DNA of 64,000 nt, from NCBI GenBank assembly GCA_000153385.1, contig CH672374.1, positions 1 through 64,000 of the forward strand. The letters are read 5' to 3'. The notes under the pieces were generated by a model. That model saw only the letters and a list, made by a program, of their open reading frames with translations, made no database searches and was not told the DNA's origin. The first letter of the stretch is position 1. Each line of letters starts with the position of its first letter. Shown in pieces: positions 1-64,000 of the stretch. The DNA is from Flavobacteria bacterium BBFL7. Lineage in GTDB: Bacteria; Bacteroidota; Bacteroidia; Flavobacteriales; Flavobacteriaceae. The position numbers were made by a program, and so were the translations under genes.

Positions 1-135
1 TTGAACTTGTTGACTTCTTGCTTGTCTAATTAAATCGTTGACTAATTCACTTTTACTTGAATATTCTTTATTATCAACTTGATTTTTTAACCAATCATCA
101 TTTGGTTTTGTGAATGAAATACTTTGCCTTGCCAT
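1..135 (-). CDS. ParD-like antitoxin, partial (runs off left edge)
   Basis: The first 45 codons are visible, beginning MARQSISFTKPNDDWL and continuing with KSELVNDLIRQAR. This is the N-terminal ribbon-helix-helix of ParD/CC2985-type antitoxins: a short basic strand, then two helices with a conserved SEL...R pattern. Family members bind a RelE/ParE toxin and repress their own promoter; the toxin gene, if present, would lie beyond base 1. The gene is the last cassette visible in the array, and a palindrome just upstream of its start fits an autoregulatory operator. The family call is fairly sure; presence of a toxin is inference. Confidence 0.75.
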   Translation of the reverse strand, partial: MARQSISFTKPNDDWLKNQVDNKEYSSKSELVNDLIRQARSQQVQ

Positions 136-148
136 AATATTTATTTTT

Positions 149-166
149 GATGTAAATTTACACCAA
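149..166. promoter_or_regulatory. palindromic operator upstream of the ParD-like gene
   Basis: An 18 bp palindrome with core GTAAATTTAC and one mismatched pair lies 14 bases before the antitoxin start codon. Ribbon-helix-helix antitoxins bind such palindromes to repress their own operon, so this is the likely operator. Confidence 0.5.
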
Positions 167-203
167 ATATGAATCAATTGCAAGTTTTTTTCATATGTTG
201 CCT

Positions 204-329
204 AACGTGTTTGTATATGGTTTGTTGCGTGGTTTAAGCAACTAATTTAGTAAATAATTACCGACCAAGAAAGTCCGATAGGACTTTCGTAAGTAAGCGA
301 GAAGCCAGCAATAAATTATATACGGTGTT
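204..329 (-). other. attC-like cassette site, short type
   Basis: Imperfect inverted repeat from AACGTG to CGGTGTT at the 3' side of the propeller gene. Outer arms pair TATATGG with TTATATA and TTTGTTGC with GCAATAAA. A central hairpin pairs GAAAGTCC with GGACTTTC. Other copies change both arms together (AAAATCC/GGATTTT, AATTCC/GGAATT), so folding, not sequence, is conserved. Confidence 0.65.
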
Positions 330-340
330 TTAGCACGTAT

Positions 341-1276
341 TTATAGTTCTATTTTAAATAATCCATAATTCGTAGCAATCCACGCAATATCATTTTCAAT
401 TGCTATATCTAAAATCGCATTTCCTCTTTGTCGGAAAAATATAGATTTTATTTTGTCTTTTGATACAATATTAAGTCCATCGTTTGTTGCCATCCAATAA
501 TTTCCATTATCATCGATTTCAATATCTCGAACCATATTATTTGATAAATCAGAATTGTCCTTATTCACGTGATTCCATTCATCATTTTTTAGGATTGAAT
601 AACCACCAGTTATATTTCCTCCATAACCAATGTAAAGTTCATTGTCATCGTATAATCTTAAAGCACGAACGTATTGTTGCAACTCCGAATTTTCGGTAGT
701 TAGCGATTCCCATTTTGAATTTTTATAGATTAGAAGCCCGTTATTATGTCCAACGTAAATCTCTTTGTCGTTTTTAACAGCTAATGCTCTTATAGTAACA
801 CTTTTCGGTAGTTTGATTTTATTCCATTCAGTTCCATTGTAAGAAGTTAATCCGTTAGAACCTCCAAAGTATATAATTCCGTTTTCATCTTCTGTTATAT
901 CGATTATCGATATTTTAGATAATTGGATTTCGTTCGAAGAATAGGTTGTCCAATCTTTTCCGTCAAATTTTGCTAAACCATCTGGTTGTGAAAAGGACAC
1001 CCAAATATTGCCTTTTGAATCGATAAAAATTGGGGAAATGTATTTTCCTTTAATAACTGAATTATTGGCATCAAGGGTTGTGAATTTTTCGCCATCAAAT
1101 TTTATAAGTCCAGATTTTGCACTTCCAAGCCATTTATTTCCATCTTTATCAACTGCGATTCCCCAAAAATCATCATCTATTAATTCAGAGTTTTCTTTTG
1201 TAAAATGTTCGATATTTTGTCCAAAACTAAATTGGATAAATAGAATTATTAATATGGTCGATAATGTTTTTCTCAT
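341..1276 (-). CDS. secreted beta-propeller protein (two-component-regulator propeller repeats)
   Basis: 311 residues. A signal peptide (MRKTLSTILIILFIQFSFG, then Q) is followed by six or seven repeats with the pattern I-x-D-x-x-G-x-x-W-(hydrophobic)-G-(S/T)-x-x-G-L, for example DKDGNKWLGSAKSGLIKFDG. These resemble the Reg_prop/YvrE-type blades found in sensor domains of Bacteroidetes, but here no membrane or kinase part follows. An in-frame GTG 37 codons upstream lies inside the non-coding module, so the ATG at 1276 is the better start. The -7 box TACCTTTG of the module ends 14 bases upstream. Cassette tag: TTAGCAC on the left against GTGCTAC on the right, one mismatch. Confidence 0.75.
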   Translation of the reverse strand: MRKTLSTILIILFIQFSFGQNIEHFTKENSELIDDDFWGIAVDKDGNKWLGSAKSGLIKFDGEKFTTLDANNSVIKGKYISPIFIDSKGNIWVSFSQPDGLAKFDGKDWTTYSSNEIQLSKISIIDITEDENGIIYFGGSNGLTSYNGTEWNKIKLPKSVTIRALAVKNDKEIYVGHNNGLLIYKNSKWESLTTENSELQQYVRALRLYDDNELYIGYGGNITGGYSILKNDEWNHVNKDNSDLSNNMVRDIEIDDNGNYWMATNDGLNIVSKDKIKSIFFRQRGNAILDIAIENDIAWIATNYGLFKIEL

Positions 1277-1285
1277 ATGTGCTAC

Positions 1286-1700
1286 AATGGCAAAGGTATA
1301 AGGCGAGTGAGGCGTTTTAGCCGGTACGCGCAGACCTTTTGGTTGTTGGTTAATGGTTGTGAAGTTACTGAATTTTGGAATAATCACAGCCTCGCTATAA
1401 GCCTTTAAAACGTCTCAATCGCCATTATACGACGTTCTTGTTTGTTTCCTAGCGGCTGGCGTGTATTGTGTAAGTACAAGCTGACTATTGCTCAAGAGGT
1501 TTTACAGCTTTGCCATTGATTGTCTCCGACGAGCGCAGCGAGAGGAAGACAGTTGAGTAGGTTGGGAGACTTGTGATTTATAATTACTATGGCTGGTTGA
1601 TCTTTCGCAGTGATATTGCAGTTCCATAGTTTCTAATCCCAAGAGTGTAATTATAAATTACAAAAGCGAAAACCTACGGCCGCAGGCAATGGACTAGAAC
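1286..1700 (-). repeat. non-coding module A+B, copy 1 (long form)
   Basis: Part A (1286-1433, 148 bp) is an imperfect inverted repeat: AATGGC...GAGTGAGGCGTTTTA against TAAAACGTCTCAATCGCCATT read in reverse complement. Its gene-proximal end carries, on the minus strand, TACCTTTG (1291-1298), a perfect TAnnTTTG -7 box. Part B (1434-1700, 267 bp) has terminal inverted repeats (GTTCTTG... and ...CTAGAAC) and an inner stem in which TTGTGATTTATAATTAC pairs with GTAATTATAAATTACAA. I see no ORF in B. Inferred role: a promoter-supplying cassette for the gene on its left. Confidence 0.75.
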
Positions 1701-1821
1701 GTGTTTGTGTATGATTTCGTTGCGTGTTTCAGCAACTAAATTAGCAAATACAAACCGAATAGAAAATCCGCGAGGATTTTCGTAAGTAGGCGAGTACTAG
1801 CAATGAATTATACACGGTGTT
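1698..1821 (-). other. attC-like cassette site, short type
   Basis: Inverted repeat from AACGTGTTTG to CACGGTGTT following the transglutaminase-like gene, with central hairpin GAAAATCC-GCGA-GGATTTTC. The left edge abuts module copy 1 and the right edge abuts the tag GCCAAT. Confidence 0.65.
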
Positions 1822-1833
1822 GCCAATAGTTTT

Positions 1834-2853
1834 TTATTTTAAATTTACTTTAATAGTAGCTATAGAATTTCCTTCTATAACAATGTCAAATTCTTTTATG
1901 TTTTCGGAAGTTAGTCGAGCTTCTATTATTATTTTATTGCCAACTATCTCCTTTTTTATTATTTCTACGCTTGGAATAAGTAAACTATATTTATTCTTTT
2001 CTTCATCGGATAATTTAGAATATTCATCATTACTTGGGAATTCCAAATTGTTTTTTGTTGCATAAGTTTCCCAAGGATAACCACGTAATGTAATCCAACG
2101 TTCAGTATTTTTGGTCTGTAGTTCAACTTTGATAATTCGAGTCGTGTCCACAATTATTACCTTTTCATGAGGTATTAAAATTTTAATTTCGTCCTCGAAA
2201 AAACTTCCGTCGGTAATAGCTGGCAATAAGTCAAATTCTTCTTTTGTCATTCCGTTTTTAAGCAAAGTCCAATTTTCATTTTCAGGAAAATGTGAATAAA
2301 CAAAATGCTCTGGTTTTGTCATAAACCAAAATTCATCCCGTTCCTTGCTATATTCATTTTTACTCGCCCAAGTTGCATCAACTAAAAACCATTTTTCATC
2401 TATCTTAACTACATTCCAAGCGTGGTCAGATACTTTTTTTGAAACAAAACTATCAAGCCATTGTTTTGAATATCCATTAATAATTTTACATTCTATTTTA
2501 ATGTCATCGCAAAGCTTTTTGAAAAGAATAGAATAACCACTGCAAATTGCTTTTTTTCTTTCCAAAGTCATATCAATTACATTGTTTTCGGAAACGTAAA
2601 ATTCCTTTTGTAATTTTTCACTTTCATATAATTCAAAGTCGTAACTGATATTATCAGTAATCCATACAAATATTGCGCGTACTTTTTCTAAATCAGTATT
2701 GAAGCCAGATGTAATTTTTTTTGCGAGTTCGTCTTTATGGCTTAATCCAATATTAGCTACACGGTTGTCAATTTCCGTAAAATCAGATTGCGCATTGGAA
2801 AGAAAACCAATGAAAAACAGAAAGATTAATATGATAGATTGATGTTTATTCAA
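1834..2853 (-). CDS. exported transglutaminase-like protein
   Basis: 339 residues with a signal peptide ending SNAQ. The core carries the transglutaminase-like triad in order: Cys in KAICSGYS (about residue 103), His in DHAWNVV (about 143) and Asp in LVDATW (about 157). This fits the periplasmic Bacteroidetes relatives of the kyphoscoliosis peptidase domain, which act as proteases or amidases; the substrate is unknown. The C-terminal 150 residues are unassigned. The start is TTG, because no ATG lies between the module and the signal peptide. Tag GCCAAT/ATTGGC brackets the gene. Confidence 0.75.
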   Translation of the reverse strand: MNKHQSIILIFLFFIGFLSNAQSDFTEIDNRVANIGLSHKDELAKKITSGFNTDLEKVRAIFVWITDNISYDFELYESEKLQKEFYVSENNVIDMTLERKKAICSGYSILFKKLCDDIKIECKIINGYSKQWLDSFVSKKVSDHAWNVVKIDEKWFLVDATWASKNEYSKERDEFWFMTKPEHFVYSHFPENENWTLLKNGMTKEEFDLLPAITDGSFFEDEIKILIPHEKVIIVDTTRIIKVELQTKNTERWITLRGYPWETYATKNNLEFPSNDEYSKLSDEEKNKYSLLIPSVEIIKKEIVGNKIIIEARLTSENIKEFDIVIEGNSIATIKVNLK

Positions 2854-2862
2854 ATTATTGGC

Positions 2863-3276
2863 AATGGCAAAGGTATAAGGCGAGTGAGGCGTTTTAGCCG
2901 GTACGCGTTGCCCTTTTGGTTGTTGTTTATTGGTGGGAAGTTACAGATTTTTGGAATAATCACAGCCTCGCTATAAGCCTTTAAAACATCTCAATCGCCA
3001 TTATACGACGTTCTTGTTTGTTTCCTAGCGGCTGGCGTGTATTGTGTAAGTACAAGACGCCAATTGCTCAAGAGGTTTTACAGCTTTGCCATTGATTGTC
3101 TCCGACGAGCGCAGCGAGAGGAAGACAGTTGAGTAGGTTGGGAGACTTGTGATTTATAATTATTATGGCTGGTTGATCTATTGCAGAGTTATTGCAGTTC
3201 TATAGTTTCTAATCCCAAGAGTGTTATTATAAATTACAAAAGCGAAAACCTACGGCCGCAGGTAATGGACTAGAAC
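2863..3276 (-). repeat. non-coding module A+B, copy 2 (long form)
   Basis: Part A 2863-3009, part B 3010-3276. The -7 box CAAAGGTA (plus-strand reading) sits at the left end. Small differences from other copies (GGTGGGAAG in A, GAGTGTTATT in B) show independent drift. Confidence 0.75.
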
Positions 3277-3462
3277 GTCTCCGTATATGAAACGTAGCGT
3301 GTTAATAAACGCTTTCGTTTCGGATTATACACGAGCCGAATTTTTAAATTTTTCTTTTTATCTTTATTTTATTAAAAGCCAAATTTAAAAATTTGGCGGT
3401 CTTCACAAATACACAAAAACCTTTCGGAAAGCCTATAATAGCTATGTTTTATATACATTGTT
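3274..3462 (-). other. attC-like cassette site, long type
   Basis: About 189 bp from AACGTC to CATTGTT. The central stem pairs GCCGAATTTTTAAATTT with AAATTTAAAAATTTGGC, with an outer arm GTATATGAAACGTAGC against GCTATGTTTTATATAC. The stop codon of the adjoining gene lies inside the site. Confidence 0.65.
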
Positions 3463-4014
3463 GTGCGCAGGCTTTTTTCCCATCAGGCTTTTAATTCGAT
3501 TCGGATATTTATGATTTAGGTAAAGTCCAATTCCTAATAATCCCATTATTATCAAAAACGGAAAAAGAAACTTTAGTTCAGATTTTACGTCATCCATATC
3601 ATAAAGTATATTGTTTTCGCCAGTTGCTATTTGAAAAACTTCAGGTTCCATTTCAGATTTTTCACTTTCTTTAATCCACACAACTGCTTTTCCAGATTTT
3701 TTTAATTCTTTCTCAATTAGTTCGTATTTTTCGTTATTCCAACTCTGTTCAATATTTTTAGCTAGTTTATAATTCCGTTGGTCATTTTCAAGGTTTAATA
3801 TAAGTTCCGATTTTACACTTTTATGTCCTCTCGAACTAACTCTAGTATAGAACGCTTTCACATTTTCTACTTTTCCCCGTTTTTCAATCAGAGATTTTTC
3901 TGTTGTAAATAGAGTCGGTGCAAAGAAATAAAATGCACAACCAATACAGGCAATTCCGAACCAAAGTAATTTTCCAGCGTAATAATCTTTCCACCATTTC
4001 TTTTTACTGTCCAT
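3442..4014 (-). CDS. two-helix membrane protein of unknown function, copy 1
   Basis: 190 residues, not recognised. A basic start (MDSKKKWWKDYYAGK) precedes a membrane helix at about 16-34; a soluble region of mixed strands and charged helices follows, then a second helix at about 148-166 (FLFPFLIIMGLLGIGLYL) and a basic tail. The fold plan resembles DUF3592-type proteins, which also have a loop between two helices, but I see no decisive motif. The stop codon lies within the attC-like site, so the last residues (HNNVYKT) are encoded by the recombination site. Identical at protein level to the gene at 4617. Tag GTGCGCA/TGCGCAC. Confidence 0.7.
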   Translation of the reverse strand: MDSKKKWWKDYYAGKLLWFGIACIGCAFYFFAPTLFTTEKSLIEKRGKVENVKAFYTRVSSRGHKSVKSELILNLENDQRNYKLAKNIEQSWNNEKYELIEKELKKSGKAVVWIKESEKSEMEPEVFQIATGENNILYDMDDVKSELKFLFPFLIIMGLLGIGLYLNHKYPNRIKSLMGKKPAHNNVYKT

Positions 4015-4036
4015 TCGGTTTTTTTAGCTTGCGCAC

Positions 4037-4451
4037 AATGGCAAAGGTATAAGGCGAGTGAGGCGTTTTAGCCGGTATGCGTTGACCTTTTGGTTGTTGG
4101 TTATTGGTTGTGAAGTTACTCATTTTTGGAATAATCACAGCCTCGCTATAAGCCTTTAAAACGTCTCAATCGCCATTATACAACGTTCTTGTTTGTTTCC
4201 TAGCGGCTGGCGTGTATTGTGTAAGTACAAGCTGACTGTTGCTCAAGAGGTTTTACAGCTTTGCCATTGATTGTCTCCGACGAGCGTAGCGAGAGGAAGA
4301 CAGTTGAGTAGGTTGGGAGACTTGTGATTTATAATTACTATGGCTGGTTGATCTATTGCAGCGTTATTGCAGTGCTATAGTTTCTAATCCCAAGTGAGTA
4401 ATTATAAATTACAAAAGCGAAAACCTACGGCCGCAGGCAATGGACTAGAAC
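4037..4451 (-). repeat. non-coding module A+B, copy 3 (long form)
   Basis: Part A 4037-4184, part B 4185-4451. It carries the T at 4287 that distinguishes it from copy 4. Confidence 0.75.
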
Positions 4452-4637
4452 GTCTCCGTATATGAAACGTAGCGTGTTAATAAACGCTTTCGTTTCGGAT
4501 TATACACGAGCCGAATTTTTAAATTTTTCTTTTTATCTTTATTTTATTAAAAGCCAAATTTAAAAATTTGGCGGTCTTCACAAATACACAAAAACCTTTC
4601 GGAAAGCCTATAATAGCTATGTTTTATATACATTGTT
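4449..4637 (-). other. attC-like cassette site, long type
   Basis: Same sequence as the site at 3274-3462, as part of the tandem duplication. Confidence 0.65.
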
Positions 4638-5189
4638 GTGCGCAGGCTTTTTTCCCATCAGGCTTTTAATTCGATTCGGATATTTATGATTTAGGTAAAG
4701 TCCAATTCCTAATAATCCCATTATTATCAAAAACGGAAAAAGAAACTTTAGTTCAGATTTTACGTCATCCATATCATAAAGTATATTGTTTTCGCCAGTT
4801 GCTATTTGAAAAACTTCAGGTTCCATTTCAGATTTTTCACTTTCTTTAATCCACACAACTGCTTTTCCAGATTTTTTTAATTCTTTCTCAATTAGTTCGT
4901 ATTTTTCGTTATTCCAACTCTGTTCAATATTTTTAGCTAGTTTATAATTCCGTTGGTCATTTTCAAGGTTTAATATAAGTTCCGATTTTACACTTTTATG
5001 TCCTCTCGAACTAACTCTAGTATAGAACGCTTTCACATTTTCTACTTTTCCCCGTTTTTCAATCAGAGATTTTTCTGTTGTAAATAGAGTCGGTGCAAAG
5101 AAATAAAATGCACAACCAATACAGGCAATTCCGAACCAAAGTAATTTTCCAGCGTAATAATCTTTCCACCATTTCTTTTTACTGTCCAT
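4617..5189 (-). CDS. two-helix membrane protein of unknown function, copy 2
   Basis: 190 residues, identical in protein sequence to the gene at 3442 and encoded by the second unit of the tandem duplication. Membrane helices at about 16-34 and 148-166; stop codon inside the attC-like site. The near absence of differences says the duplication is recent or kept uniform by recombination. No function can be assigned. Confidence 0.7.
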   Translation of the reverse strand: MDSKKKWWKDYYAGKLLWFGIACIGCAFYFFAPTLFTTEKSLIEKRGKVENVKAFYTRVSSRGHKSVKSELILNLENDQRNYKLAKNIEQSWNNEKYELIEKELKKSGKAVVWIKESEKSEMEPEVFQIATGENNILYDMDDVKSELKFLFPFLIIMGLLGIGLYLNHKYPNRIKSLMGKKPAHNNVYKT

Positions 5190-5211
5190 TCGGTTTTTTT
5201 AGCTTGCGCAC

Positions 5212-5626
5212 AATGGCAAAGGTATAAGGCGAGTGAGGCGTTTTAGCCGGTATGCGTTGACCTTTTGGTTGTTGGTTATTGGTTGTGAAGTTACTCATTT
5301 TTGGAATAATCACAGCCTCGCTATAAGCCTTTAAAACGTCTCAATCGCCATTATACAACGTTCTTGTTTGTTTCCTAGCGGCTGGCGTGTATTGTGTAAG
5401 TACAAGCTGACTGTTGCTCAAGAGGTTTTACAGCTTTGCCATTGATTGTCTCCGACGAGCGCAGCGAGAGGAAGACAGTTGAGTAGGTTGGGAGACTTGT
5501 GATTTATAATTACTATGGCTGGTTGATCTATTGCAGCGTTATTGCAGTGCTATAGTTTCTAATCCCAAGTGAGTAATTATAAATTACAAAAGCGAAAACC
5601 TACGGCCGCAGGCAATGGACTAGAAC
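5212..5626 (-). repeat. non-coding module A+B, copy 4 (long form)
   Basis: Part A 5212-5359, part B 5360-5626. Identical to copy 3 except for the base at 5462. Confidence 0.75.
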
Positions 5627-5746
5627 GGTCTCGGCTATGAGTAGTTGCGTGGTTAAGCACTTAACTTTGCAAGTACACACCAAACTGAAAATCCGCGAGG
5701 ATTTTCAGAAGTAGGCGAGAACAAGCAATTACTTATAGCCATTGTT
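5624..5746 (-). other. attC-like cassette site, short type
   Basis: Inverted repeat following the reverse transcriptase gene: CGGCTATGAGTAGTTGC against GCAATTACTTATAGCC. Central hairpin CTGAAAATCC-GCGA-GGATTTTCAG has longer arms than in the other copies, again with both sides changed together. Confidence 0.65.
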
Positions 5747-5758
5747 GTAGGGCGTTTT

Positions 5759-7576
5759 TTATTTTATGTTATATTGATAATCTAACCATTTCAAATAATA
5801 AGGGTCAGATATGTTTTCTAATACTTTTTTCTTTATGTCTTCATTTTTACTATAAACCTCGGAATTCAAGAAAGAGCATAGAACCAAAAATTTTTGATAC
5901 GGATACGTTCGATACTTTGATTGAGGAAATAAATACATTTTTACTTTTTGTTCTACCGTTTTGATTTTTGAGAATTCTAAAATCGAGTTTGCAACTGATA
6001 CTACTTGAGGTTCAGAAGTAGCAATCTGTGATTGTAGAAATTTCGTAATTTCATCTTTTCGATAATTTAGTAGTCTTCCCATAATCGATGTTACTTGCCT
6101 TCTCAAAAATGGGTGAGTTTTCCATATGTAGTCGTAGTCATTTATGAATTTTAATAATTCATCGGGATGTTCATATTTAGTTTTTACCCAAATTAAACAG
6201 TAGAAATCAAAGGGCTGTTTCCTTTGAATACTAAATGATTTTACTTGCTTAATAAACGCTTTAATAAATGCGTCAGACTCCTTTGTTATCGGAATTTCCC
6301 AATCGGTAACTAATTTACATACATTGAAAAGTGAAATATCATCGTGTAGTTTAAGTTCTTTAAGAATATTCAATACGATTTCTGAAGTCCGTTTTGAAAA
6401 ACCTAAAGATGACAAGTAATAAAGTAAATTACCTCTAACTCCTGGTATTTCATTAAATAAAACAGGTACTTTTTTCAAGAGTTGTTTTGACTGCAACTTT
6501 GCAAACGATGTAATATATCTTTTTGTAATTTTTTCCGAATACTTTGCGCTTACATTATTCTTTAAATGTTTAGTAAACCTTTTTGATAATTCACTTCCGA
6601 TTTTTCTAATTCCGTGTTCGATATGATAATCAAAATCGATACTATCTAAATATTGGTTTTCTTCAATTTGAAAATGAAATTCTGCCTCTTTAGAAGAATA
6701 AATATTTGTCTTCTTTAAGTTTAGTGCAAGTCCACGACTTTTTAGCATATCAGATGTAGAACTTAAAACATTTACAGCTTCAGTTCTTGAGTTAACACCA
6801 ATTATTATATCGTCCATCCAACGCGTGAAGCTTTCATTTGATTTGCTCTTTAAAACTTCGTCTATCTCAAATACGAATGAATGAGCTAAAAGTCTAACAC
6901 CTTCCAAGTTAGTGGTTGGTAATCCACGTCCTGTATAAGGAAGATAGTCTGGAAGCCAAGAAATTCTTTCAATGATTTTGAAAAGAATATCTAAAACACT
7001 TTCTTTTTTATCAATGAATCCTGATATAACTTTTCTTAATTCGGGTATGTAAATTGAATCGTAATAGTTGGATAAATCAGTTACAATTATCAATTCTTTT
7101 TCTTCTTTGAATTGATAAATCTGTTTTTGCATTTTTTTCCATAATCTTCTCCAATGATAACCATATTCATCTATTTCGTGTGGTTTACGTAAATTATGCT
7201 TATCCCGTGAATAGTAAGAGTTTTTAGAAGGTTGATTATTTAGTATTTGTTGACTTATATTTTCAGTTATCACTTGAAGTACAAGTGCGTCTAATGGATG
7301 TGGAATCACTAAATGTCTACAAATTCCAAATTTTTTCTCTATTCGATAAATCAGCGGTTGTGAAGGTTGATAATTACCGTTTAGTAAAACAGTTCTTAAC
7401 AATAGCGCTCTTTCGTCAATATTGTAATTGAAGTCATAATAGTCAAAAGTGTCTAATATGTCAACTCTTCTTAATTGGTCTCGGACTATTTTTCTCCAAA
7501 CATCAGAAATGTTTTTTTTCGAAAATAAATTTTCTAATTCTTCTTTTCTTATTTGGTGAAATCTGTCTGTTAACAT
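5759..7576 (-). CDS. reverse transcriptase of the Abi / unknown-group (defence) type
   Basis: 605 residues. Reverse transcriptase motifs appear in order: CRHLVIPHPLDALVLQ (motif 1-2 region), DLSNYYDSI with the first catalytic Asp (about 165-175), GLPTTNLEGVRLL (about 217), and RWMDDIIIGV (about 250), where YxDD has become WMDD. A helical C-terminal domain of about 300 residues follows. No maturase, integrase or endonuclease domain is seen, so it is unlike group II intron proteins; it fits stand-alone Abi/DRT-type enzymes, many of which block phage. It has only about 19 bases between cassette edge and ATG and no module, so transcription probably comes from cassettes upstream (8432, 7733). Defence role is inference. 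Tag GTAGGGC/GCCCTAC. Confidence 0.8.
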   Translation of the reverse strand: MLTDRFHQIRKEELENLFSKKNISDVWRKIVRDQLRRVDILDTFDYYDFNYNIDERALLLRTVLLNGNYQPSQPLIYRIEKKFGICRHLVIPHPLDALVLQVITENISQQILNNQPSKNSYYSRDKHNLRKPHEIDEYGYHWRRLWKKMQKQIYQFKEEKELIIVTDLSNYYDSIYIPELRKVISGFIDKKESVLDILFKIIERISWLPDYLPYTGRGLPTTNLEGVRLLAHSFVFEIDEVLKSKSNESFTRWMDDIIIGVNSRTEAVNVLSSTSDMLKSRGLALNLKKTNIYSSKEAEFHFQIEENQYLDSIDFDYHIEHGIRKIGSELSKRFTKHLKNNVSAKYSEKITKRYITSFAKLQSKQLLKKVPVLFNEIPGVRGNLLYYLSSLGFSKRTSEIVLNILKELKLHDDISLFNVCKLVTDWEIPITKESDAFIKAFIKQVKSFSIQRKQPFDFYCLIWVKTKYEHPDELLKFINDYDYIWKTHPFLRRQVTSIMGRLLNYRKDEITKFLQSQIATSEPQVVSVANSILEFSKIKTVEQKVKMYLFPQSKYRTYPYQKFLVLCSFLNSEVYSKNEDIKKKVLENISDPYYLKWLDYQYNIK

Positions 7577-7595
7577 ATGTTTTCAAATGCCCTAC

Positions 7596-7720
7596 AACGT
7601 GTTTATATATGGTTTGTTGCGTGGTTTAAGCAACTAATTTAACAAATAATTACTGACAAAGAAAATCCGAGAGGATTTTCGTAAGTAGGCTAGAACCAGC
7701 AATAAATTATATACGGTGTT
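7596..7720 (-). other. attC-like cassette site, short type
   Basis: Inverted repeat AACGTG...CGGTGTT with central hairpin GAAAATCC-GAGA-GGATTTTC. It lies directly between two genes with no module. Confidence 0.65.
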
Positions 7721-7732
7721 GTAACACGTTTT

Positions 7733-8203
7733 TTATTTCAGATTTTCTTTTAATGTATCCGTTTTTCTTTCCATTGTTAATATTCGACCATCTTTAATTT
7801 CAGTTCTAATTCCAATATTTTTTTTAAAAATTCCGAAATTTTTATATTCCTTTCCGCAAATAATTACAGTGTCAAAGTTTTTATTATTTTCCGTAATCTG
7901 AACGACTTCAATATTCAGCTTTTTTTCATTCAGTTCAGCCGCATTTTTCTTTTCAGAGTTTGTGTAAGTCGATTTTAGATATTCACTAATTTTAGTCAAA
8001 TATTCATTCAAGTTTTCAATTAGTTCATTATATGTTTTTGTTTGATTTTCTAAAGTTCCTTTTTTTCCAACATTTAAATACAAGTCAAAAAATCTGCGAT
8101 TTTCGGCATAAATAATCTCTGAAAAATAAGATGAATTAATCAGCATAAAATTCCGCTTTATTTTGTCGGTTGTCAGAGTTTCCAATTTATGATTTTTGTT
8201 CAA
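7733..8203 (-). CDS. hypothetical soluble protein
   Basis: 156 residues, not recognised. Lys/Asn/Glu-rich with a predicted helical middle (residues about 50-85, possible coiled coil) and a C-terminal half of short strands (VVQITENN, TVIICGKEYKNFGIF). No signal peptide or membrane helix. The start is TTG; no ATG is available between the cassette edge and the conserved start of the frame. It sits between the 562-residue protein gene and the reverse transcriptase gene with no module on either side, so the three may be transcribed together from the module in front of 8432. Tag GTAACAC/GTGTTAC. Confidence 0.55.
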   Translation of the reverse strand: MNKNHKLETLTTDKIKRNFMLINSSYFSEIIYAENRRFFDLYLNVGKKGTLENQTKTYNELIENLNEYLTKISEYLKSTYTNSEKKNAAELNEKKLNIEVVQITENNKNFDTVIICGKEYKNFGIFKKNIGIRTEIKDGRILTMERKTDTLKENLK

Positions 8204-8228
8204 TTATGATTGGTTTTAAATGTGTTAC

Positions 8229-8416
8229 AACGGTCTTGTGTATGAAACGTAGCGTGTAAAAAGACACTAACTTTTCGGATAAACACAGAGCCGAATTTTT
8301 ATATTTTGTTTTTAACTTATCAATTTTAAAAGCCAAATTAAAAATTTGGCGGTCTTCATAAATAAGCACAAACCTTTCGATTTAGCACTTAATAGCTATG
8401 TTTTATACACGTTGTT
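8229..8416 (-). other. attC-like cassette site, long type
   Basis: About 188 bp from AACGGTC to CGTTGTT, with an A/T-rich central stem (GCCGAATTTTTATATTTT against AAATTAAAAATTTGGC). Outer arm GTATGAAACGTAGC against GCTATGTTTTATAC. Confidence 0.65.
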
Positions 8417-8431
8417 GTGCATAGTAATTTT

Positions 8432-10120
8432 TTATTTACTATAATTGAACATCAAGCCCAATGGTGACTTTTTAAGTTGCTCTTTTTCTCTTTCAGTTTG
8501 TTTTATATTTTCAACCGTTTTGGGTAAATCCTTAATTTTTGGTGCATCAATTATCTGATTTAAAGCTACTGTTGAAAGCCCATATAATGGAGTTCCTAAA
8601 CAAGCAGAAGCAATCTCAACAGAGCCCATAACTAACCAAGAACCAAAATCTTTTCCTGCTATTTTCCACTTTTTGCTTGTTAATTTTTTTATATTTTCTT
8701 GATGTTGATTAAAAGCAAAATTCAAGTTATTAAATACTTTATGAGATGTACTTGTAAAATCAAATTGATTCGCATTTACTAATTCATCAATCCCTTTTAG
8801 TAGAATTTCTCTAATTTCATTAATTGCACCATTTTTTCTTAATTCTATAAGACCTTTGGGTGGAATTTTTCCAATCCATTGTAATTTAGAACTGTCAAGA
8901 CCATTTAATCCTTTTACAATATGAAGTTTAGAATAATCTTTATCAGGGTAAGTTCTTTCAGAATCATATTCTAATTTCCATTTGAAATATTCCCAAGAAG
9001 TTGGTGCGTCAATTAGTGGAATTCCACCTACTTTGGATGATTTTAATAGTAGTTCGTTACAAACACTCATTCTACCAAATCCCATCATTGAAACTAAAAC
9101 CCCAGGATTATTAGTTCTCATAGCTTTTGCAGAATCACTTTCTGTATGATTTTTTATTTGTAGTTCTAAAGAATCTTTAAACTCTGTGTCAAATAATACA
9201 CGATTTCGGTCTTTTATTTCATTAGTTACTTTTTCTATAGTATCTAGGCTTTTTCCAAAATCTAAAAGTTCATCTATACTTTCAAATTTTCTGTCGAAAA
9301 CTTTTCCAGCGTGATAAAGTGCATCTTTTTCTCCTAGTTTTGATATTTTTTCATACGCAAATTCATCCATCATTTCTTTATCTGGAAGTATTGCTACTAT
9401 TGGTTTATCAAGTTCTGCTAATGCAAGTTCTTTGTACTGTAAGGTATTTAAGGCGTGTTTTAGTAAATAATATACTCTTTGCTTTTTATCCCAAACCTTA
9501 AACATATGTCTTGACCGTATAAATGGGCAAGGAAGTATTATTGTATCTGTATAAATTCCACATTTAGAAGCTATGTTTTCTTCATTAGATGGAAATAAAT
9601 CTCCACCAAATACGGCTTTAATTGAATCGTAATCATCTTCAAGGTGCAAGTAGCCTGATTCAGCAACCAATTCCCAAAATTCCTCAAGGTATTTTAAAAT
9701 AGGATTTATAACTTCATCTAAATGGTCTATTGATTGTTCTCCATATGCAATAACATTTGCCACTTGATGTGGTGAAACATTATTTTCTAGCATTATCTTA
9801 TAAAAATGATTAAAGTTGCCTTCGATTCTATTGAAATACCCTTCTTGAATTTGTTCAAGGGAAATGGCACTTTTCATTTTATCTCTATGGTCAACTTGTT
9901 CTATAACCAAAGCGAGTGACCTAATTCTACCATCTACAGTTTCTAATATTGGTTCTCCTTTTGAGTCAAAGCGAATTTTTCGAAAACTTTCCTCAAAATT
10001 AACTGCATCTTCTTTATTTACGATATTTATTTTTTTATCGCCTTTTTCAAGATATTCTTTTAAAATTAGAACTCTAGCTTTTACTCTTTTTTCGTATTCT
10101 TTTTCTTCTTTAGATTTCAT
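8432..10120 (-). CDS. large soluble protein of unknown function
   Basis: 562 residues, not recognised. No signal peptide. The N-terminal half is helical and charged (KSKEEKEYEKRVKARV..., then a segment with SPHQVANVIAYGEQSIDHLDEV). A middle region contains a possible nucleotide- or metal-binding section (FGGDLFPSNEEN, TIILPCPFIRSRHMFKVWD), followed by MGFGRMSVCNELLL. A hydrophobic stretch near 510-535 (GSWLVMGSVEIASACLG) could be a membrane anchor or buried helix. It is the first gene of a possible three-gene transcription unit with 7733 and the reverse transcriptase. Tag GTGCATA/TATGCAC. Confidence 0.65.
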   Translation of the reverse strand: MKSKEEKEYEKRVKARVLILKEYLEKGDKKINIVNKEDAVNFEESFRKIRFDSKGEPILETVDGRIRSLALVIEQVDHRDKMKSAISLEQIQEGYFNRIEGNFNHFYKIMLENNVSPHQVANVIAYGEQSIDHLDEVINPILKYLEEFWELVAESGYLHLEDDYDSIKAVFGGDLFPSNEENIASKCGIYTDTIILPCPFIRSRHMFKVWDKKQRVYYLLKHALNTLQYKELALAELDKPIVAILPDKEMMDEFAYEKISKLGEKDALYHAGKVFDRKFESIDELLDFGKSLDTIEKVTNEIKDRNRVLFDTEFKDSLELQIKNHTESDSAKAMRTNNPGVLVSMMGFGRMSVCNELLLKSSKVGGIPLIDAPTSWEYFKWKLEYDSERTYPDKDYSKLHIVKGLNGLDSSKLQWIGKIPPKGLIELRKNGAINEIREILLKGIDELVNANQFDFTSTSHKVFNNLNFAFNQHQENIKKLTSKKWKIAGKDFGSWLVMGSVEIASACLGTPLYGLSTVALNQIIDAPKIKDLPKTVENIKQTEREKEQLKKSPLGLMFNYSK

Positions 10121-10161
10121 TCATTAATTAGCTAGATTTCGATTGAGTGGTTATTATGCAC

Positions 10162-10576
10162 AATGGCAAAGGTATAAGGCGAGTGAGGCGTTTTAGCCGG
10201 TATGCGTTGACCTTTTGGTTGTTGGTTATTGGTTGTGAAGTTACTGAATTTATGAATGATCACAGCCTCGCTATAAGCCTTTAAAACGTCTCAATCGCCA
10301 TTATACAACGTTCTTGTTTGTTTCCTAGCGGCTGGCGTGTATTGTGTAAGTACAAGAAGCCAATTGCTCAAGAGGTTTTACAGCTTTGCCATTGATTGTC
10401 TCCGACGAGCGCAGCGAGAGGAAGACAGTTGAGTAGATTGGGAGACTTGTGATTTATAATTACTATGGCTGGTTGATCTTTTGCAGCGTTATTGCAGTTC
10501 TATAGTTTCTAATCCCAAGTGAGTAATTATAAATTACAAAAGCGAAAACCTACGGCCGCAGGCAATGGACTAGAAC
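10162..10576 (-). repeat. non-coding module A+B, copy 5 (long form)
   Basis: Part A 10162-10309, part B 10310-10576. Differs in A (CTGAATTTATGAATGATC) and carries GTAGATTGGG in B. The TACCTTTG box is unchanged. Confidence 0.75.
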
Positions 10577-10698
10577 GGTCTAGTGTATGATTTCGTTGCG
10601 TGTTTAAGCAATAAAGTTAGCAAACAAATCACAGATAGAAAATTCCAGCGGAATTTTCGTAAGTAAGCTCTAAATAGCAATGAATTATACACGTTGTT
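10574..10698 (-). other. attC-like cassette site, short type
   Basis: Inverted repeat AACGGTCTAGTGTATG...CACGTTGTT with central hairpin GAAAATTCC-AGC-GGAATTTTC. Confidence 0.65.
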
Positions 10699-10713
10699 CT
10701 ACGCAGTTTTTAT

Positions 10714-11760
10714 TCAGTAGATGGTTCTGTCGTAAATGTAAATCCCCTTTTGTCCGAAACTTAATTCTCTATAAAATTCGTGTTTCGGGTCAACAAAATC
10801 AATTCTTATTTCTCGAAAAGCCTTTTTCAAAATCCGTTTACATTTTTTGTAATCTTTGTCGGAAAGCCTTTCCCAAAATCCCATATCGACTTTCATATTT
10901 TTTAGTTTACCATTTTTTGAAAAAGTTAAACTATAATCATCATAACAATTCAATTCTGTCGAGTTCGGGATTAACTCATTTAGTTTAAATTCCAGATAAT
11001 TGTCGATTGTATCTTTAATTGATTTTTTGTAATCTCTGATGGGTTTCCCATTTCTCCAACCTTCGCTTTGTTTGTCAGTCATTATATACATATTAATCCA
11101 ACCATCTATTGTGTATGATTTCCCTTTTGGAAGCCGACTTGTAAAATTATCATAGGATTCCTTTAAGCCAAGTATTTCTTGTAAAGTATCTGTTGTTTTT
11201 TTTATTTTAATTACAAAATCCAAACTGTCTTTTTGATTTTTTGCACAGGTATACGATTTGTGATGGAAACTTGTTTTAACTTTATAATCAAAAGTTATTG
11301 CACCACAATCCGTCCATCCAAAACTCCAATTATTGATTAAACTGTCTGTTGGTATGGAATATGATTTTTCAGTCAAAATTAATTGTCCTGCTTTTGTCGC
11401 TTCCGAATTTGAAATTTCTTTTTTCTCAAATAAATAATTGAAAGCACGAGAATCTTTTCCGTAATCAGTTTTTACTGTTTTATTTTCTTGAATTATATTT
11501 ATTATTCGTCCCTTAAAGTCAATTCCGTTATCACTATATAAGTCAATTATTTGGCTTGATTTCTCATAACGAAAATGATATTCTGAAGTTGAGAGATTTA
11601 AAGAGTCAATTCCGAAATAGTACTTATTCCGTTCATTTTGGGATGAGTTATTCCAAGAATAGTTATCATTCAGTAGTTTTCTTTGAAATTCGTTTTGAGA
11701 TATTGCAATGACGCTGAATAGAAAACATAATATGGTTAGTAAAGATTTGTGAAATTTCAT
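10714..11760 (-). CDS. secreted hypothetical protein
   Basis: 348 residues with a clear signal peptide (MKFHKSLLTILCFLFSVIAIS, then Q). The mature part is rich in Lys, Asp and aromatic residues. The last 90 residues (KLNELIPNSTELNCYDDYSL... then KCKRILKKAFREIRIDF) look like a small alpha/beta domain reminiscent of TonB C-terminal-like domains, but the match is weak. It has no module in front; its cassette instead contains about 120 bp of its own upstream sequence with a promoter-like pair. Tag CTACGCA/TGCGTAG. Confidence 0.65.
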   Translation of the reverse strand: MKFHKSLLTILCFLFSVIAISQNEFQRKLLNDNYSWNNSSQNERNKYYFGIDSLNLSTSEYHFRYEKSSQIIDLYSDNGIDFKGRIINIIQENKTVKTDYGKDSRAFNYLFEKKEISNSEATKAGQLILTEKSYSIPTDSLINNWSFGWTDCGAITFDYKVKTSFHHKSYTCAKNQKDSLDFVIKIKKTTDTLQEILGLKESYDNFTSRLPKGKSYTIDGWINMYIMTDKQSEGWRNGKPIRDYKKSIKDTIDNYLEFKLNELIPNSTELNCYDDYSLTFSKNGKLKNMKVDMGFWERLSDKDYKKCKRILKKAFREIRIDFVDPKHEFYRELSFGQKGIYIYDRTIY

Positions 11761-11845
11761 ATGTTTCTGATTAGTTCAATTCTAAACTAATTCATTTTGA
11801 TTTTGGGTTAAAACATCAATTAGTAAATAGTCAATTTCAGTGAGG

Positions 11846-11873
11846 CAAATACTTACTTTGGTTAGTTTGTCAA
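11846..11873 (-). promoter_or_regulatory. candidate promoter inside the cassette of the gene at 10714
   Basis: On the minus strand TTGAC (11873-11869) is followed after 17 bases by AGTATTTG (ending 11846), one base off the TAnnTTTG -7 box. It lies about 85 bases before the ATG, in a cassette that lacks the module. Confidence 0.4.
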
Positions 11874-11882
11874 ATTGCGTAG

Positions 11883-12007
11883 AACGTGTTTGTATATGGT
11901 TTGTTGCGTGGTTTAAGCAACTAATTTAGTAAATAATTACAGACCAAGAAAGTCCGCGAGGACTTTCGTAAGTAAGCTATAACTAGCAATGAATTATACA
12001 CGGTGTT
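11883..12007 (-). other. attC-like cassette site, short type
   Basis: Inverted repeat AACGTGTTTG...CGGTGTT, nearly the same sequence as the site at 204. Central hairpin GAAAGTCC-GCGA-GGACTTTC. Confidence 0.65.
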
Positions 12008-12018
12008 GTAGCCAGTTT

Positions 12019-12798
12019 TTATTCTTTTATTAATATTTTTTTAGATGTAATTTCGCCAACACTATCAATTACATAAATAGCTTTCAATTTGCCTTTTTCG
12101 GTGTACGTTTTCATTTCTCCAATTGGCTTATCTATATTCCATTGTCCTTCTACGGATAATTTTCCATTCTCAAAATATTCTCTTAATACTCCAATTTTTT
12201 CTCCATTCACGTAACTAATCTGCGAGGCGACATTTCCATTTTCCCAATATTGAGTAGTTAGTCCATTTTCTATTCCGTTTACAAGAACACTTTTGGCTTT
12301 AACCTTTCCATTTGGGAAGTAATCTTTTATAAGTCCATTTGGTTTTCCGTCTGCAAAATTTATCTCTTGTTGAAGTTTTCCAGTTTCATAATAATATTCC
12401 CATTTGCCAGTTTCTTTTCCAGCTTTGTAGTTACCTTTTGAAGCAAAATTTCCATTATCATAAAACTGCTCCCAATATCCGATTTTTTCATCCTTTTCTA
12501 ATTCTCCTTTTGAAAGTAATTTTCCATTTTCGTGATAATATTTCCAATCTCCATAGCGTATAGATTTTTCCAAATCTCCTTTAACACTTCCTTCTCCCAT
12601 TATTTCACCATTTTCGTGATATAATATTGTACTTCCTTTGACAATATCTCCAACTTTATAAGTTGTTCTATCTTCCTTTATAACGGTGTTCTCTTTATCA
12701 TAATACAATTTAAGATTAGTGACATTTGCTTTATCACTCAAATCAAATTGACAAGAAAGAAAAAAGAGTGAAATTAAAATGAGGATTATTCTATTCAT
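12019..12798 (-). CDS. YwqK-like MORN-repeat lipoprotein
   Basis: 259 residues from the ATG at 12798 (a TTG five codons upstream also keeps frame). The N-terminus MNRIILILISLFFLSC is a lipoprotein signal with Cys at about 16. Eight or so repeats of about 23 residues follow with the pattern Y-(Y/F)-x-N-G-K/N-...-G-x-(W/Y), e.g. WKYYHENGKLLSKGE and WEQFYDNGNFASKG. These are the MORN-type repeats annotated as YwqK-family, sometimes called antitoxin of a toxin-antitoxin pair although that role is poorly founded. No partner toxin adjoins it. Tag GTAGCCA/TGGCTAC. Confidence 0.8.
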   Translation of the reverse strand: MNRIILILISLFFLSCQFDLSDKANVTNLKLYYDKENTVIKEDRTTYKVGDIVKGSTILYHENGEIMGEGSVKGDLEKSIRYGDWKYYHENGKLLSKGELEKDEKIGYWEQFYDNGNFASKGNYKAGKETGKWEYYYETGKLQQEINFADGKPNGLIKDYFPNGKVKAKSVLVNGIENGLTTQYWENGNVASQISYVNGEKIGVLREYFENGKLSVEGQWNIDKPIGEMKTYTEKGKLKAIYVIDSVGEITSKKILIKE

Positions 12799-12822
12799 TT
12801 GGGTTTTTCTCAAATTGGCTAC

Positions 12823-13012
12823 AACGTTTGTGTATATGACTCGTAGCGTGTAAATTAAGTAAATAATTTCAGATTAAGCACAAGCTAGATTTTTAAATTT
12901 TACTATTTATCTTTTTTATTGGAAAGTCGTCAAATTTAAAAATTTGGCGACTTTCCAAATACGCTTTAACTTCGTTTAAGCAACTAATTAGCTATGAGTT
13001 ATATATTTTGTT
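12823..13012 (-). other. attC-like cassette site, long type
   Basis: About 190 bp from AACGTTTG to TTTTGTT. The central stem pairs GCTAGATTTTTAAATTT with AAATTTAAAAATTTGGC. It directly separates two genes with no module. Confidence 0.65.
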
Positions 13013-13023
13013 GTAAACAGTTT

Positions 13024-13830
13024 TTAACGATTTCTAAAGTGAAAATCATTATTGACTTCGTTCTTTTCGTAAAAACTTCTTATGATTCCTGTCAATTCAT
13101 CCATATCAAAAATTTCATTTTCGTAAATAGTTATTTCACCAGTTGATGTTTTAATTATCGTTTCTTTTTTGACTGTTGGCATTTTACCTAAAACAGTATG
13201 TTTATAATCATTTTCTTCTTCATATCTATATTCTATGGTCATTTTATGAGAGTTCCCAAGACATTGTAAATAGTCACCTTTTTCGTTTTCTAATATCAAA
13301 AAGCTGATATTTTCTCCATCTAATTTTGTAATTACTTTATGTATCTCATTCCAAGAAGGTTCTATTAACTCCTTGTAATTGGATATTCCGCCAAATGAAA
13401 ATTTTTTTTTATTGTGAGCTTTCACTTCTCGATAATTATCATATTTATCTGGCATATAAATTTTTCCATCTCCACTTGCATTATAAAATCCAACTTTATG
13501 TTTTTTTGCCAATTCCAACATTCTCGGATACACTTTTTCAGCCATTGACCATTTAAACCCAGAGTAAATCATATCTTTTCCGATACTGTAATCAGTTATT
13601 TCTTCATCGTCAATTCGGTCATCAATGTCAATAGGTGCGTGAGGTCCATTCATTGCAGGAAAATCAGTTATCATTTCCATAAACCAATTTTTCAATTCAA
13701 TCGAAGTTATTTTTGGGTCATCATAGGAATGATTTTCTCCCCATTCAGTTTGTTGGCCATACCATTCCAAAAAATCATACTCAGATTTTGGTGCTGTTTT
13801 AGGATTAAAAACCATTAAATCATAACTCAT
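13024..13830 (-). CDS. hypothetical protein of the MSYDLMVF type
   Basis: 268 residues with no signal peptide. The start MSYDLMVFNPKTAP and the following EFLEWYGQQTEWGE-like segment recur in widespread bacterial proteins of unknown function that I know only as a hypothetical family. A C-terminal part from about 150 (WNEIHKVITKLDG, LILENEKGDYLQCLG, ETIIKTSTGEITIYENEIFD) resembles immunity-protein folds of polymorphic toxin systems, which is a weak hint. It is a single-gene cassette with the short-form module upstream. Tag GTAAACA/TGTTTAC. Confidence 0.65.
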   Translation of the reverse strand: MSYDLMVFNPKTAPKSEYDFLEWYGQQTEWGENHSYDDPKITSIELKNWFMEMITDFPAMNGPHAPIDIDDRIDDEEITDYSIGKDMIYSGFKWSMAEKVYPRMLELAKKHKVGFYNASGDGKIYMPDKYDNYREVKAHNKKKFSFGGISNYKELIEPSWNEIHKVITKLDGENISFLILENEKGDYLQCLGNSHKMTIEYRYEEENDYKHTVLGKMPTVKKETIIKTSTGEITIYENEIFDMDELTGIIRSFYEKNEVNNDFHFRNR

Positions 13831-13858
13831 AGTTTCTCAGTTTCTTTAAATTGTTTAC

Positions 13859-14246
13859 AATGGCAAAGGTATAAGGCGAGTGAGGCGTTTTAGCCGGTAC
13901 GCGTTGGCCTTTTGGTTGTTGGTTATTGGTTGTGAAGTTACAGATTTTTGGAATAATCACAGCCTCGCTATAAGCCTTTAAAACGTCTCAATCGCCATTA
14001 TACAACGTTCTTGTTTGTTTCCTAGCGGCTGGCGTGTATTGTGTAAGTACAAGCTGACTGTTGCTCAAGAGGTTTTACAGCTTTGCCATTCTAGTCCATT
14101 GAGTAGGTTGGGAGACTTGTGATTTATAATTACTAAAGCTGGTTGATCTTTTGCAGTGATATTGCAGTTCTATAGTTTCTAATCCCAAGAGTGTAATTAT
14201 AAATTACAAAAGCGAAAACCTACGGCCGCAGGCAATGGACTAGAAC
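13859..14246 (-). repeat. non-coding module A+B, copy 6 (short form)
   Basis: Part A 13859-14006, part B 14007-14246 (240 bp). In B an 8-base CTAGTCCA replaces the 35-base GC-rich hairpin of the long form. This makes B's inner end ATTCTAGTCCATT complementary to its outer end AATGGACTAGAAC, the same tag arrangement seen around genes. Confidence 0.75.
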
Positions 14247-14429
14247 GTTAAATATATGGCAAGTTGGGCAGAAAACAAGCAATTACTTTCTGTTTAGCAC
14301 AAGCCAAATTTTTTGCATTTTGTTTTAACTTTTCTTTTTTAATACCAAATCAAAAGATTTGGGGACTTAGCAAATAGACACTAACTTTTCGATTAAACAC
14401 TAATCGCCCAATTTGCTATATATAGTGTT
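14244..14429 (-). other. attC-like cassette site, long type, divergent
   Basis: About 186 bp from AACGTTAAATATATGGC to GCTATATATAGTGTT. The inner stem pairs CCAAATTTTTTG with CAAAAGATTTGG. It differs most from the other long sites but keeps the same plan. Confidence 0.6.
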
Positions 14430-14564
14430 ACAAGCTGGCTTTCTGTTCACTTTTATAGTATTCTTTTTTCGCTCTTTTCTGTTTATAGTAAGCAAAAAAA
14501 ATCAAGGATAAAGGGAAAAATAAAATTATTAAAATCCATTTTAAAATGTTCAAAATCATATTCA

Positions 14565-15338
14565 TTATCCAATAATTGAGTACATATAAATCAGGTTCAT
14601 TGCTATTGTTAATCCAATAGTCACAAACATTGTCTGTTTAGAGATTTTATAAATATTTCGGATATTTTCTTTACTAATTAGCCATAATGTTCCACCAAAA
14701 AACACCAAAGTCATTATATAGGTAATTGGCGAAACTGTTGGGAATAATGATTCAAGTGCAGGTATTCCTGAAGGTTGTCTACCTAAATTCATAAAAAATA
14801 GTCCGATAGTTGTGATTGCGGAATAACTCAAAAATATTGATAACAAAATCCAACCACTTTTTTTTCGCGTCCAAAATAGGAGAACCGCAAGAGGTAATAC
14901 AATGAGAGGAAAGAAATATTCAACCATACTTATGTCCCATTTTGCTCCACTATCAGTAAACATATATCTAAACATTTCAAATTCTTTGAAAATTCTATAA
15001 ACTGCAATTCCAGCAAAAATTAGAGTTGTAAATCTTATAATTTTTTCTGGTGTTTGAATTCCGTTTTGAATAGGATTGATTGTGTCAAAAAGAGTAGAAG
15101 CACCTTCCTTTATTTTTTCCTCTTGATGTTTACGCTTTTTAGTTTCTAATTTCTTTTTTTCTTCTTGCTTATCAATTTCAGTTTTAGCTTGGTTTAATTC
15201 TTCTATTGATAATTTTCGACTATCAATTTCCGCTTTGGCAGTTTCTACAGCAATTGGATTATACTTGTCAGATTCCGCTATAATTTTTAAAAGTTCGGAA
15301 TTAGATAAGTTTTTATAAAGTTCTGTAAATTCAGTCAT
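14565..15338 (-). CDS. membrane protein with charged N-terminal coiled coil
   Basis: 257 residues from the ATG (MTEFTELYKNLSNSELL). An upstream TTG frame begins inside the module and is rejected. Residues 1-60 resemble the short helical NSELLKIIxxxDKY segment seen in many Bacteroidetes proteins; residues 60-85 are a very charged helix (KQEEKKKLETKKRKHQEEK). Then come five likely membrane helices between about 105 and 255. Function unknown. About 135 bases between stop codon and site edge also hold a small Lys/Phe-rich reading frame, too weak to call. Tag ACAAGC/GCTTGT. Confidence 0.65.
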   Translation of the reverse strand: MTEFTELYKNLSNSELLKIIAESDKYNPIAVETAKAEIDSRKLSIEELNQAKTEIDKQEEKKKLETKKRKHQEEKIKEGASTLFDTINPIQNGIQTPEKIIRFTTLIFAGIAVYRIFKEFEMFRYMFTDSGAKWDISMVEYFFPLIVLPLAVLLFWTRKKSGWILLSIFLSYSAITTIGLFFMNLGRQPSGIPALESLFPTVSPITYIMTLVFFGGTLWLISKENIRNIYKISKQTMFVTIGLTIAMNLIYMYSIIG

Positions 15339-15363
15339 TAATTGATTTTTTCTGCTTGCTTGT

Positions 15364-15778
15364 AATGGCAAAGGTATAAGGCGAGTGAGGCGTTTTAGCC
15401 GGTACGCGTTGGCCTTTTGGTTGTTGGTTATTGGTTGTGAAGTTACAGATTTTTGGAATAATCACAGCCTCGCTATAAGCCTTTAAAACGTCTCAATCGC
15501 CATTATACAACGTTCTTGTTTGTTTCCTAGCGGCTGGCGTGTATTGTGTAAGTACAAGCAGACTGTTGCTCAAGAGGTTTTACAGCTTTGCCATTGATTG
15601 TCTCTGACGAGCGCAGCGAGAGGAAGACAGTTGAGTAGGTTGGGAGACTTGTGATTTATAATTACTAAGGCTGGTTGATCTTTCGCAGCGTTATTGCAGT
15701 CTCATTGTTTCTAATCCCAAGAGTGTAATTATAAATTACAAAAGCGAAAACCTACGGCCGCAGGCAATGGACTAGAAC
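15364..15778 (-). repeat. non-coding module A+B, copy 7 (long form)
   Basis: Part A 15364-15511, part B 15512-15778. The inner loop differs from the other copies (CTAAGGCTGG, GTCTCATTG). Confidence 0.75.
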
Positions 15779-15902
15779 GGTCTTGTGTATGGTTAGTTGC
15801 GTGTTTCAGCAACTAATTTAGTAAACAAAAACGAACGCGAGAAAATTCCGAAGGAATTTTCCAAATAAGCACTTGCCCAAGCAATTAATTATACACGTTG
15901 TT
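15776..15902 (-). other. attC-like cassette site, short type
   Basis: Inverted repeat AACGGTCTTGTGTATGG...TACACGTTGTT with central hairpin GAAAATTCC-GAA-GGAATTTTC. Confidence 0.65.
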
Positions 15903-15913
15903 GTGTGTAGTTT

Positions 15914-16294
15914 TTATTCAGCTTTTTTTAGTTTCCACTTTCCGTTTTTTATTTCGGTCAGTTTGTTTTCGTTTATTTTCCATTCCGAATTTTTGAATAC
16001 AATCCAAGTTGCACTTGAGAGAGCATAAGTCAAACTATCGGTTCCGTTTAGGGTTTTAGAATTCAAAATCAGAGTGTCTTTCGAGTTTTTCCACGTTCCT
16101 TGAGTAAAATCCGAACTGTGTCCTTTTCTTATCCAAAACTTAAATTCGTTATTATCAGTCAATCTTAATTCAATTCCAGCGTTTGTTTTTCCAATTCCAA
16201 CATATTTTCCATTTAGCGATTCCGAGTTTAAATTCAGATGTTGAGTTTTACAACTGATAAAAGTCAGAAATAATATTCCGAGTAATAATTTCAT
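15914..16294 (-). CDS. small lipoprotein of unknown function
   Basis: 126 residues. MKLLLGILFLTFISC is a lipoprotein signal with Cys at 15. The mature part (LNGKYVGIGKTNAGIELRL, FTQGTWKNSKDTLIL) looks like a small beta-barrel of the lipocalin/META-like kind common in flavobacterial lipoproteins; not a firm match. About 100 bp of its own upstream sequence separates it from the module and includes a perfect TATATTTG box. Tag GTGTGTA/TACACAC, the same tag as the cassette at 20328. Confidence 0.65.
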   Translation of the reverse strand: MKLLLGILFLTFISCKTQHLNLNSESLNGKYVGIGKTNAGIELRLTDNNEFKFWIRKGHSSDFTQGTWKNSKDTLILNSKTLNGTDSLTYALSSATWIVFKNSEWKINENKLTEIKNGKWKLKKAE

Positions 16295-16313
16295 TTTTTT
16301 GATTTAGTTTCTC

Positions 16314-16321
16314 AAATATAT
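16314..16321 (-). promoter_or_regulatory. TAnnTTTG -7 box for the lipoprotein gene
   Basis: The minus strand reads TATATTTG about 20 bases before the ATG of the gene at 15914. It is a perfect Bacteroidetes -7 box, so this cassette seems to have its own promoter besides the module's. Confidence 0.45.
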
Positions 16322-16400
16322 TTCAGCAATATTAGTCAGAAAAGTTATAATGAGTGAACTATGACTTTGGTTGAGTAACGAGATTCCTTAAATTACACAC

Positions 16401-16815
16401 AATGGCAAAGGTATAAGGCGAGTGAGGCGTTTTAGCCGGTACGCGTTGCCCTTTTGGTTGTTGGTTATTGGTTGTGAAGTTACAGATTTTTGGAATAATC
16501 ACAGCCTCGCTATAAGCCTTTAAAACGTCTCAATCGCCATTATACAACGTTCTTGTTTGTTTCCTAGCGGCTGGCGTGTATTGTGTAAGTACAAGCTGAC
16601 TATTGCTCAAGAGGTTTTACAGCTTTGCCATTGATTGTCTCCGACGAGCACAGCGAGAGGAAGACAGTTGAATAGGTTGGGAGACTTGTGATTTATAATT
16701 ACTAAAGCTGGTTGATCTTTCGCAGCGTTATTGCAGTGCTATAGTTTCTAATCCCAAGAGTGTAATTATAAATTACAAAAGCGAAAACCTACGGCCGCAG
16801 GCAATGGACTAGAAC
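16401..16815 (-). repeat. non-coding module A+B, copy 8 (long form)
   Basis: Part A 16401-16548, part B 16549-16815. The hairpin insert in B has GAGCACAGCG in place of GAGCGCAGCG. Confidence 0.75.
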
Positions 16816-16937
16816 GTTGTTGTATAAGGTTAGTTGCGTGTTTTAAGCAACTAATTTACTAGATTAATCACGAACGACGAAATTCCGAAGGAATTTCCCA
16901 AGTGAGCATAAACTAGCAATTAATTTTATACGGTGTT
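16813..16937 (-). other. attC-like cassette site, short type
   Basis: Inverted repeat AACGTTGTTGTATAAGG...TTTTATACGGTGTT with central hairpin GAAATTCC-GAA-GGAATTTC. Confidence 0.65.
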
Positions 16938-16950
16938 AGCCATTGTTATT

Positions 16951-17757
16951 TTATTCAAATTCAATATTCCAGTTATTTTTCAAAGATTGTAATTTCGGAA
17001 TAATGCAAGATTTTTTCTCATTTTCAGTTGAAACGAAAATAGGAACAAAATCACCTTTCTTTTTGTCGCTCATTATCGAAAAATCAGACGTGATAGATTC
17101 TCCAATTATTTTTTTTCCGTTTTTCATTTCATTTTCATAATGTACTATAATTCCTTGGCCTATATTAAATAATCCAAACCCTGATTTAGGCATCATTGAA
17201 ATAATTTTTCCTTTCTCTATTTTTCCAAACTTATATAAGTTCAATTCTTTTTTTAAATTAAAAATTGAATAAATTAAAAAAGGCAACCCAATAATTAGAA
17301 ATGGAATTGGAATAAATAGAAAGAACCAAATTGAAAAATCATAAGGTTTTAAGTCCTTAATAATAGAACTTCCATTAAATGTTTTAATTTCTATATTATC
17401 TCCGATTTTCAATTCTTCTATTTTATTTTCCTCAAGAACTTTATATTTTGAATTTATTTCCTTTCCTTTTTCTAAATAGTTGTATGAAATTATTGTTGGA
17501 TGAACACCATTATGAGAATGGTTATATTGAGTTTCAATGTCTGTGATTTTGGCATTGGTTATTCTTCCTTTAGATTTGATTAAATCAAAATCAATTTCTG
17601 GAGTGTCATTTCCGATTGATAAAAACACAATAGTTAATACACTAAAAATAAATAACGGAATTAAAGTAAATAGAAACCCAAAAAACATTGGAATTGGTCT
17701 CTTTTTTAAAATATTTAGTATAGTGGTAAATTTTACTTTTCTTGGTAGATTATTCAT
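16951..17757 (-). CDS. DUF3592-like membrane protein
   Basis: 268 residues. Membrane helices at about 25-50 and 145-172 enclose a soluble strand-rich loop (GRITNAKITDIET, ISYNYLEKGKEI), and a second soluble part at the C-terminus repeats the theme (GKIISMMPKSGFGL, VHYENEMKNGKK). This helix-loop-helix plan with strand repeats is typical of DUF3592-type proteins; function unknown. The ATG at 17757 is the only good start. Tag AGCCATT/AATGGCT. Confidence 0.65.
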   Translation of the reverse strand: MNNLPRKVKFTTILNILKKRPIPMFFGFLFTLIPLFIFSVLTIVFLSIGNDTPEIDFDLIKSKGRITNAKITDIETQYNHSHNGVHPTIISYNYLEKGKEINSKYKVLEENKIEELKIGDNIEIKTFNGSSIIKDLKPYDFSIWFFLFIPIPFLIIGLPFLIYSIFNLKKELNLYKFGKIEKGKIISMMPKSGFGLFNIGQGIIVHYENEMKNGKKIIGESITSDFSIMSDKKKGDFVPIFVSTENEKKSCIIPKLQSLKNNWNIEFE

Positions 17758-17786
17758 TCGTAAGTTTCGTTTTTCTAATAATGGCT

Positions 17787-18174
17787 AATGGCAAAGGTAT
17801 AAGGCGAGTGAGGCGTTTTAGCCGGTACGCGTTGCCCTTTTGCTTGTTGGTTAATGGATGTGAAGTTACTGAATTTTGGAATAATCACAGCCTCGCTATA
17901 AGCCTTTAAAACGTCTCAATCGCCATTATACGACGTTCTTGTTTGTTTCCTAGCGGCTGGCGATAATTGTGTAAGTACAAGCTGACTATTGCTCAAGAGG
18001 TTTTACAGCTTTGCCATTCTAGTCCATTGAGTAGGTTGGGAGACTTGTGATTTATAATTACTACGGCTGGTTGATCTTTTAGAGAGTTATTGCAGTGCTA
18101 TAATTTCTAATCCCAAGAGTGTAATTATAAATTACAAAAGCGAAAACCTACGGCCGCAGGCAATGGACTAGAAC
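17787..18174 (-). repeat. non-coding module A+B, copy 9 (short form)
   Basis: Part A 17787-17934, part B 17935-18174 (240 bp). It has the CTAGTCCA junction in place of the hairpin insert, and GGCGATAATTG where others have GGCGTGTATTG. Confidence 0.75.
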
Positions 18175-18362
18175 GGTTTTGTATATGGCTCGTAGCGTGT
18201 AAATTAGAAAATAATTTTCAGATTAAGCACAAGCCAGATTTTTAAATTTTTCTTATTATCTTTTCTTTATCAATAAGTCAAATTTAAAAATTTGGCGACT
18301 TCGCAAAAGTGCCACTACTATTGGGTTAAGCACTCATTGCCCTATTATTTTTATACGTTGTT
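18172..18362 (-). other. attC-like cassette site, long type
   Basis: About 191 bp from AACGGTTTTG to ACGTTGTT. The central stem pairs GCCAGATTTTTAAATTT with AAATTTAAAAATTTGGC. Confidence 0.65.
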
Positions 18363-18373
18363 ACCACACGTTT

Positions 18374-18910
18374 TTATTCCGCTGTCTGTTCAATTATGCT
18401 ATTTGAAAGTTTCATTATTAATTCCGATGTAAAGTTAACTTCGTAACCATAAGTTTTATCAGAATCAAAATCTTTTGGTATTCCAATTCCGTGTAATCCT
18501 TTTGGAATTCCTGTTCTGATTTTTTCATCAATCTGCATTCCTTTCTCAAAATATAAAATTGTGATTTGAGTTGCGTTTTCATATGATTTAAAATTCGCAC
18601 TTCGTTCCGTAGCTTTTATCATCAATAAAATTTCATTTTCTAAATAGATATCTAATTGAATTGTTTCAGCACTTTTATTCAGCCATATTTCGCTTGAAAT
18701 TTTATTTTCGTAACGAACTGATTTTATTTTTATACTATCGACTTTAAATCTTTTCTTCAGTTTTTGGCGTCCTAAATCATTGTCAATATGATAGGATTTA
18801 ATTTCAATGTTTTCTTTTGTTTTTTCATCCACTTGCGAAAATCCGCCGACAGAAATTAAAAGAGTTATGATTAGTAATGTGACTTTATGCAATTTCAATG
18901 TTTTTTTCAA
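18374..18910 (-). CDS. secreted hypothetical protein
   Basis: 178 residues from a TTG start (LKKTLKLHKVTLL), giving a signal peptide that ends GGFS before QVDEK. A longer frame opens at GTG inside the module 37 codons upstream, in the same register as at the propeller gene, but that stretch is repeat sequence and I do not take it as coding. The mature part has several strands (IKSVRYENKISSEIWLNKS, IQLDIYLENEILL) and no motif I recognise. Tag ACCACAC/GTGTGGT. Confidence 0.55.
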   Translation of the reverse strand: MKKTLKLHKVTLLIITLLISVGGFSQVDEKTKENIEIKSYHIDNDLGRQKLKKRFKVDSIKIKSVRYENKISSEIWLNKSAETIQLDIYLENEILLMIKATERSANFKSYENATQITILYFEKGMQIDEKIRTGIPKGLHGIGIPKDFDSDKTYGYEVNFTSELIMKLSNSIIEQTAE

Positions 18911-18919
18911 ATGTGTGGT

Positions 18920-19307
18920 AATGGCAAAGGTATAAGGCGAGTGAGGCGTTTTAGCCGGTACGCGTTGCCCTTTTGGTTGTTGGTTATTGGTTGTGAAGTT
19001 ACAGATTTTTGGAATAATCACAGCCTCGCTATAAGCCTTTAAAACGTCTCAATCGCCATTATACAACGTTCTTGTTTGTTTCCTAGCGGCTGGCGTGTAT
19101 TGTGTAAGTACAAGCTGACTATTGCTCAAGAGGTTTTACAGCTTTGCCATTCTAGTCCATTGAGTAGGTTGGGAGACTTGTAATTTATAATTACTAAAGC
19201 TGGTTGATCTATTGTAGCGTTATTGCAATTCTATAGTTTCTAATCCCAAGAGTGTAATTATAAATTACAAAAGCGAAAACCTACGGCCGCAGGCAATGGA
19301 CTAGAAC
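18920..19307 (-). repeat. non-coding module A+B, copy 10 (short form)
   Basis: Part A 18920-19067, part B 19068-19307 (240 bp). This is the rightmost copy; none is found beyond the array. Confidence 0.75.
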
Positions 19308-19428
19308 GTGTTTGTATATGGTTTGTTGCGTGGTTTAAGCACCTAATTTAGCAAATAAAAACCGAATAGAAAATCCGCGAGGATTTTCGTAAGTAGGCTC
19401 GAACTAGCAATAAATTATATACGGTGTT
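19305..19428 (-). other. attC-like cassette site, short type
   Basis: Inverted repeat AACGTGTTTGTATATGG...TTATATACGGTGTT with central hairpin GAAAATCC-GCGA-GGATTTTC. The stop codon of the following gene overlaps its right edge. Confidence 0.65.
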
Positions 19429-20176
19429 AGCGGTTCGTGTTTTTCATTTCCATTGTTTTTCTTATTTCACTTATCAAAAAATATTGTTCCGGTGAATTGT
19501 CTTGAGAAGGCAAACAAATTACCTCTTTTTTTAATAAATCCTTAAAGTCCTTTTCAAGATTATTTTTGTCTAAATACTTGTTATATTTTTTCGGTTGTCC
19601 TTGGGCAAAACTATGTAACCGCCATAAATCAAATCCATCGTGTCTTTGTTCAGGAACATAAGCAAAATCGAAATCAACTTTTTTATTTCTGAAATGTAGA
19701 GCAAGTCCGCAACCATGAAATGCATAAAATTCAATTCCTAAATCCTTTAATTTTCCCGTTTGTTCATATAAACCACTATGCCAACCTTTCAACAAATCTG
19801 AAACACCATATTCGGTTTTTAAAATTTGAACTCCTTTATTAACTGTACTTGTAAAATCCTTTATTAATTCTAAAATATTCCCACTCTCAAATCCATTAAT
19901 CAATTCTGTGGTTAAAGAGCAAATTTTATTTCCGATTTCTTTTCCTTCTATTTTTGTCAAATCGTACCATTCGGAATCCTTATGAAATGAGTTGTAAATG
20001 TCATTCAATTCTTCAAAATCATTGTTTTTTAGATTTTTTATGGATAATCTTATTTCATCTTTAAACTCTTTAGGTGAATGATAATGATGCAAATATTCTC
20101 CAGAAAAATTTTCCGCAATTATTTCCGCTTTTTCCAGCAGAGAAATCAAACGTTCTATTTTTATGTTTTTATTCAT
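19427..20176 (-). CDS. hypothetical protein with a C-terminal DUF6896-like domain (tentative)
   Basis: 249 residues, no signal peptide. The N-terminal 120 residues are helical. From about 140 there is a distinct motif set, GIEFYAFHGCGLALHF, VDFDF and HDGFDLWRLHSFA, which recalls DUF6896-type domains; I am not certain of the family name. The His, Cys and Asp residues could make an active site, but nothing shows this. The stop codon TAA is formed by the AAC edge of the attC-like site. No module precedes it. Tag AGCGGT/ACCGCT. Confidence 0.6.
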   Translation of the reverse strand: MNKNIKIERLISLLEKAEIIAENFSGEYLHHYHSPKEFKDEIRLSIKNLKNNDFEELNDIYNSFHKDSEWYDLTKIEGKEIGNKICSLTTELINGFESGNILELIKDFTSTVNKGVQILKTEYGVSDLLKGWHSGLYEQTGKLKDLGIEFYAFHGCGLALHFRNKKVDFDFAYVPEQRHDGFDLWRLHSFAQGQPKKYNKYLDKNNLEKDFKDLLKKEVICLPSQDNSPEQYFLISEIRKTMEMKNTNR

Positions 20177-20215
20177 TTTCCTGTTTAATTTCGAGTCAGT
20201 TTTTGCATGACCGCT

Positions 20216-20339
20216 AACGTTGTTGTATAAGAATAGTTGCGGGTTTGTATGCGAGGATTTTCCGAAGGAAAATCAGACGTTACAAACACGTAACGACCTT
20301 TGTTTTAGCACTAAACCGCAATTATTTTTATACGGTGTT
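20216..20339 (-). other. attC-like cassette site, short type, divergent
   Basis: Inverted repeat AACGTTGTTGTATAAG...TTTTTATACGGTGTT. Central hairpin GATTTTCC-GAA-GGAAAATC, flanked by a second pair GTTTGTA...TACAAAC. Contains the stop codon of the following gene. Confidence 0.6.
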
Positions 20340-20750
20340 GTGTGTAGTTTTTTTCTTTTTTATTAATTCAGTTATTTTTCCGATTCCGAAAACAAAGAAC
20401 GCAATAATTCCAGAAAAAATAATTCCAGTTATAAATGAAAAATTTCTTCCAGTATCACTTATCAGATTTCTCATTGCGTCTTGCTGTTCAGGTGTGATTT
20501 CATTTCCGCTAAAAAATCCGTCTTGATTTAAGTCAAACTTATTTGAATTCCATTGAGCATAAATATCATCATAAGTTGCTCCTCCAACAATAAACAAGTA
20601 AAACGCAAAGAAAACAGTCAAACTTATCCAAAACCATTTCAGTTTTCCGTTTTCAAATATTCGCTTTCTTTTCAAGAATATTATACCTAAAATCAAAATT
20701 GAAATTATTGATGGAATTATTAAATGGTATGGTAAAGTTATTTCGTTCAT
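20328..20750 (-). CDS. EF-hand membrane protein
   Basis: 140 residues with three likely membrane helices (about 9-26, 39-58, 105-125). Between the second and third lies one canonical EF-hand loop, DLNQDGFFSGNE, suggesting calcium binding, followed by ITPEQQDAMRNL. Single EF-hands in small membrane proteins are common in marine bacteria; the role is unknown. The stop codon lies in the attC-like site, and the last residues (THNTV) come from site sequence. First cassette at the 5' end of the array. Tag GTGTGTA/TACACAC. Confidence 0.7.
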   Translation of the reverse strand: MNEITLPYHLIIPSIISILILGIIFLKRKRIFENGKLKWFWISLTVFFAFYLFIVGGATYDDIYAQWNSNKFDLNQDGFFSGNEITPEQQDAMRNLISDTGRNFSFITGIIFSGIIAFFVFGIGKITELIKKKKTTHNTV

Positions 20751-20785
20751 TAAATTTCTGTCGGTTTGGTCAAATTACACACAAC

Positions 20786-21094
20786 GTTAGTAAATACAAA
20801 CCTAAGCAAAATCTTACAACATTACGTTACTGTATGTGACTTAAAGCAAACCTTTTAGCAGTATCGATCATAACTCAAAAAAGGTAGTATATGCAAACCT
20901 TTTTGTTTTAAACGTTTCATGTCGGCTCTATCAGTACTCTAAAGTTACACGGTTCGTTTTGGTTTAACAGCCTAAAGTTTATTAGTGCAATAGGATGATG
21001 CTTGTTACGCTTTCGCGCAAGCGGTATATAAAAAAGATAGTGAGGTAAGATGCTGCAGTGTGTACAGATTTATTTTTTCAGCTCAATTTCACCG
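20786..21094. other. non-coding junction between cassette array and core genome
   Basis: No ORF, integrase or tRNA is visible. The array's last edge is ACACAC-AAC-GTTAG at about 20,777-20,790. CAAACCT occurs three times in direct orientation at 20797, 20847 and 20894, at 50 and 47 base spacing. If this were an integron, the attachment site attI would be expected here. Confidence 0.4.
21008..21023. repeat. iterated palindrome, variant
   Basis: CGCTTTCGCGCAAGCG, one base from the genome-wide CGCTTTCGCGAAAGCG. It lies between the array and lysA and is the copy nearest the array. Confidence 0.6.
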
Positions 21095-21128
21095 CATAAA
21101 AAAAAGCCCAACCTTGCGGTTGGACTTC
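21095..21128 (-). terminator. rho-independent terminator of lysA
   Basis: On the minus strand AAGTCCAACC-GCAA-GGTTGGGCTT is followed by a run of T, about 35 bases past the lysA stop codon. Confidence 0.85.
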
Positions 21129-21163
21129 TCTATGATATAACTGCAATGGCAGTATTCCCGATT

Positions 21164-22387
21164 TTAAACCAGTTCTTCTAGTGCTAGTTCTACAGGTACC
21201 TGATGTTTTAAAATGTCTTCCATGGTCTCGCGTTCTCTTATTAAATGCGCCTCGCCGTTGTACCACAGCACCTCTGCCGGACGGTATCTACTGTTATAGT
21301 TACTGGTCATAGAGTAGCAGTAGGCACCAGCGTTTGCAAAAGCGAGTATGTCGCCTTCTGTGATCTCGCTGATCTGGCGGTTTTGTGCAAAGGTGTCTGT
21401 CTCACAGATATATCCTACCACGCTGTAAAAACGATTGCGACCAGTCTCGTTAGAGATATTTTTAATACCGTGGTACGATCCATATAACATAGGACGTATC
21501 AGGTGATTAAATCCACTATCGATACCAGCAAAAACGGTAGACGTGGTTTGTTTTACGACATTCACTTTGGCAAGAAAATATCCTGCCTCGCTTACTAGAA
21601 ACTTTCCTGGTTCAAAGGCTAGTGTGATATCGCGTCCATAATCTTTACAAAATTTATTGAAACGCTCGCTTAATTGCTCACCTAGATCCTCGATGTCTGT
21701 AGAAACGTCACCTTCTTTATAAGGTACTTTAAATCCACTACCAAAATCGATAAACTCCAGGTCCTTAAATTTTGCTGCGGTCTCAAACAGGATTTCTGTC
21801 GCATATAAAAACACGCCTATGTCTAGAATGTCACTACCAGTATGCATGTGCACACCATTAACGGTCATGTTAGTATTTTCTACAATGCGCAGTAAATGCG
21901 GTATCTGGTGAATAGAGATCCCAAATTTTGAATCGATGTGTCCTACAGATATGTTTGCATTACCACCAGCCATAACGTGTGGATTGATACGTACACATAC
22001 CGGTATGGTAGGATGCTTAGAGCCAAATTGTTCAAGGATCGATAAATTATCAATATTGATTTGCACGCCCATGGCAGCGACTTGTTCAATCTCTTCTAGC
22101 GACACACCATTAGGCGTGTAAATGATCTTGTGCGGCTCTACACCAGCAGCAAGACCCAACTGTACTTCTTGTAGACTCACGGTATCGAGTCCAGCGCCTA
22201 ACTGTTTAAACAGCTTCAAGATGGATAAGTTTGATAATGCTTTAACGGCATAATGTATTCTCAGTGATTTCGCTTGCGCGAAAGCCGAGGTCAAACGTTC
22301 ATACTGCGACACGATACGATGCGCGTCATACACATAGACAGGACTACCGTGTTCCTGTGCAATGTTCAATAAATCTTGTGATTGCAT
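21164..22387 (-). CDS. lysA: diaminopimelate decarboxylase
   Basis: 407 residues, the usual length. LysA removes CO2 from meso-diaminopimelate to give lysine, the last step of lysine synthesis, using pyridoxal phosphate. Lys49 in HYAVKA is the expected cofactor lysine. VHMHTGSDI and EPGKFLVSEAG match the fold-III barrel, and AFANAGAYCYSMTSNYNSR supplies the C-terminal substrate residues. A palindrome variant at 22271 encodes part of an N-terminal helix (AFAQAK). A small inverted repeat GCTTAA-AAA-TTAAGC directly precedes the ATG. It is transcribed alone towards the array and has its own terminator. Confidence 0.95.
   Translation of the reverse strand: MQSQDLLNIAQEHGSPVYVYDAHRIVSQYERLTSAFAQAKSLRIHYAVKALSNLSILKLFKQLGAGLDTVSLQEVQLGLAAGVEPHKIIYTPNGVSLEEIEQVAAMGVQINIDNLSILEQFGSKHPTIPVCVRINPHVMAGGNANISVGHIDSKFGISIHQIPHLLRIVENTNMTVNGVHMHTGSDILDIGVFLYATEILFETAAKFKDLEFIDFGSGFKVPYKEGDVSTDIEDLGEQLSERFNKFCKDYGRDITLAFEPGKFLVSEAGYFLAKVNVVKQTTSTVFAGIDSGFNHLIRPMLYGSYHGIKNISNETGRNRFYSVVGYICETDTFAQNRQISEITEGDILAFANAGAYCYSMTSNYNSRYRPAEVLWYNGEAHLIRERETMEDILKHQVPVELALEELV
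22271..22285. repeat. iterated palindrome, variant, inside lysA
   Basis: CGCTTGCGCGAAAGC, one base changed from the consensus, within the lysA reading frame. Confidence 0.55.
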
Positions 22388-22789
22388 GCTTAAAAATTAA
22401 GCCTACAAAATTACTAGGTTAGGACTAATAATTATTAAATAAATGATAAATCTTTCTTATGAACTGGTATAATGATGGCGCCATCGGTTTATGGGCAGCA
22501 TTCATGGATAGAAATAGTGATACAAATTGCCTTTCTATATTATAGAAAAGGCATGCTTGTAATGCAGCGATAGTTATCTGGCTGTGGCTTATAAACACAA
22601 CGGTTGTTATAGAATGATGTTCATAAGTTCAATTTTAATTCTATAGAAGTGGGAACTATAAATTCATCACTTCAAGTCTTAATTTTTGGCTTACTCATAA
22701 CCTGTTCTTAAAAAATATATTTTTATTTCAAATTCAAGGTTCACTTTCTTATTTTTGCTGTACTTAAAATTGAACCTTAAAGAACATTT
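22388..22789. other. intergenic region between lysA and sucC
   Basis: 402 bases with no convincing ORF. It holds the small inverted repeat before lysA (22388-22402), a hairpin GCCTTTCTATA...TATAGAAAAGGC at 22529-22552, and the sucC promoter region at the right end. Confidence 0.6.
22750..22757 (+). promoter_or_regulatory. -7 box of sucC
   Basis: TATTTTTG matches TAnnTTTG and lies 32 bases before the sucC ATG. The -33 region is only a weak match (TTTC). Confidence 0.5.
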
Positions 22790-23983
22790 ATGAATCTTCA
22801 CGAATATCAAGGAAAAGAAATATTAGCTAGTTATGGTGTTACCATACAGCGAGGTAAAGTAGCAACTACTGCTGCAGAAGCTGTAGCGGCTGCAAAAGAA
22901 TTAACTGAAGAAACTGGTACTGGATGGCACGTTATAAAAGCCCAAGTACACGCCGGTGGACGTGGTAAAGGTGGTGGAGTTAAACTTGCCAAAAATCTTG
23001 AACAAGTTGAAGAAATAGCGGGACAGATCATAGGTATGGACCTAGTAACACCTCAGACTAGTGCTGAGGGAAAACGTGTTCACCAAGTTCTAGTGGCCGA
23101 GGATGTATATGAGCCAGGTGAAGTAGAGGTAGAAGAATTCTACATGTCTGTACTTCTAGACCGTGCACAAGGAAAAAATATGATCATGTATTCTACAGAA
23201 GGTGGAATGGATATCGAGACTGTTGCAGAGGAGACTCCGCATCTAATCTTTACAGAGACGATAGACGCATCACATGGTCTTCAAGGATTTCAAGCAAGAC
23301 GTATCGCGTTTAACTTAGGTTTAAGCGGTAAGGCATTTAAAGAAATGACAAAGTTTGTTGCTGCTTTATACAATGCATATGTAGGATCTGATTCTGCTTT
23401 ATTTGAAATCAATCCAGTATTAAAAGCTAGTGATAACCGTATCATCGCAGTAGATTGTAAAATCACACTAGATGAAAACGCATTATTCCGTCACAAAGAT
23501 CTTGCAGCAATGAGAGATACACGTGAGGAAAACGCTACTGAGGTAGAAGCAAAAGCGGTAGGATTAAACTATGTAGATCTAGATGGTAATGTAGGTTGTA
23601 TGGTAAATGGTGCAGGACTTGCTATGGCAACGATGGACCTTATCAAGCAAGCTGGTGGAGAACCTGCAAACTTCCTAGATGTAGGTGGTACTGCAGATGC
23701 AAAGCGTGTTGAAGAAGCTTTCCGTATCATTCTTAAAGATGATAAGGTAGAGGCTATTCTTGTAAATATCTTTGGTGGTATTGTAAGATGTGACCGTGTA
23801 GCACAAGGTATTGTAGATGCTTATAAAAACATGGGTGACGCTATTAATGTGCCTATCATTGTAAGACTACAAGGTACTAATGCAGAGATTGCAAAAGAAC
23901 TGATTGACAACTCTGGTCTTGATGTACAAAGTGCTGTTGAATTCCAAGAAGCTGCAGATAAAGTACAGGCCGTAATCGGATAA
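22790..23983 (+). CDS. sucC: succinyl-CoA synthetase, beta subunit
   Basis: 397 residues. With SucD it converts succinyl-CoA to succinate with substrate-level ATP or GTP formation in the citric acid cycle. The ATP-grasp domain begins MNLHEYQGKEIL and carries QVHAGGRGKGGGVKLA; the C-terminal CoA-ligase domain has GCMVNGAGLAMATMD and VNIFGGIVRCD. The partner sucD lies about 14.6 kb downstream at 38563, not next to it as in Proteobacteria. A strong terminator follows, so sucC is a single-gene unit. Confidence 0.97.
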   Translation: MNLHEYQGKEILASYGVTIQRGKVATTAAEAVAAAKELTEETGTGWHVIKAQVHAGGRGKGGGVKLAKNLEQVEEIAGQIIGMDLVTPQTSAEGKRVHQVLVAEDVYEPGEVEVEEFYMSVLLDRAQGKNMIMYSTEGGMDIETVAEETPHLIFTETIDASHGLQGFQARRIAFNLGLSGKAFKEMTKFVAALYNAYVGSDSALFEINPVLKASDNRIIAVDCKITLDENALFRHKDLAAMRDTREENATEVEAKAVGLNYVDLDGNVGCMVNGAGLAMATMDLIKQAGGEPANFLDVGGTADAKRVEEAFRIILKDDKVEAILVNIFGGIVRCDRVAQGIVDAYKNMGDAINVPIIVRLQGTNAEIAKELIDNSGLDVQSAVEFQEAADKVQAVIG

Positions 23984-24019
23984 TTAAAATCTAGAGATTA
24001 ATTCTCGATTAAATATATA

Positions 24020-24053
24020 AAACCACGTTGAAATTAATCAACGTGGTTTTTTT
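24020..24053 (+). terminator. terminator of sucC
   Basis: AAACCACGTTGA-n6-TCAACGTGGTTT followed by a T run. Confidence 0.9.
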
Positions 24054-24114
24054 ATGTAAGGAATGTTTTAAACTTCAAATCAGTTGATTAAATTTGAGTA
24101 CAAACCAACACATT

Positions 24115-24891
24115 ATGAAACACTTATACTCAATTTTAATTGTAACCTTGTTTACTATAACCGCACAAGCTCAATATATCGAGTTTGATTTTGACACAGC
24201 TACCATTAATGGAAATACGGTAACACAAGATATAACTGTCAACGGGATAGGCTATCGATTAACCGCTGTGCATGGCTCTAATAGTCCAGCGGCATTATTT
24301 GATGATGGTACTGGCGATCTATCTTTAAGAAGTACAGGTGGTTCACGACCAGAACAAAACTGGACACTTACCTTAATTAAAGCAGGTTCATCTGAAAATT
24401 TTGACTTTGTAAGTGTGGACTATTTTAATAACAGCGGCGCAACACATACTTTTATCATAGGCGATAGTAATAATAATGCTATATCTGCACAAACCACTAT
24501 TTCACCTAGTGATACTGGTACGATGATCGTAGCCACACCAGCAAATGCGGTTAATTTACCTTCTTGTTTAATTTATGGATTTTCATTTTCGGCGACTATT
24601 GATACCTATTTTGATAACTTACGTATCAGACCGGTTTCTTTATTATCTAATGAAGATGAAACACTAGAAAGTGTGCAATACTTTCAAAATGATGCCCATA
24701 ATGTTGTGCTATCACATCGCGAGTTAGAAGGAGCAACCATAGACATCATGAATTTAAATGGACAGCTATTATCTACCTTAACAGCAGATGCGGTTGATTA
24801 TGAAATTGATGTCGCAAATCTAGCGAGTGGATTGTATGTCGCGCGTGTGACCATGGATGATCAGGTAGAAACGATCAAGTTTATAAAATAA
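24115..24891 (+). CDS. secreted protein with T9SS type A sorting domain
   Basis: 258 residues from the ATG that opens the signal peptide (MKHLYSILIVTLFTITAQA, then Q); a TTG seven codons earlier is not needed. The mature part (about 20-190) is a beta-rich domain of unknown ligand. The last 70 residues (VVLSHRELEGATIDIMNLNG ... LASGLYVARV ... IKFIK) are a typical T9SS type A sorting domain, removed during export and anchoring. Own transcription unit between two terminators. PorX, a regulator of this system, is encoded at 30617. Confidence 0.85.
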   Translation: MKHLYSILIVTLFTITAQAQYIEFDFDTATINGNTVTQDITVNGIGYRLTAVHGSNSPAALFDDGTGDLSLRSTGGSRPEQNWTLTLIKAGSSENFDFVSVDYFNNSGATHTFIIGDSNNNAISAQTTISPSDTGTMIVATPANAVNLPSCLIYGFSFSATIDTYFDNLRIRPVSLLSNEDETLESVQYFQNDAHNVVLSHRELEGATIDIMNLNGQLLSTLTADAVDYEIDVANLASGLYVARVTMDDQVETIKFIK

Positions 24892-24911
24892 CAGATCCTA
24901 TAATATGATAA

Positions 24912-24944
24912 AAAAAAGCCTCTAATGATTTAGAGGCTTTTTTA
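24912..24944. terminator. bidirectional terminator
   Basis: AAAAAAAGCCTCTAA-n4-TTAGAGGCTTTTTTT between two convergent genes; A and T runs on both sides allow use in either direction. Confidence 0.9.
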
Positions 24945-24961
24945 TATAATGATGCTAGGTA

Positions 24962-25273
24962 TTAGTTATCATCTTCAGATTCTTGATCCTTTGGTTGCTC
25001 TAGTTCCATGTCTGGTAGCGCATCAGGATCATTCATATCCTTATCATCATAGTCGTCTTCATCAAAGGCTTCCATTTGCATCGACAGGCGCTTAGATATC
25101 TTAACGAGGTACTTGGTGTCTTCGGTTTTTACCTCTACCGCTTCAATCAATTCATTTTTATGGTTTTTAAATGATATGATATCATCGTCACCATAACCAT
25201 CTGGATATCTTTCTACTAGAAGAGACAACACATCTGGAGTTAGTTTTTTATAATCTACAATTACATTTTTCAT
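24962..25273 (-). CDS. small acidic conserved protein
   Basis: 103 residues. The first 70 form a small alpha/beta unit (VIVDYKKLTPDVLSLLVERY, GYGDDDIISFKNHKNELIEAVEV). The tail from about 70 is very acidic (AFDEDDYDDKDMNDPDALPD). Similar proteins accompany aroB in other Flavobacteriaceae as far as I recall; function unknown. It is 71 bases downstream of aroB on the same strand and may share its transcript. Confidence 0.75.
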   Translation of the reverse strand: MKNVIVDYKKLTPDVLSLLVERYPDGYGDDDIISFKNHKNELIEAVEVKTEDTKYLVKISKRLSMQMEAFDEDDYDDKDMNDPDALPDMELEQPKDQESEDDN

Positions 25274-25344
25274 AACATCAATTAGAGTAAAACTAAAGTA
25301 TATAAAAAACTTTATTGACCAAGCTTCTTGATGTAAACTATTGA

Positions 25345-26412
25345 TTATATTTTTAGTTCATGAAAGGCTTTTATAATGTCCTCGTTGCTAACGACTTGAT
25401 TAGTGATAAAAGAACCTATGGTGTCTAGAAGCACAAATTTAATTTCGCCATTAGTATTTTTCTTATCGTACTTCATGAGTTGGATCATTTGCATCACCTC
25501 ATCATCATTAAAAGAGAATTTAAAATCTAATGTGGTGTACCACTCTTTAATTTCCTCATATGCTTTAGTAGATAAGCCTGCATAGTGCACGCTTAAATAA
25601 GATTCAATAACGATACCAGCTGCAATGGCTTCACCATGTAAAACAGCTTCTCTTTCTGGATGCTCCATTAAAAAAGATTCTATCGCATGTCCTGCGGTAT
25701 GACCATAGTTAAGAGCCTTGCGAGGTCCTTTTTCAAATGGGTCCATCGACACGATGTCACTTTTAATAACAGCGCTTTGATATATTAATGAATTAAAAGT
25801 ATCAGATAGATAGTCTGTAACATGTAACATATCTTTCCAATATACTCGGTCGCTTATCAGTCCATGTTTAAACATCTCGATGCTACCATTAACCAGGTGT
25901 TGCTGTGGTAATGTTCTTAAGAATGCAGGATCTATAATCGTCATTATAGGTGGATTAATAACGCCTATCTGGTTTTTAAGATGACCTAGGTCTACACCGT
26001 TTTTACCACCTATAGCAGCGTCTACCATACCTAATAGTGTTGTAGGGATATGTATAAATGGAATACCACGTTTAATAGTTGATGCAATAAAACCACCCAA
26101 GTCAGTAATCACGCCACCACCTAGATTAATCATTAAACTGTTGCGGTCACAGCCCAGTTCAACTAGTGCACTCCATACACCAGCACAGGTATCTATATTT
26201 TTATATTCTTCTCCATGATCGATTTCGATTACTTCAATGGTTGCCGTTGTTTCAATCATTGGCATCAAGTAAGGATAACAGTTTTCCATCGTCTTATCGT
26301 CTACAAGAACAAAAATAGTAGATGGTTTATTTTCTTTGATCCATTTGTTGATGGCGTTAAAGCCTTGGTTTTCAAAGTAAATGGTAAAGTCTTTAATAGT
26401 AATTGGGTTCAT
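25345..26412 (-). CDS. aroB: 3-dehydroquinate synthase
   Basis: 355 residues. Second step of the shikimate pathway: NAD- and metal-dependent cyclisation of DAHP to 3-dehydroquinate. The NAD/substrate motifs GGGVITDLGGFIASTIKRG and PTTLLGMVDAAIGGKNGVD are intact, and the metal-binding histidines lie in NYGHTAGHAIE and the LHGEA segment. Length is normal. A copy of the iterated palindrome sits just upstream of the start, between aroB and the divergent proline dehydrogenase gene. Confidence 0.95.
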   Translation of the reverse strand: MNPITIKDFTIYFENQGFNAINKWIKENKPSTIFVLVDDKTMENCYPYLMPMIETTATIEVIEIDHGEEYKNIDTCAGVWSALVELGCDRNSLMINLGGGVITDLGGFIASTIKRGIPFIHIPTTLLGMVDAAIGGKNGVDLGHLKNQIGVINPPIMTIIDPAFLRTLPQQHLVNGSIEMFKHGLISDRVYWKDMLHVTDYLSDTFNSLIYQSAVIKSDIVSMDPFEKGPRKALNYGHTAGHAIESFLMEHPEREAVLHGEAIAAGIVIESYLSVHYAGLSTKAYEEIKEWYTTLDFKFSFNDDEVMQMIQLMKYDKKNTNGEIKFVLLDTIGSFITNQVVSNEDIIKAFHELKI

Positions 26413-26421
26413 GTTTTGTAT

Positions 26422-26436
26422 GCTTTCGCGAAAGCG
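26422..26436. repeat. iterated palindrome, intergenic
   Basis: GCTTTCGCGAAAGCG, ten bases upstream of the aroB start codon in the divergent promoter region. Confidence 0.75.
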
Positions 26437-26480
26437 TTAAAAGTACAATCTATGTCGCTATTATTTGGGTCCTTTGCTAC

Positions 26481-26488
26481 TATATTTG
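26481..26488 (+). promoter_or_regulatory. -7 box of proline dehydrogenase gene
   Basis: TATATTTG, a perfect -7 box, ends only four bases before the ATG at 26493, implying a leaderless or nearly leaderless mRNA if this promoter is used. Confidence 0.45.
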
Positions 26489-26492
26489 CCAC

Positions 26493-27665
26493 ATGAATAT
26501 GGAAAATCCTTTTAACAATACAGAGATAGCTTTTTCATTAAAAAGTAATCGCGAGCTGCGTAAAGCTCATTTTCTATTTAAAATGATGGGCTATCCATCG
26601 TTAGTTAACTTTGGGTCTGCTGTGATGATGAAATCACTACAGTGGAAGCTGCCTGTTAAAGGTCTTATTAAGCATACCGTATTTGAACATTTTTGTGGTG
26701 GAACCACTGAAGAGGAATGTGAATCTGTAGTTAAAAGGATGTATGAAAAAGGCGTGAGTAGCATTTTAGACTACTCTGTAGAAGGGAAAGAAGATGAGGC
26801 AGATTTTAATGCTGTAGTGGATAAGAAATTGAAACTTATAAAACATGCTGCTCATTCTGATGCGTTATATTTTGAAGTCGTAAAACCAACTGGAATAGGA
26901 AGATTTTATATCTGGCAAAAGGTCACAGAGAAAAAAGAACTTACCGCTGCAGAACAGGCAGAATGGCAACGTATCAAGGATAGAGTATTGTTATTATCAC
27001 AAACTGCTTATGATCATAATATAGCCTTATTATTTGATGGAGAAGAAAGCTGGATGCAAGACGCTGCAGATGAGTTGATTCGTGATATGATGGTGCAATT
27101 CAATAAAGAAAAAGCCATTATTTATAATACACTACAATGTTATAGACATGACAGACTGGATTACATTAAATCGTTGTATGAAGATGCCCAGAAGAACAAC
27201 TATATAGTAGGTGTAAAAATTGTACGTGGTGCCTACATGGAAAAGGAACGTGCACGTGCTGAAGAAATGGGTTATGAATCACCTATTTGTGTAAATAAAA
27301 TGGCGACAGATGAATTGTTTAACAGCGCCATGTTTTTTATACTCGATCATCTGGATGTTATCAAGTTGTGTATAGGAACTCATAATGAGTCTAGTACACT
27401 ACAAGCAATGGAAATTCTTACTAAAAAAGGTATTGCTGCAAATAATAAAGATGTGTGGTTTGGACAGTTATATGGTATGAGTGATAACTTAACTTTTAAC
27501 CTGGCACAGATGAACTACAATACGTTTAAAATATTGCCTTTTGGACCCATCGCTGATGTGATGCCATATTTAATACGTCGAGCACAAGAAAACACATCTG
27601 TTGCTGGACAAACGGGAAGAGAATTAATATTGATTAAACAAGAAATGAAAAGACGTGGTCTTTAA
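26493..27665 (+). CDS. proline dehydrogenase
   Basis: 390 residues from the ATG of MNMENPFNNTEIAFSLKSN; 30 upstream in-frame codons run through the promoter region and are rejected. FAD-dependent oxidation of proline to pyrroline-5-carboxylate, first step of proline breakdown. The barrel motifs are seen: KIVRGAYMEKERARA (about 250), CIGTHNESST (about 295), FGQLYGMSDNLTFNL (about 330) and PYLIRRAQENTSVAGQ near the end, typical of PRODH and PutA. It is the stand-alone form with no P5C dehydrogenase domain. It converges with the gene at 27662, overlapping by four bases. Confidence 0.95.
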   Translation: MNMENPFNNTEIAFSLKSNRELRKAHFLFKMMGYPSLVNFGSAVMMKSLQWKLPVKGLIKHTVFEHFCGGTTEEECESVVKRMYEKGVSSILDYSVEGKEDEADFNAVVDKKLKLIKHAAHSDALYFEVVKPTGIGRFYIWQKVTEKKELTAAEQAEWQRIKDRVLLLSQTAYDHNIALLFDGEESWMQDAADELIRDMMVQFNKEKAIIYNTLQCYRHDRLDYIKSLYEDAQKNNYIVGVKIVRGAYMEKERARAEEMGYESPICVNKMATDELFNSAMFFILDHLDVIKLCIGTHNESSTLQAMEILTKKGIAANNKDVWFGQLYGMSDNLTFNLAQMNYNTFKILPFGPIADVMPYLIRRAQENTSVAGQTGRELILIKQEMKRRGL

Positions 27666-28042
27666 TCATTATCGTTATAAATGATCTTTTCTACCGTTGC
27701 ATAGCGTTCACAATTCTTTACCCATAAAGTGGTATTAGATAATTCTTCACGACCAGAAATGTGGTAGAATTTGCAAGGAGTTGCGTCTCGATCTGATTTT
27801 GAAAAATTGACATCTCCATACTTTAAGATCAGTTGAATACTTAAGGTATCGATATCATTTTGAGCTAGATTTTCTCTTAATTCTGGTGATAGTCGGATAG
27901 ACTTCTTACCTATGTCTGCAAGAACTCTAGATTCTGGAAACCAGGTACATTGTGTTCTTTTACCAGTGAGAAAGAAAACTAAAAATATTAAACCTATCGA
28001 TACGCCACCTAGGTAAAAACTCAATCGTTGAATAAATTTCAT
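27662..28042 (-). CDS. small membrane-anchored protein, DUF4258-like
   Basis: 126 residues. One membrane helix at about 9-27 (LGGVSIGLIFLVFFL) is followed by a soluble part with conserved-looking cysteines (TQCTWFP, TPCKFY, KNCERYA). The sequence recalls a DUF4258-annotated family in Flavobacteriaceae that neighbours the alanine dehydrogenase gene. Function unknown. It starts 9 bases after the ald stop codon, so the two likely form an operon. Confidence 0.65.
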   Translation of the reverse strand: MKFIQRLSFYLGGVSIGLIFLVFFLTGKRTQCTWFPESRVLADIGKKSIRLSPELRENLAQNDIDTLSIQLILKYGDVNFSKSDRDATPCKFYHISGREELSNTTLWVKNCERYATVEKIIYNDND

Positions 28043-28051
28043 TGCTGCTCT

Positions 28052-29251
28052 TTAAAAGATGAGCAAATTTACGTCGCTATAAGGTAAGTTATACCATGAA
28101 CCTACAGATTTGTTTGTATTGATACCATGATACATATAGATTCCGCATTTAAGACCTTTGTCCATTCTTATGGCGTGTTCAATTCCGCCATCTTCAGCAA
28201 TGTTCAATAAATAAGGAGTAAAAATGTTGCTTAAGGAAATAGAAGCCGTTTTGGAGTATCGCGACGGTATGTTAGGAACACAATAATGAGTAACTCCATA
28301 TTTTTCAAAAGTAGGTTTATCATGCGTGGTGACCTCACTGGTTTCAAAACAGCCGCCCATGTCTATACTTATATCCATGATCACAGAACCTTGCTTCATA
28401 TTTTCTACCATCGTCTTAGTCACTACAACTGGTGCTCTATTACTACCTGATAATGCACCTACCACGACATCACATCTTCTCAAAGCCTTGAGTAAATATT
28501 TAGGTTGTAGGGTAGAAGTATATAATTGCTGACTCACTTTATCTTGAAGGTTGCGCAATTTAGTAATGGAGTTGTCAAATACTTTCACATTTGCACCTAA
28601 GCCTAATGCGGTACGAGCGGCAAATTCACCTACAACGCCAGCTCCCATAATGACCACATCAACAGGTGGAACGCCAGTGATGTTACCAAACAATTGTCCG
28701 GTGCGATTTGCGCCGCTGCTTAATAATTCACTTGCAATAAGTATGGACGCTATTCCTGATATCTCACTTAAAGCACTTACTGCTGGATAATTCCCACTAT
28801 CATCTTGAATAAACTCAAAAGCTAACGCAGTTACTTTTTTTGCTGCTAGTTTTTCAAAATATTTTTTATTGCGAGTTTTAATTTGCAGTGCTGATATTAA
28901 AACGCTTTGTGATTTAATAAGTTCTATTTCATCTAGTGATGGTGGAGCTACTTTTAAAATAGTAGGACAAGAAAATACCTTATTGCGATCAGAGGTAAGC
29001 TCTGCACCAGCTTCATTATATTGTGAATCTGTAAAATTTGATCCTTTACCTGCACCTTTTTCCATCAATATGCGATGACCATGCGCCGTTAGTGCTGCTA
29101 CAGCATCTGGAGTTAAGACTATACGCTTTTCTTGATGTTGTGTCTCCTTAGGAATTCCTATAAGTAATTCTTGCTTAGAGCGTTGTATCTCTAGGCGTTC
29201 CTCTTGTGGTAAGAGTTGATCTTTAGTAAATGGAGATAAGTGTTGACTCAT
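28052..29251 (-). CDS. ald: alanine dehydrogenase
   Basis: 399 residues. NAD-dependent interconversion of alanine with pyruvate and ammonia. N-terminal AlaDH/PNT motif IGIPKETQHQEKRIVLTPDAV (in two parts), then the Rossmann motif VVIMGAGVVGEFAARTALG (about 205) and MDISIDMGGCFETSE. It has an N-terminal extension of about 25 residues before LLIGIPKE and belongs to the long Bacteroidetes branch. The alternative, a transhydrogenase alpha subunit, is less likely as no beta partner follows. Confidence 0.9.
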   Translation of the reverse strand: MSQHLSPFTKDQLLPQEERLEIQRSKQELLIGIPKETQHQEKRIVLTPDAVAALTAHGHRILMEKGAGKGSNFTDSQYNEAGAELTSDRNKVFSCPTILKVAPPSLDEIELIKSQSVLISALQIKTRNKKYFEKLAAKKVTALAFEFIQDDSGNYPAVSALSEISGIASILIASELLSSGANRTGQLFGNITGVPPVDVVIMGAGVVGEFAARTALGLGANVKVFDNSITKLRNLQDKVSQQLYTSTLQPKYLLKALRRCDVVVGALSGSNRAPVVVTKTMVENMKQGSVIMDISIDMGGCFETSEVTTHDKPTFEKYGVTHYCVPNIPSRYSKTASISLSNIFTPYLLNIAEDGGIEHAIRMDKGLKCGIYMYHGINTNKSVGSWYNLPYSDVNLLIF

Positions 29252-29283
29252 AAGAACTTATATAATCCCTAAAATTAGTCAAT

Positions 29284-29760
29284 TTAACTGAAGAATCGAT
29301 CACTAGGTTTTCTAACGCCTTCTTCAATTTCAGAAATATCGATACCGTGAATTTTATCAAATACTTTAATACGAGCTAGATAACTAGCAGAAAGCGACCC
29401 GATAACTACTGGAATAATAAAATAGATCTCGTTATGATCTATATATTCAACATCGGGAAGAAATACAGACACGAGTTGAAAGAAGTACATTGAAAATGGA
29501 ATAATAATGACATGATACCACCAATGTTTACATGTTAAAAACCAGATAAAAAACAATAAAGCAGGAACAAGCTTAAGGGTGATCAACCATGTCGTAATGT
29601 AGGCATCACCACCGAGACTTTCGTTCACTGATTTAAGGAAACTAATATCCCACAAACTTTCTGGAACAGCCTCATAGCTATAAAATAAATATGGGATAAC
29701 TGCAAGTATAACGGCAACTACGGTACCATATATTAATGTGCTCGAATTATTATTTGGCAT
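29284..29760 (-). CDS. four-helix membrane protein of unknown function
   Basis: 158 residues. Likely helices at about 9-26, 55-73, 80-102 and 112-130, then a soluble tail (ARIKVFDKIHGIDISEIEEGV). No recognised family. Thirty-two bases upstream of ald on the same strand, so possibly cotranscribed with it. Confidence 0.7.
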   Translation of the reverse strand: MPNNNSSTLIYGTVVAVILAVIPYLFYSYEAVPESLWDISFLKSVNESLGGDAYITTWLITLKLVPALLFFIWFLTCKHWWYHVIIIPFSMYFFQLVSVFLPDVEYIDHNEIYFIIPVVIGSLSASYLARIKVFDKIHGIDISEIEEGVRKPSDRFFS

Positions 29761-29788
29761 ATATTATTTTAAACTAAACCCTAATAAA

Positions 29789-29816
29789 AAAATCCTCGTA
29801 TGCACGAAGATTTTTT
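29789..29816. terminator. hairpin terminator, distal copy
   Basis: AATCCTCG-TATGCA-CGAAGATT with A and T runs. Near copy of the next hairpin; the pair is in tandem. Confidence 0.65.
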
Positions 29817-29828
29817 AAAGATAACAAA

Positions 29829-29857
29829 AAAAAATCTTCGCTTACACGAAGATTTTT
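29829..29857. terminator. hairpin terminator, proximal copy
   Basis: AATCTTCG-CTTACA-CGAAGATT, eight perfect pairs with A and T runs on both sides. It lies 20 bases past the stop codon of the small gene at 29878. Confidence 0.75.
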
Positions 29858-29877
29858 AAAAGATTTACAATAATCTA

Positions 29878-30042
29878 TTATAATAGACCATTTGCTTTTG
29901 CTACTGCTAATTTCTTAGCTAGTGTTTTCTTTTCAACTTTCTTCGATGTTGGCGCTTCTGGCGCAAATTGTACTGCAGCTCCTGCTATCGATACACTGAA
30001 TATCGCTAACAAAGCCATCGCTTTGAGGGACTTGTTGTTCAT
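29878..30042 (-). CDS. small exported peptide, 54 residues
   Basis: ATG at 30042, stop TAA at 29880-29878. The sequence is MNNKSLKAMALLAIFSVSIA, then GAAVQFAPEAPTSKK, then a Lys/Ala-rich end (KKTLAKKLAVAKANGLL). The first 22 residues look like a signal peptide, leaving about 30 residues of basic peptide. Codon use is like the neighbours, and two strong terminators follow directly, so it is a compact stand-alone unit. Function unknown; it may be a small periplasmic or secreted basic peptide. Confidence 0.65.
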   Translation of the reverse strand: MNNKSLKAMALLAIFSVSIAGAAVQFAPEAPTSKKVEKKTLAKKLAVAKANGLL

Positions 30043-30214
30043 AATAAATTTGGTTTAAGTAAATAAGTGATACTAATGTATAGTGTTTAATTCTGTAAAC
30101 CAATAAAAAAATAAAGAAAAAGATTAACCAATTCGATAATCGGGCAAAACGTCGGTTATGTTAAAATGTTAAATAATTTTGTTAACCTCAGTTAATTGCA
30201 TCAGGAAATTGCGG

Positions 30215-30616
30215 CTAGTTTAGTGAGATTTTTCTTAAATCAGTATCGATAATCTCAATTTTCACAGTTGTAAATTGCTCTAAATAAGGTATTAATAGAT
30301 CTGGCCATTCAATGAATAAATAGGCGTTACTATCTAGATATTCTTCAATTCCTATATCAAATAGTTCTGTTTTATCCTTAATTCGATACAAATCGAAGTG
30401 ATAAACGGTCAGTTTATCGGTTTTATATTCGTTAACAATGGAAAAAGTAGGAGAAGAGGTTACTTCTTTTATTCCCAATTGTTTACACATGGCATTTATG
30501 AGCGTTGTTTTGCCTGAACCCATCGGTGCGTCCAACAAAAACACCTTATTTGAGGTTTGTGATAAAATTTGTCTAGCAACTTGATCGATATCGTCTATAT
30601 GATATGTAATGTTCAT
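30215..30616 (-). CDS. tsaE: tRNA threonylcarbamoyladenosine synthesis ATPase TsaE
   Basis: 133 residues. TsaE supports the TsaBD complex that makes t6A37 on tRNAs reading ANN codons. Walker A DAPMGSGKTTLINAM (about 30), then TSSPTFSIVNEY, HFDLYRI and FIEWPD match the YjeE family in order. It follows porX directly (stop and start adjoin), so the two are one operon. Confidence 0.93.
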   Translation of the reverse strand: MNITYHIDDIDQVARQILSQTSNKVFLLDAPMGSGKTTLINAMCKQLGIKEVTSSPTFSIVNEYKTDKLTVYHFDLYRIKDKTELFDIGIEEYLDSNAYLFIEWPDLLIPYLEQFTTVKIEIIDTDLRKISLN

Positions 30617-32167
30617 TTATCTAGGATTAAAAACCGCAAACGGTATTAACATCTCTTCCAGGGAAACACCACCATGTTGATATGTGTTTCTGTAATAACT
30701 GACATAATGATTGTAGTTGTTAGGGTAGGCAAAAAATAAATCACCTTTAGCAAAAATAAAACTACTACTCATATTAATCTTAGGTAGTTTAATGGTGCTT
30801 GGGTCTTTGGCTGACAGTACATCCTTATCTTCATAGCTCAGGCTGCGTCCCGTTTTGTATCGCAAATTAAGACTTGTGTCACGGTCACCTACTACTTTAC
30901 TAGGATTGGTTACATTAATAGTACCGTGATCTGTGGTTAAAATTAATTTAAACCCTAATTCTTGTGCTTTTTGGATTATCTCTAGTAAAGGAGAGTTTTT
31001 GAACCAACTTAAACTTAGGGAACGGTATGATTTATCGTTACCAGCAAGGTCTTTAATCACCTTCATTTCTGTTTTAGAATGTGATAACATATCTACAAAG
31101 TTGTACACCACAACAGTAAGATCATTTTCTTTTTGTGATTTAAAATTTTCTGCTAGTTTTCTTCCTTGTTGTTCACTTGTAATTTTATGATATTGATTCG
31201 TTAATCCTAAACCTAATCTCTTTAATTGAGCCGTGAGAAATTCATCTTCGTGCATGTTTTTCCCACCTTCATCAGTATCATTTAACCATAAATCTGGATG
31301 TCTTTTGGCCATATCTTCAGGCATTAATCCCGAGAATAATGCATTTCTAGCATATTGAGTAGCGGTAGGTAGTATAGAGCAATAGGTTTCTTCAACTTCT
31401 TTTTTATAATGTCCGTTGATGATATTTTCAAATACCTTAAATTGATCATAGCGCAAATTATCCACAACAACTAATAGAACAGGTTGTTCTTTTTTAAGAT
31501 GCGGAGCGATACGTTTTTTAAATAAATTATGAGACATGACAGGAGCTTCGTCGGCGTCCTCAAACCATTCTGGATAGTTGCGATCTATAAATTTACAAAA
31601 CTGATTATTGGCTTCGTTTTTTTGAGTTGTTAGAATTTCTAACATACCACTGTCATCTATATCTTCTAATTCTAATTCCCAGTAAATTAATTTCTGATAT
31701 AACTGTACCCATTCTTCATAAGAGTTGATCATAGAAAGATCCATAGAGATTTTTCTAAACTCTCTTTGATAATCAGAGGTTGTTTTATTAGATACTAATC
31801 GTGAATGGTCTAGGTTCTTTTTAAGGGAAAGAAGGATTTGATTAGGGTTTACAGGTTTGATAAGATAATCTGCAATTTTAGAACCTATGGCTTCCTCCAT
31901 GATATACTCTTCCTCACTTTTAGTAATCATGATCACAGGAAGTTGCGCTTGCTTTTCTTTAATTTCGTGCAAAGTTTCTAATCCAGTTAGACCAGGCATA
32001 TTCTCATCCAGTAAAACGATGTCATAGTTCACTTCTTCAATAGCTACTAGCGCTTCAGTACCACTTACTCTTGTGTCAATACTGTATCCTTTATTTTCTA
32101 AAAAGATGATGTGAGGCTTTAATAAATCTACTTCATCATCTACCCAAAGGATTTTTATGTCTGTCAT
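30617..32167 (-). CDS. porX: PorX, response regulator with PglZ domain controlling T9SS
   Basis: 516 residues from the ATG of MTDIKILWVDDEVD; 14 upstream codons are dropped. An N-terminal receiver domain (1-120) has the phospho-acceptor Asp in VLLDENMPG and Lys in LIKPVNP. The C-terminal part from about 200 is a PglZ/alkaline-phosphatase-like domain with VVDNLRYDQFKVFE (metal-binding Asp) and LTTDHGTINV. This architecture is PorX, which with the PorY kinase regulates type IX secretion genes in Bacteroidetes. Divergent from the HD-domain gene with 33 bases between starts. Confidence 0.92.
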   Translation of the reverse strand: MTDIKILWVDDEVDLLKPHIIFLENKGYSIDTRVSGTEALVAIEEVNYDIVLLDENMPGLTGLETLHEIKEKQAQLPVIMITKSEEEYIMEEAIGSKIADYLIKPVNPNQILLSLKKNLDHSRLVSNKTTSDYQREFRKISMDLSMINSYEEWVQLYQKLIYWELELEDIDDSGMLEILTTQKNEANNQFCKFIDRNYPEWFEDADEAPVMSHNLFKKRIAPHLKKEQPVLLVVVDNLRYDQFKVFENIINGHYKKEVEETYCSILPTATQYARNALFSGLMPEDMAKRHPDLWLNDTDEGGKNMHEDEFLTAQLKRLGLGLTNQYHKITSEQQGRKLAENFKSQKENDLTVVVYNFVDMLSHSKTEMKVIKDLAGNDKSYRSLSLSWFKNSPLLEIIQKAQELGFKLILTTDHGTINVTNPSKVVGDRDTSLNLRYKTGRSLSYEDKDVLSAKDPSTIKLPKINMSSSFIFAKGDLFFAYPNNYNHYVSYYRNTYQHGGVSLEEMLIPFAVFNPR

Positions 32168-32200
32168 ATCAGTATCTTTGTAATTAAATAGCTGTTCCTT

Positions 32201-33427
32201 TTGAATCAACAGAACAAACTTAAAATATTAAACGATCCCATTTATGGTTTTATTACCATTCCTAATGAGGACTTATTTACAATAATAGAACATCCTTTCT
32301 TTCAAAGGCTGCGTCGCATCACTCAAATGGGTTTGAGCTACTTGGTTTATCCTGGTGCTCATCATACTCGTTTTCATCATGCCTTGGGCTGTTTGCATTT
32401 GATGCAAAAAGCAGTTCAAGTCCTTCGTTCTAAGGATGTTGAAATCTCTTATGATGAAGAAGGTGCCTTGTATAAAGCAATTCTATTACATGATATAGGA
32501 CATGGTCCTTTTTCTCATGCTATGGAACATAGCTTTGTAAATAATGTCAGTCACGAAGATATTTCTATCCTTTTTATGGAGGCTCTTAATACAGAGTTTA
32601 ACGGCAGTTTAACGCTAGCGATTAAAATTTTTAAAGGAGAATATCATCGTCCATTTATGATGCAGCTTATTTCAAGCCAGCTAGACATGGATAGGCTCGA
32701 CTATTTGAAAAGAGATAGCTTCTATACCGGCGTGGCCGAAGGTAATATCAATAGTCAACGATTAATCGCCATGCTTAATGTAAAAGATGATGAGTTAGTC
32801 GTAGAACAAAAAGGGATCTATTCTGTAGAGCATTTTCTGAGTAGTCGCAGGTTAATGTATTGGCAGGTTTATTTACATAAAACGGGAATAGGAGCAGAGC
32901 ATTTATTACAGTCTGTTTTTGTGCGTATCAAGGAATTGCTTCAAAAAGGTGAAAAATTAGAAATCCCAGCAGATTTAAATTTCTTTCTTCAACATGATGT
33001 AACGCTAGATGATTTTAATTTAGAAACACTACAAAGGTTTTCAAGACTGGACGATACAGATTTAGTTACTACATTAAAATATGGTGCTCAACATGAAGAT
33101 TTTGTACTTAAAGAATTGTGCCAAATGATTTTAAATCGACAGCTTCTTAAAATTAAGTTTACTAAGCAGCCTGTATCTGATTCAAAGTTGAATAAAAAGA
33201 TTAAAATTTTAAAGTCGGTTTATGACCTTTCTGACCATGAGGCTAAATATTTTATTTTTTCAGGAGCTGTTCATAACCTCGCTTACGCGAAAGCGAAACC
33301 AATAAAAATCCTTCTTAAAAATGGTAAGTTAGTAGAGCTCATCAAGGCTGGCGAGGAAGCAAGTTTTAAAGCGCTTGCCAAACAAGTCACAAAATATTAC
33401 TATTGCTATCCTAAGGTACAGGATTAA
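32201..33427 (+). CDS. HD-domain phosphohydrolase (dNTPase/SAMHD1-like)
   Basis: 408 residues from TTG (NQQNKLKILNDPIYGF); the next ATG would remove the conserved start. The HD metal site is complete: HHTRFHHALG (about 52-60), LLHDIGHGPFSH (about 98) and the later Asp in QLDMDRLDYLKRDS. The family includes dNTP triphosphohydrolases; the substrate here is not shown. A palindrome copy encodes NLAYAKAKP near the C-terminus. It precedes the lipid A genes by 23 bases and lpxD has its own -7 box, so linkage may be loose. Confidence 0.85.
   Translation: MNQQNKLKILNDPIYGFITIPNEDLFTIIEHPFFQRLRRITQMGLSYLVYPGAHHTRFHHALGCLHLMQKAVQVLRSKDVEISYDEEGALYKAILLHDIGHGPFSHAMEHSFVNNVSHEDISILFMEALNTEFNGSLTLAIKIFKGEYHRPFMMQLISSQLDMDRLDYLKRDSFYTGVAEGNINSQRLIAMLNVKDDELVVEQKGIYSVEHFLSSRRLMYWQVYLHKTGIGAEHLLQSVFVRIKELLQKGEKLEIPADLNFFLQHDVTLDDFNLETLQRFSRLDDTDLVTTLKYGAQHEDFVLKELCQMILNRQLLKIKFTKQPVSDSKLNKKIKILKSVYDLSDHEAKYFIFSGAVHNLAYAKAKPIKILLKNGKLVELIKAGEEASFKALAKQVTKYYYCYPKVQD
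33290..33305. repeat. iterated palindrome, variant, in the HD-domain gene
   Basis: CGCTTACGCGAAAGCG, one base off the consensus, in the reading frame encoding AYAKAK. Confidence 0.65.
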
Positions 33428-33437
33428 CTAAAATTAC

Positions 33438-33445
33438 TATTTTTG
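33438..33445 (+). promoter_or_regulatory. -7 box of the lipid A cluster
   Basis: TATTTTTG ends five bases before the lpxD ATG, again giving almost no leader. Confidence 0.45.
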
Positions 33446-33450
33446 CGTTA

Positions 33451-34470
33451 ATGAAATTTACCGTACAACAGATTGCAGATATACTAGAAGGAACTATTGA
33501 AGGTGACTCTGAAATGCAAGTTTCTAAGCTTTCTAAAATAGAAGAAGGTGAAGTTGGTAGTATTAGCTTTTTATCAAATTCTAAGTATACACCATATATA
33601 TATACAACAAATGCTAGCGCTGTAATTGTTAATGCTGATTTTGTTCCAGACCAAGATGTGACTACAACTTTGATTAAAGTTGAAGATTCCTATAGTGCGT
33701 TTACTAAATTGCTGGAGTATTATCAGATGATCAAACTCAATAAAAATGGTATTGAGCAACCTAGTTATATGCATGAGTCTGTAGTGAATGGTGATGGACT
33801 ATATCTAGCAGCATTTGCATATGTTTCACAGAATGTAAAACTCGGTGAAAACGTAAAAATCTTTTCGCAAGTTCATATATCTGATAATGTAACTATAGGA
33901 GATAATTGTGTGATTCACTCAGGCGCAAAAATAATGTCAGATACAATCATAGGTGATAATGTAACAATCCATGCTGGAGCTGTGGTTGGTGCAGATGGAT
34001 TTGGCTTTTCTCCTAACTCAGACGGAACTTACAATAAAATACCTCAAACGGGTATTGTGATCATAGAAGATAATGTAGATATAGGAGCACTTACAACTAT
34101 AGATAGAGCAACATTAGGAGCTACTATTATTAAAAAAGGTGCTAAGCTAGATAATCAGATACAGATAGGACATAATGTAGAGATAGGTGAGAATACAGTT
34201 ATAGCCGCTCAAACCGGTGTTGCAGGATCATCAAAAGTTGGTAAAAATTGCCGTATTGGTGGTCAGGTAGGTATATCTGGACATTTAACTATAGGTGATA
34301 ATGTAGGTATTCAAGCACAAAGTGGTGTAGGTAGAAATATCAAAGATAATATGGTGATACAAGGTTCGCCGGCATTTGATTATGGAGATTGGAACCGTTC
34401 CTATGTATACTTTAAAAATTTAAAAAAGATAGACAGTAGAATAGCTGATCTTGAGAAAAAGAATTTATAG
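33451..34470 (+). CDS. lpxD: UDP-3-O-(3-hydroxyacyl)glucosamine N-acyltransferase
   Basis: 339 residues. Adds the second hydroxyacyl chain from ACP in lipid A synthesis. An N-terminal uridine-binding domain (1-100, ISFLSNSKYTPYIYTT) is followed by a left-handed beta-helix of hexapeptide repeats from about 110 (ENVKIFSQVHISDNVTIGD). The catalytic His lies in QIGHNVEIGENT (about 243). The stop codon TAG is followed at once by the lpxC/fabZ ATG. Confidence 0.95.
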   Translation: MKFTVQQIADILEGTIEGDSEMQVSKLSKIEEGEVGSISFLSNSKYTPYIYTTNASAVIVNADFVPDQDVTTTLIKVEDSYSAFTKLLEYYQMIKLNKNGIEQPSYMHESVVNGDGLYLAAFAYVSQNVKLGENVKIFSQVHISDNVTIGDNCVIHSGAKIMSDTIIGDNVTIHAGAVVGADGFGFSPNSDGTYNKIPQTGIVIIEDNVDIGALTTIDRATLGATIIKKGAKLDNQIQIGHNVEIGENTVIAAQTGVAGSSKVGKNCRIGGQVGISGHLTIGDNVGIQAQSGVGRNIKDNMVIQGSPAFDYGDWNRSYVYFKNLKKIDSRIADLEKKNL

Positions 34471-35871
34471 ATGACAACCACAGACTTTAAACAAACTACG
34501 ATATCAAAAGATGTCTCCTTAACTGGTGTAGGATTACATACGGGTAATGAGGTGACGTTAGTTTTTAAACCAGCCCCAGCAAATCATGGCTATAAATTCC
34601 AACGCGTGGATTTAGAAGGACAGCCAGTTATTGAAGCTGATGCAAATTATGTAACAGAAACTAAGCGAGGAACTACCTTAGATAAAAATGGTGTGCATAT
34701 CAATACTTGTGAACATGTATTAGCAGCATTAGTTGGATTAGAGATAGACAACTGTCTTATTGAAATTAATAATAGTGAACCACCTATAATGGATGGTTCT
34801 TCAAAATTCTTTATAGAAGCGATAGAAGAGGCTGGCACGGTCACACTAGATGATTATCGTAAAGAATATGTGGTTAAAGATGTCATTTCCTACCGTGATG
34901 AAGAATCAGGTAGTGAAATTATAATCATGCCTTCAGACTCTTATCAAGTGACAACAATGGTAGATTTTGGTACTAAAGTATTAGGTACTCAGAACGCTAC
35001 TTTAGAGAAATTATCGGATTTCAAATCTGAAATATCCGACTCTAGGACCTTTAGTTTCTTGCATGAGATTGAAATGCTATTAGAACATGGTCTAATTAAA
35101 GGTGGAGATTTAAACAATGCCATTGTATATGTAGATAAGGAGTTATCTCCTAAAACTATGGAGAGTCTTAAAAAAGCATTTAATAAAGATGATATTTCTG
35201 TAAAACCTAATGGTATTTTAGATAATCTCACCTTACATCACCCTAATGAAGCAGCACGTCATAAATTATTAGACGTTATTGGTGATCTTGCTTTAATAGG
35301 AACTCGAATTAGAGGAAAAGTTATCGCAAATAAGCCAGGTCATTTTGTGAACACTCAATTTGCAAAAAAACTATCTAAGCTTATTAAGTTAGAAGCACGT
35401 AATAATGTTCCTAAAATAGACTTGAATAAGGAGCCATTAATGGATGTGGTAAAAATTATGGAGGTATTACCTCATAGACCACCATTTCTATTAATAGATA
35501 AAATATTTGAATTATCAGATAGCCACGTCATAGGTTGTAAAAATGTAACCATGAATGAGCAGTTTTTTAACGGTCACTTTCCTGGCGCACCTGTGATGCC
35601 TGGTGTCTTGATTGTTGAAGCTATGGCTCAAACTGGTGGTATACTCGTATTGAGTACAGTACCAGACCCAGAAAATTATTTAACGTTCTTCATGAAAATG
35701 GATAATGTAAAGTTCAAGCGCAAAGTTTCTCCAGGAGACACGCTTATATTTAAATGTGATTTGATAACACCTATAAGAAGAGGTATCTGTCACATGCAAG
35801 CTTATGCTTATGCAAACGGTGTACTATGTGCCGAGGCTGAGTTAATGGCACAAATCTCAAAAGTAAAATAA
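34471..35871 (+). CDS. lpxC/fabZ: bifunctional LpxC deacetylase / FabZ dehydratase
   Basis: 466 residues fusing two enzymes, a hallmark of Bacteroidetes. Residues 1-305 are LpxC, the zinc deacetylase committing UDP-acyl-GlcNAc to lipid A: SLTGVGLHTG, NTCEHVLAAL and PNEAARHKLLDVIGDLALIG provide zinc and catalytic residues. Residues about 318-466 are FabZ, the hydroxyacyl-ACP dehydratase: LPHRPPFLLIDKI and NGHFPGAPVMPGVLIVEAMA with the catalytic His. Overlaps lpxA by one base (TAATG). Confidence 0.96.
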   Translation: MTTTDFKQTTISKDVSLTGVGLHTGNEVTLVFKPAPANHGYKFQRVDLEGQPVIEADANYVTETKRGTTLDKNGVHINTCEHVLAALVGLEIDNCLIEINNSEPPIMDGSSKFFIEAIEEAGTVTLDDYRKEYVVKDVISYRDEESGSEIIIMPSDSYQVTTMVDFGTKVLGTQNATLEKLSDFKSEISDSRTFSFLHEIEMLLEHGLIKGGDLNNAIVYVDKELSPKTMESLKKAFNKDDISVKPNGILDNLTLHHPNEAARHKLLDVIGDLALIGTRIRGKVIANKPGHFVNTQFAKKLSKLIKLEARNNVPKIDLNKEPLMDVVKIMEVLPHRPPFLLIDKIFELSDSHVIGCKNVTMNEQFFNGHFPGAPVMPGVLIVEAMAQTGGILVLSTVPDPENYLTFFMKMDNVKFKRKVSPGDTLIFKCDLITPIRRGICHMQAYAYANGVLCAEAELMAQISKVK

Positions 35872-36656
35872 TGAATCAACCATTAGCATACGTACATCCA
35901 GGAGCAAAAATTGCCAAGAATGTAGTTATAGAACCATTTACAACTATCCATAATGATGTCATCATAGGTGAAGGAACATGGATAGGTTCAAACGTGACCA
36001 TTATGGAAGGTGCTCGCATTGGTAAAAATGTTAGTATTTTTCCAGGTGCAGTAATTAGCGCAATCCCTCAGGATAAGAAATTTGAAGATGAAGATACCAC
36101 CACAGTGATTGGTGATAACACTACTATTAGAGAATGTGTAACCATCAATCGTGGAACTTCTGACCGTATGAAAACGGTTATCGGTAAAAATTGTTGGATT
36201 ATGGCTTATTGCCATATTGCGCACGATTGTATTGTAGGTGATAACTGTATATTCTCAAATAATAGTACACTTGCAGGACATATTACGGTAGGTGATCATG
36301 TTGTGCTCGCAGGAATGGCAGCAGTTCAACAGTTTTGTCAGATAGGTAGCCATGCGTTTGTGACAGGTGGATCTTTAGTAAGAAAAGATGTTCCACCTTT
36401 TGTAAAAGCTGGTCGTGAACCTCTAAGTTATGTGGGAATTAATTCTGTGGGATTAAGAAGAAGAGGCTTTGAATTAGAGAAAATCAGAGAAATTCAAGAT
36501 ATTTACCGCATTCTTTATCAAAAGAATTATAACGTTTCTCAAGCTGTTCAAATTATTGAGGCAGAAATGAGTGCAACAAATGAAAGAGACGAAATTATAG
36601 AATTTATAAAAAACTCAAAGCGAGGTATCATGAGAGGATACGTAGCTAGTAATTAA
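35871..36656 (+). CDS. lpxA: UDP-N-acetylglucosamine O-acyltransferase
   Basis: 261 residues, usual length. First step of lipid A synthesis. Hexapeptide repeats (ARIGKNVSIFPGAVIS) form the beta-helix; the catalytic His sits in YCHIAHDCIVGDNC (about 122). The C-terminal helical part begins GLRRRGFELEKIREIQD. Start overlaps the lpxC/fabZ stop, so translation is probably coupled. Confidence 0.95.
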   Translation: MNQPLAYVHPGAKIAKNVVIEPFTTIHNDVIIGEGTWIGSNVTIMEGARIGKNVSIFPGAVISAIPQDKKFEDEDTTTVIGDNTTIRECVTINRGTSDRMKTVIGKNCWIMAYCHIAHDCIVGDNCIFSNNSTLAGHITVGDHVVLAGMAAVQQFCQIGSHAFVTGGSLVRKDVPPFVKAGREPLSYVGINSVGLRRRGFELEKIREIQDIYRILYQKNYNVSQAVQIIEAEMSATNERDEIIEFIKNSKRGIMRGYVASN

Positions 36657-36662
36657 TACATT

Positions 36663-37226
36663 ATGGCAAGTACAAGCGACATTAGAAAAGGATTGTGTAT
36701 TCGATACAATCACGATATTTATAAAATTGTTGAATTTTTACATGTTAAACCAGGTAAAGGACCAGCATTTGTTAGAACTAAATTAAAAAGTGTAACTAAT
36801 GGAAAAGTGATTGATAATACTTTTTCTGCTGGGCATAAGATTGAAGATATCAGAGTAGAGACTCAATCTTTTCAGTTTCTTTATCAAGATCCTGAAGGAT
36901 ACCACTTCATGAATACGGATACGTATGAACAAATTCAATTACAAGAATCTGTATTAGATGCGCCAGGACTATTGAAGGAAGGCGAAGTAGTTAAAATTCA
37001 AATTAACACTGAAGATGATTCGCCATTATCTGTAGACATGCCGCAGTATGTAGTGTTAGAAGTAACGGCTACAGAACCTGGACTTAAAGGTAATACTGCT
37101 ACAAACGCTACTAAACCTGCTACAGTTGAAACAGGAGCTGAGGTAAATGTTCCTCTTTTTATCAATGAAGGTGATAAAATACGTATCGATACAGATAAAG
37201 GTGCGTACCATGAGCGCATGAAGTAA
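36663..37226 (+). CDS. efp: translation elongation factor P
   Basis: 187 residues. EF-P relieves ribosome stalling at proline runs. KOW-like domain I has VKPGKGPAFVRTKLK with the loop Lys at about 34; OB domains follow, ending with the signature VPLFINEGDKIRIDTDKG. Embedded in the lipid A cluster, six bases after lpxA, as in other Flavobacteriaceae. Confidence 0.96.
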   Translation: MASTSDIRKGLCIRYNHDIYKIVEFLHVKPGKGPAFVRTKLKSVTNGKVIDNTFSAGHKIEDIRVETQSFQFLYQDPEGYHFMNTDTYEQIQLQESVLDAPGLLKEGEVVKIQINTEDDSPLSVDMPQYVVLEVTATEPGLKGNTATNATKPATVETGAEVNVPLFINEGDKIRIDTDKGAYHERMK

Positions 37227-37229
37227 TAC

Positions 37230-38156
37230 ATGAAATTTTCACAAACACATCGCTTAAAAGATATCGCTGCACTCATTGAATGTGAGTATGTAGGTGATGA
37301 TCAATTCCCGGTCACCGGCATGAATGAGATTCATGTAGTAACACCAGGTGATATTGTGTTTGTTGATCATCCTAAGTACTATGATAAAGCATTACAAAGT
37401 GACGCAACCATAGTTTTAATCAATAAAAAAGTAGCTGCGCCAGCTGGTAAAGCTCTTCTAATATCAGATGATCCATTTAGAGATTTCAATAAATTAACTC
37501 AACATTTTGCTCCGTTTAACGCTTTCGCGAAAGCAAATACCAATCCACCCATAGTTGGTATAGGAACTATTATACAACCCAATGTTTTTTTAGGTAATGA
37601 TGTTGTGATAGGAAATAATTGTGTTATCCATAGCAATGTGTCGATTAATGATCGATGTGTCGTAGGTGATAACGTAACGATTCACTCGGGTACCGTATTA
37701 GGTGCTGATGCGTTTTATTATAAGCGTAGACCAGATGGATATGATAAATTATTAAGTAATGGTCGTGTTATTATAGAAGACGATGTTGAGGTAGGTAGCT
37801 TATGCACAATTGATCGTGGTGTTAGTGGTGATACCACAATAGGATCAGGTAGTAAATTAGATAATCAAGTTCATATAGGGCACGATACAGTTATAGGAAA
37901 ACATGTACTTATCGCTAGTCAAACAGGTATTTCTGGTTGTGTGATTATAGAAGATGAGGTGAAGATATGGGGACAAGTCGGTATACGCAGTGACGTTCGA
38001 CTAGGAAAAGGATGTGAAATAATGGCACAAAGTGGTGTCTCAAAAGATGTTAAACCAGGTGATGTGTTATTTGGTTCACCAGCTTCAAATGCTAAAGAAA
38101 AGTTTAGAGAGCTGGCTGCTATCAGAATGTTACCTAACTTTATCAAAAATAATTAA
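37230..38156 (+). CDS. second LpxD-like acyltransferase
   Basis: 308 residues, a paralogue of lpxD in the same cluster. N-terminal domain (IVFVDHPKYYDKALQSDAT) and hexapeptide helix (VVIGNNCVIHSNVSINDRC) match LpxD, and the His motif QVHIGHDTVIGKH is kept. It may add a different acyl chain or have taken another sugar nucleotide substrate. A palindrome copy encodes NAFAKANT (about 98). It starts three bases after efp. Confidence 0.88.
   Translation: MKFSQTHRLKDIAALIECEYVGDDQFPVTGMNEIHVVTPGDIVFVDHPKYYDKALQSDATIVLINKKVAAPAGKALLISDDPFRDFNKLTQHFAPFNAFAKANTNPPIVGIGTIIQPNVFLGNDVVIGNNCVIHSNVSINDRCVVGDNVTIHSGTVLGADAFYYKRRPDGYDKLLSNGRVIIEDDVEVGSLCTIDRGVSGDTTIGSGSKLDNQVHIGHDTVIGKHVLIASQTGISGCVIIEDEVKIWGQVGIRSDVRLGKGCEIMAQSGVSKDVKPGDVLFGSPASNAKEKFRELAAIRMLPNFIKNN
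37520..37534. repeat. iterated palindrome, in the second lpxD
   Basis: CGCTTTCGCGAAAGC in the frame encoding NAFAKAN. Confidence 0.75.
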
Positions 38157-38531
38157 ATGTCAGCAACAGCTAAAAAAATTGTAAGAGCGTTTTTAGATTC
38201 AGATATGTTTATCAACCCTGAATTATTTAAAGATTTCATACATCCCGATTTTAGAACGCACTGGCACGCAAGTTCTGGTTATAGAGAATATAACTATAAG
38301 GAATACTATAGATTAACTGAATCTACTGCGTCATCATATGAAAGTATGAGAACAGAAGTGACGCATATGATCAGTGAAAAAGATGAAGTAGCTGCACGAT
38401 TTACAGTGTTTGTAAAAACCGTAGAAAATCCTCGAGAAGAAATACCTATAGGTTATTTTATTTCTATCTTTAAAGTCTCAGAAAATAAAATTATAGAGAT
38501 TCATCAAACAAGTCACCCGAGCGAAAATTAA
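38157..38531 (+). CDS. NTF2/SnoaL-like protein
   Basis: 124 residues beginning immediately after the previous stop codon. A cone-shaped NTF2-like fold is suggested by the helix-strand order KKIVRAFLDSD, LFKDFIHPDFRTHW, then EVAARFTVFVKT and IGYFISIFKV. Such proteins are enzymes or ligand binders; no substrate can be named. Last gene of the lpx run before sucD. Confidence 0.7.
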   Translation: MSATAKKIVRAFLDSDMFINPELFKDFIHPDFRTHWHASSGYREYNYKEYYRLTESTASSYESMRTEVTHMISEKDEVAARFTVFVKTVENPREEIPIGYFISIFKVSENKIIEIHQTSHPSEN

Positions 38532-38562
38532 AATAAATAAAACTCAACTTAAATATATATAA

Positions 38563-39435
38563 ATGAGCGTTTTAGTAAACAAAGATTCTAAAATTATAGT
38601 ACAAGGTTTCACTGGTAGTGAAGGAACATTCCACGCTGGCCAGATGATTGAATATGGTACAAACGTAGTAGGTGGAGTAACACCAGGTAAAGGTGGTCAG
38701 ACTCACTTAGATAAGCCTGTTTTCAACACTGTTTCTGAAGCGGTTGAGAAAGTTGGAGCAAATGTAACCATCATTTTTGTACCGCCAGCATTTGCTGCAG
38801 ATGCAATTATGGAAGCTGCAGATGCAGGAATTGAGGTAATTATTACTATTACTGAAGGTATTCCAGTAGCTGACATGGTAAAAGCTGCAGATTATATAAA
38901 AGAAAAAAACTGTCGTTTAGTTGGTCCTAACTGTCCAGGTGTTATTACTCCAGGTGAGGCAAAAGTAGGTATCATGCCAGGTTTTGTATTTAAAAAAGGA
39001 AAAGTAGGTATCGTTTCAAAATCAGGTACTCTTACTTATGAAGCATCTGACCAAGTTGTAAAACAAGGATATGGTATTTCTACAGCAATAGGTATTGGTG
39101 GTGATCCTATCATAGGGACTACTACTAAAGAAGCAGTAGAGTTATTTATGAATGATCCAGAAACTGAAGCTATCGTTATGATAGGTGAGATAGGTGGACA
39201 ATTAGAAGCAGACGCTGCACAATGGATTAAAGCTACTGGTAATAAGAAACCAGTTATAGGTTTTATCGCAGGAGAAACAGCTCCGGCTGGTCGTACAATG
39301 GGGCATGCAGGTGCAATTGTAGGTGGATCTGAAGATACAGCGCAAGCTAAAAAAGCAATCATGAGAGAATCAGGAATTCACGTTGTAGATTCTCCAGCAG
39401 AGATAGGTAAAAAAGTAGCTGAAGTATTAGGCTAA
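38563..39435 (+). CDS. sucD: succinyl-CoA synthetase, alpha subunit
   Basis: 290 residues. CoA-binding domain with [15 protein letters not shown], then TITEGIP, GPNCPG and the phospho-His loop [13 protein letters not shown] with His248. Partner of SucC (22790). Its position behind the lipid A genes rather than next to sucC is usual in this group. A strong terminator follows. Confidence 0.97.
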
Positions 39436-39449
39436 TTTTTAATTCATAT

Positions 39450-39491
39450 AGTCTAGGCTTTTCTTAGTTTAAGAGAAGTCTAGACTTTTTT
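39450..39491 (+). terminator. terminator of sucD
   Basis: AGTCTAGGCTTTTCTTA-GTT-TAAGAGAAGTCTAGACT, a 17 pair stem with one G-T pair or so, then a T run. Confidence 0.85.
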
Positions 39492-39504
39492 AATTAAACC
39501 AACT

Positions 39505-40251
39505 ATGAAATTACTCGAAGGAAAAACAGCTCTTATAACAGGAGCAAGTAGAGGTATAGGTAAAGGAATTGCACAAGTTTATGCACAGCATGGAGCAAAT
39601 GTAGCTTTTACTTATAGTAGTTCTGAAGGACCAGCTTTAGAACTAGAAAAAGAACTGACAGCACTAGGCATACAAGCTAAAGCTTATAAAAGTAATGCTG
39701 CTAGTTTTCAAGAATCTCAAGATCTAGTTGAAGAGGTTGTTAAAGATTTTGGTACCGTTGATATTCTAATCAACAACGCAGGTATTACAAAGGATAACTT
39801 GTTAATGCGTATTAGCGAGGAAGACTTTGATCAAGTAATTGAAGTTAACCTTAAGTCTGTTTTCAACATGACTAAAGCTGTTCAACGTACCATGTTGAAA
39901 AAACGCTCAGGTAGTATTATTAACATGAGTAGTGTAGTAGGAGTTAAAGGTAATGCTGGACAGACTAACTATGCAGCCAGTAAAGCAGGAATTATAGGTT
40001 TTTCAAAATCTGTCGCGCTCGAATTGGGATCTAGAAATATAAGATGTAACTCCATAGCTCCAGGATTTATCGAGACTGAAATGACCGGTAAATTAAATGA
40101 AGAAGTTGTTCAAGGCTGGAGAGATGCTATTCCATTAAAACGTGGTGGTTCCCCAGAAGATGTTGCAAACGCTTGTGTGTTTTTAGGTAGTGATTTATCG
40201 ACATATGTTACGGGTCAGACACTTAATGTGGATGGTGGTATGCTCACTTAA
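39505..40251 (+). CDS. fabG: 3-oxoacyl-[ACP] reductase
   Basis: 248 residues. NADPH-dependent ketoreduction in fatty acid synthesis. GASRGIGKGIA (nucleotide site), NNAGIT, catalytic Ser in NMSSVVG and Tyr/Lys in NYAASKAG (Tyr about 156) are all present, and the end TGQTLNVDGGMLT is typical. Confidence 0.94.
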   Translation: MKLLEGKTALITGASRGIGKGIAQVYAQHGANVAFTYSSSEGPALELEKELTALGIQAKAYKSNAASFQESQDLVEEVVKDFGTVDILINNAGITKDNLLMRISEEDFDQVIEVNLKSVFNMTKAVQRTMLKKRSGSIINMSSVVGVKGNAGQTNYAASKAGIIGFSKSVALELGSRNIRCNSIAPGFIETEMTGKLNEEVVQGWRDAIPLKRGGSPEDVANACVFLGSDLSTYVTGQTLNVDGGMLT

Positions 40252-40266
40252 TAAATAGACTACTTT

Positions 40267-42288
40267 ATGACTGTATTATGGATTATTCTTGCGGCTATTG
40301 TTGCAGCCCTTGTAGCCTTATTCCAGTATGGTTATATATTTTCTACTAAAAGTAATAACAAAAAAAAACCGTGGTTTACCTTATTGAGGTTTCTCACGGT
40401 TTTTACTATTTTAATATTATTATTAGATCTAAAGTTTGATAAAACCACTTATCAGACGATAAAACCATTATTGTTGCTAGAATTAGATAATTCTAGTTCT
40501 ATAGTGCAATTAAATGCTAATGAAGAATTAAAAGCAGATTACAATTCTTTAATCAATCACCCATCTATTCAGGAAAATTTTGAGATTCAAAGCTATAAGT
40601 TTTCTCATAACTTAGCTCAATTAGACAGTATTACATTTACTGGCTCTGAAACGAATATCTATGATGCGGTAGTACAACCTCAAAAGTTTTTTAAAGATCG
40701 TAATAAAGCTATAGTCCTGTTAACAGATGGAAATCAGACCAGCGGCAATAATTACAGCTATGCATCTATAGATACAAAGTCTGCTATATATCCTATCATA
40801 TATGGTGATACGACTAATTATCCGGACCTAAAGATCACACAGATAAATGTGAATCGTTATTCATATTTAAATAACGAATTTCCTGTAGAAATATTCACTT
40901 CTTATACTGGTTCAGATGCTATAACTACTCAGTTTAAAATAAAGAGTGGTAATACCACATTACATCAAGAGCAAATACGTTTTTCTAAAGAAAACTCTTC
41001 TAGAATCATTAACCTCAACCTAACGAGCAAAAAGGTCGGTACTCAATCCTTAAAAGCGACTATCACACCGCTCAGTATAGAAAAAAACACGTCTAATAAC
41101 GATCGCAATTTTGCGGTAGAAGTAATTGATCAACAAACTAAGGTCTTGATATTGAGTGATGTGATGCATCCAGATCTAGCAGCTCTTAAAAAAGCGATAG
41201 CCTCCAATCAACAGCGCGATGTTAGTATTCAAAATACAGGTGATAATCCTGATTTGAATGAGTACAATATGGTGATATTTTATAGCCCAGATAACGCTTT
41301 CGCGAAAGCGTATAACCAAGCCAAACTGCTTAATAAAAATACCTGGACAATAACTGGTCCTAGTACAGATTACGACTTCTTAAATAGCAAAGTATCATCT
41401 TATAGTATTGAAAAAGATGAAGAAGTGGATGAAGTCCAGCCTATTTTAAACACTTCTTATACAACATTTAATCTAGAGGATTTGGCTTACGAAGATTATC
41501 CTCCAGTGCAAGTACCGTTTGGAGCAGTAAGGATGAATACAGCACCAGATATTTTAATGTACAAGTCTATAGGAGATGTGCAGACTCAACAACCTTTATG
41601 GTTTACCTATGAAGATAATAATACCAGACATGCTGTCTTACTAGCCGAAGGATTCTGGAGATGGCGTGCGCAAAGTTATTTAGATCAAAAAGACTTTAAA
41701 AATTGGGATGATCTAGTAGGTAGTCAGGTACAATACCTGGCCTCTAATAAAAGGCGTAACCGATTAGAACTAGATTATGAGACCTTTTATTATCAAAATC
41801 AGGAAATCATTATCAATGCGCAGTACTTAGATAAAAACTATGAATTTGAGGATAATGCAATTATAAATATGACTTTAATTCATAAAGGGAATAGTCAACG
41901 TATAGTGCGACCATTTATACTAGAAGGCAATAGTTATACGGTCGATTTAAGTGGTCTAGAAGCTGGTGATTATAGATTCACGGTAAAAGTTGAAAATGAT
42001 CAGTTAAATAAAAGTGGTGCTTTAAGTATTTTAGAATTTGATGTAGAGAAACAATTCATCAGTGCACAGGATACTGGCATGAAGCAATTGCTAGGTGTCT
42101 ATGGTGTTTACTATCAAGGCCAAATAGATCGTTTAGTTACTCAATTACTACAAAATCCGTTATTGAAACCGGTGGAACGTGCTAGTACTAGCTATGCTAG
42201 TTTAATAGATTGGAAATATTTATTAGGTATTATTATGCTATTATTAGGGCTAGAATGGTTCTTGAGAAAGTACAGTGGTCTAATTTAA
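40267..42288 (+). CDS. membrane protein with von Willebrand A-like domain
   Basis: 673 residues. Two N-terminal membrane helices (about 4-22 and 37-55), a von Willebrand A-like domain with a MIDAS-type LELDNSSS and LLTDGNQTSG (about 75-165), a large beta-rich region, and a C-terminal helix (650-668). The plan matches flavobacterial BatA-like membrane proteins of unknown role. A palindrome copy encodes DNAFAKAYN. Lies 15 bases after fabG. Confidence 0.8.
   Translation: MTVLWIILAAIVAALVALFQYGYIFSTKSNNKKKPWFTLLRFLTVFTILILLLDLKFDKTTYQTIKPLLLLELDNSSSIVQLNANEELKADYNSLINHPSIQENFEIQSYKFSHNLAQLDSITFTGSETNIYDAVVQPQKFFKDRNKAIVLLTDGNQTSGNNYSYASIDTKSAIYPIIYGDTTNYPDLKITQINVNRYSYLNNEFPVEIFTSYTGSDAITTQFKIKSGNTTLHQEQIRFSKENSSRIINLNLTSKKVGTQSLKATITPLSIEKNTSNNDRNFAVEVIDQQTKVLILSDVMHPDLAALKKAIASNQQRDVSIQNTGDNPDLNEYNMVIFYSPDNAFAKAYNQAKLLNKNTWTITGPSTDYDFLNSKVSSYSIEKDEEVDEVQPILNTSYTTFNLEDLAYEDYPPVQVPFGAVRMNTAPDILMYKSIGDVQTQQPLWFTYEDNNTRHAVLLAEGFWRWRAQSYLDQKDFKNWDDLVGSQVQYLASNKRRNRLELDYETFYYQNQEIIINAQYLDKNYEFEDNAIINMTLIHKGNSQRIVRPFILEGNSYTVDLSGLEAGDYRFTVKVENDQLNKSGALSILEFDVEKQFISAQDTGMKQLLGVYGVYYQGQIDRLVTQLLQNPLLKPVERASTSYASLIDWKYLLGIIMLLLGLEWFLRKYSGLI
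41295..41310. repeat. iterated palindrome, in the von Willebrand-like gene
   Basis: Perfect CGCTTTCGCGAAAGCG encoding NAFAKAY. Confidence 0.8.
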
Positions 42289-42404
42289 TAATAGAAATAG
42301 GTCGTTTTCCTTATTGATTCTTCACACAGCTTTTTAACTCTAGATTGCGATCCATTTACATCTTGTGTCGTATTTTAACACTCTCAAATTAAATTTAAAT
42401 TAAA

Positions 42405-43220
42405 ATGGAAAAATTACCCAAGGCAGGATTAGTTGCCATCATAGCTGTTGTTTTATTAATTATTGTTATTCTTAAAAGTTCAGTGGTAATAGGCGCAGGA
42501 CAAGCTGGAGTTTTATTTAAGACTTTAGGAAATGGTGTAGATTTAGAAAACACGTATGGAGAAGGTTTTCACATCATTGCACCATGGAATGATATGATTA
42601 TATATCCTACCAGACAACAGTCTATATCTGATAAAATGCAAGTATTATCAGTAAATGGATTAGAAGTAAAAGTAGATGCAACTGTTTGGTACATGCCAGA
42701 ATATGACAAGCTTCCTTTTCTACATCAGGAAAAAGGTCGCCAATATGAATCAGAGATTCTAGCTCCGGCTATAAGTGCAGCGGCACGTAGTGTTGTAGGT
42801 CGTTATACACCAGAGCAATTATATTCTAGTAAACGTGATGTGATTCAAGCCGAAATATTAGAAGAAGTTCAAAAAGAACTTGAAACACAATATGTAATTG
42901 TAAATCGAGTACTGGTTAAAGATGTAACCTTACCGATAAAAATTAAAGAGGCGATCGAGCGCAAGTTAAAACAAGAACAGGAATCATTAGAATATGAGTT
43001 CCGTTTAACAAAAGCAACTAAAGAAGCAGAACGTCAAAAAATTGATGCAGAAGGTAAAGCGGTAGCAAACCGTATCTTAAGTGCTTCACTTACAGACAAG
43101 ATTTTAACTGAAAAAGGAATTGAAGCAACACTGATGCTTTCGCAATCTCCTAATTCAAAAGTTATTGTAATAGGTGGTAGCGAGAGCGGTGGTTTACCGA
43201 TTATCTTAGGAAATCAGTAA
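42405..43220 (+). CDS. prohibitin / band-7 family protein
   Basis: 271 residues. One N-terminal membrane helix (9-29) then an SPFH domain (VVIGAGQAGVLFKTLGNGV ... VDATVWYMPEYDKL) and a coiled-coil stretch (KLKQEQESLEYEFRLTKATK). Such proteins form rings in the inner membrane and act with proteases. Single gene with its own terminator. Confidence 0.9.
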   Translation: MEKLPKAGLVAIIAVVLLIIVILKSSVVIGAGQAGVLFKTLGNGVDLENTYGEGFHIIAPWNDMIIYPTRQQSISDKMQVLSVNGLEVKVDATVWYMPEYDKLPFLHQEKGRQYESEILAPAISAAARSVVGRYTPEQLYSSKRDVIQAEILEEVQKELETQYVIVNRVLVKDVTLPIKIKEAIERKLKQEQESLEYEFRLTKATKEAERQKIDAEGKAVANRILSASLTDKILTEKGIEATLMLSQSPNSKVIVIGGSESGGLPIILGNQ

Positions 43221-43242
43221 CTTATATAATACTTATAATAAG

Positions 43243-43275
43243 AAGCGCAAATCGTGAGATTTGCGCTTTTTTTAT
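43243..43275 (+). terminator. terminator of the prohibitin gene
   Basis: AAGCGCAAATC-GTG-AGATTTGCGCTT followed by a T run. Confidence 0.9.
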
Positions 43276-43347
43276 TTGCTCAACTTATTGTAAAATAAAG
43301 TGTTGTTGTTTTATTTCCTACTTTTATAGTACAATAAAACTATCGTG

Positions 43348-45030
43348 ATGAAAAAATATCTACTCTTAATTTTATTATTGATTACTGGATTATCTTTTTC
43401 TGCAGCACAATGTGCGCCAGTAACATCATTTGATTATACAAATTATACAGGAACGTCAGTTGATTTAGGTTGGGGAATAAGTGGATCAGCAACAGCATGG
43501 AGGATTGAATATGGTCCTCAAGGATTTTTACCTGGTTCTGGAACATTTATTTCTGTAGTATCAAATCCTTTTTTTGTGACGGGTCTTACTCCTGGTGTAC
43601 TTTATGATTTCTATATTCAGTCGGAATGTGGTAATCAAGTCTCTACACTAGTTGGACCGTTGTTAGTTCCTGGAAATTATAATACGATAACAGGAACTAT
43701 TACTTATGATCAGGATAATAATGGCTGTTCGGTTTCAGATCCTACTGCCGCTGGTGTTTTAGTGCAAGCTGTAGAAACGACTACCTTGAATCAATATGCT
43801 GCTCATACAGATGCTAATGGTAATTATACACTTAATGTACTTGATGGCACATTTATCATAAGCAATAATTTTTCTAATCCTAGTGTATCGGTTTCTCCTG
43901 TATCACCTACATTGACTTTTCCTAATGCTACCAGTAGTGCAGTACAAGATTTTTGTTTAACACCTACTGTAATGCAGGAAGATGTTGCGGTGACCATAAT
44001 ACCTGTGAATCAAGCTAGACCAGGTTTTGATTCTAGTTATAGAGTCATCGTGACCAATCAAAGTACATTACCTGTTACTGATGTGATAACTTTCACCTAT
44101 CAAAATGATTACATGACTTTTCTAACAGCTGTGCCAGCGGCAAATTCTTCGACTATAAATTCTCTATCGTGGAATTTTTCTCTAAATCCGTTTGATAGTG
44201 AGATTTATACACTAGACTTTAATCTCAATCCACCTACTCATCCTACATTTCCTTTAAACGGAAGTGACATCTTGAACTTGAGTGCATCTACATATGTAAC
44301 CGGTGCAGATGTAGACTTGACTAATAATACTTTTGATTTAGACCAAGTAGTTGTGAATAGTTATGATCCCAATGATAAAACTTGTTTACAAGGAGAAACT
44401 ATAGATCCAAGTATGGTAGGTGAGTATCTAGACTATTTGATACGCTTTGAGAATACAGGAACCGCTAGTGCTATTAATGTGCGTATAAAAGACGTGATTG
44501 ACGTGACTAAGTTTGATATCACCAGTTTAATGCCGTTAGATGCTAGCCACGATTACTATGTGAGTGTTACTAATGGAAACGAAGTCGAGTTTCATTTTGA
44601 TAACATAAACCTAGACTTTAATGATGCTACAAATGATGGACATGTACTGTTTAAAATTAAAACGCTGGGCTCTTTAAACGACGGCGATAGCTTTAGTAAT
44701 ACAGCAGAGATCTATTTTGATTTCAATTTTCCCATTATCACAAATACCGAAATCGTAACTATAATGAGTACCGCCAGTATAAATGAAACTACAGATTCCA
44801 GTATTTCTATATATCCTAATCCTACTACCGATTTTATTAATTTATCATCTTCAAATCGATTAGAAAGTGCCACAATTGTTGATATGAATGGTAGAGTGGT
44901 AGATCAAGTTCGCTTTCGCGAAAGCAATACAGAAGAACTGATCTCACTTGAGCGACTCAAAACAGGACTTTATTTTATCAAGATAAACAGTGATATAGGT
45001 CTGAAAGTAGAAAAATTGATTATTGAATAA
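43348..45030 (+). CDS. secreted repeat protein with T9SS type A sorting domain
   Basis: 560 residues from the ATG at 43348 (a GTG one codon earlier is possible). Signal peptide MKKYLLLILLLITGLSFSAA, a fibronectin type III-like domain (about 30-110), a region with NTITGTITYDQDNNGC typical of carboxypeptidase-regulatory/SdrD-like domains, a DUF11-like domain (NTFDLDQVVVNSYDPNDKTC), and a C-terminal sorting domain (SISIYPNPTTDFINLSS ... LKTGLYFIKINS). Likely surface or adhesion protein. A palindrome copy encodes VRFRESN inside the sorting domain. Confidence 0.88.
   Translation: MKKYLLLILLLITGLSFSAAQCAPVTSFDYTNYTGTSVDLGWGISGSATAWRIEYGPQGFLPGSGTFISVVSNPFFVTGLTPGVLYDFYIQSECGNQVSTLVGPLLVPGNYNTITGTITYDQDNNGCSVSDPTAAGVLVQAVETTTLNQYAAHTDANGNYTLNVLDGTFIISNNFSNPSVSVSPVSPTLTFPNATSSAVQDFCLTPTVMQEDVAVTIIPVNQARPGFDSSYRVIVTNQSTLPVTDVITFTYQNDYMTFLTAVPAANSSTINSLSWNFSLNPFDSEIYTLDFNLNPPTHPTFPLNGSDILNLSASTYVTGADVDLTNNTFDLDQVVVNSYDPNDKTCLQGETIDPSMVGEYLDYLIRFENTGTASAINVRIKDVIDVTKFDITSLMPLDASHDYYVSVTNGNEVEFHFDNINLDFNDATNDGHVLFKIKTLGSLNDGDSFSNTAEIYFDFNFPIITNTEIVTIMSTASINETTDSSISIYPNPTTDFINLSSSNRLESATIVDMNGRVVDQVRFRESNTEELISLERLKTGLYFIKINSDIGLKVEKLIIE
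44911..44925. repeat. iterated palindrome, in the T9SS cargo gene
   Basis: CGCTTTCGCGAAAGC, read in a different frame here (RFRES). Confidence 0.75.
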
Positions 45031-45060
45031 TTCTTTAATTATTAAAACATGATTAAAATA

Positions 45061-45093
45061 AAAAAGCGTCAACTATTATGTTGGCGCTTTTGA
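45061..45093. terminator. bidirectional terminator
   Basis: AAAAAGCGTCAAC-TATTAT-GTTGGCGCTTTT between convergent genes. Confidence 0.85.
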
Positions 45094-45132
45094 TTTTTAA
45101 TACTATTTGAAATTATTCTGGCGATGCACCAG

Positions 45133-45684
45133 TTATTTTTTTTTCTTTTTTAATTTTAATAAAGCTGTTGCTTGACCTTTCCAATCATCTCTATGAATAC
45201 GTCCTGGAAAAAACTCAATAAGCATGGTTATCGCCTCTGTATCCTGATCACGTAGTCTAGAGAGTTGTTCATAGCTATTAATTCCTATGCTTTTAAGTTT
45301 TTCTTCTACAAACGGACCGATTCCAACAATCTTTTGGAAATCATCAGGATGTGAAGGATTGCCCTTGCCTATATAATCTAGATCCAGAATGCTTTCAACG
45401 ATTTCAGTTTTAGCATCATCAGATAACTTACCAGTTCGATCTCTAGTCTTCATAGCACGTACCTGACCAGGTTCGCTTAAATCTGATATCTCTACACGTT
45501 TCTCTACACGATCTAGTTTACGTTCTACTTCACGTACTTGTTCAACAACTTGTTTTACTTTGTCATTAACAACTTGTTTCTCATCTTTTTGATTTCCAAA
45601 AAGATATCCTATTAGAAAAGCTCCTAGCAACATCAAAAATAGAACAACGTATATACCCATCTGGGAATTTAAAAATGACTCCAT
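45133..45684 (-). CDS. membrane-anchored helix-hairpin-helix protein
   Basis: 183 residues. Membrane helix at 10-30, a coiled coil (VNDKVKQVVEQVREVERKLDRVEKR), then a C-terminal helix-hairpin-helix unit (FQKIVGIGPFVEEKLKSIGI, about 125-145) and a Lys tail. Annotated elsewhere as predicted flap-endonuclease-like; I see no nuclease residues, so DNA or protein binding is safer. Four bases after the OmpA-like gene. Confidence 0.8.
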   Translation of the reverse strand: MESFLNSQMGIYVVLFLMLLGAFLIGYLFGNQKDEKQVVNDKVKQVVEQVREVERKLDRVEKRVEISDLSEPGQVRAMKTRDRTGKLSDDAKTEIVESILDLDYIGKGNPSHPDDFQKIVGIGPFVEEKLKSIGINSYEQLSRLRDQDTEAITMLIEFFPGRIHRDDWKGQATALLKLKKKKK

Positions 45685-45688
45685 ATCT

Positions 45689-46852
45689 CTATTTTACAAT
45701 GACTACTATACTGCGATTATTACCAGCGGCACCAGAAGATTCTTCTCCTTTTGAAATAGCCACAATTTGATTGGATCCTATACCATTTTGGATCATTAAG
45801 CTTCTAGCTGTTTTTACATTATCTCTCCCGATATTATAATTATCAGTAGCATTACCTACCGTATCTGTGTACGCATAGATGTATACTTTTTTGTTGTTAT
45901 TTTCCTTGAGATAATTTTTGATTTCCTTTATATAAGCGGTAAAAGCTCTATTTCCATAAAAGAAATCTCCTTGATATCCTTTTGTAAATCTTTGATAGGC
46001 ATAAGGTCCGGTACCTTTATCTAACGTTGGTTTTTTATCAGTAGTGACAGGTGTTTTGGTTGAACTATTATTAGATACTTTTTCTTCAATATTCAACACC
46101 TGAATATCTAAACCACCTTGTGCAATGCCGGATTTAAAAGGTATCTCTTTGCTATCACTCCTCACAGCGATTTGATCTTTATTGATTCCTATGTTAGTTA
46201 GTAATCGTTTGACATATTCAGCTCTCTTCATACCCATATTTGAATCTTCAATAAGTGAGGAATATCCACTGATTATGATTTCGGCTTTAGGATTAGCAAC
46301 TAATATTTCTTTTAATTCATTTCCGTAGGCTCGACAAGGATAAGGGATCTTGACCTTTGGATTGTTTTTATAAATAGTAGTGAATGTGCTGCAATTAGTT
46401 AGTTGTTTGCCATTTTGATCTGTTATAACAAAAGTATTTGCTTCATAAATAATAGGTTCATTATTATTAATGTCTTCTGGTATATCTTCTAGAATTTTTT
46501 CACTAATCTGCAAATCTCTATTTTCATCGTTAAGATCTACTATAGAATCTGCTCCTATATTCATGTCATTTATTAACGCCTTAGACGCGGCAATAGAGTC
46601 TAATTGTTGATCGAGAGAAGATACGTTAGTAGGAATGGTGTCTTTTTCTTCAGATATTAATTCATCGATAACCTGCTCATTAGTAACAATTAATGAATCT
46701 TTTTTGGTCTTATCGTTAATGGATAAACGACCTATAAAGAAATAACCAAAAAGGGCTAGACATATACCTGCATAGACTATGAAAGCTAATGCGCCTGTAA
46801 AAAAGTTTTTCACTAAATTAAATTTATGGCTAAATATAAGAAACCTAGGCAT
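45689..46852 (-). CDS. OmpA-like protein with two OmpA-type domains
   Basis: 387 residues. One N-terminal membrane helix (about 17-40), a long charged linker (40-140), then two OmpA/MotB-like domains (about 150-245 and 285-387). The second ends with VYIYAYTDTVG, SLMIQNGIGSNQIVA and NNRSIVVIVK, the peptidoglycan-binding pattern. Probably links inner membrane and wall. Operon with the HhH gene. Confidence 0.82.
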   Translation of the reverse strand: MPRFLIFSHKFNLVKNFFTGALAFIVYAGICLALFGYFFIGRLSINDKTKKDSLIVTNEQVIDELISEEKDTIPTNVSSLDQQLDSIAASKALINDMNIGADSIVDLNDENRDLQISEKILEDIPEDINNNEPIIYEANTFVITDQNGKQLTNCSTFTTIYKNNPKVKIPYPCRAYGNELKEILVANPKAEIIISGYSSLIEDSNMGMKRAEYVKRLLTNIGINKDQIAVRSDSKEIPFKSGIAQGGLDIQVLNIEEKVSNNSSTKTPVTTDKKPTLDKGTGPYAYQRFTKGYQGDFFYGNRAFTAYIKEIKNYLKENNNKKVYIYAYTDTVGNATDNYNIGRDNVKTARSLMIQNGIGSNQIVAISKGEESSGAAGNNRSIVVIVK

Positions 46853-46873
46853 TTGATTAACAAATGATTCAAT

Positions 46874-47284
46874 CTACTTATGAAGGAATTTATCACGTAA
46901 TTCTTCAGTAGGAATCATACAGCTCTCTTGCTTACCAAACCACTTATACCTATTACGAGCTATATAGTCGTATATAGCATTAGAGATAAACTTAGGAAAT
47001 ATAGCAAACACGTATAGTAATGGCCATAAACCACTCATTTTTTGAGCAATACGTAACGCAGCACTAGCTTTAGTATAAGCACGTTCACCACGTATCAAAA
47101 CAATACTGTCTATCTCGTTAGGATTTATTTTGTGTTTTTTGAGATAAAGAGTAGCTATATCGCTTTCTAACGCAGCAAATCTGAAATGATTTTTACGATC
47201 TCTTTTAATAATAAAAGTTACAGCGCCATTGCATAAATTACATACACCATCAAAGAGAATCACATCATTTTGCTTGTTCTTCAT
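46874..47284 (-). CDS. DCC thiol-disulfide oxidoreductase family protein (DUF393)
   Basis: 136 residues. LFDGVCNLCNGAVTFIIKRD (CxxC at about 14-17) and FRFAALES match the DCC family, a thioredoxin-like group of unknown substrate. Its ATG overlaps the mutS2 stop region by one base, so it is cotranscribed with mutS2. Confidence 0.9.
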   Translation of the reverse strand: MKNKQNDVILFDGVCNLCNGAVTFIIKRDRKNHFRFAALESDIATLYLKKHKINPNEIDSIVLIRGERAYTKASAALRIAQKMSGLWPLLYVFAIFPKFISNAIYDYIARNRYKWFGKQESCMIPTEELRDKFLHK

Positions 47285-49446
47285 CAGACTTTTTCTAATT
47301 GTTCTACAGAAACGATAGTAGTAAACATACCATAATTAACGGTAGCTTTCCCTTTTTCAATCTGGTCTATTGTACCTACCGATTTAGAATTTAGTAAACG
47401 TACACGGTCATCTTTCTTTAGAGCTACCTTAGGCTTAGGAGCTTCTACAGGCTTTGGGTTTTTCTTTTTTTCCTGTCTTATTTTAGCAACTTTTTGAATC
47501 ACCTCGTTTTCTAATTGCTTCTTTTTACCTTGTTCCTGCTTATGTTTTTTAGCCTCAGCTTTTTTAGGTGGCGGCTGGCGTTTCACATTTTCAGTGATAA
47601 CCATTTTCATTAACTCATCGACTAAGAGCTTTTTCTTTTTATTATTTGAAAAATCTTTAGCAAGTCCATCAAATTTTTTCCCTAGTTGTATATAGCGTTG
47701 ATAGCTATCATACATTTCTTGAAAGTCCAATAATTTTTGTTGTACACGATCTTGTGTATCTTCAAGCTTATTAACTTTTTGAGTTGCTTTTATCTCTCGT
47801 TCCCTTAGAGATTCATTGTTTTTACGCAAGTTTGAACGTTCTTTTTGTAATGCAGCAATAGATTTATCAAACCTTATTTTTCCACGTTCTACTTTCTTTT
47901 TTGCCTTATTAATAAGCGAGTAGGGAATACCGTTCTTTTGTGCTACTTCAAAGGTAAACGAACTACCAGCTTCTCCTAATTGCAATTTATAAATAGGCTC
48001 TAATGATTGCGCATCAAAAAGCATATTTGCATTAGTCATCTCTGGTAACTCATTGGCTAGCATTTTCAAATTGGTATAATGCGTAGTGATGATTCCAAAG
48101 CTTTTACGACTATATAATTCTTCCAGCATACTTTCTGCCAGTGCTCCACCTAGTTCAGGATCAGAACCAGTACCAAATTCGTCAATGAGAAATAGCGTTT
48201 TATCATTTGCTTTTTTAAGAAAGCCACGCATATTTTTTAATCGATAGCTATACGTACTTAAGTGATTATCGATACTTTGATTATCGCCTATATCAGTTAG
48301 AACGTGCTTAAATATGCTCATTCTACTTTTTTCATGTACTGGAATTAAAAATCCTGTTTGAATCATTAATTGTAGTAAACCTATCGTTTTTAAGGTAATC
48401 GATTTACCACCAGCATTAGGTCCTGATATGACTATGATGCGATTGTTTTCTTTTAACCCTATGGTTTGTGGATAGGTTTTTTCATTACGTGCTCTATTAG
48501 AGACTAGTAATAAAGGATGATAGGCATCCACTAATTCTAGTTCTCGATGTTCTACCATTATAGGCAATAGAGCATCGATGGATTGTGCATAACGTGCCTT
48601 AGCAGCGATAATGTCTGTATGCGTTAGATAATCTCTGTAGATCTTAAATTCTTCTAGAAACGGACGTAGTGTTTCTGTTAGAGCTTTAAGAATACGGTGG
48701 ATTTCTTCTGCCTCTTCAACTTCTAGTTCAGCAAGCTTTCGCGAAAGCGTTAATACACGTTCTGGTTCGATATAGGAAATACTTCCCGTTTTAGAACTTC
48801 CCATAACCTTACCTTTAACCTTGCGACGATACATGGCTTTAACGGCTAATACTCGACGATTTTCAATCACCGTTTCACGGATTTCATCTAGGTAATCCAT
48901 TTGAGAATAATGACTAAGTGCTGCGCCAAAGCTACCATTGAGCTGGCCTTTAACACTATTCATTTCTCTTCTTAAATTTTTAAGGTCTGGCGATGCGTCG
49001 TCTTTTACCTCACCAAATCGATCTAGAACAGCGTCTACGGCTTGCGGGATATATTCGTTCTTCTCAATATTTTCTAATCTATAAAATAGTTTAGGGAACA
49101 AAAGCTGTTGCTTTTTAAAGAACGTGATATGATCATTAACAGTGCGTGGTAATACGGCCAGTTTACGAATACTGTCTTTTTCTAATGTAGAATTTTCTAT
49201 ACTTAGTAATTGTAGTTCCTTCTCAATAGGATCAAATCCATGATTAGGAATACGATATTCACTAGCATAGGATTGTAAATACTCATTAGTATGTTGTAAA
49301 GAGTCTTTAACCGCATTACGATAGGTTAAGGGCTCCAATAAAAGCATGTTTTTCTTACCATCTGTAGTTGTACAAAAGGAAGATGCTTGTTCTAACACAA
49401 CGTTGAACTCTAAATCTTGAATGGTTTTACTGGAAATTCTACTCAT
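47284..49446 (-). CDS. mutS2: MutS2-like DNA-binding ATPase without Smr domain
   Basis: 720 residues from the ATG at 49446; 25 upstream codons run through the promoter. The lever and clamp helices precede Walker A GPNAGGKSITLKT (about 341), LIDEFGTGSDPELGG and TTHYTNLK. A long coiled coil (580-640) and a KOW-like end follow. The Smr nuclease domain that usually ends MutS2 (about 780 residues) is missing, as in some Flavobacteriaceae. A palindrome copy encodes part of LSRKLAELE. Role: processing of recombination structures or collided ribosomes, by family. Confidence 0.88.
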   Translation of the reverse strand: MSRISSKTIQDLEFNVVLEQASSFCTTTDGKKNMLLLEPLTYRNAVKDSLQHTNEYLQSYASEYRIPNHGFDPIEKELQLLSIENSTLEKDSIRKLAVLPRTVNDHITFFKKQQLLFPKLFYRLENIEKNEYIPQAVDAVLDRFGEVKDDASPDLKNLRREMNSVKGQLNGSFGAALSHYSQMDYLDEIRETVIENRRVLAVKAMYRRKVKGKVMGSSKTGSISYIEPERVLTLSRKLAELEVEEAEEIHRILKALTETLRPFLEEFKIYRDYLTHTDIIAAKARYAQSIDALLPIMVEHRELELVDAYHPLLLVSNRARNEKTYPQTIGLKENNRIIVISGPNAGGKSITLKTIGLLQLMIQTGFLIPVHEKSRMSIFKHVLTDIGDNQSIDNHLSTYSYRLKNMRGFLKKANDKTLFLIDEFGTGSDPELGGALAESMLEELYSRKSFGIITTHYTNLKMLANELPEMTNANMLFDAQSLEPIYKLQLGEAGSSFTFEVAQKNGIPYSLINKAKKKVERGKIRFDKSIAALQKERSNLRKNNESLREREIKATQKVNKLEDTQDRVQQKLLDFQEMYDSYQRYIQLGKKFDGLAKDFSNNKKKKLLVDELMKMVITENVKRQPPPKKAEAKKHKQEQGKKKQLENEVIQKVAKIRQEKKKNPKPVEAPKPKVALKKDDRVRLLNSKSVGTIDQIEKGKATVNYGMFTTIVSVEQLEKV
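48735..48749. repeat. iterated palindrome, in mutS2
   Basis: GCTTTCGCGAAAGCG inside the clamp-helix coding region. Confidence 0.75.
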
Positions 49447-49456
49447 AATGTTGTTA

Positions 49457-49464
49457 CAAAAATA
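49457..49464 (-). promoter_or_regulatory. -7 box of mutS2
   Basis: The minus strand reads TATTTTTG, ten bases before the ATG at 49446. This supports the shorter start. Confidence 0.5.
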
Positions 49465-49614
49465 CACTAGGACAGTGGAGTAGTCGCAGGTTTTAGAATT
49501 AATTATCAGTTTGAATCTCAAACGGAATTAAATAGTTAAGCATAATACTCATAAATTAATACTTGACTAGTTGAAATTATAACTTAAGAATATAAAATCT
49601 AATAACTTTACCAC

Positions 49615-50280
49615 ATGGAAGTTTCAATACATCATAGCTGGAAAAAGGCTTTGCAATCAGAGTTTGATAGTGATTATTTTAAAGACTTATCAGAATTTGT
49701 AAAATCAGAATATGCCACGCAAACCATTTATCCACCAGCCCGTAAAATCTTTGCTGCTTTTGACGCGGCACCTTTAAATCTAGTTAAAGTGGTCATTATA
49801 GGTCAGGATCCATATCACGGACCTGGACAGGCAAATGGTTTATGTTTTTCTGTTGCTGACAGAATTCCGCATCCACCATCTTTGAAAAACATTTTTAAAG
49901 AGATAGAATCTGATCTTTCCTTACCTATTCCTGAAAGTGGTAACCTGGAAAGATGGGCAGAGCAAGGTGTATTATTATTAAACGCAGTGTTAACGGTAAG
50001 AGAAAGTGAAGCTGGTTCTCATGCCAAAAAAGGTTGGGAACGTTTTACAGATGCTGTAATAAAAACGATTTCTCAAGAGAGAGAAGATGTCATTTTTTTA
50101 CTTTGGGGCGGATTTGCAAAAGGAAAAGCAAAGCTTATCGATAATAAAAAACATCATATCCTTACCAGCGGTCATCCATCACCATTAAGTGCTAATCGAG
50201 GTTACTGGTTTGGTAATAAACATTTTTCACAGGTAAATGAGTTGTTGGAAGGAATGAATCAAGAGGCCATCCAATGGTAA
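49615..50280 (+). CDS. ung: uracil-DNA glycosylase
   Basis: 221 residues. Removes uracil from DNA. The catalytic loop GQDPYHGPGQANGLCFSV, the LLLNAVLTV segment and the DNA-entry loop GHPSPLSANRGYWF with the second catalytic His are intact. A TAACTTTA box lies four bases before the ATG. Confidence 0.97.
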   Translation: MEVSIHHSWKKALQSEFDSDYFKDLSEFVKSEYATQTIYPPARKIFAAFDAAPLNLVKVVIIGQDPYHGPGQANGLCFSVADRIPHPPSLKNIFKEIESDLSLPIPESGNLERWAEQGVLLLNAVLTVRESEAGSHAKKGWERFTDAVIKTISQEREDVIFLLWGGFAKGKAKLIDNKKHHILTSGHPSPLSANRGYWFGNKHFSQVNELLEGMNQEAIQW

Positions 50281-50294
50281 ATGAAGTGGTCTAA

Positions 50295-51167
50295 CTATTC
50301 TTCTTCATCTTCTTTAGGAATATTATAAATCAGCTCATCTAAAGCGACTTTTCTATCGATAATACCTACAGCACTAAATTCCTCATTAATTTTATCGACT
50401 GTAGAATTCCATAATTGATCATCACTAAATTCTGTGCGTAATAACCATTGTTGTACATCACCAACCTGTAAATCGTAGTGAGATGCTATCGTTCGGTCTA
50501 TAGAAGGAATTTGCTTGAAATCTGCTGTATAGCGATTTATAATAGCTAGCATCTTACCTAAAGCTACTTCTTTTTCAGTAATACATTCTTGTGTAGCAGC
50601 GATAACAAAACTAGGCCATGGCGTTGCGATAGTTTCTAATCTTTTAAAAACACCTTGATCTACGATGGGTTGTGTCATATATCGTTCCCATAAGAATAGT
50701 TGTGCTTTGTTTTGAGAAAGAGCATTTACAGCACCATCTAAGGTATTTACCAGTTCAAAGCTCAAATCTTCTGTATCCCATCCGTGTCTTTTAGCTAATA
50801 AATAACTCATTAAATGCGAGCCACTACCGTAACGGCTTATAGCAAACTTACCATCTTCGAGTTGCTGTGTTTTTTCAGCTTCAATCGTTCCTGGTGCATG
50901 TACGCCCCACAATAGAGGAGAAGCAACATAAACTTGTAATATACGTGAAGGATTACCAGCAATAATATCTTTAACAATTCCATCTGTTAAAATGCAGGCA
51001 ACATCTAGATCTTTATTACGCAATAGTTTACTCATACGACCAGTGCCTTCTGGAACATCTTCCCATTGTAAATCGATCCCTTCTTTTTCAAAGGCTCCAT
51101 CTTCTAAGGCAAAATGCCAAGGAAGATTAAAATGTTCTGGAACGCCACCTATTTTTATTGTAGTCAT
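50295..51167 (-). CDS. periplasmic-binding-fold protein without signal peptide
   Basis: 290 residues. Two-lobed substrate-binding fold of the ThiY/NMT1/SsuA kind (IKIGGVPEHFNLPWHFALEDGAFEKEGIDL in parts; RYGSGSHLMSYLLAKRHGW). No signal peptide or lipoprotein Cys and no ABC transporter genes next to it, so it is either cytoplasmic or a repurposed enzyme. The acidic end is PKEDEEE. Ligand unknown. Confidence 0.75.
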   Translation of the reverse strand: MTTIKIGGVPEHFNLPWHFALEDGAFEKEGIDLQWEDVPEGTGRMSKLLRNKDLDVACILTDGIVKDIIAGNPSRILQVYVASPLLWGVHAPGTIEAEKTQQLEDGKFAISRYGSGSHLMSYLLAKRHGWDTEDLSFELVNTLDGAVNALSQNKAQLFLWERYMTQPIVDQGVFKRLETIATPWPSFVIAATQECITEKEVALGKMLAIINRYTADFKQIPSIDRTIASHYDLQVGDVQQWLLRTEFSDDQLWNSTVDKINEEFSAVGIIDRKVALDELIYNIPKEDEEE

Positions 51168-51410
51168 AATGAGTAAAAGTCTAACAAAGATATATTACTT
51201 CGTCCTAATGTTTACTTAATAGTTTGTTGGTACTTGCATTAAATAAACACATAATGTGAATAAATCACCCTTTAAAGCTTAAATAACAAGAATCAAAAGG
51301 AAAAAGAACAAGAATTAACTTAAATCATCTCATCATCTAAAATACGACATGAATAATTATCTTATAGTCTATACACAATAGGAAAGTGAGAATTAAGCTC
51401 TATTGATAGT

Positions 51411-53480
51411 TTAAGCGTGATGTTTTGCGAGTAAGTAGTTGTGAATTTTAATTTGAGATCTAATATCTGTTTCATCATTAGATACCATTACATTATCTTC
51501 ATGTATAGTGTGAACGCGTGCTTTTACATTATCTGATAATTGGATGTCTAAAATATCCTCTAGTTCACGAAATATGTCCTGATCATAAATAGGCGTTAGC
51601 ACTTCAATTCTCCTATCGAGATTGCGGGACATCCAGTCTGCACTTCCCATATACATAACAGGTAAACCATTATTATGAAATTTATAAATACGTCCATGTT
51701 CTAAAAATTGATCAACAATACTAGTTATAAAAATGTGATCGCTTATTCCATCTATACCAGGAATAAGCCTAGAAAATCCTCTAACTATAAGTCTTATAGG
51801 TACTCCAGCCTGACTAGCTTTATATAGTAGCTTGATCATTTTTTCGTCTTCTAATTGATTCATTTTTGCTGTAATACCACTAGGCTTGCCAGCAATAGCA
51901 GCATTCATTTCGTTTCTAATCAGATCTTCAAAAGTCTCTCTAGTGGTAAACGGAGAGATTAAAAGATTTTTTGCTCTAGGGATAATCATATCACCTTGCA
52001 ATACTTTAAATACTCGATGTAGTTCTTTGGTTATTTTTTTTTGAGCTGTAAAAAGTCCGTGGTCACAATAAAATTTTGAAGTCTGAGCATTAAAATTTCC
52101 AGTACCTATATATGCATATCGTCTCACTTTATTTTGTTCTCGACGTAGGATCAGCATTACCTTACTGTGCACTTTGATTTTAGGATAGCTATAAATCACA
52201 TGAGCACCTTTTTCTTCAAAAATGCGTCCCCATTTGATATTATTTTCTTCGTCAAATCTTGCCTTAGCCTCTATAAAAACGGTTATTTTTTTTCCATTTT
52301 CTAAAGCTAGTAGTAAGGCATCTGTTAAGGCAGAATGGTCTGCGACACGATACAAGGATATTTTAATCTCTAATACATCTTTATCTGTGGCAGCTTGATT
52401 GATCAAGTTTTGAACATAATCAAACGACATATATGGAAAATGTACTAATTGGTCTTTTTTGCTAATTGCATCAAAATAGTCTGTACTATCATGTAAAACT
52501 TTGTGCTTAACTGTAACTAGCTTTTCTGCTTTCAATGATTTATCATCAGTAAGATCTGGAAACTTGATAAAATCATCAAAATTATGGTAAGTACCACCAG
52601 CAACCATATCTATCTTTCCTAGCCCTAAACTTTTTCTAAGGTTTTTACGTATCTCTTTAGGAATTGCACTATCGTAAAGCAGTCGTGTAGGTTGACCGTT
52701 TAAACGCTGGCTCAAGGATTCATAAATTTGATCTGCTAGCGATTGATCAACATCAACTTCTTGTTCTAGGTATAACTCTGCATCGCGTGATAATTTTATT
52801 GAATAGGACCTTAAAACATCCTGATTACTGAACAAACTTTGCAGTTGAGACTTCACAATATCATCTAGAAAAGCAATCACATGTGTACCGTCTTCAGTCG
52901 TTAATTTGATAAATCTATTTAATTGATCTGAAGGTATATTGACTATTCCATAATGATGCTCTGACATAAAAGTAACCAGAAAGTACAGTTCACTATTCTC
53001 TAAAAACACATCAGAGTCTGTAGCAGCCTTTATTGTAACAGGTTGTACAAGTTTTTGAATATGTTCTTTAAAATAATCACTAGCCTCTACAGTATAGCTA
53101 GCCATCAACTCTTCATAGGACAGTAGTTGAATATTATGCTCTAATAATTCGGGCACAACAGTATCATAAAATATAGAACCCAACTCTTCTTGTTGTTGAT
53201 TGACTTTAACTAATATCTCTTTGAGAATTTTATTAGGTCTAAGAGCAAGTTTTTTACGCAGATTTTTTTTTACCTTTTTAATCTGTCGTAATTGTGAAAC
53301 TCGTACCCTAAAAAACTCATCGAGATTTGAAGAAAAGATACTGATAAACTTTAATCGCTCGTATAAAGGGTTTGTAGTATCCTTTGCCTCTTGAAGTACA
53401 CGATCGTTAAAACTTAACCAGTTAAGGTCTCTATGTCTGATGGGGTATTTAGTCTGTTCTTTCACATTTGAAAAATACAA
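51411..53480 (-). CDS. ppk1: polyphosphate kinase 1
   Basis: 689 residues. Makes polyphosphate from ATP. N-terminal YPIRHRDLNWLSFNDRVLQEA, the head domain, then the two phospholipase D-like catalytic domains: KVHSKVMLI with the autophosphorylated His (about 439) and FLEHGRIYKF with the second His (about 593). Full length. Monocistronic, upstream of the phosphorylase gene's 3' neighbours only by strand, 31 bases after it. Confidence 0.95.
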   Translation of the reverse strand: MYFSNVKEQTKYPIRHRDLNWLSFNDRVLQEAKDTTNPLYERLKFISIFSSNLDEFFRVRVSQLRQIKKVKKNLRKKLALRPNKILKEILVKVNQQQEELGSIFYDTVVPELLEHNIQLLSYEELMASYTVEASDYFKEHIQKLVQPVTIKAATDSDVFLENSELYFLVTFMSEHHYGIVNIPSDQLNRFIKLTTEDGTHVIAFLDDIVKSQLQSLFSNQDVLRSYSIKLSRDAELYLEQEVDVDQSLADQIYESLSQRLNGQPTRLLYDSAIPKEIRKNLRKSLGLGKIDMVAGGTYHNFDDFIKFPDLTDDKSLKAEKLVTVKHKVLHDSTDYFDAISKKDQLVHFPYMSFDYVQNLINQAATDKDVLEIKISLYRVADHSALTDALLLALENGKKITVFIEAKARFDEENNIKWGRIFEEKGAHVIYSYPKIKVHSKVMLILRREQNKVRRYAYIGTGNFNAQTSKFYCDHGLFTAQKKITKELHRVFKVLQGDMIIPRAKNLLISPFTTRETFEDLIRNEMNAAIAGKPSGITAKMNQLEDEKMIKLLYKASQAGVPIRLIVRGFSRLIPGIDGISDHIFITSIVDQFLEHGRIYKFHNNGLPVMYMGSADWMSRNLDRRIEVLTPIYDQDIFRELEDILDIQLSDNVKARVHTIHEDNVMVSNDETDIRSQIKIHNYLLAKHHA

Positions 53481-53511
53481 ACTCTACTATAGGATTTGCG
53501 TAAAAGCCTTG

Positions 53512-54381
53512 TTAATTATCAACGATTTGTTGTAATGTAAACGTTATTAATTTTTCAACGATTGATTTTGGGTCTTGAGAAAACTCTCCTGTTGCTCTGT
53601 TAGCCAAAATAGCATTTAATGAAACAGCGCGATGTCCTAAAAGGTTAGACATAGCATAGATTCCTGCTGTTTCCATCTCAAGATTTGTCAATTTTTCTCC
53701 GTCAAACTCAAAAGATTCGATGCTGGAATTCAATTGCTTGTGTGCAGCTTTTAATCTTAGTTGTCTACTTTGTGGACCATAAAATCCTACGTTCGTAATT
53801 GTGTTTCCTAATAAAACGTCATCACTTTTAAATATAGCGGCCAGTTCACTATCGCAGTGTACCGTATAAGGTCTCGCAGCTAGTTCTGACAGGTGTAGCT
53901 GTTTTGTTACCGCTTTCGCGAAAGCGGAATCACCACCATCATTCTCATACCAATGAAATAAAGAATCAAAACCAATTCCTCGCTGTGATAGTAAAAAAGA
54001 ATCCACAGGAATATGGGCTTGAACAGCACCAGAAGTTCCCACACGGATAATGTCTAGTTGTGTCAATTGAGGCTTTATAGTGCGCGTTTCAAAATCAATA
54101 TTCACTAACGCATCTAACTCATTAAAAACGATATCAATATTATCAGTTCCTATGCCAGTAGACATGACACTTATACGTTTACCTTTTAATGCACCTGTGT
54201 GCGTGTGAAATTCTCGTTTACCTACACGATATTCAATAGTATCAAAATGTTTTGATACTTCGGCAACACGATCTGGATCACCTACGGTAATAATTGTTTG
54301 CGCTAGTTGATGCGGTTGTAGATTAAGATGGTAGATGCTTCCATCTTCATTCAGTATTAATTCTGATGCTTCTAGAGACAT
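53512..54381 (-). CDS. nucleoside phosphorylase (uridine phosphorylase-like)
   Basis: 289 residues. PNP_UDP_1 family: phosphate-binding TVGDPDRVAEVSKHF, GIGTDNIDIVFNELDAL and the substrate motif LEMETAGIYAMSNLLG. Sequence is nearest to uridine phosphorylase-type enzymes of Bacteroidetes; specificity not proved. A palindrome copy encodes DSAFAKAVT. Two bases from the RidA gene, same operon. Confidence 0.9.
   Translation of the reverse strand: MSLEASELILNEDGSIYHLNLQPHQLAQTIITVGDPDRVAEVSKHFDTIEYRVGKREFHTHTGALKGKRISVMSTGIGTDNIDIVFNELDALVNIDFETRTIKPQLTQLDIIRVGTSGAVQAHIPVDSFLLSQRGIGFDSLFHWYENDGGDSAFAKAVTKQLHLSELAARPYTVHCDSELAAIFKSDDVLLGNTITNVGFYGPQSRQLRLKAAHKQLNSSIESFEFDGEKLTNLEMETAGIYAMSNLLGHRAVSLNAILANRATGEFSQDPKSIVEKLITFTLQQIVDN
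53911..53926. repeat. iterated palindrome, in the phosphorylase gene
   Basis: Perfect CGCTTTCGCGAAAGCG encoding SAFAKA. Confidence 0.8.
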
Positions 54382-54383
54382 AA

Positions 54384-54779
54384 TTAAAAAGTCATTGCGA
54401 TTACTGAAATCTCTACATTTACATACTTAGGAAGATTAGCAACTTCCACGGTTTCTCTTGCAGGTGCAGTGGATTCATTAAAATAACTACCATATACTTC
54501 ATTAACTGTAGCAAAATTACCCATATCACTTAAAAATATGGATGATTTAATAACATTTTCAAATGTCATGTCTACCTGTTTTAAGAGACTTTCTAAATGT
54601 TGCATTACTAAGCCAGTTTCTTCTTTAAGATCGTCTATTTTTAACTCTCCAGTTGATGGATTGATAGCTATCTGACCACTGGTATATAGAGTTTTTTGAT
54701 GTGGAGTATCTACTAATACAGCCTGATTATAAGGCCCAATAGGGTTAGGAGCTAGGTCTGTGTATATGATTTTTTTCAT
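54384..54779 (-). CDS. RidA family enamine/imine deaminase
   Basis: 131 residues. Trimeric RidA fold: NPIGPYNQAVLVDT, LYTSGQIAINPSTGEL, APARETVEVANLPKYVNVEISVIA with the conserved Arg. Hydrolyses reactive enamines formed by PLP enzymes. A TACCTTTA box lies six bases before the ATG. Confidence 0.94.
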   Translation of the reverse strand: MKKIIYTDLAPNPIGPYNQAVLVDTPHQKTLYTSGQIAINPSTGELKIDDLKEETGLVMQHLESLLKQVDMTFENVIKSSIFLSDMGNFATVNEVYGSYFNESTAPARETVEVANLPKYVNVEISVIAMTF

Positions 54780-54818
54780 AATATAAAGGTAGTTAAAAAT
54801 AGAGGTAAAGCTATAGTG

Positions 54819-57551
54819 CTAGAATTGTGGATCTGGTTGTTTACGTTGATCCCATTTGATATCACTTAACGCACCAGATTTAATACCGATAAAGAAGAAC
54901 CAGCTGTTTTGCGGTCCTATAGGAGTCCAGTTAAAACTTAATCTCCAGCTTTCTAGATCTCGGTTAAATCTTAATGTAGTAAAGGATACACCTTTATTTG
55001 CAAAGTCATAACCTGTGTTACCACCGACACTCCATCGTGGAGATAGTTCTACATCACCTGATACCATTAATGATTGATTGTTAATCTCGTTTTGCCTTTG
55101 CGCGTTATTATAAGTCATGGTATAGGCAAAATTTAAATTCCATGGTATTTTGAAACGGTATCTTGTTTTATCAATATCTACGTTCTCTTTCTCTGGTTCT
55201 CGCTGGTCATAAGTAGTACCGTCTGCATAGTCTATAGATGCGCCAAAAAGATCATCCTCGCGACCACCATTTTGCAAATTTCGATTTTGTAATGGGTCGT
55301 CTGGTTGATCTTCTTTTTTATCCGTTTGTTTTTCAAAATCAGTACTACTCAACCTGAAGTTAAATCGAGCACCAGCACGTGTTAAACGAAATAGACTACC
55401 ACCATTATCAATATTAAATCGGTCGATACGCTGGTTTGTATTATCTAGCGCATAAGGATCTAAATTTGCATCTAGATTTAAATCTATATTCTTATAAATA
55501 GGAATGACACCTCTTAACTGTAAAGGACTCCAGTTTAAGGAATCACCTGCAAGGTTGTAGGAAGTATTAACGTTAAATGATTTTATGAGAGATATCTTTT
55601 TAAGTTCTGTTTTAGTAGAATCTCGGTCTCTTACCTTAGCCTCAAGTGTGTTTTGAATACCTATACCTAAACTACTAGAATATACTCTACCTGGTGCATT
55701 ATAAAGTGTACCTTCAAAACGACTATAGAAACGTTCTTCTTCAGACACATCTAGTCCTTGTTCATCTAACAGTCGATCATAGTATTGCTCAAAACTAGGG
55801 TTTGCACTATAAGTTACACTAGGCCTCATGACGTGTCTTATCGCCTGTATTTTAGACTCTTTATTAGTCGATTTCCAGTTACCATATACTGTAGTACCTA
55901 TACTAGCGCCATAATTATAAGTGCGATATGCGTCAAAACCACTTACAGTGTCTCGTACTGTATTGAATCCACCAGATCCGTTGTCTTCTAAAAACTGCCT
56001 GTAAGTTTCAAAAACCCAAGATTCATCATAATTAGCATTTAGACCTACTGAGAAGTAATTTGCTATTTTAAAATTAGTAGAAATAGGTATGGAGTGACGT
56101 AAACCACTAATTGCCCCATCAAACATTTTACTAGTCAGAAAATCATCATCTGTTGTTGCAATACGATTTTCTCCTCTTAAATTATATTGTAGATTAATGT
56201 TATGAATTAAGCCTTTTTTTGCGCCATCTTTAGGTGCAAAAGGGAAAACTCTTGAAACGCTAGCCTGTAGTGTAGGCAACGTAAGGTTCACCACATCTGT
56301 GTTCGTGTTTTGGTTATGTGAAACAGTCGTTGTTACATTAACTTGAGGTTCACCAGCAAATGTTTTTGAATATGAAATAGAAGAACTTAAGTTGTTTACC
56401 AGTGTGGCACTTTGATTAACTTGATTAAATGATTGTCTGAAAAACTGACTACTACCTAGGTTAACACTAGCACTGAAACGGCTATTAGGATTGCTTTTTG
56501 CATCTTGACTGTGTTGCCAGTTTATATTGTAACGATTCGTTTGTTGAAAATCAGAAAAACCTCGTTCGCTTTGTATCTGGTTCTCATATAAAAAACGGAA
56601 ACTACCGTTAAATGCATATCGTTTTCTATAGCTACTCTCGATTCTAGAACCCCAACTACCATTTGTAAAATAATCACCTAATACAGTAAGGTCAACATAA
56701 TCATTGATGGCAAAGTAATATCCACCATTTTGTAAAAAGTATCCTTGATTATTATTGTTACCAAAAGAAGGGATAATGACACCACTTTTACGATCAGTAG
56801 TCATAGGAAAATAAGCAAATGGTAACCCTATAGGTGTAGGAACATCTGCAATGTACATATTGACTAAACCGGTAACAATCTTTTCACCAGGCACAAATTT
56901 GATTTTACGAGCAAGAAAGTAATAGTCAGGATTATTTGGGTCCTTAGAAGTCGTGAAAATGGCTCTTTTCATATAGTATACAGAGTCATTAACACGTTTC
57001 GTGACTTCGGCCTTTACGTTAAATTCACCTTGCGCAGTGACAGAGTTATAAGTTAATGCCTTGCGTGTGTCTTTATTAAATATGATAGAATCTGGTTTAA
57101 CGATATTTTGACCTTGAGTAAAGATTGGTTTTTGAGAATAAACACCTGCTGTATCTATAACGCCATAGGCAAATATGTCACCAGTATTCATATTCATAAC
57201 GATTTTACCAGCTTCGAGCGTAATGTCTCCATAGACAATCTTGGCCTCGTTATATAGTGTGATTATACTATTAATACGATCAATTTCTTTATAATCAGTT
57301 GCACTAGAAACTAGAGTATGCTCTAGAATGGGCTTCTGTTTTGTAGAATCTTTAGGTGTAGTAAGCTGTAAAGAGTCTGTATCTATTTCTATAGATTCAG
57401 CAATAGGTTTTGGTGGTGTTTCTTGTTCTTTCTCAACTGGCTTTTCAGCAGGTATTGGGGTACTAGTAGTGGGCAGCTCTTGAGCATGACAGATCAAGCT
57501 CGCTGTTAAAAAAACTATTGATAAAATAATGTACCTCTTCAAATAATGCAA
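54819..57551 (-). CDS. lptD: LPS assembly protein LptD-like outer membrane barrel
   Basis: 910 residues, signal peptide ending CHAQELP. A Pro/Glu/Thr-rich linker (25-80), an OstA/LptA-like jellyroll (about 90-220, ITLYNEAKIVYGDITLEAGKIVMN in parts) and a long C-terminal barrel of about 26 strands ending near GIKSGALSDIKWDQRK. This is the Bacteroidetes form of LptD, which inserts LPS in the outer leaflet. The first codon is TTG; a second TTG three codons on is also possible. Confidence 0.9.
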   Translation of the reverse strand: MHYLKRYIILSIVFLTASLICHAQELPTTSTPIPAEKPVEKEQETPPKPIAESIEIDTDSLQLTTPKDSTKQKPILEHTLVSSATDYKEIDRINSIITLYNEAKIVYGDITLEAGKIVMNMNTGDIFAYGVIDTAGVYSQKPIFTQGQNIVKPDSIIFNKDTRKALTYNSVTAQGEFNVKAEVTKRVNDSVYYMKRAIFTTSKDPNNPDYYFLARKIKFVPGEKIVTGLVNMYIADVPTPIGLPFAYFPMTTDRKSGVIIPSFGNNNNQGYFLQNGGYYFAINDYVDLTVLGDYFTNGSWGSRIESSYRKRYAFNGSFRFLYENQIQSERGFSDFQQTNRYNINWQHSQDAKSNPNSRFSASVNLGSSQFFRQSFNQVNQSATLVNNLSSSISYSKTFAGEPQVNVTTTVSHNQNTNTDVVNLTLPTLQASVSRVFPFAPKDGAKKGLIHNINLQYNLRGENRIATTDDDFLTSKMFDGAISGLRHSIPISTNFKIANYFSVGLNANYDESWVFETYRQFLEDNGSGGFNTVRDTVSGFDAYRTYNYGASIGTTVYGNWKSTNKESKIQAIRHVMRPSVTYSANPSFEQYYDRLLDEQGLDVSEEERFYSRFEGTLYNAPGRVYSSSLGIGIQNTLEAKVRDRDSTKTELKKISLIKSFNVNTSYNLAGDSLNWSPLQLRGVIPIYKNIDLNLDANLDPYALDNTNQRIDRFNIDNGGSLFRLTRAGARFNFRLSSTDFEKQTDKKEDQPDDPLQNRNLQNGGREDDLFGASIDYADGTTYDQREPEKENVDIDKTRYRFKIPWNLNFAYTMTYNNAQRQNEINNQSLMVSGDVELSPRWSVGGNTGYDFANKGVSFTTLRFNRDLESWRLSFNWTPIGPQNSWFFFIGIKSGALSDIKWDQRKQPDPQF

Positions 57552-57640
57552 TCTTCAGTAAACTATATTCGTTAATAGAAATGGTCTGGTTTTTGAAACC
57601 CCAAAACTACGTATAATTTTTATGCGTTTTTATGTAATTA

Positions 57641-57656
57641 CGCTTTCGCGAAAGCG
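57641..57656. repeat. iterated palindrome, intergenic
   Basis: Perfect CGCTTTCGCGAAAGCG, extended to TACGCTTTCGCGAAAGCGTA, in the divergent region between lptD and the amidase gene. Confidence 0.8.
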
Positions 57657-57682
57657 TAGTTATCAAAAGCACCTTAACACCT

Positions 57683-58798
57683 ATGAATACTATAATGAAA
57701 ACGTATATACTTTTAATTATTGCATTATTTGCTTTTCCTGTTGTAAGTCAGGCTAATACGCCTATAGATTCTACAATTATAAATAGTAAAAAATTTACGA
57801 TTGTATTAGATGCTGGACATGGTGGATCTGATCCAGGGAAAAAAGTAGGAAGTGTTAATGAGAAGGATATTGCTCTCAAAGTGGTGAAGAAGATAGGCGC
57901 ATTACTAAATAAAAATCCTGATATTAAAGTAGTTTATACTCGTACTACAGATAAATTCTTAGAATTACATGAACGAGCATCTATTGCAAATAAGGCAAAA
58001 GCAGATCTTTTTGTGTCGGTTCATTGTAATGCAGCAGCAAATAAAAGTGCCAAAGGAAATGAAACTTGGGTACTAGGTCTTCATCGTAATGATGATAATC
58101 TAGAAGTTGTGCAAAGAGAAAATGCTGTAATATTATTAGAGGATAATTACGAGGAGAAATACGCTGGTTTTGACCCTAATGATCCATCATCGTTTGCAGC
58201 AAGTCTGTTAACACAAGAAGATTTTCTAGATAATAGTATAGAAATGGCAGCTAACGTACAGACCAAATTTGAAGAATCATTGAAAAGAAAGAATAGAGGT
58301 GTTAAACAAGCAGGATTTGCTGTACTACGTTTATCATACATGCCTAGTGTCCTCATAGAAACTGGTTTTATTACAAATACCGAAGAGCGTAATTTTTTAA
58401 ACAGTAATGCTGGACAGGATAAAGTGGCACAATCTATTTTTAAAGCCATTCTTAAATACCAAAAGAATAGAGATATTAATAATTTTGAAGTTGAGCCAGT
58501 TCATATTGAAGAAGGTAGTGATTCTCAAGTCATTGCTCCTCAAGATCAAAATGAATCTATAAAGTCTGTATATATGGTACAAATAGCAGCAAGTTCTAAC
58601 CAAGTGGCAGCAAAATCTTATAATTTTAGAAAACTACCTGAAATATCGAGAGTAAAGTCTGGCGGTATTTACAGATACTACACCGGTAAAGTTTCTACAT
58701 TAGAGTCTGCTGTAGAGCTTAAAACCCGAGCTGTAAAGGCTGGATATGAAGGTGCTTTTATAGTTATTGTAGAAAATGGTGTGACCAGACGTTTATAA
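57683..58798 (+). CDS. N-acetylmuramoyl-L-alanine amidase with SPOR domain
   Basis: 371 residues (a second ATG four codons on also gives a signal peptide, MKTYILLIIALFAFPVVSQA). Amidase_3 zinc residues are in VLDAGHGGSDPG, NEKDIALKV and SVHCNAAANKS, with the catalytic Glu in LIETGFITN. A SPOR domain (about 292-371, YMVQIAASSNQVA ... AFIVIVENG) targets denuded septal glycan. Splits daughter cell walls, as AmiC does. Confidence 0.93.
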   Translation: MNTIMKTYILLIIALFAFPVVSQANTPIDSTIINSKKFTIVLDAGHGGSDPGKKVGSVNEKDIALKVVKKIGALLNKNPDIKVVYTRTTDKFLELHERASIANKAKADLFVSVHCNAAANKSAKGNETWVLGLHRNDDNLEVVQRENAVILLEDNYEEKYAGFDPNDPSSFAASLLTQEDFLDNSIEMAANVQTKFEESLKRKNRGVKQAGFAVLRLSYMPSVLIETGFITNTEERNFLNSNAGQDKVAQSIFKAILKYQKNRDINNFEVEPVHIEEGSDSQVIAPQDQNESIKSVYMVQIAASSNQVAAKSYNFRKLPEISRVKSGGIYRYYTGKVSTLESAVELKTRAVKAGYEGAFIVIVENGVTRRL

Positions 58799-58847
58799 TG
58801 TATTGCTAAATATGTTGAGAATAGGCTACAAAATAGGTAGCTTTATT

Positions 58848-58855
58848 TAAATTTG
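58848..58855 (+). promoter_or_regulatory. -7 box of the MCE gene
   Basis: TAAATTTG, a perfect match, 17 bases before the GTG start. Confidence 0.45.
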
Positions 58856-58872
58856 TCAAAAACACCGTATCT

Positions 58873-59826
58873 GTGAAATTATCCAAAGAAGTTAAAGTAG
58901 GTATTCTTACCGTTGTAGCGATTGCGCTGTTTATTTTTGGTTACTCGTATTTAAAAGGTAGCAATCTATTAGAAGATAATAGGATTTATTATGCTGTCTA
59001 TGATAATGTAGAAGGATTAACAAAATCTGCACCGGTGACGATTAATGGTCTGAGAGTAGGGAATATAGACGATATTAAATTTTTAGATGATAGTGGTAGA
59101 CTTATCGTAAAGTTTCACGTAAATGGTGATTTCTCTTTTTCTTCAGAAAGTACTGCTAGCGTCTATAGCACTAGTCTGATAGGTGGAAAAGCACTAGCTA
59201 TCGTGCCTAATTTTGAATCTACTGCCATCGCTGCAAAATCTGGAGATACTTTAAGATCTAAATTAGATAAAGGGTTGCAAGGTGAGGTAATGGATCAATT
59301 TATTCCTTTAAAAGATAAGATTGAACATATGGTAGTAAGTGCAGATAGTGTGCTAGTTGCCGTTAATAAAACGCTTAATCCAGATGCCAGGGCAGCAATT
59401 ACATCTTCATTAGAAGAATTAAATAAAACACTTGTAGAATTCAAGGCTTTATCTCGCAATGCAAACACGTTATTAGCAGATAATAAAGAAAGTCTAGGAA
59501 GAACAATTAAAAACCTAGATGTAACCACAGAGAATTTTGCAAAAATATCTGATACTCTTGCACAAGTAGAAATAGCTGGTACAGTGAAACAACTAGAGGA
59601 AACGATAGGAAAGTTCAATTCTGTAATGGATAAAGTAAGTAATGGAGAAGGCTCGTTAGGGAAGTTAATGACCGACGACGAACTTTATACAAATTTAGAA
59701 AGAGCTACAGAGCAGGCAGCAGATTTATTGCAGGATATGAAGCTTAATCCTAAACGTTATGTTCATTTCTCTGTCTTTGGAAAGAGACCAGGACCATACG
59801 AAGAACCAGAAGACCCAACTAAATAA
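58873..59826 (+). CDS. MCE-domain lipid transport protein (MlaD-like)
   Basis: 317 residues from GTG (KLSKEVKVGILTVVAIALF). One membrane helix at 9-27, the MCE domain (about 38-115, GLTKSAPVTINGLRVGNI), and a long helical C-terminus with repeats of KNLDVTTENFAKISDTLAQ type that may form a tunnel. Moves phospholipids between membranes. The permease and ATPase partners are not in the window. Confidence 0.9.
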   Translation: MKLSKEVKVGILTVVAIALFIFGYSYLKGSNLLEDNRIYYAVYDNVEGLTKSAPVTINGLRVGNIDDIKFLDDSGRLIVKFHVNGDFSFSSESTASVYSTSLIGGKALAIVPNFESTAIAAKSGDTLRSKLDKGLQGEVMDQFIPLKDKIEHMVVSADSVLVAVNKTLNPDARAAITSSLEELNKTLVEFKALSRNANTLLADNKESLGRTIKNLDVTTENFAKISDTLAQVEIAGTVKQLEETIGKFNSVMDKVSNGEGSLGKLMTDDELYTNLERATEQAADLLQDMKLNPKRYVHFSVFGKRPGPYEEPEDPTK

Positions 59827-59835
59827 TTTTTATAC

Positions 59836-61179
59836 ATGGAATACATTCCACAAATCATTTTTGCCCTCATATTAATTGCCGGTGTAGGATACTTTACCAG
59901 TAACATCCGTAAGATGATACGCAATATCAAATTAGGTAGAGAAGTAGATCGATCTGATAATAAAAAAGAACGCTGGGCGCAAATGGCTCGCATAGCTTTA
60001 GGACAGTCTAAGATGGTGCGTAGACCTGTTGCAGGTTTTTTACACGTTGTTGTATATGTCGGTTTTGTAATAATCAATATTGAAGTATTAGAAATAATAA
60101 TTGATGGATTATTTGGTACACACCGCATATTTGCTCCATATCTAGGAGGTGTTTATGACTTTCTTATCGGTACGTTTGAAATCCTAGCTTTGTTAGTCCT
60201 AGTGACTGTAGTAGTATTTTGGATTAGAAGAAACGCAATGAATATCAAGCGTTTTACAATGGGTGAATTAAAAGGATGGCCTAAAAATGACGCCAACTAC
60301 ATCCTATATTTTGAAGTTGTATTGATGAGTTTATTCTTAATTATGAATGCAACTGACTTTATCCTTCAAACTAGAGGCGTAGAAGGATATGCTCATGCCG
60401 GAGAGATTTTTGGTTCATTTCCAGTTTCTCAATATGTAGCTGTATTTTTTGAAACCATGACTGACTCTACTCTTATCATTATCGAGAGAGCAGCTTGGTG
60501 GATTCACATAGTAGGGATATTAATTTTCTTAAACTATCTATATTGGTCTAAGCACTTGCATATTATGTTAGCTTTTCCTAATGTTTATTTTGCTAAGTTG
60601 AAACCTAAAGGTCAATTTACTAACATGGAAGCGGTAACCGCAGAGGTTAAATTGATGATGGATCCTGATGCTGACCCATTTGCTGCACCAGATCCTGCTG
60701 CAATGGAAGAAGAGCCTGCATCTTTAGGAGCTAGTGACATCTTTGACTTAGATCAAGTACAATTATTAAATGCTTATACCTGTACAGAATGTGGTCGTTG
60801 TACTTCAGAATGTCCAGCAAATATTACAGGTAAAAAGTTGAGTCCACGTGCTATTATGATGAAGACTCGTGATAGATTAGAGGAAGTTGGAGCAGTGATT
60901 AATAAAGAAGGTGAATGGAAAGATGATGGTAAAAAGTTATTAAACGATCATATCACTACAGAAGAGTTATGGGCATGTACTACTTGTAATGCCTGTGTAG
61001 AAGCTTGTCCTATAGGAATTGACCCTTTAAGTATTATTATGGACATGAGAAGGTATTTAGTACTTGAAAATAGTGCAGCACCTACAGATTTAAATAATGC
61101 CTTAACAAATATTGAGAATAATGGTGCACCATGGCCTTACAACCAGATGGACCGATTAAACTGGGCTGACGAGTTATAG
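59836..61179 (+). CDS. membrane iron-sulfur oxidoreductase subunit (HdrD/GlpC-like N-part)
   Basis: 447 residues. Five or six N-terminal membrane helices (about 3-22, 68-92, 100-130, 160-185, 215-240) resembling a cytochrome b/NarI-like part, then two 4Fe-4S motifs, CTECGRCTSECP (about 315) and CTTCNACVEACP (about 380). With the CCG-domain protein at 61667 it probably moves electrons between a quinone and an unknown donor. Widespread pair in Bacteroidetes. Confidence 0.85.
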   Translation: MEYIPQIIFALILIAGVGYFTSNIRKMIRNIKLGREVDRSDNKKERWAQMARIALGQSKMVRRPVAGFLHVVVYVGFVIINIEVLEIIIDGLFGTHRIFAPYLGGVYDFLIGTFEILALLVLVTVVVFWIRRNAMNIKRFTMGELKGWPKNDANYILYFEVVLMSLFLIMNATDFILQTRGVEGYAHAGEIFGSFPVSQYVAVFFETMTDSTLIIIERAAWWIHIVGILIFLNYLYWSKHLHIMLAFPNVYFAKLKPKGQFTNMEAVTAEVKLMMDPDADPFAAPDPAAMEEEPASLGASDIFDLDQVQLLNAYTCTECGRCTSECPANITGKKLSPRAIMMKTRDRLEEVGAVINKEGEWKDDGKKLLNDHITTEELWACTTCNACVEACPIGIDPLSIIMDMRRYLVLENSAAPTDLNNALTNIENNGAPWPYNQMDRLNWADEL

Positions 61180-61180
61180 T

Positions 61181-61609
61181 ATGAAAGAAGAAAACGATTA
61201 TCTAGAAGCAAAAAATGATGACGGTTCTCTTGCCAGTCCTGTTTTACCAGAAGGCGTTAAGAATTACCTTATCGATATAGATGGAACCATCACAGAGGAC
61301 GTTCCAAATGAAGAACCAGAGCGCATGGCGACTTGCGCACCATTTCCAGATGCCTTAAAAACGCTTAATGAATGGTTTGATGCAGGACATGTGATTTGTT
61401 TTTTCACATCTAGAACTGAAGAGCATAGAGAAGTTACTGAAACCTGGTTAAATAAGCATGGTTTTAAATATCATAGTTTATTAATGGGAAAACCTAGAGG
61501 TGGCAATTACCATTGGATAGATAATCATATGGTGCGCGCGACTAGATATAAAGGGAAATTTACCCATTTAGTAGAAGAAGAGGTAACGATAGAAGTATTT
61601 AAGAAATAG
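61181..61609 (+). CDS. HAD-like phosphatase
   Basis: 142 residues. LIDIDGTITEDV carries the catalytic Asp pair and FFTSRTEEH the second motif; the Asp of motif IV may lie in WIDNHMV. Acts on an unknown phosphorylated substrate. Starts two bases after the previous gene and sits between the two subunits of the iron-sulfur complex, so it belongs to that operon. Confidence 0.8.
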   Translation: MKEENDYLEAKNDDGSLASPVLPEGVKNYLIDIDGTITEDVPNEEPERMATCAPFPDALKTLNEWFDAGHVICFFTSRTEEHREVTETWLNKHGFKYHSLLMGKPRGGNYHWIDNHMVRATRYKGKFTHLVEEEVTIEVFKK

Positions 61610-61622
61610 AATGATGCTGATT

Positions 61623-61640
61623 ACGCTTTTGCGAAAAAGT
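61623..61640. repeat. iterated palindrome, decayed, intergenic
   Basis: ACGCTTTTGCGAAAAAGT, a weakened copy between the HAD gene and the CCG-domain gene. Confidence 0.4.
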
Positions 61641-61666
61641 AACATTCACATCTCAACATAACAATT

Positions 61667-62458
61667 ATGAGTGAATTGATAAAAGTACCTACTGCTGCAG
61701 AGTTCATAGCGCAAGGTAAAACTCCAGAAGTTTTATTTTGGGTAGGATGTAGTGGAAGCTTTGATGACCGTTCAAAGAAAATAACAAAAGCCTTTGTTAA
61801 GCTTTTAAATAAAGCAGGAGTTGAATTTGCAGTATTAGGAGCAGAAGAAAGTTGTACTGGAGATCCCGCAAAGAGAGCTGGAAATGAATTTCTTTTTCAA
61901 ATGCAAGCCATGATGAACATTGAGGTTCTTAATGGTTATGAGATTAAAAAGATCGTTACAGCTTGTCCTCACTGCTTTAATACACTTAAAAACGAATATC
62001 CAGAATTAGGTGGTAATTATGAGGTTATTCATCATACTTCATTTTTAAAGGATCTAATTGCAAATGAAAAATTAACCATTTCAGGAGGTAAGTTTAAAGG
62101 TAAAAAAATCACTTATCACGATCCTTGCTATTTAGGACGTGCTAACGAAATTTATGAGGCGCCACGTGAACTTATTGAAAAATTAGACGCCGCGTTAGTT
62201 GAAATGAAGCGTAGCAAGCGCAACGGACTGTGTTGTGGCGCCGGTGGTGCTCAAATGTTTAAAGAACCAGAACCTGGTAATAAAGACATCAATATAGAAC
62301 GCACTGAAGAAGCTCTAGATACTGGAGCTGAGGTCATTGCAGCAGCGTGTCCATTTTGTAATACCATGATGAGCGACGGGATTAAAGCTGCAGAGAAAGA
62401 AGGTAAAGTAGAAGTGCTAGATATTGCAGAGATGATTGCTAGCGCAGAAGATTTGTAA
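61667..62458 (+). CDS. CCG-domain (HdrB-like) iron-sulfur protein
   Basis: 263 residues. Two cysteine-rich CCG sets: FWVGCSGSFD, CTGDPAKRAG, ACPHCFNT, then HDPCYLGR, GLCCGAGGAQMF and ACPFCNTMM. These bind the noncubane clusters of HdrB-type enzymes. Partner of the membrane protein at 59836. Confidence 0.9.
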   Translation: MSELIKVPTAAEFIAQGKTPEVLFWVGCSGSFDDRSKKITKAFVKLLNKAGVEFAVLGAEESCTGDPAKRAGNEFLFQMQAMMNIEVLNGYEIKKIVTACPHCFNTLKNEYPELGGNYEVIHHTSFLKDLIANEKLTISGGKFKGKKITYHDPCYLGRANEIYEAPRELIEKLDAALVEMKRSKRNGLCCGAGGAQMFKEPEPGNKDINIERTEEALDTGAEVIAAACPFCNTMMSDGIKAAEKEGKVEVLDIAEMIASAEDL

Positions 62459-62459
62459 A

Positions 62460-62672
62460 ATGAAAAGTAGTAATCCTGATAAAATTCCATGGAAAAACCG
62501 TATTGTTCTCGGACTGTTTTCAGGATTAGTCTATGCAGGACTAATGGCTGCGTTTGATTATGCCAGTGATTTACCTTTTCATGAGGTGAAGTTCGTATTT
62601 AGCACATTACTATTTGGAACATTTATGGCTATTGCCACACGCTGGATGGTCAAAAAAAAGAAAAATAATTAA
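62460..62672 (+). CDS. small two-helix membrane protein
   Basis: 70 residues from the ATG just after the previous stop codon. Two membrane helices (about 15-33 and 42-60) and a Lys-rich end. No family recognised; cotranscribed with its neighbours. Confidence 0.7.
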   Translation: MKSSNPDKIPWKNRIVLGLFSGLVYAGLMAAFDYASDLPFHEVKFVFSTLLFGTFMAIATRWMVKKKKNN

Positions 62673-62673
62673 G

Positions 62674-63300
62674 ATGAAATTAAAAATTACTCTCCTTTTA
62701 TTAATGATCTCTTTTCTTTCTAGTGCTCAAAAGTTGGAAGAAGAAGTGCTCGATAAACTTTCTAATAGTATCTGTTCTCATTTAGAAGAAAAAGGTGATA
62801 TAGATAATTTAAATAGTGTAGAAGCATTAAAAGTTTTTACAGAAAGCATGTTTAAAGCCTATGCAAAAGATCCTGAATATTATAAAAAAAATGGACTAGA
62901 CTTTACAGCTGGTGACGAAGTTTTAGAAGCTTATGGAGAACAATTAGGTATGCATATGGTGGTCAACTGTCCTTCTTCTATTTCATTATTCTTATCTATG
63001 GCTGGTGATGAAGAATTTGAAGATATGAACTATGATAGTCAGGTTGAACCTATGGTTTATACAATATCAGGTAAAGTGATAGATAGTAATCATGAGCAAT
63101 TTTATACGCTAAGTATCAAAGATGAAAATGGCCGTGTACGTAAGTTTTTATGGTTAGAATATGTTGAGAATGATCATCTATTGGAGATAGCAATGAAAAA
63201 GAAAAACAAGTACACTTTTTTCTATGAAGAAAAAAACATGTATGATCCTAGAATTCAAGAATATCGTAACATGTTAGTACTTACAAAAATTGAAGAATAA
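62674..63300 (+). CDS. exported hypothetical protein
   Basis: 208 residues from ATG at 62674; 20 upstream codons lie in the previous gene. Signal peptide MKLKITLLLLMISFLSSA. The mature part has a helical first half (EEEVLDKLSNSICSHLEEKG) and strands later (MVYTISGKVIDSNHEQFYTL). It begins directly after the stop codon of the gene before it. Function unknown. Confidence 0.75.
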   Translation: MKLKITLLLLMISFLSSAQKLEEEVLDKLSNSICSHLEEKGDIDNLNSVEALKVFTESMFKAYAKDPEYYKKNGLDFTAGDEVLEAYGEQLGMHMVVNCPSSISLFLSMAGDEEFEDMNYDSQVEPMVYTISGKVIDSNHEQFYTLSIKDENGRVRKFLWLEYVENDHLLEIAMKKKNKYTFFYEEKNMYDPRIQEYRNMLVLTKIEE

Positions 63301-63302
63301 CA

Positions 63303-63785
63303 ATGCACGCAAATTTTAAAGATTTACCAGATGACGCTAGAGTATGGATCTATCAAGCAAATAGACCATTTACTACAGATGAGCTCAATGAGCTAAAACC
63401 ACAAATGGATAACTTTTTACAACAGTGGACTGCCCATGGTAAAGATTTAAAAGCAGGTGTGGAATATCCGTATAATAGGTTTATAGTCATAGGATTAGAT
63501 CAAACTTTGGCAGGAGCGACTGGTTGCTCAATAGACGCCAGTGTGCGCTTTATTCAGTCTGTTGAAAAAGCATTCAGAATTGATCTTATGGATAAAATGA
63601 ATGTCACTTTTAAAAATGGGCAGTATGTAGCGCATAAAGAATTGAGTGACTTTAAAAAAATGGCCAAGGCAAAGTCTGTTTCTCCCAACACCATCGTTTT
63701 TAACAATCTTGTAACTAATGTAGGTGAATACCGTGAACATTGGGAAGTACCTGCGCATGAGAGCTGGCATTCACGCTTTTTCTAG
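63303..63785 (+). CDS. conserved Bacteroidetes protein (often mislabelled ABC transporter ATPase)
   Basis: 160 residues without any Walker motif. VWIYQANRPFTTDELNEL, QQWTAHGKDLKAGVEYPYNRFIVIGLD (in parts), GATGCSIDASVRFIQ and VPAHESWHSRFF are conserved features. The pattern GCSIDASV suggests a small enzyme or adaptor; function unknown. Two bases after the previous gene. Confidence 0.8.
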   Translation: MHANFKDLPDDARVWIYQANRPFTTDELNELKPQMDNFLQQWTAHGKDLKAGVEYPYNRFIVIGLDQTLAGATGCSIDASVRFIQSVEKAFRIDLMDKMNVTFKNGQYVAHKELSDFKKMAKAKSVSPNTIVFNNLVTNVGEYREHWEVPAHESWHSRFF

Positions 63786-63911
63786 TTGATAAACCAGTTT
63801 AAAAGTCAGCAATTATTTTCTCTTTATTAATTTAAGTTAAAGCGTTAAGTCTTTATCTTGTTGCTTTAGGAACGGTTCTTGAAACTGCTTCCTTAAATGC
63901 TATTGTATATT

Positions 63912-64000
63912 ATGAATAGAACACTTCTTCAAGGTTTGATTTTGATATTCGCTTTCGCGAAAGCGTATACCTCACAAGCGCAATTTTCTTCACACGATCC
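63912..64000 (+). CDS. start of an exported protein gene, partial
   Basis: Twenty-nine codons are visible: a signal peptide MNRTLLQGLILIFAFAKAY, then TSQAQFSSHD. The genome palindrome itself codes for the FAFAKAY part of the signal peptide. The product cannot be named from what is visible. Confidence 0.6.
   Translation, partial: MNRTLLQGLILIFAFAKAYTSQAQFSSHD
63950..63965. repeat. iterated palindrome, in a signal peptide coding region
   Basis: Perfect CGCTTTCGCGAAAGCG, 38 bases past the ATG. Confidence 0.8.

Follow-up and report, generated by a model that had tools for sequence, protein, structure and literature searches.

The I2 helix of the integron integrase is described, in the part of PMC7790495 cited here, as needed for cassette capture and present in no other protein; its deletion abolishes IntI1 function, and evolutionary intermediates of I2 are described there as lacking. 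For Bacteroidetes, the cited portion of the IntegronFinder 2.0 report names Salinibacter as its complete integron (PMC9024848). Gene-less cassettes are described from the Vibrio superintegron and from Treponema, where, according to the cited excerpts, they have their own site, contain no gene and lie upstream of gene cassettes (PMC11014356, PMC6557892).

We analyzed a window of 64,000 nucleotides from the marine Flavobacteria bacterium BBFL7 (GCA_000153385.1, CH672374.1, positions 1 to 64,000 of the forward strand), in which a repeated non-coding module had been predicted to be a mobile promoter. Judged from sequence comparison, positions 1-20,911 are very likely the 5' part of an integron-like array that has lost its recombinase gene, with the module a gene-less cassette spread by the recombinase and its conserved TACCTTTG box part of a hairpin. 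This reading would recast the original finding as a gene-less cassette instead of a mobile promoter. The module shares the properties listed above with the Vibrio and Treponema cassettes, but here one near-identical family alternates with genes, its promoter is putative only, and canonical IntI is missing from the flavobacterial system that contains it.

Composition of the array and independent movement of the module

The array is made up of 17 gene cassettes, one of them truncated where the contig ends, together with 10 modules, and everything lies on the minus strand. Each gene cassette consists of TT and a start box R', a short leader, one gene, a complementary box R'' and a foldable attC-like site, the cassettes being joined head to tail at ...(G/A)^TT. 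From the attI-like site onward, the features are as follows.

20783..20911, minus: attI-like site; 84% identity with the stretch that separates the recombinase gene from the first cassette in genome G019
20218..20784, minus: g1, 140 aa ORF, first cassette, adjoining the attI-like site; attC-like 20216-20345
19307..20217, minus: g2, 249 aa ORF; attC-like 19305-19434
18922..19306, minus: module, short form, 385 bp, R'' intact
18174..18921, minus: g3, behind module
17789..18173, minus: module, short form, 385 bp, R'' intact
16815..17788, minus: g4, 268 aa, behind module; attC-like 16813-16943
16403..16814, minus: module, long form, 412 bp, with a hairpin stretch in place of R''
15778..16402, minus: g5, 126 aa, behind module; attC-like 15776-15908
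15366..15777, minus: module, long form, 412 bp
14246..15365, minus: g6, behind module
13861..14245, minus: module, short form, 385 bp, R'' intact
12825..13860, minus: g7, 268 aa, behind module
11885..12824, minus: g8, MORN repeats, without module; attC-like 11883-12013
10576..11884, minus: g9, 348 aa, without module; attC-like 10574-10704
10164..10575, minus: module, long form, 412 bp
8231..10163, minus: g10, 562 aa, behind module
7598..8230, minus: g11, 156 aa, without module; attC-like 7596-7726
5626..7597, minus: g12, 605 aa reverse transcriptase (PADLOC model RT_UG13a), without module; attC-like 5624-5752
5214..5625, minus: module, long form, 412 bp
4451..5213, minus: g13, 190 aa, behind module; relative in genome G008 without module
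4039..4450, minus: module, long form, 412 bp, part of a tandem duplication that includes the 190 aa gene cassette
3276..4038, minus: g14, identical copy of g13, behind module
2865..3275, minus: module, long form, 411 bp
1700..2864, minus: g15, transglutaminase-like, behind module; attC-like 1698-1827
1288..1699, minus: module, long form, 412 bp
206..1287, minus: g16, two-component-regulator propeller, behind module; attC-like 204-335; relative in genome G022 without module
1..205, minus: start of g17, truncated where contig and window end

The predicted tenfold repeat was recovered mechanically in positions 1-30000 and again by a search of the genome with one copy. The unit, put at 388-415 bp, differed from the measured sizes by a few bp: aligned copies were 385 bp in three of the ten window copies and 411-412 bp in seven. 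The genome search returned 20 places, comprising the ten window copies, six further full-length modules within positions 122904-136112 of contig C2, and four partial matches. Since the copies were 88-100% identical to the query across the whole unit, a chance repeat is excluded. Alignment demonstrated exact borders common to all copies, the minus (gene-sense) strand beginning with TTCTAGTCCATT and ending in ...TTATACCTTTGCCA, and every window module sits directly 5' of another cassette. The module holds no gene; frames starting inside it merely read through into the next gene, and one copy bears a 1-nt deletion within such a frame.

Modules and genes have moved independently of each other. Across Nonlabens species, the same gene cassettes occurred with and without the module (four clear cases, two weaker, one ambiguous), and the border lay at TT in the clear cases; on the other side, one gene cassette carried the module in both species, and 10 of the 23 Nonlabens genomes have no detectable module. 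These comparisons agree with the earlier idea of a gene-free cassette spreading through the array, and support the module as a separately mobile gene-free cassette of an integron-like array. We propose that it spread because a recombinase can excise the module and re-insert it at cassette junctions; the flavobacterial enzyme would act on a folded single strand, and was presumably what moved the module.

The distribution of copies also bears on whether the module is an ordinary non-autonomous insertion element or MITE. Inverted ends and many copies would suit such an element, as would partial matches of 51 and 82 nt at C2 608,728 and 617,652, where the attC model found no attC. However, full window copies lie at cassette junctions in a single orientation to the array, and their TT junction is that of the gene cassettes. 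In the search of other flavobacterial genomes, which had been suggested with the original prediction, full copies in genomes G003, G008 and G006 likewise lie within arrays, and among the copies encountered none stood outside an array between target duplications. An ordinary insertion element is thus a highly improbable identity for the module.

The separately mobile cassette reading is also consistent with the attI-like site. Positions 20783-20911 were 82-84% identical to the recombinase-flanking site of G019 and G003, and reach into the 5' end of the recombinase gene, of which about 22 bp are left and the remainder is absent. A profile search of the window genome, arrays included, found no recombinase of the I2-less kind described below; the window array would now be frozen unless the enzyme were supplied in trans. 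A distance of 101-144 bp separates the recombinase start from the ^TT insertion point in the nine Nonlabens platforms that were read, and the module is the first cassette at the attI-like site in G008, G006 and G019.

Cassette ends, hairpins and the TACCTTTG box

Each of the 16 gene cassettes that are complete in the window has complementary ends. Beyond the TT/AA core, the 15 distinct gene cassettes matched their own ends at 7/7 (12 cassettes) or 6/7 (three), the own position having been chosen as the best match; for cross pairs compared at these positions, the score was 0-5 in 207 of 210. When both were searched freely, own ends reached 8-9 of 9 in 15/15, and cross pairs did so in 8/210. In other Flavobacteriaceae, with positions fixed by a covariance model, 48 of 55 cassettes scored 6/6, against a cross mean of 2.1.

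The consensus fold of the attC-like sites showed covariation, with double changes in 9 of 24 pairs, and an inner stem with symmetric mismatches and no single bulged bases. Minimum-energy folding formed the hairpin in 12 of 15 gene sites; the inner stem was not formed in g5, g13 and g15, although the consensus fold keeps inner-stem pairs in g5 and g15. Matches to the attC model at E<=1e-4 occurred in 23/23 Nonlabens and 128/149 Flavobacteriaceae genomes. Under this model, which differs from that of IntegronFinder, the window array has at least two attC sites and no nearby integrase, which defines a CALIN; the same holds for the array at 118-138 kb of C2, which contains no recombinase of the I2-less kind.

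The module is built alike: the start box TTCTAGTCCATT is followed by an inner hairpin region and then by its own long site, which ends in TTATACCTTTGCCA. Its short form has the borders and site of a gene-less cassette and R'/R'' pairing of 12/12, and when excised could fold AATGGACTAGAATGGCAAAG against CTTTGCCATTCTAGTCCATT. In a set of 58 modules, the R'/R'' pair was 12/12 in 34, as two species-specific versions. A compensatory change was found at the module junction base, and a paired insertion in the G022 module; the junction in the window species is A^TT, as against the usual G^TT. The other 24 modules lack a 12/12 partner, and the long form (7/10 in the window) has lost R'' pairing, which makes its own excision doubtful; gene conversion may have spread it.

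As predicted, TACCTTTG was present at the gene-proximal end of 10/10 window modules. Its conservation as a -7 box was not supported as stated: in the attC-like hairpin of the module, TACCTTTG lies within the 3' arm, opposite a GGCAAAG arm kept in 52 of 58 modules, and the pairs flanking the two arms change on both sides between species. At the level of sequence, its conservation is best explained as an arm of the recombination hairpin. The box count is unbiased in the window copies only, since the search pattern for the 58 modules itself demanded TATACnTT(T/A)G and modules with an altered box could not appear.

Strong inverted repeats, and the position of mapped modules always between cassettes, would also suit an RNA function as terminator, insulator or small regulatory RNA. 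We consider this improbable, as an Rfam search of positions 1-21200 gave three weak matches, none in the module and none near the gathering score, and the pairs conserved in the module are what one would expect at a recombination site, much of the remaining sequence being only about 67% conserved between species.

The recombinase without an I2 domain

In other Nonlabens platforms, a tyrosine recombinase of 276-285 aa stands beside the attI-like site. Matches to the attC model lay beside 18 of 20 recombinases examined, each on one side and one strand; nine of these 20 regions had been picked after attC matches nearby had been seen, and the remaining 11 had matches at nine, one being a single match 9 kb away. 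Outside Nonlabens, I2-less recombinases lay beside attC-like arrays in 17 of 19 flavobacterial genomes examined.

The spacing between the KGxKDR and HxLRH motifs was 62-64 aa in 26/31 flavobacterial proteins, 104-106 aa in 16/19 canonical IntI and 72 aa in 5/7 Xer entries, the motif not being readable in the rest of each set. The flavobacterial recombinases resemble IntI (TIGR02249; PDB 2a3v) in their N- and C-terminal regions and, in many, a final SPLD motif, and like IntI group apart from Xer in the tree, but are about 42 residues shorter between the two motifs. With XerA, XerC and XerD they share the lack of an I2 domain, and at the sequence level models and structures of XerA give similar or slightly higher scores; the flavobacterial enzymes are nevertheless distinct from the housekeeping Xer of the same genus, and linked to cassette arrays. 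The best fold match was IntI 2a3v, narrowly above XerA, while the best solved relative by sequence was the archaeal Xer protein 4a8e, with IntI next. The tree placed the flavobacterial recombinases in one group, with support of only 85/78.

Alternatively, the arrays could be the work of a canonical integron integrase that acted in trans or was once present, the neighboring I2-less recombinases being unrelated. Such enzymes are frequent elsewhere in the phylum (84/296 genomes over the cut-off), and in genome G233 a gene for canonical IntI has one attC of flavobacterial type at a distance of about 1 kb. However, no canonical IntI exceeded the TIGR02249 cut-off in 149 Flavobacteriaceae or 23 Nonlabens genomes, in a family where most genomes carry the flavobacterial attC type, and this type adjoins I2-less recombinases where examined, in Nonlabens with a shared attI-like site. 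This origin is therefore very unlikely.

Compared with sedentary chromosomal integrons and CALINs, the locus has in common an attI-like site, head-to-tail cassettes, complementary ends and foldable sites, and, with CALINs, the lack of an integrase in the window array; it differs in the I2-less recombinase of the related platforms and in an inner stem without single bulged bases. Features of integrons in the strict sense that were found are complementary R''/R' ends with a fold, an attI beside a recombinase (Nonlabens platforms) and a mostly single-gene array in one orientation; an integrase with the integron-specific additional (I2) domain was not. Flavobacteriaceae probably possess a family-wide integron system, in which an I2-less recombinase, either a pre-I2 survivor or a second solution, captures and excises hairpin cassettes at sites without single bulges, and in which Nonlabens has a self-spreading gene-less cassette alternating with genes. 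A natural group of I2-less recombinases beside attC-like arrays would make the necessity of I2 directly testable, and the 128 of 149 family genomes with this attC type would reveal a large gene-capture reservoir.

The promoter question

The flavobacterial promoter consensus is TTG-N17-23-TAnnTTTG, and TACCTTTG fits TAnnTTTG in 10/10 window copies. The module might accordingly have been kept since its promoter drives the next cassette, with TACCTTTG as -7 box and transcription beginning just beyond it, or with the promoter elsewhere in the module; we regard this as conceivable but on balance doubtful. The box had been placed about 10-50 bases before most start codons; the measured distance was 22-54 nt in eight of nine cassettes and 119 nt in one, some start codons being chosen by judgement. 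From cassette start to start codon, 13 of 15 measured gene cassettes have 11-43 nt, in which a separate promoter would hardly fit. TACCTTTG also stays in the 6/58 modules whose facing arm differs from GGCAAAG. Modules were never neighbors in 53 consecutive pairs across 11 arrays (P = 0.005 from the window order alone), but this may reflect a preference for certain sites, or the loss of modules that had come to lie as tandem direct repeats. According to the cited part of PMC11014356, most of the gene-less cassettes tested from Vibrio are promoters, which could not be foreseen by in silico prediction; some gene-less cassettes of Treponema are promoters as well (PMC6557892).

Against a mobile promoter, no TTG lies 17-23 nt upstream of the box on the sense strand in any of the 58 modules, including the ten of the window, where the missing -33 TTG had already been noted. 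The hairpin partner already explains the box, and the same gene cassettes occur without the module. That the module always stands 5' of a gene is a consequence of how arrays are built, and is by itself no evidence of a promoter. Genes without the module had been expected either to carry their own promoter-like sequence or to follow another cassette: each indeed comes immediately after the attI-like site or another cassette, while the complete motif, taken as TTG-N17-23-TAnnTTTG, was found in 0/6 measured.

The attI-like regions of nine related platforms contained TTG-N20-TAGGTTTG in three, TTG-N20-TAACTTGC in three and no clear case in three; in the window attI-like site the TTG is changed and the TTG-N20 motif absent. 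The GGTTTG repeats of these regions could be recombinase-binding repeats instead of a promoter.

A repeated cassette within an array of gene cassettes

A direct-repeat search of the window mechanically recovered all ten copies of the gene-less module where the original prediction had placed them, and the repeat is both real and informative. Across the 3.10-Mb genome (seven contigs), one module copy gave 20 matches, four of them partial; the full ones are the ten window copies and six others within 122904-136112 of contig C2. Alignment set the exact borders on the minus (gene-sense) strand at TTCTAGTCCATT (start) and TTATACCTTTGCCA (end), giving a length of 385 bp in three window copies and 411-412 bp in seven, with TACCTTTG present in 10/10. 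Frames such as MIIPKFSN... were rejected as a sign that the module is coding: their GTG starts lie inside the module, they continue into the next gene, and one copy carries a 1-nt deletion. A MITE was rejected on account of the junctions and orientation. An Rfam search of window 1-21200 returned no match near the gathering score.

Features of the window array, with gene cassettes g1-g17 numbered from the attI-like site
1-20784: 17 gene cassettes, the last truncated where the contig ends, with ten modules, all in a single orientation
3276-5625: module plus 190 aa gene cassette duplicated in tandem at 1175 bp spacing, both encoded proteins identical
5762-7576, minus strand: g12, a reverse transcriptase with a full-length match to the candidate defence model RT_UG13a
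16403-16814, minus strand: a long copy of the module
20783-20911: attI-like start of the array

Each gene cassette starts with TT and a variable box, and its end site opens with the complement of that box; these end boxes are called R' and R'', following the names used for canonical attC sites. Complementarity between start box and end site reached 8 or 9 of 10 positions in 16/16 complete cassettes. Beyond the constant TT/AA, the own box paired at 7/7 positions in 12 of the 15 distinct cassettes and at 6/7 in the other three, with 0 to 5 matches in 207 of 210 cross combinations, the own-box position in this comparison being the one chosen for its best fit. With a free search for own and cross alike, own scores were 8-9 of 9 in 15/15 cassettes, and cross scores of 8-9 occurred in 8/210. 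DNA folding gave the attC plan in 12 of the 15 distinct gene sites: an outer stem of ~9 bp, an inner stem and a long terminal region, with an asymmetric loop of about 3 versus 6 nt between the stems. For g5, g13 and g15 the outer stem forms and the inner stem is absent by minimum energy. The consensus of ten aligned sites, g5 and g15 included, contains 24 pairs; in nine of these both partners vary, and single bulged bases are absent from the inner stem, whose mismatches are symmetric. The g12 reverse transcriptase is possibly an anti-phage gene carried as a cassette.

Hand-written patterns, which miss diverged copies, collected 58 modules and 64 module ends. The end boxes pair at 12/12 positions in 34 of the 58 modules from Nonlabens loci. 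The pairing boxes differ by species group (TTCTAGTCCATT/AATGGACTAGAA versus TTCAGGCCAATT/AATTGGCCTGAA), the junction base and its partner change together (A-T to G-C) between these groups, and the module ends of one Nonlabens genome (G022) carry a paired insertion. Adjoining the end boxes, GGCAAAG (52/58) faces CTTTGCC, within which TACCTTTG falls; in 6/58 modules TACCTTTG is kept despite a changed facing arm. The module end is conserved across species, and the rest of the module is only about 67% alike. The 12/12 partner is missing in 24/58, among them all seven long window copies, in which R'' is replaced by a stretch able to form a small hairpin. Judged from sequence, the module is a cassette too, like the gene cassettes of the array, and TACCTTTG, originally taken for a flavobacterial -7 promoter box, is better read as an arm of the recombination hairpin.

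The hairpin in place of R'' in long modules such as that at 16403-16814 is of the type CCTCTCGCT...CTCGTCGGA and occurs in both species groups. A similar hairpin lies inside the site of some modules, and some modules of two other Nonlabens genomes (G008 and G006) are also concerned. It may be a small mobile palindrome, with the effect of inactivating or altering cassettes.

Module mobility and the promoter question

Comparison of arrays between species indicates that the module moves independently of the gene cassettes. Behind a module in the window stand g13/g14 and g16, whose relatives in G008 (87%) and G022 (95% over the first 350 nt), respectively, are without one. Two G006 cassettes behind a module are module-less in G008 (75% over 208 nt) and in the Nonlabens genome G005 (98%), respectively, the G005 copy sitting directly at an attI-like site. 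The junction falls at TT in these clear cases. Further comparisons comprised two weaker cases, one ambiguous case (possibly a diverged module end) and one cassette with the module in both species. The original description of a mobile, gene-free cassette therefore stands, as the module has its own ends and the same gene cassettes are found with and without it. No two modules were adjacent among 53 consecutive pairs in 11 arrays, and in the window taken by itself such an order has a chance of 0.005; a preference for certain sites, the disappearance of tandem copies or selection for a single promoter per gene could each account for it.

Module DNA was present in 13 of 23 Nonlabens genomes and was not detected in the other ten, and the module end matches named records of N. 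ulvanivorans JCM 19298 and PLR. Among 149 Flavobacteriaceae genomes, with four candidates scored per genome, matches longer than 34 bp were limited to the source genome (G000) and a further Nonlabens genome, G016 (stretches of 30 and about 125 nt); four other family genomes had matches of 22-34 bp only. On G005 contig C112 (L030), no recombinase lies in the 546 bp ahead of the attI-like site, and the cassette at that site is 98% identical to one of another Nonlabens species, which points to recent transfer.

Flavobacterial promoters follow the consensus TTG-N17-23-TAnnTTTG. The weak point conceded in the original prediction, the want of an exact -33 TTG, was confirmed: none lies 17-23 nt before TACCTTTG in 10/10 window modules, and a motif scan of the sense strand found one in 0/58 modules overall. 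Elsewhere in the module, a one-mismatch two-box site on the sense strand was found in 4/58, all in G008 (AAnnTTTG, TTG at 22 nt). On the antisense strand, scanned in the window modules only, 9/10 had such a site, with an xATTTTTG-like or GAATTTTG box and TTG at 20-23 nt. The distance from cassette start to start codon is only 11-43 nt in 13 of 15 gene cassettes measured, and any promoter would therefore lie in the preceding cassette. We keep a promoter role as possible, if less likely than not, because most gene-less Vibrio cassettes tested had promoter activity that software could not predict (PMC11014356).

The attI-like regions offer TTG-N20-TAGGTTTG in three Nonlabens genomes (G003, G019, G007) and TTG-N20-TAACTTGC in three others (G008, G006, G011); no clear TTG-N20-box case was seen in those of G014, G016 and G004, and the TTG is changed in the window. 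These motifs are only suggestive, because they double as parts of GGTTTG repeats, which are possible recombinase-binding sites.

The attI-like site and its recombinase

Nine Nonlabens genomes carry a tyrosine recombinase of 276-285 aa whose start codon is 101-144 bp away from an attI-like ^TT junction. The array is on the other strand and runs away from the recombinase in G003, G008, G006 and G014, and the module is the first cassette at the attI-like site in G008, G006 and G019. The window array start is 84% identical to the G019 attI-like sequence; the similarity extends some 22 bp into the 5' end of the recombinase gene and then stops. A profile search of G000 found no recombinase of the array-side kind, its matches to the integron integrase profile TIGR02249 being two Xer-like proteins. 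The second G000 array occupies the chromosomal position at which G003 has its platform, beside the same 241 aa gene, and no recombinase was found there either. Direct repeats AAAGGTTTGCAT / TTAGGTTTGTAT, possibly recombinase-binding, occur at 20783-20911 and in the attI-like sites of G003 and G019.

The KGxKDR and HxLRH motifs are 62-64 residues apart in 26 of the 31 flavobacterial proteins; the spacing is 104-106 for 16 of the 19 canonical integron integrases (IntI) from the phylum and 72 for 5 of the 7 Xer entries, and in the rest of each set the motif was not read. The IntI segment RKYPNA...W.WQWVFP was missing from the flavobacterial spacers inspected, and residues 181-244 of IntI4 (2a3v) had no partner in the aligned flavobacterial recombinase. 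By sequence, the archaeal Xer protein 4a8e scored slightly better than 2a3v; the best fold match of the predicted recombinase model (mean pLDDT 84) was 2a3v, narrowly above XerA. The catalytic residues were invariant in ten aligned proteins. A tree of 55 proteins placed the flavobacterial group and IntI together, apart from Xer (100/99), with IntI as one clade (100/100) and the flavobacterial rows grouped at 85/78; because long branches were flagged, the tree settles neither where its root lies nor in what order events took place. It leaves aside L149, whose frame is a fusion of 792 aa, the duplicate L023, and L125 and L151, neither of which gave a frame that satisfied the motif filter; several matching Nonlabens loci (L053, L055, L058, L061, L063) are likewise outside it.

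attC-like arrays across the Flavobacteriaceae

A covariance model of the gene attC-like site matched 23/23 Nonlabens genomes (two with a single match) and 128 of 149 Flavobacteriaceae genomes (148 genera) at E<=1e-4, and 34 of 296 genomes of a phylum sample at E<=1e-6. None of the 149 family genomes had an integron integrase over the TIGR02249 cut-off; 85 had a partial match (E<=1e-28) that skips the middle of the profile. In the phylum sample, 84/296 genomes exceeded the cut-off, none of them Flavobacteriaceae.

From the 85 partial-match genomes, 20 regions (up to 20 kb, 19 genomes) round the recombinase were picked by match and contig extent, nine of them after nearby attC matches had been seen. 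attC matches, 87 altogether, were found in 18/20 regions, and in 9 of the 11 chosen without nearby attC in view; at each locus they were confined to one side and one strand. One positive region had a single match, 9 kb away, and in the two negative regions no more than about 1.2 kb separated the recombinase match from the end of the contig. Fifteen of the 18 positive loci entered the box test (L121, L127 and L133 were omitted), and 14 gave neighbouring attC pairs 300-1500 nt apart. Among the 55 cassettes between them, the own box paired at 6/6 in 48, 5/6 in five, four positions in one and two in one, with a cross mean of 2.1. More important than the repeat itself is the system that surrounds it: attC-like arrays are widespread in Flavobacteriaceae, beside recombinases lacking I2, the extra domain specific to IntI, wherever examined and the contig allowed.

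The flavobacterial system appears to work like an integron; we do not class it as one in the strict sense, because one defining feature was tested and found absent. Our search of open PubMed Central text found nothing on it in print.

At one locus of the phylum sample (G233 C116, L161), a flavobacterial-type attC, the only site the model finds there, has a canonical IntI gene about 1 kb away, a hint, from which we draw no conclusion, that the two systems may share cassettes. A second platform layout was seen at L122, L123, L130, L136, L137, L139 and other loci: the recombinases are 370-403 aa, with an extra N-terminal part, and share their strand with the array, whose cassettes lie behind the recombinase 3' end.
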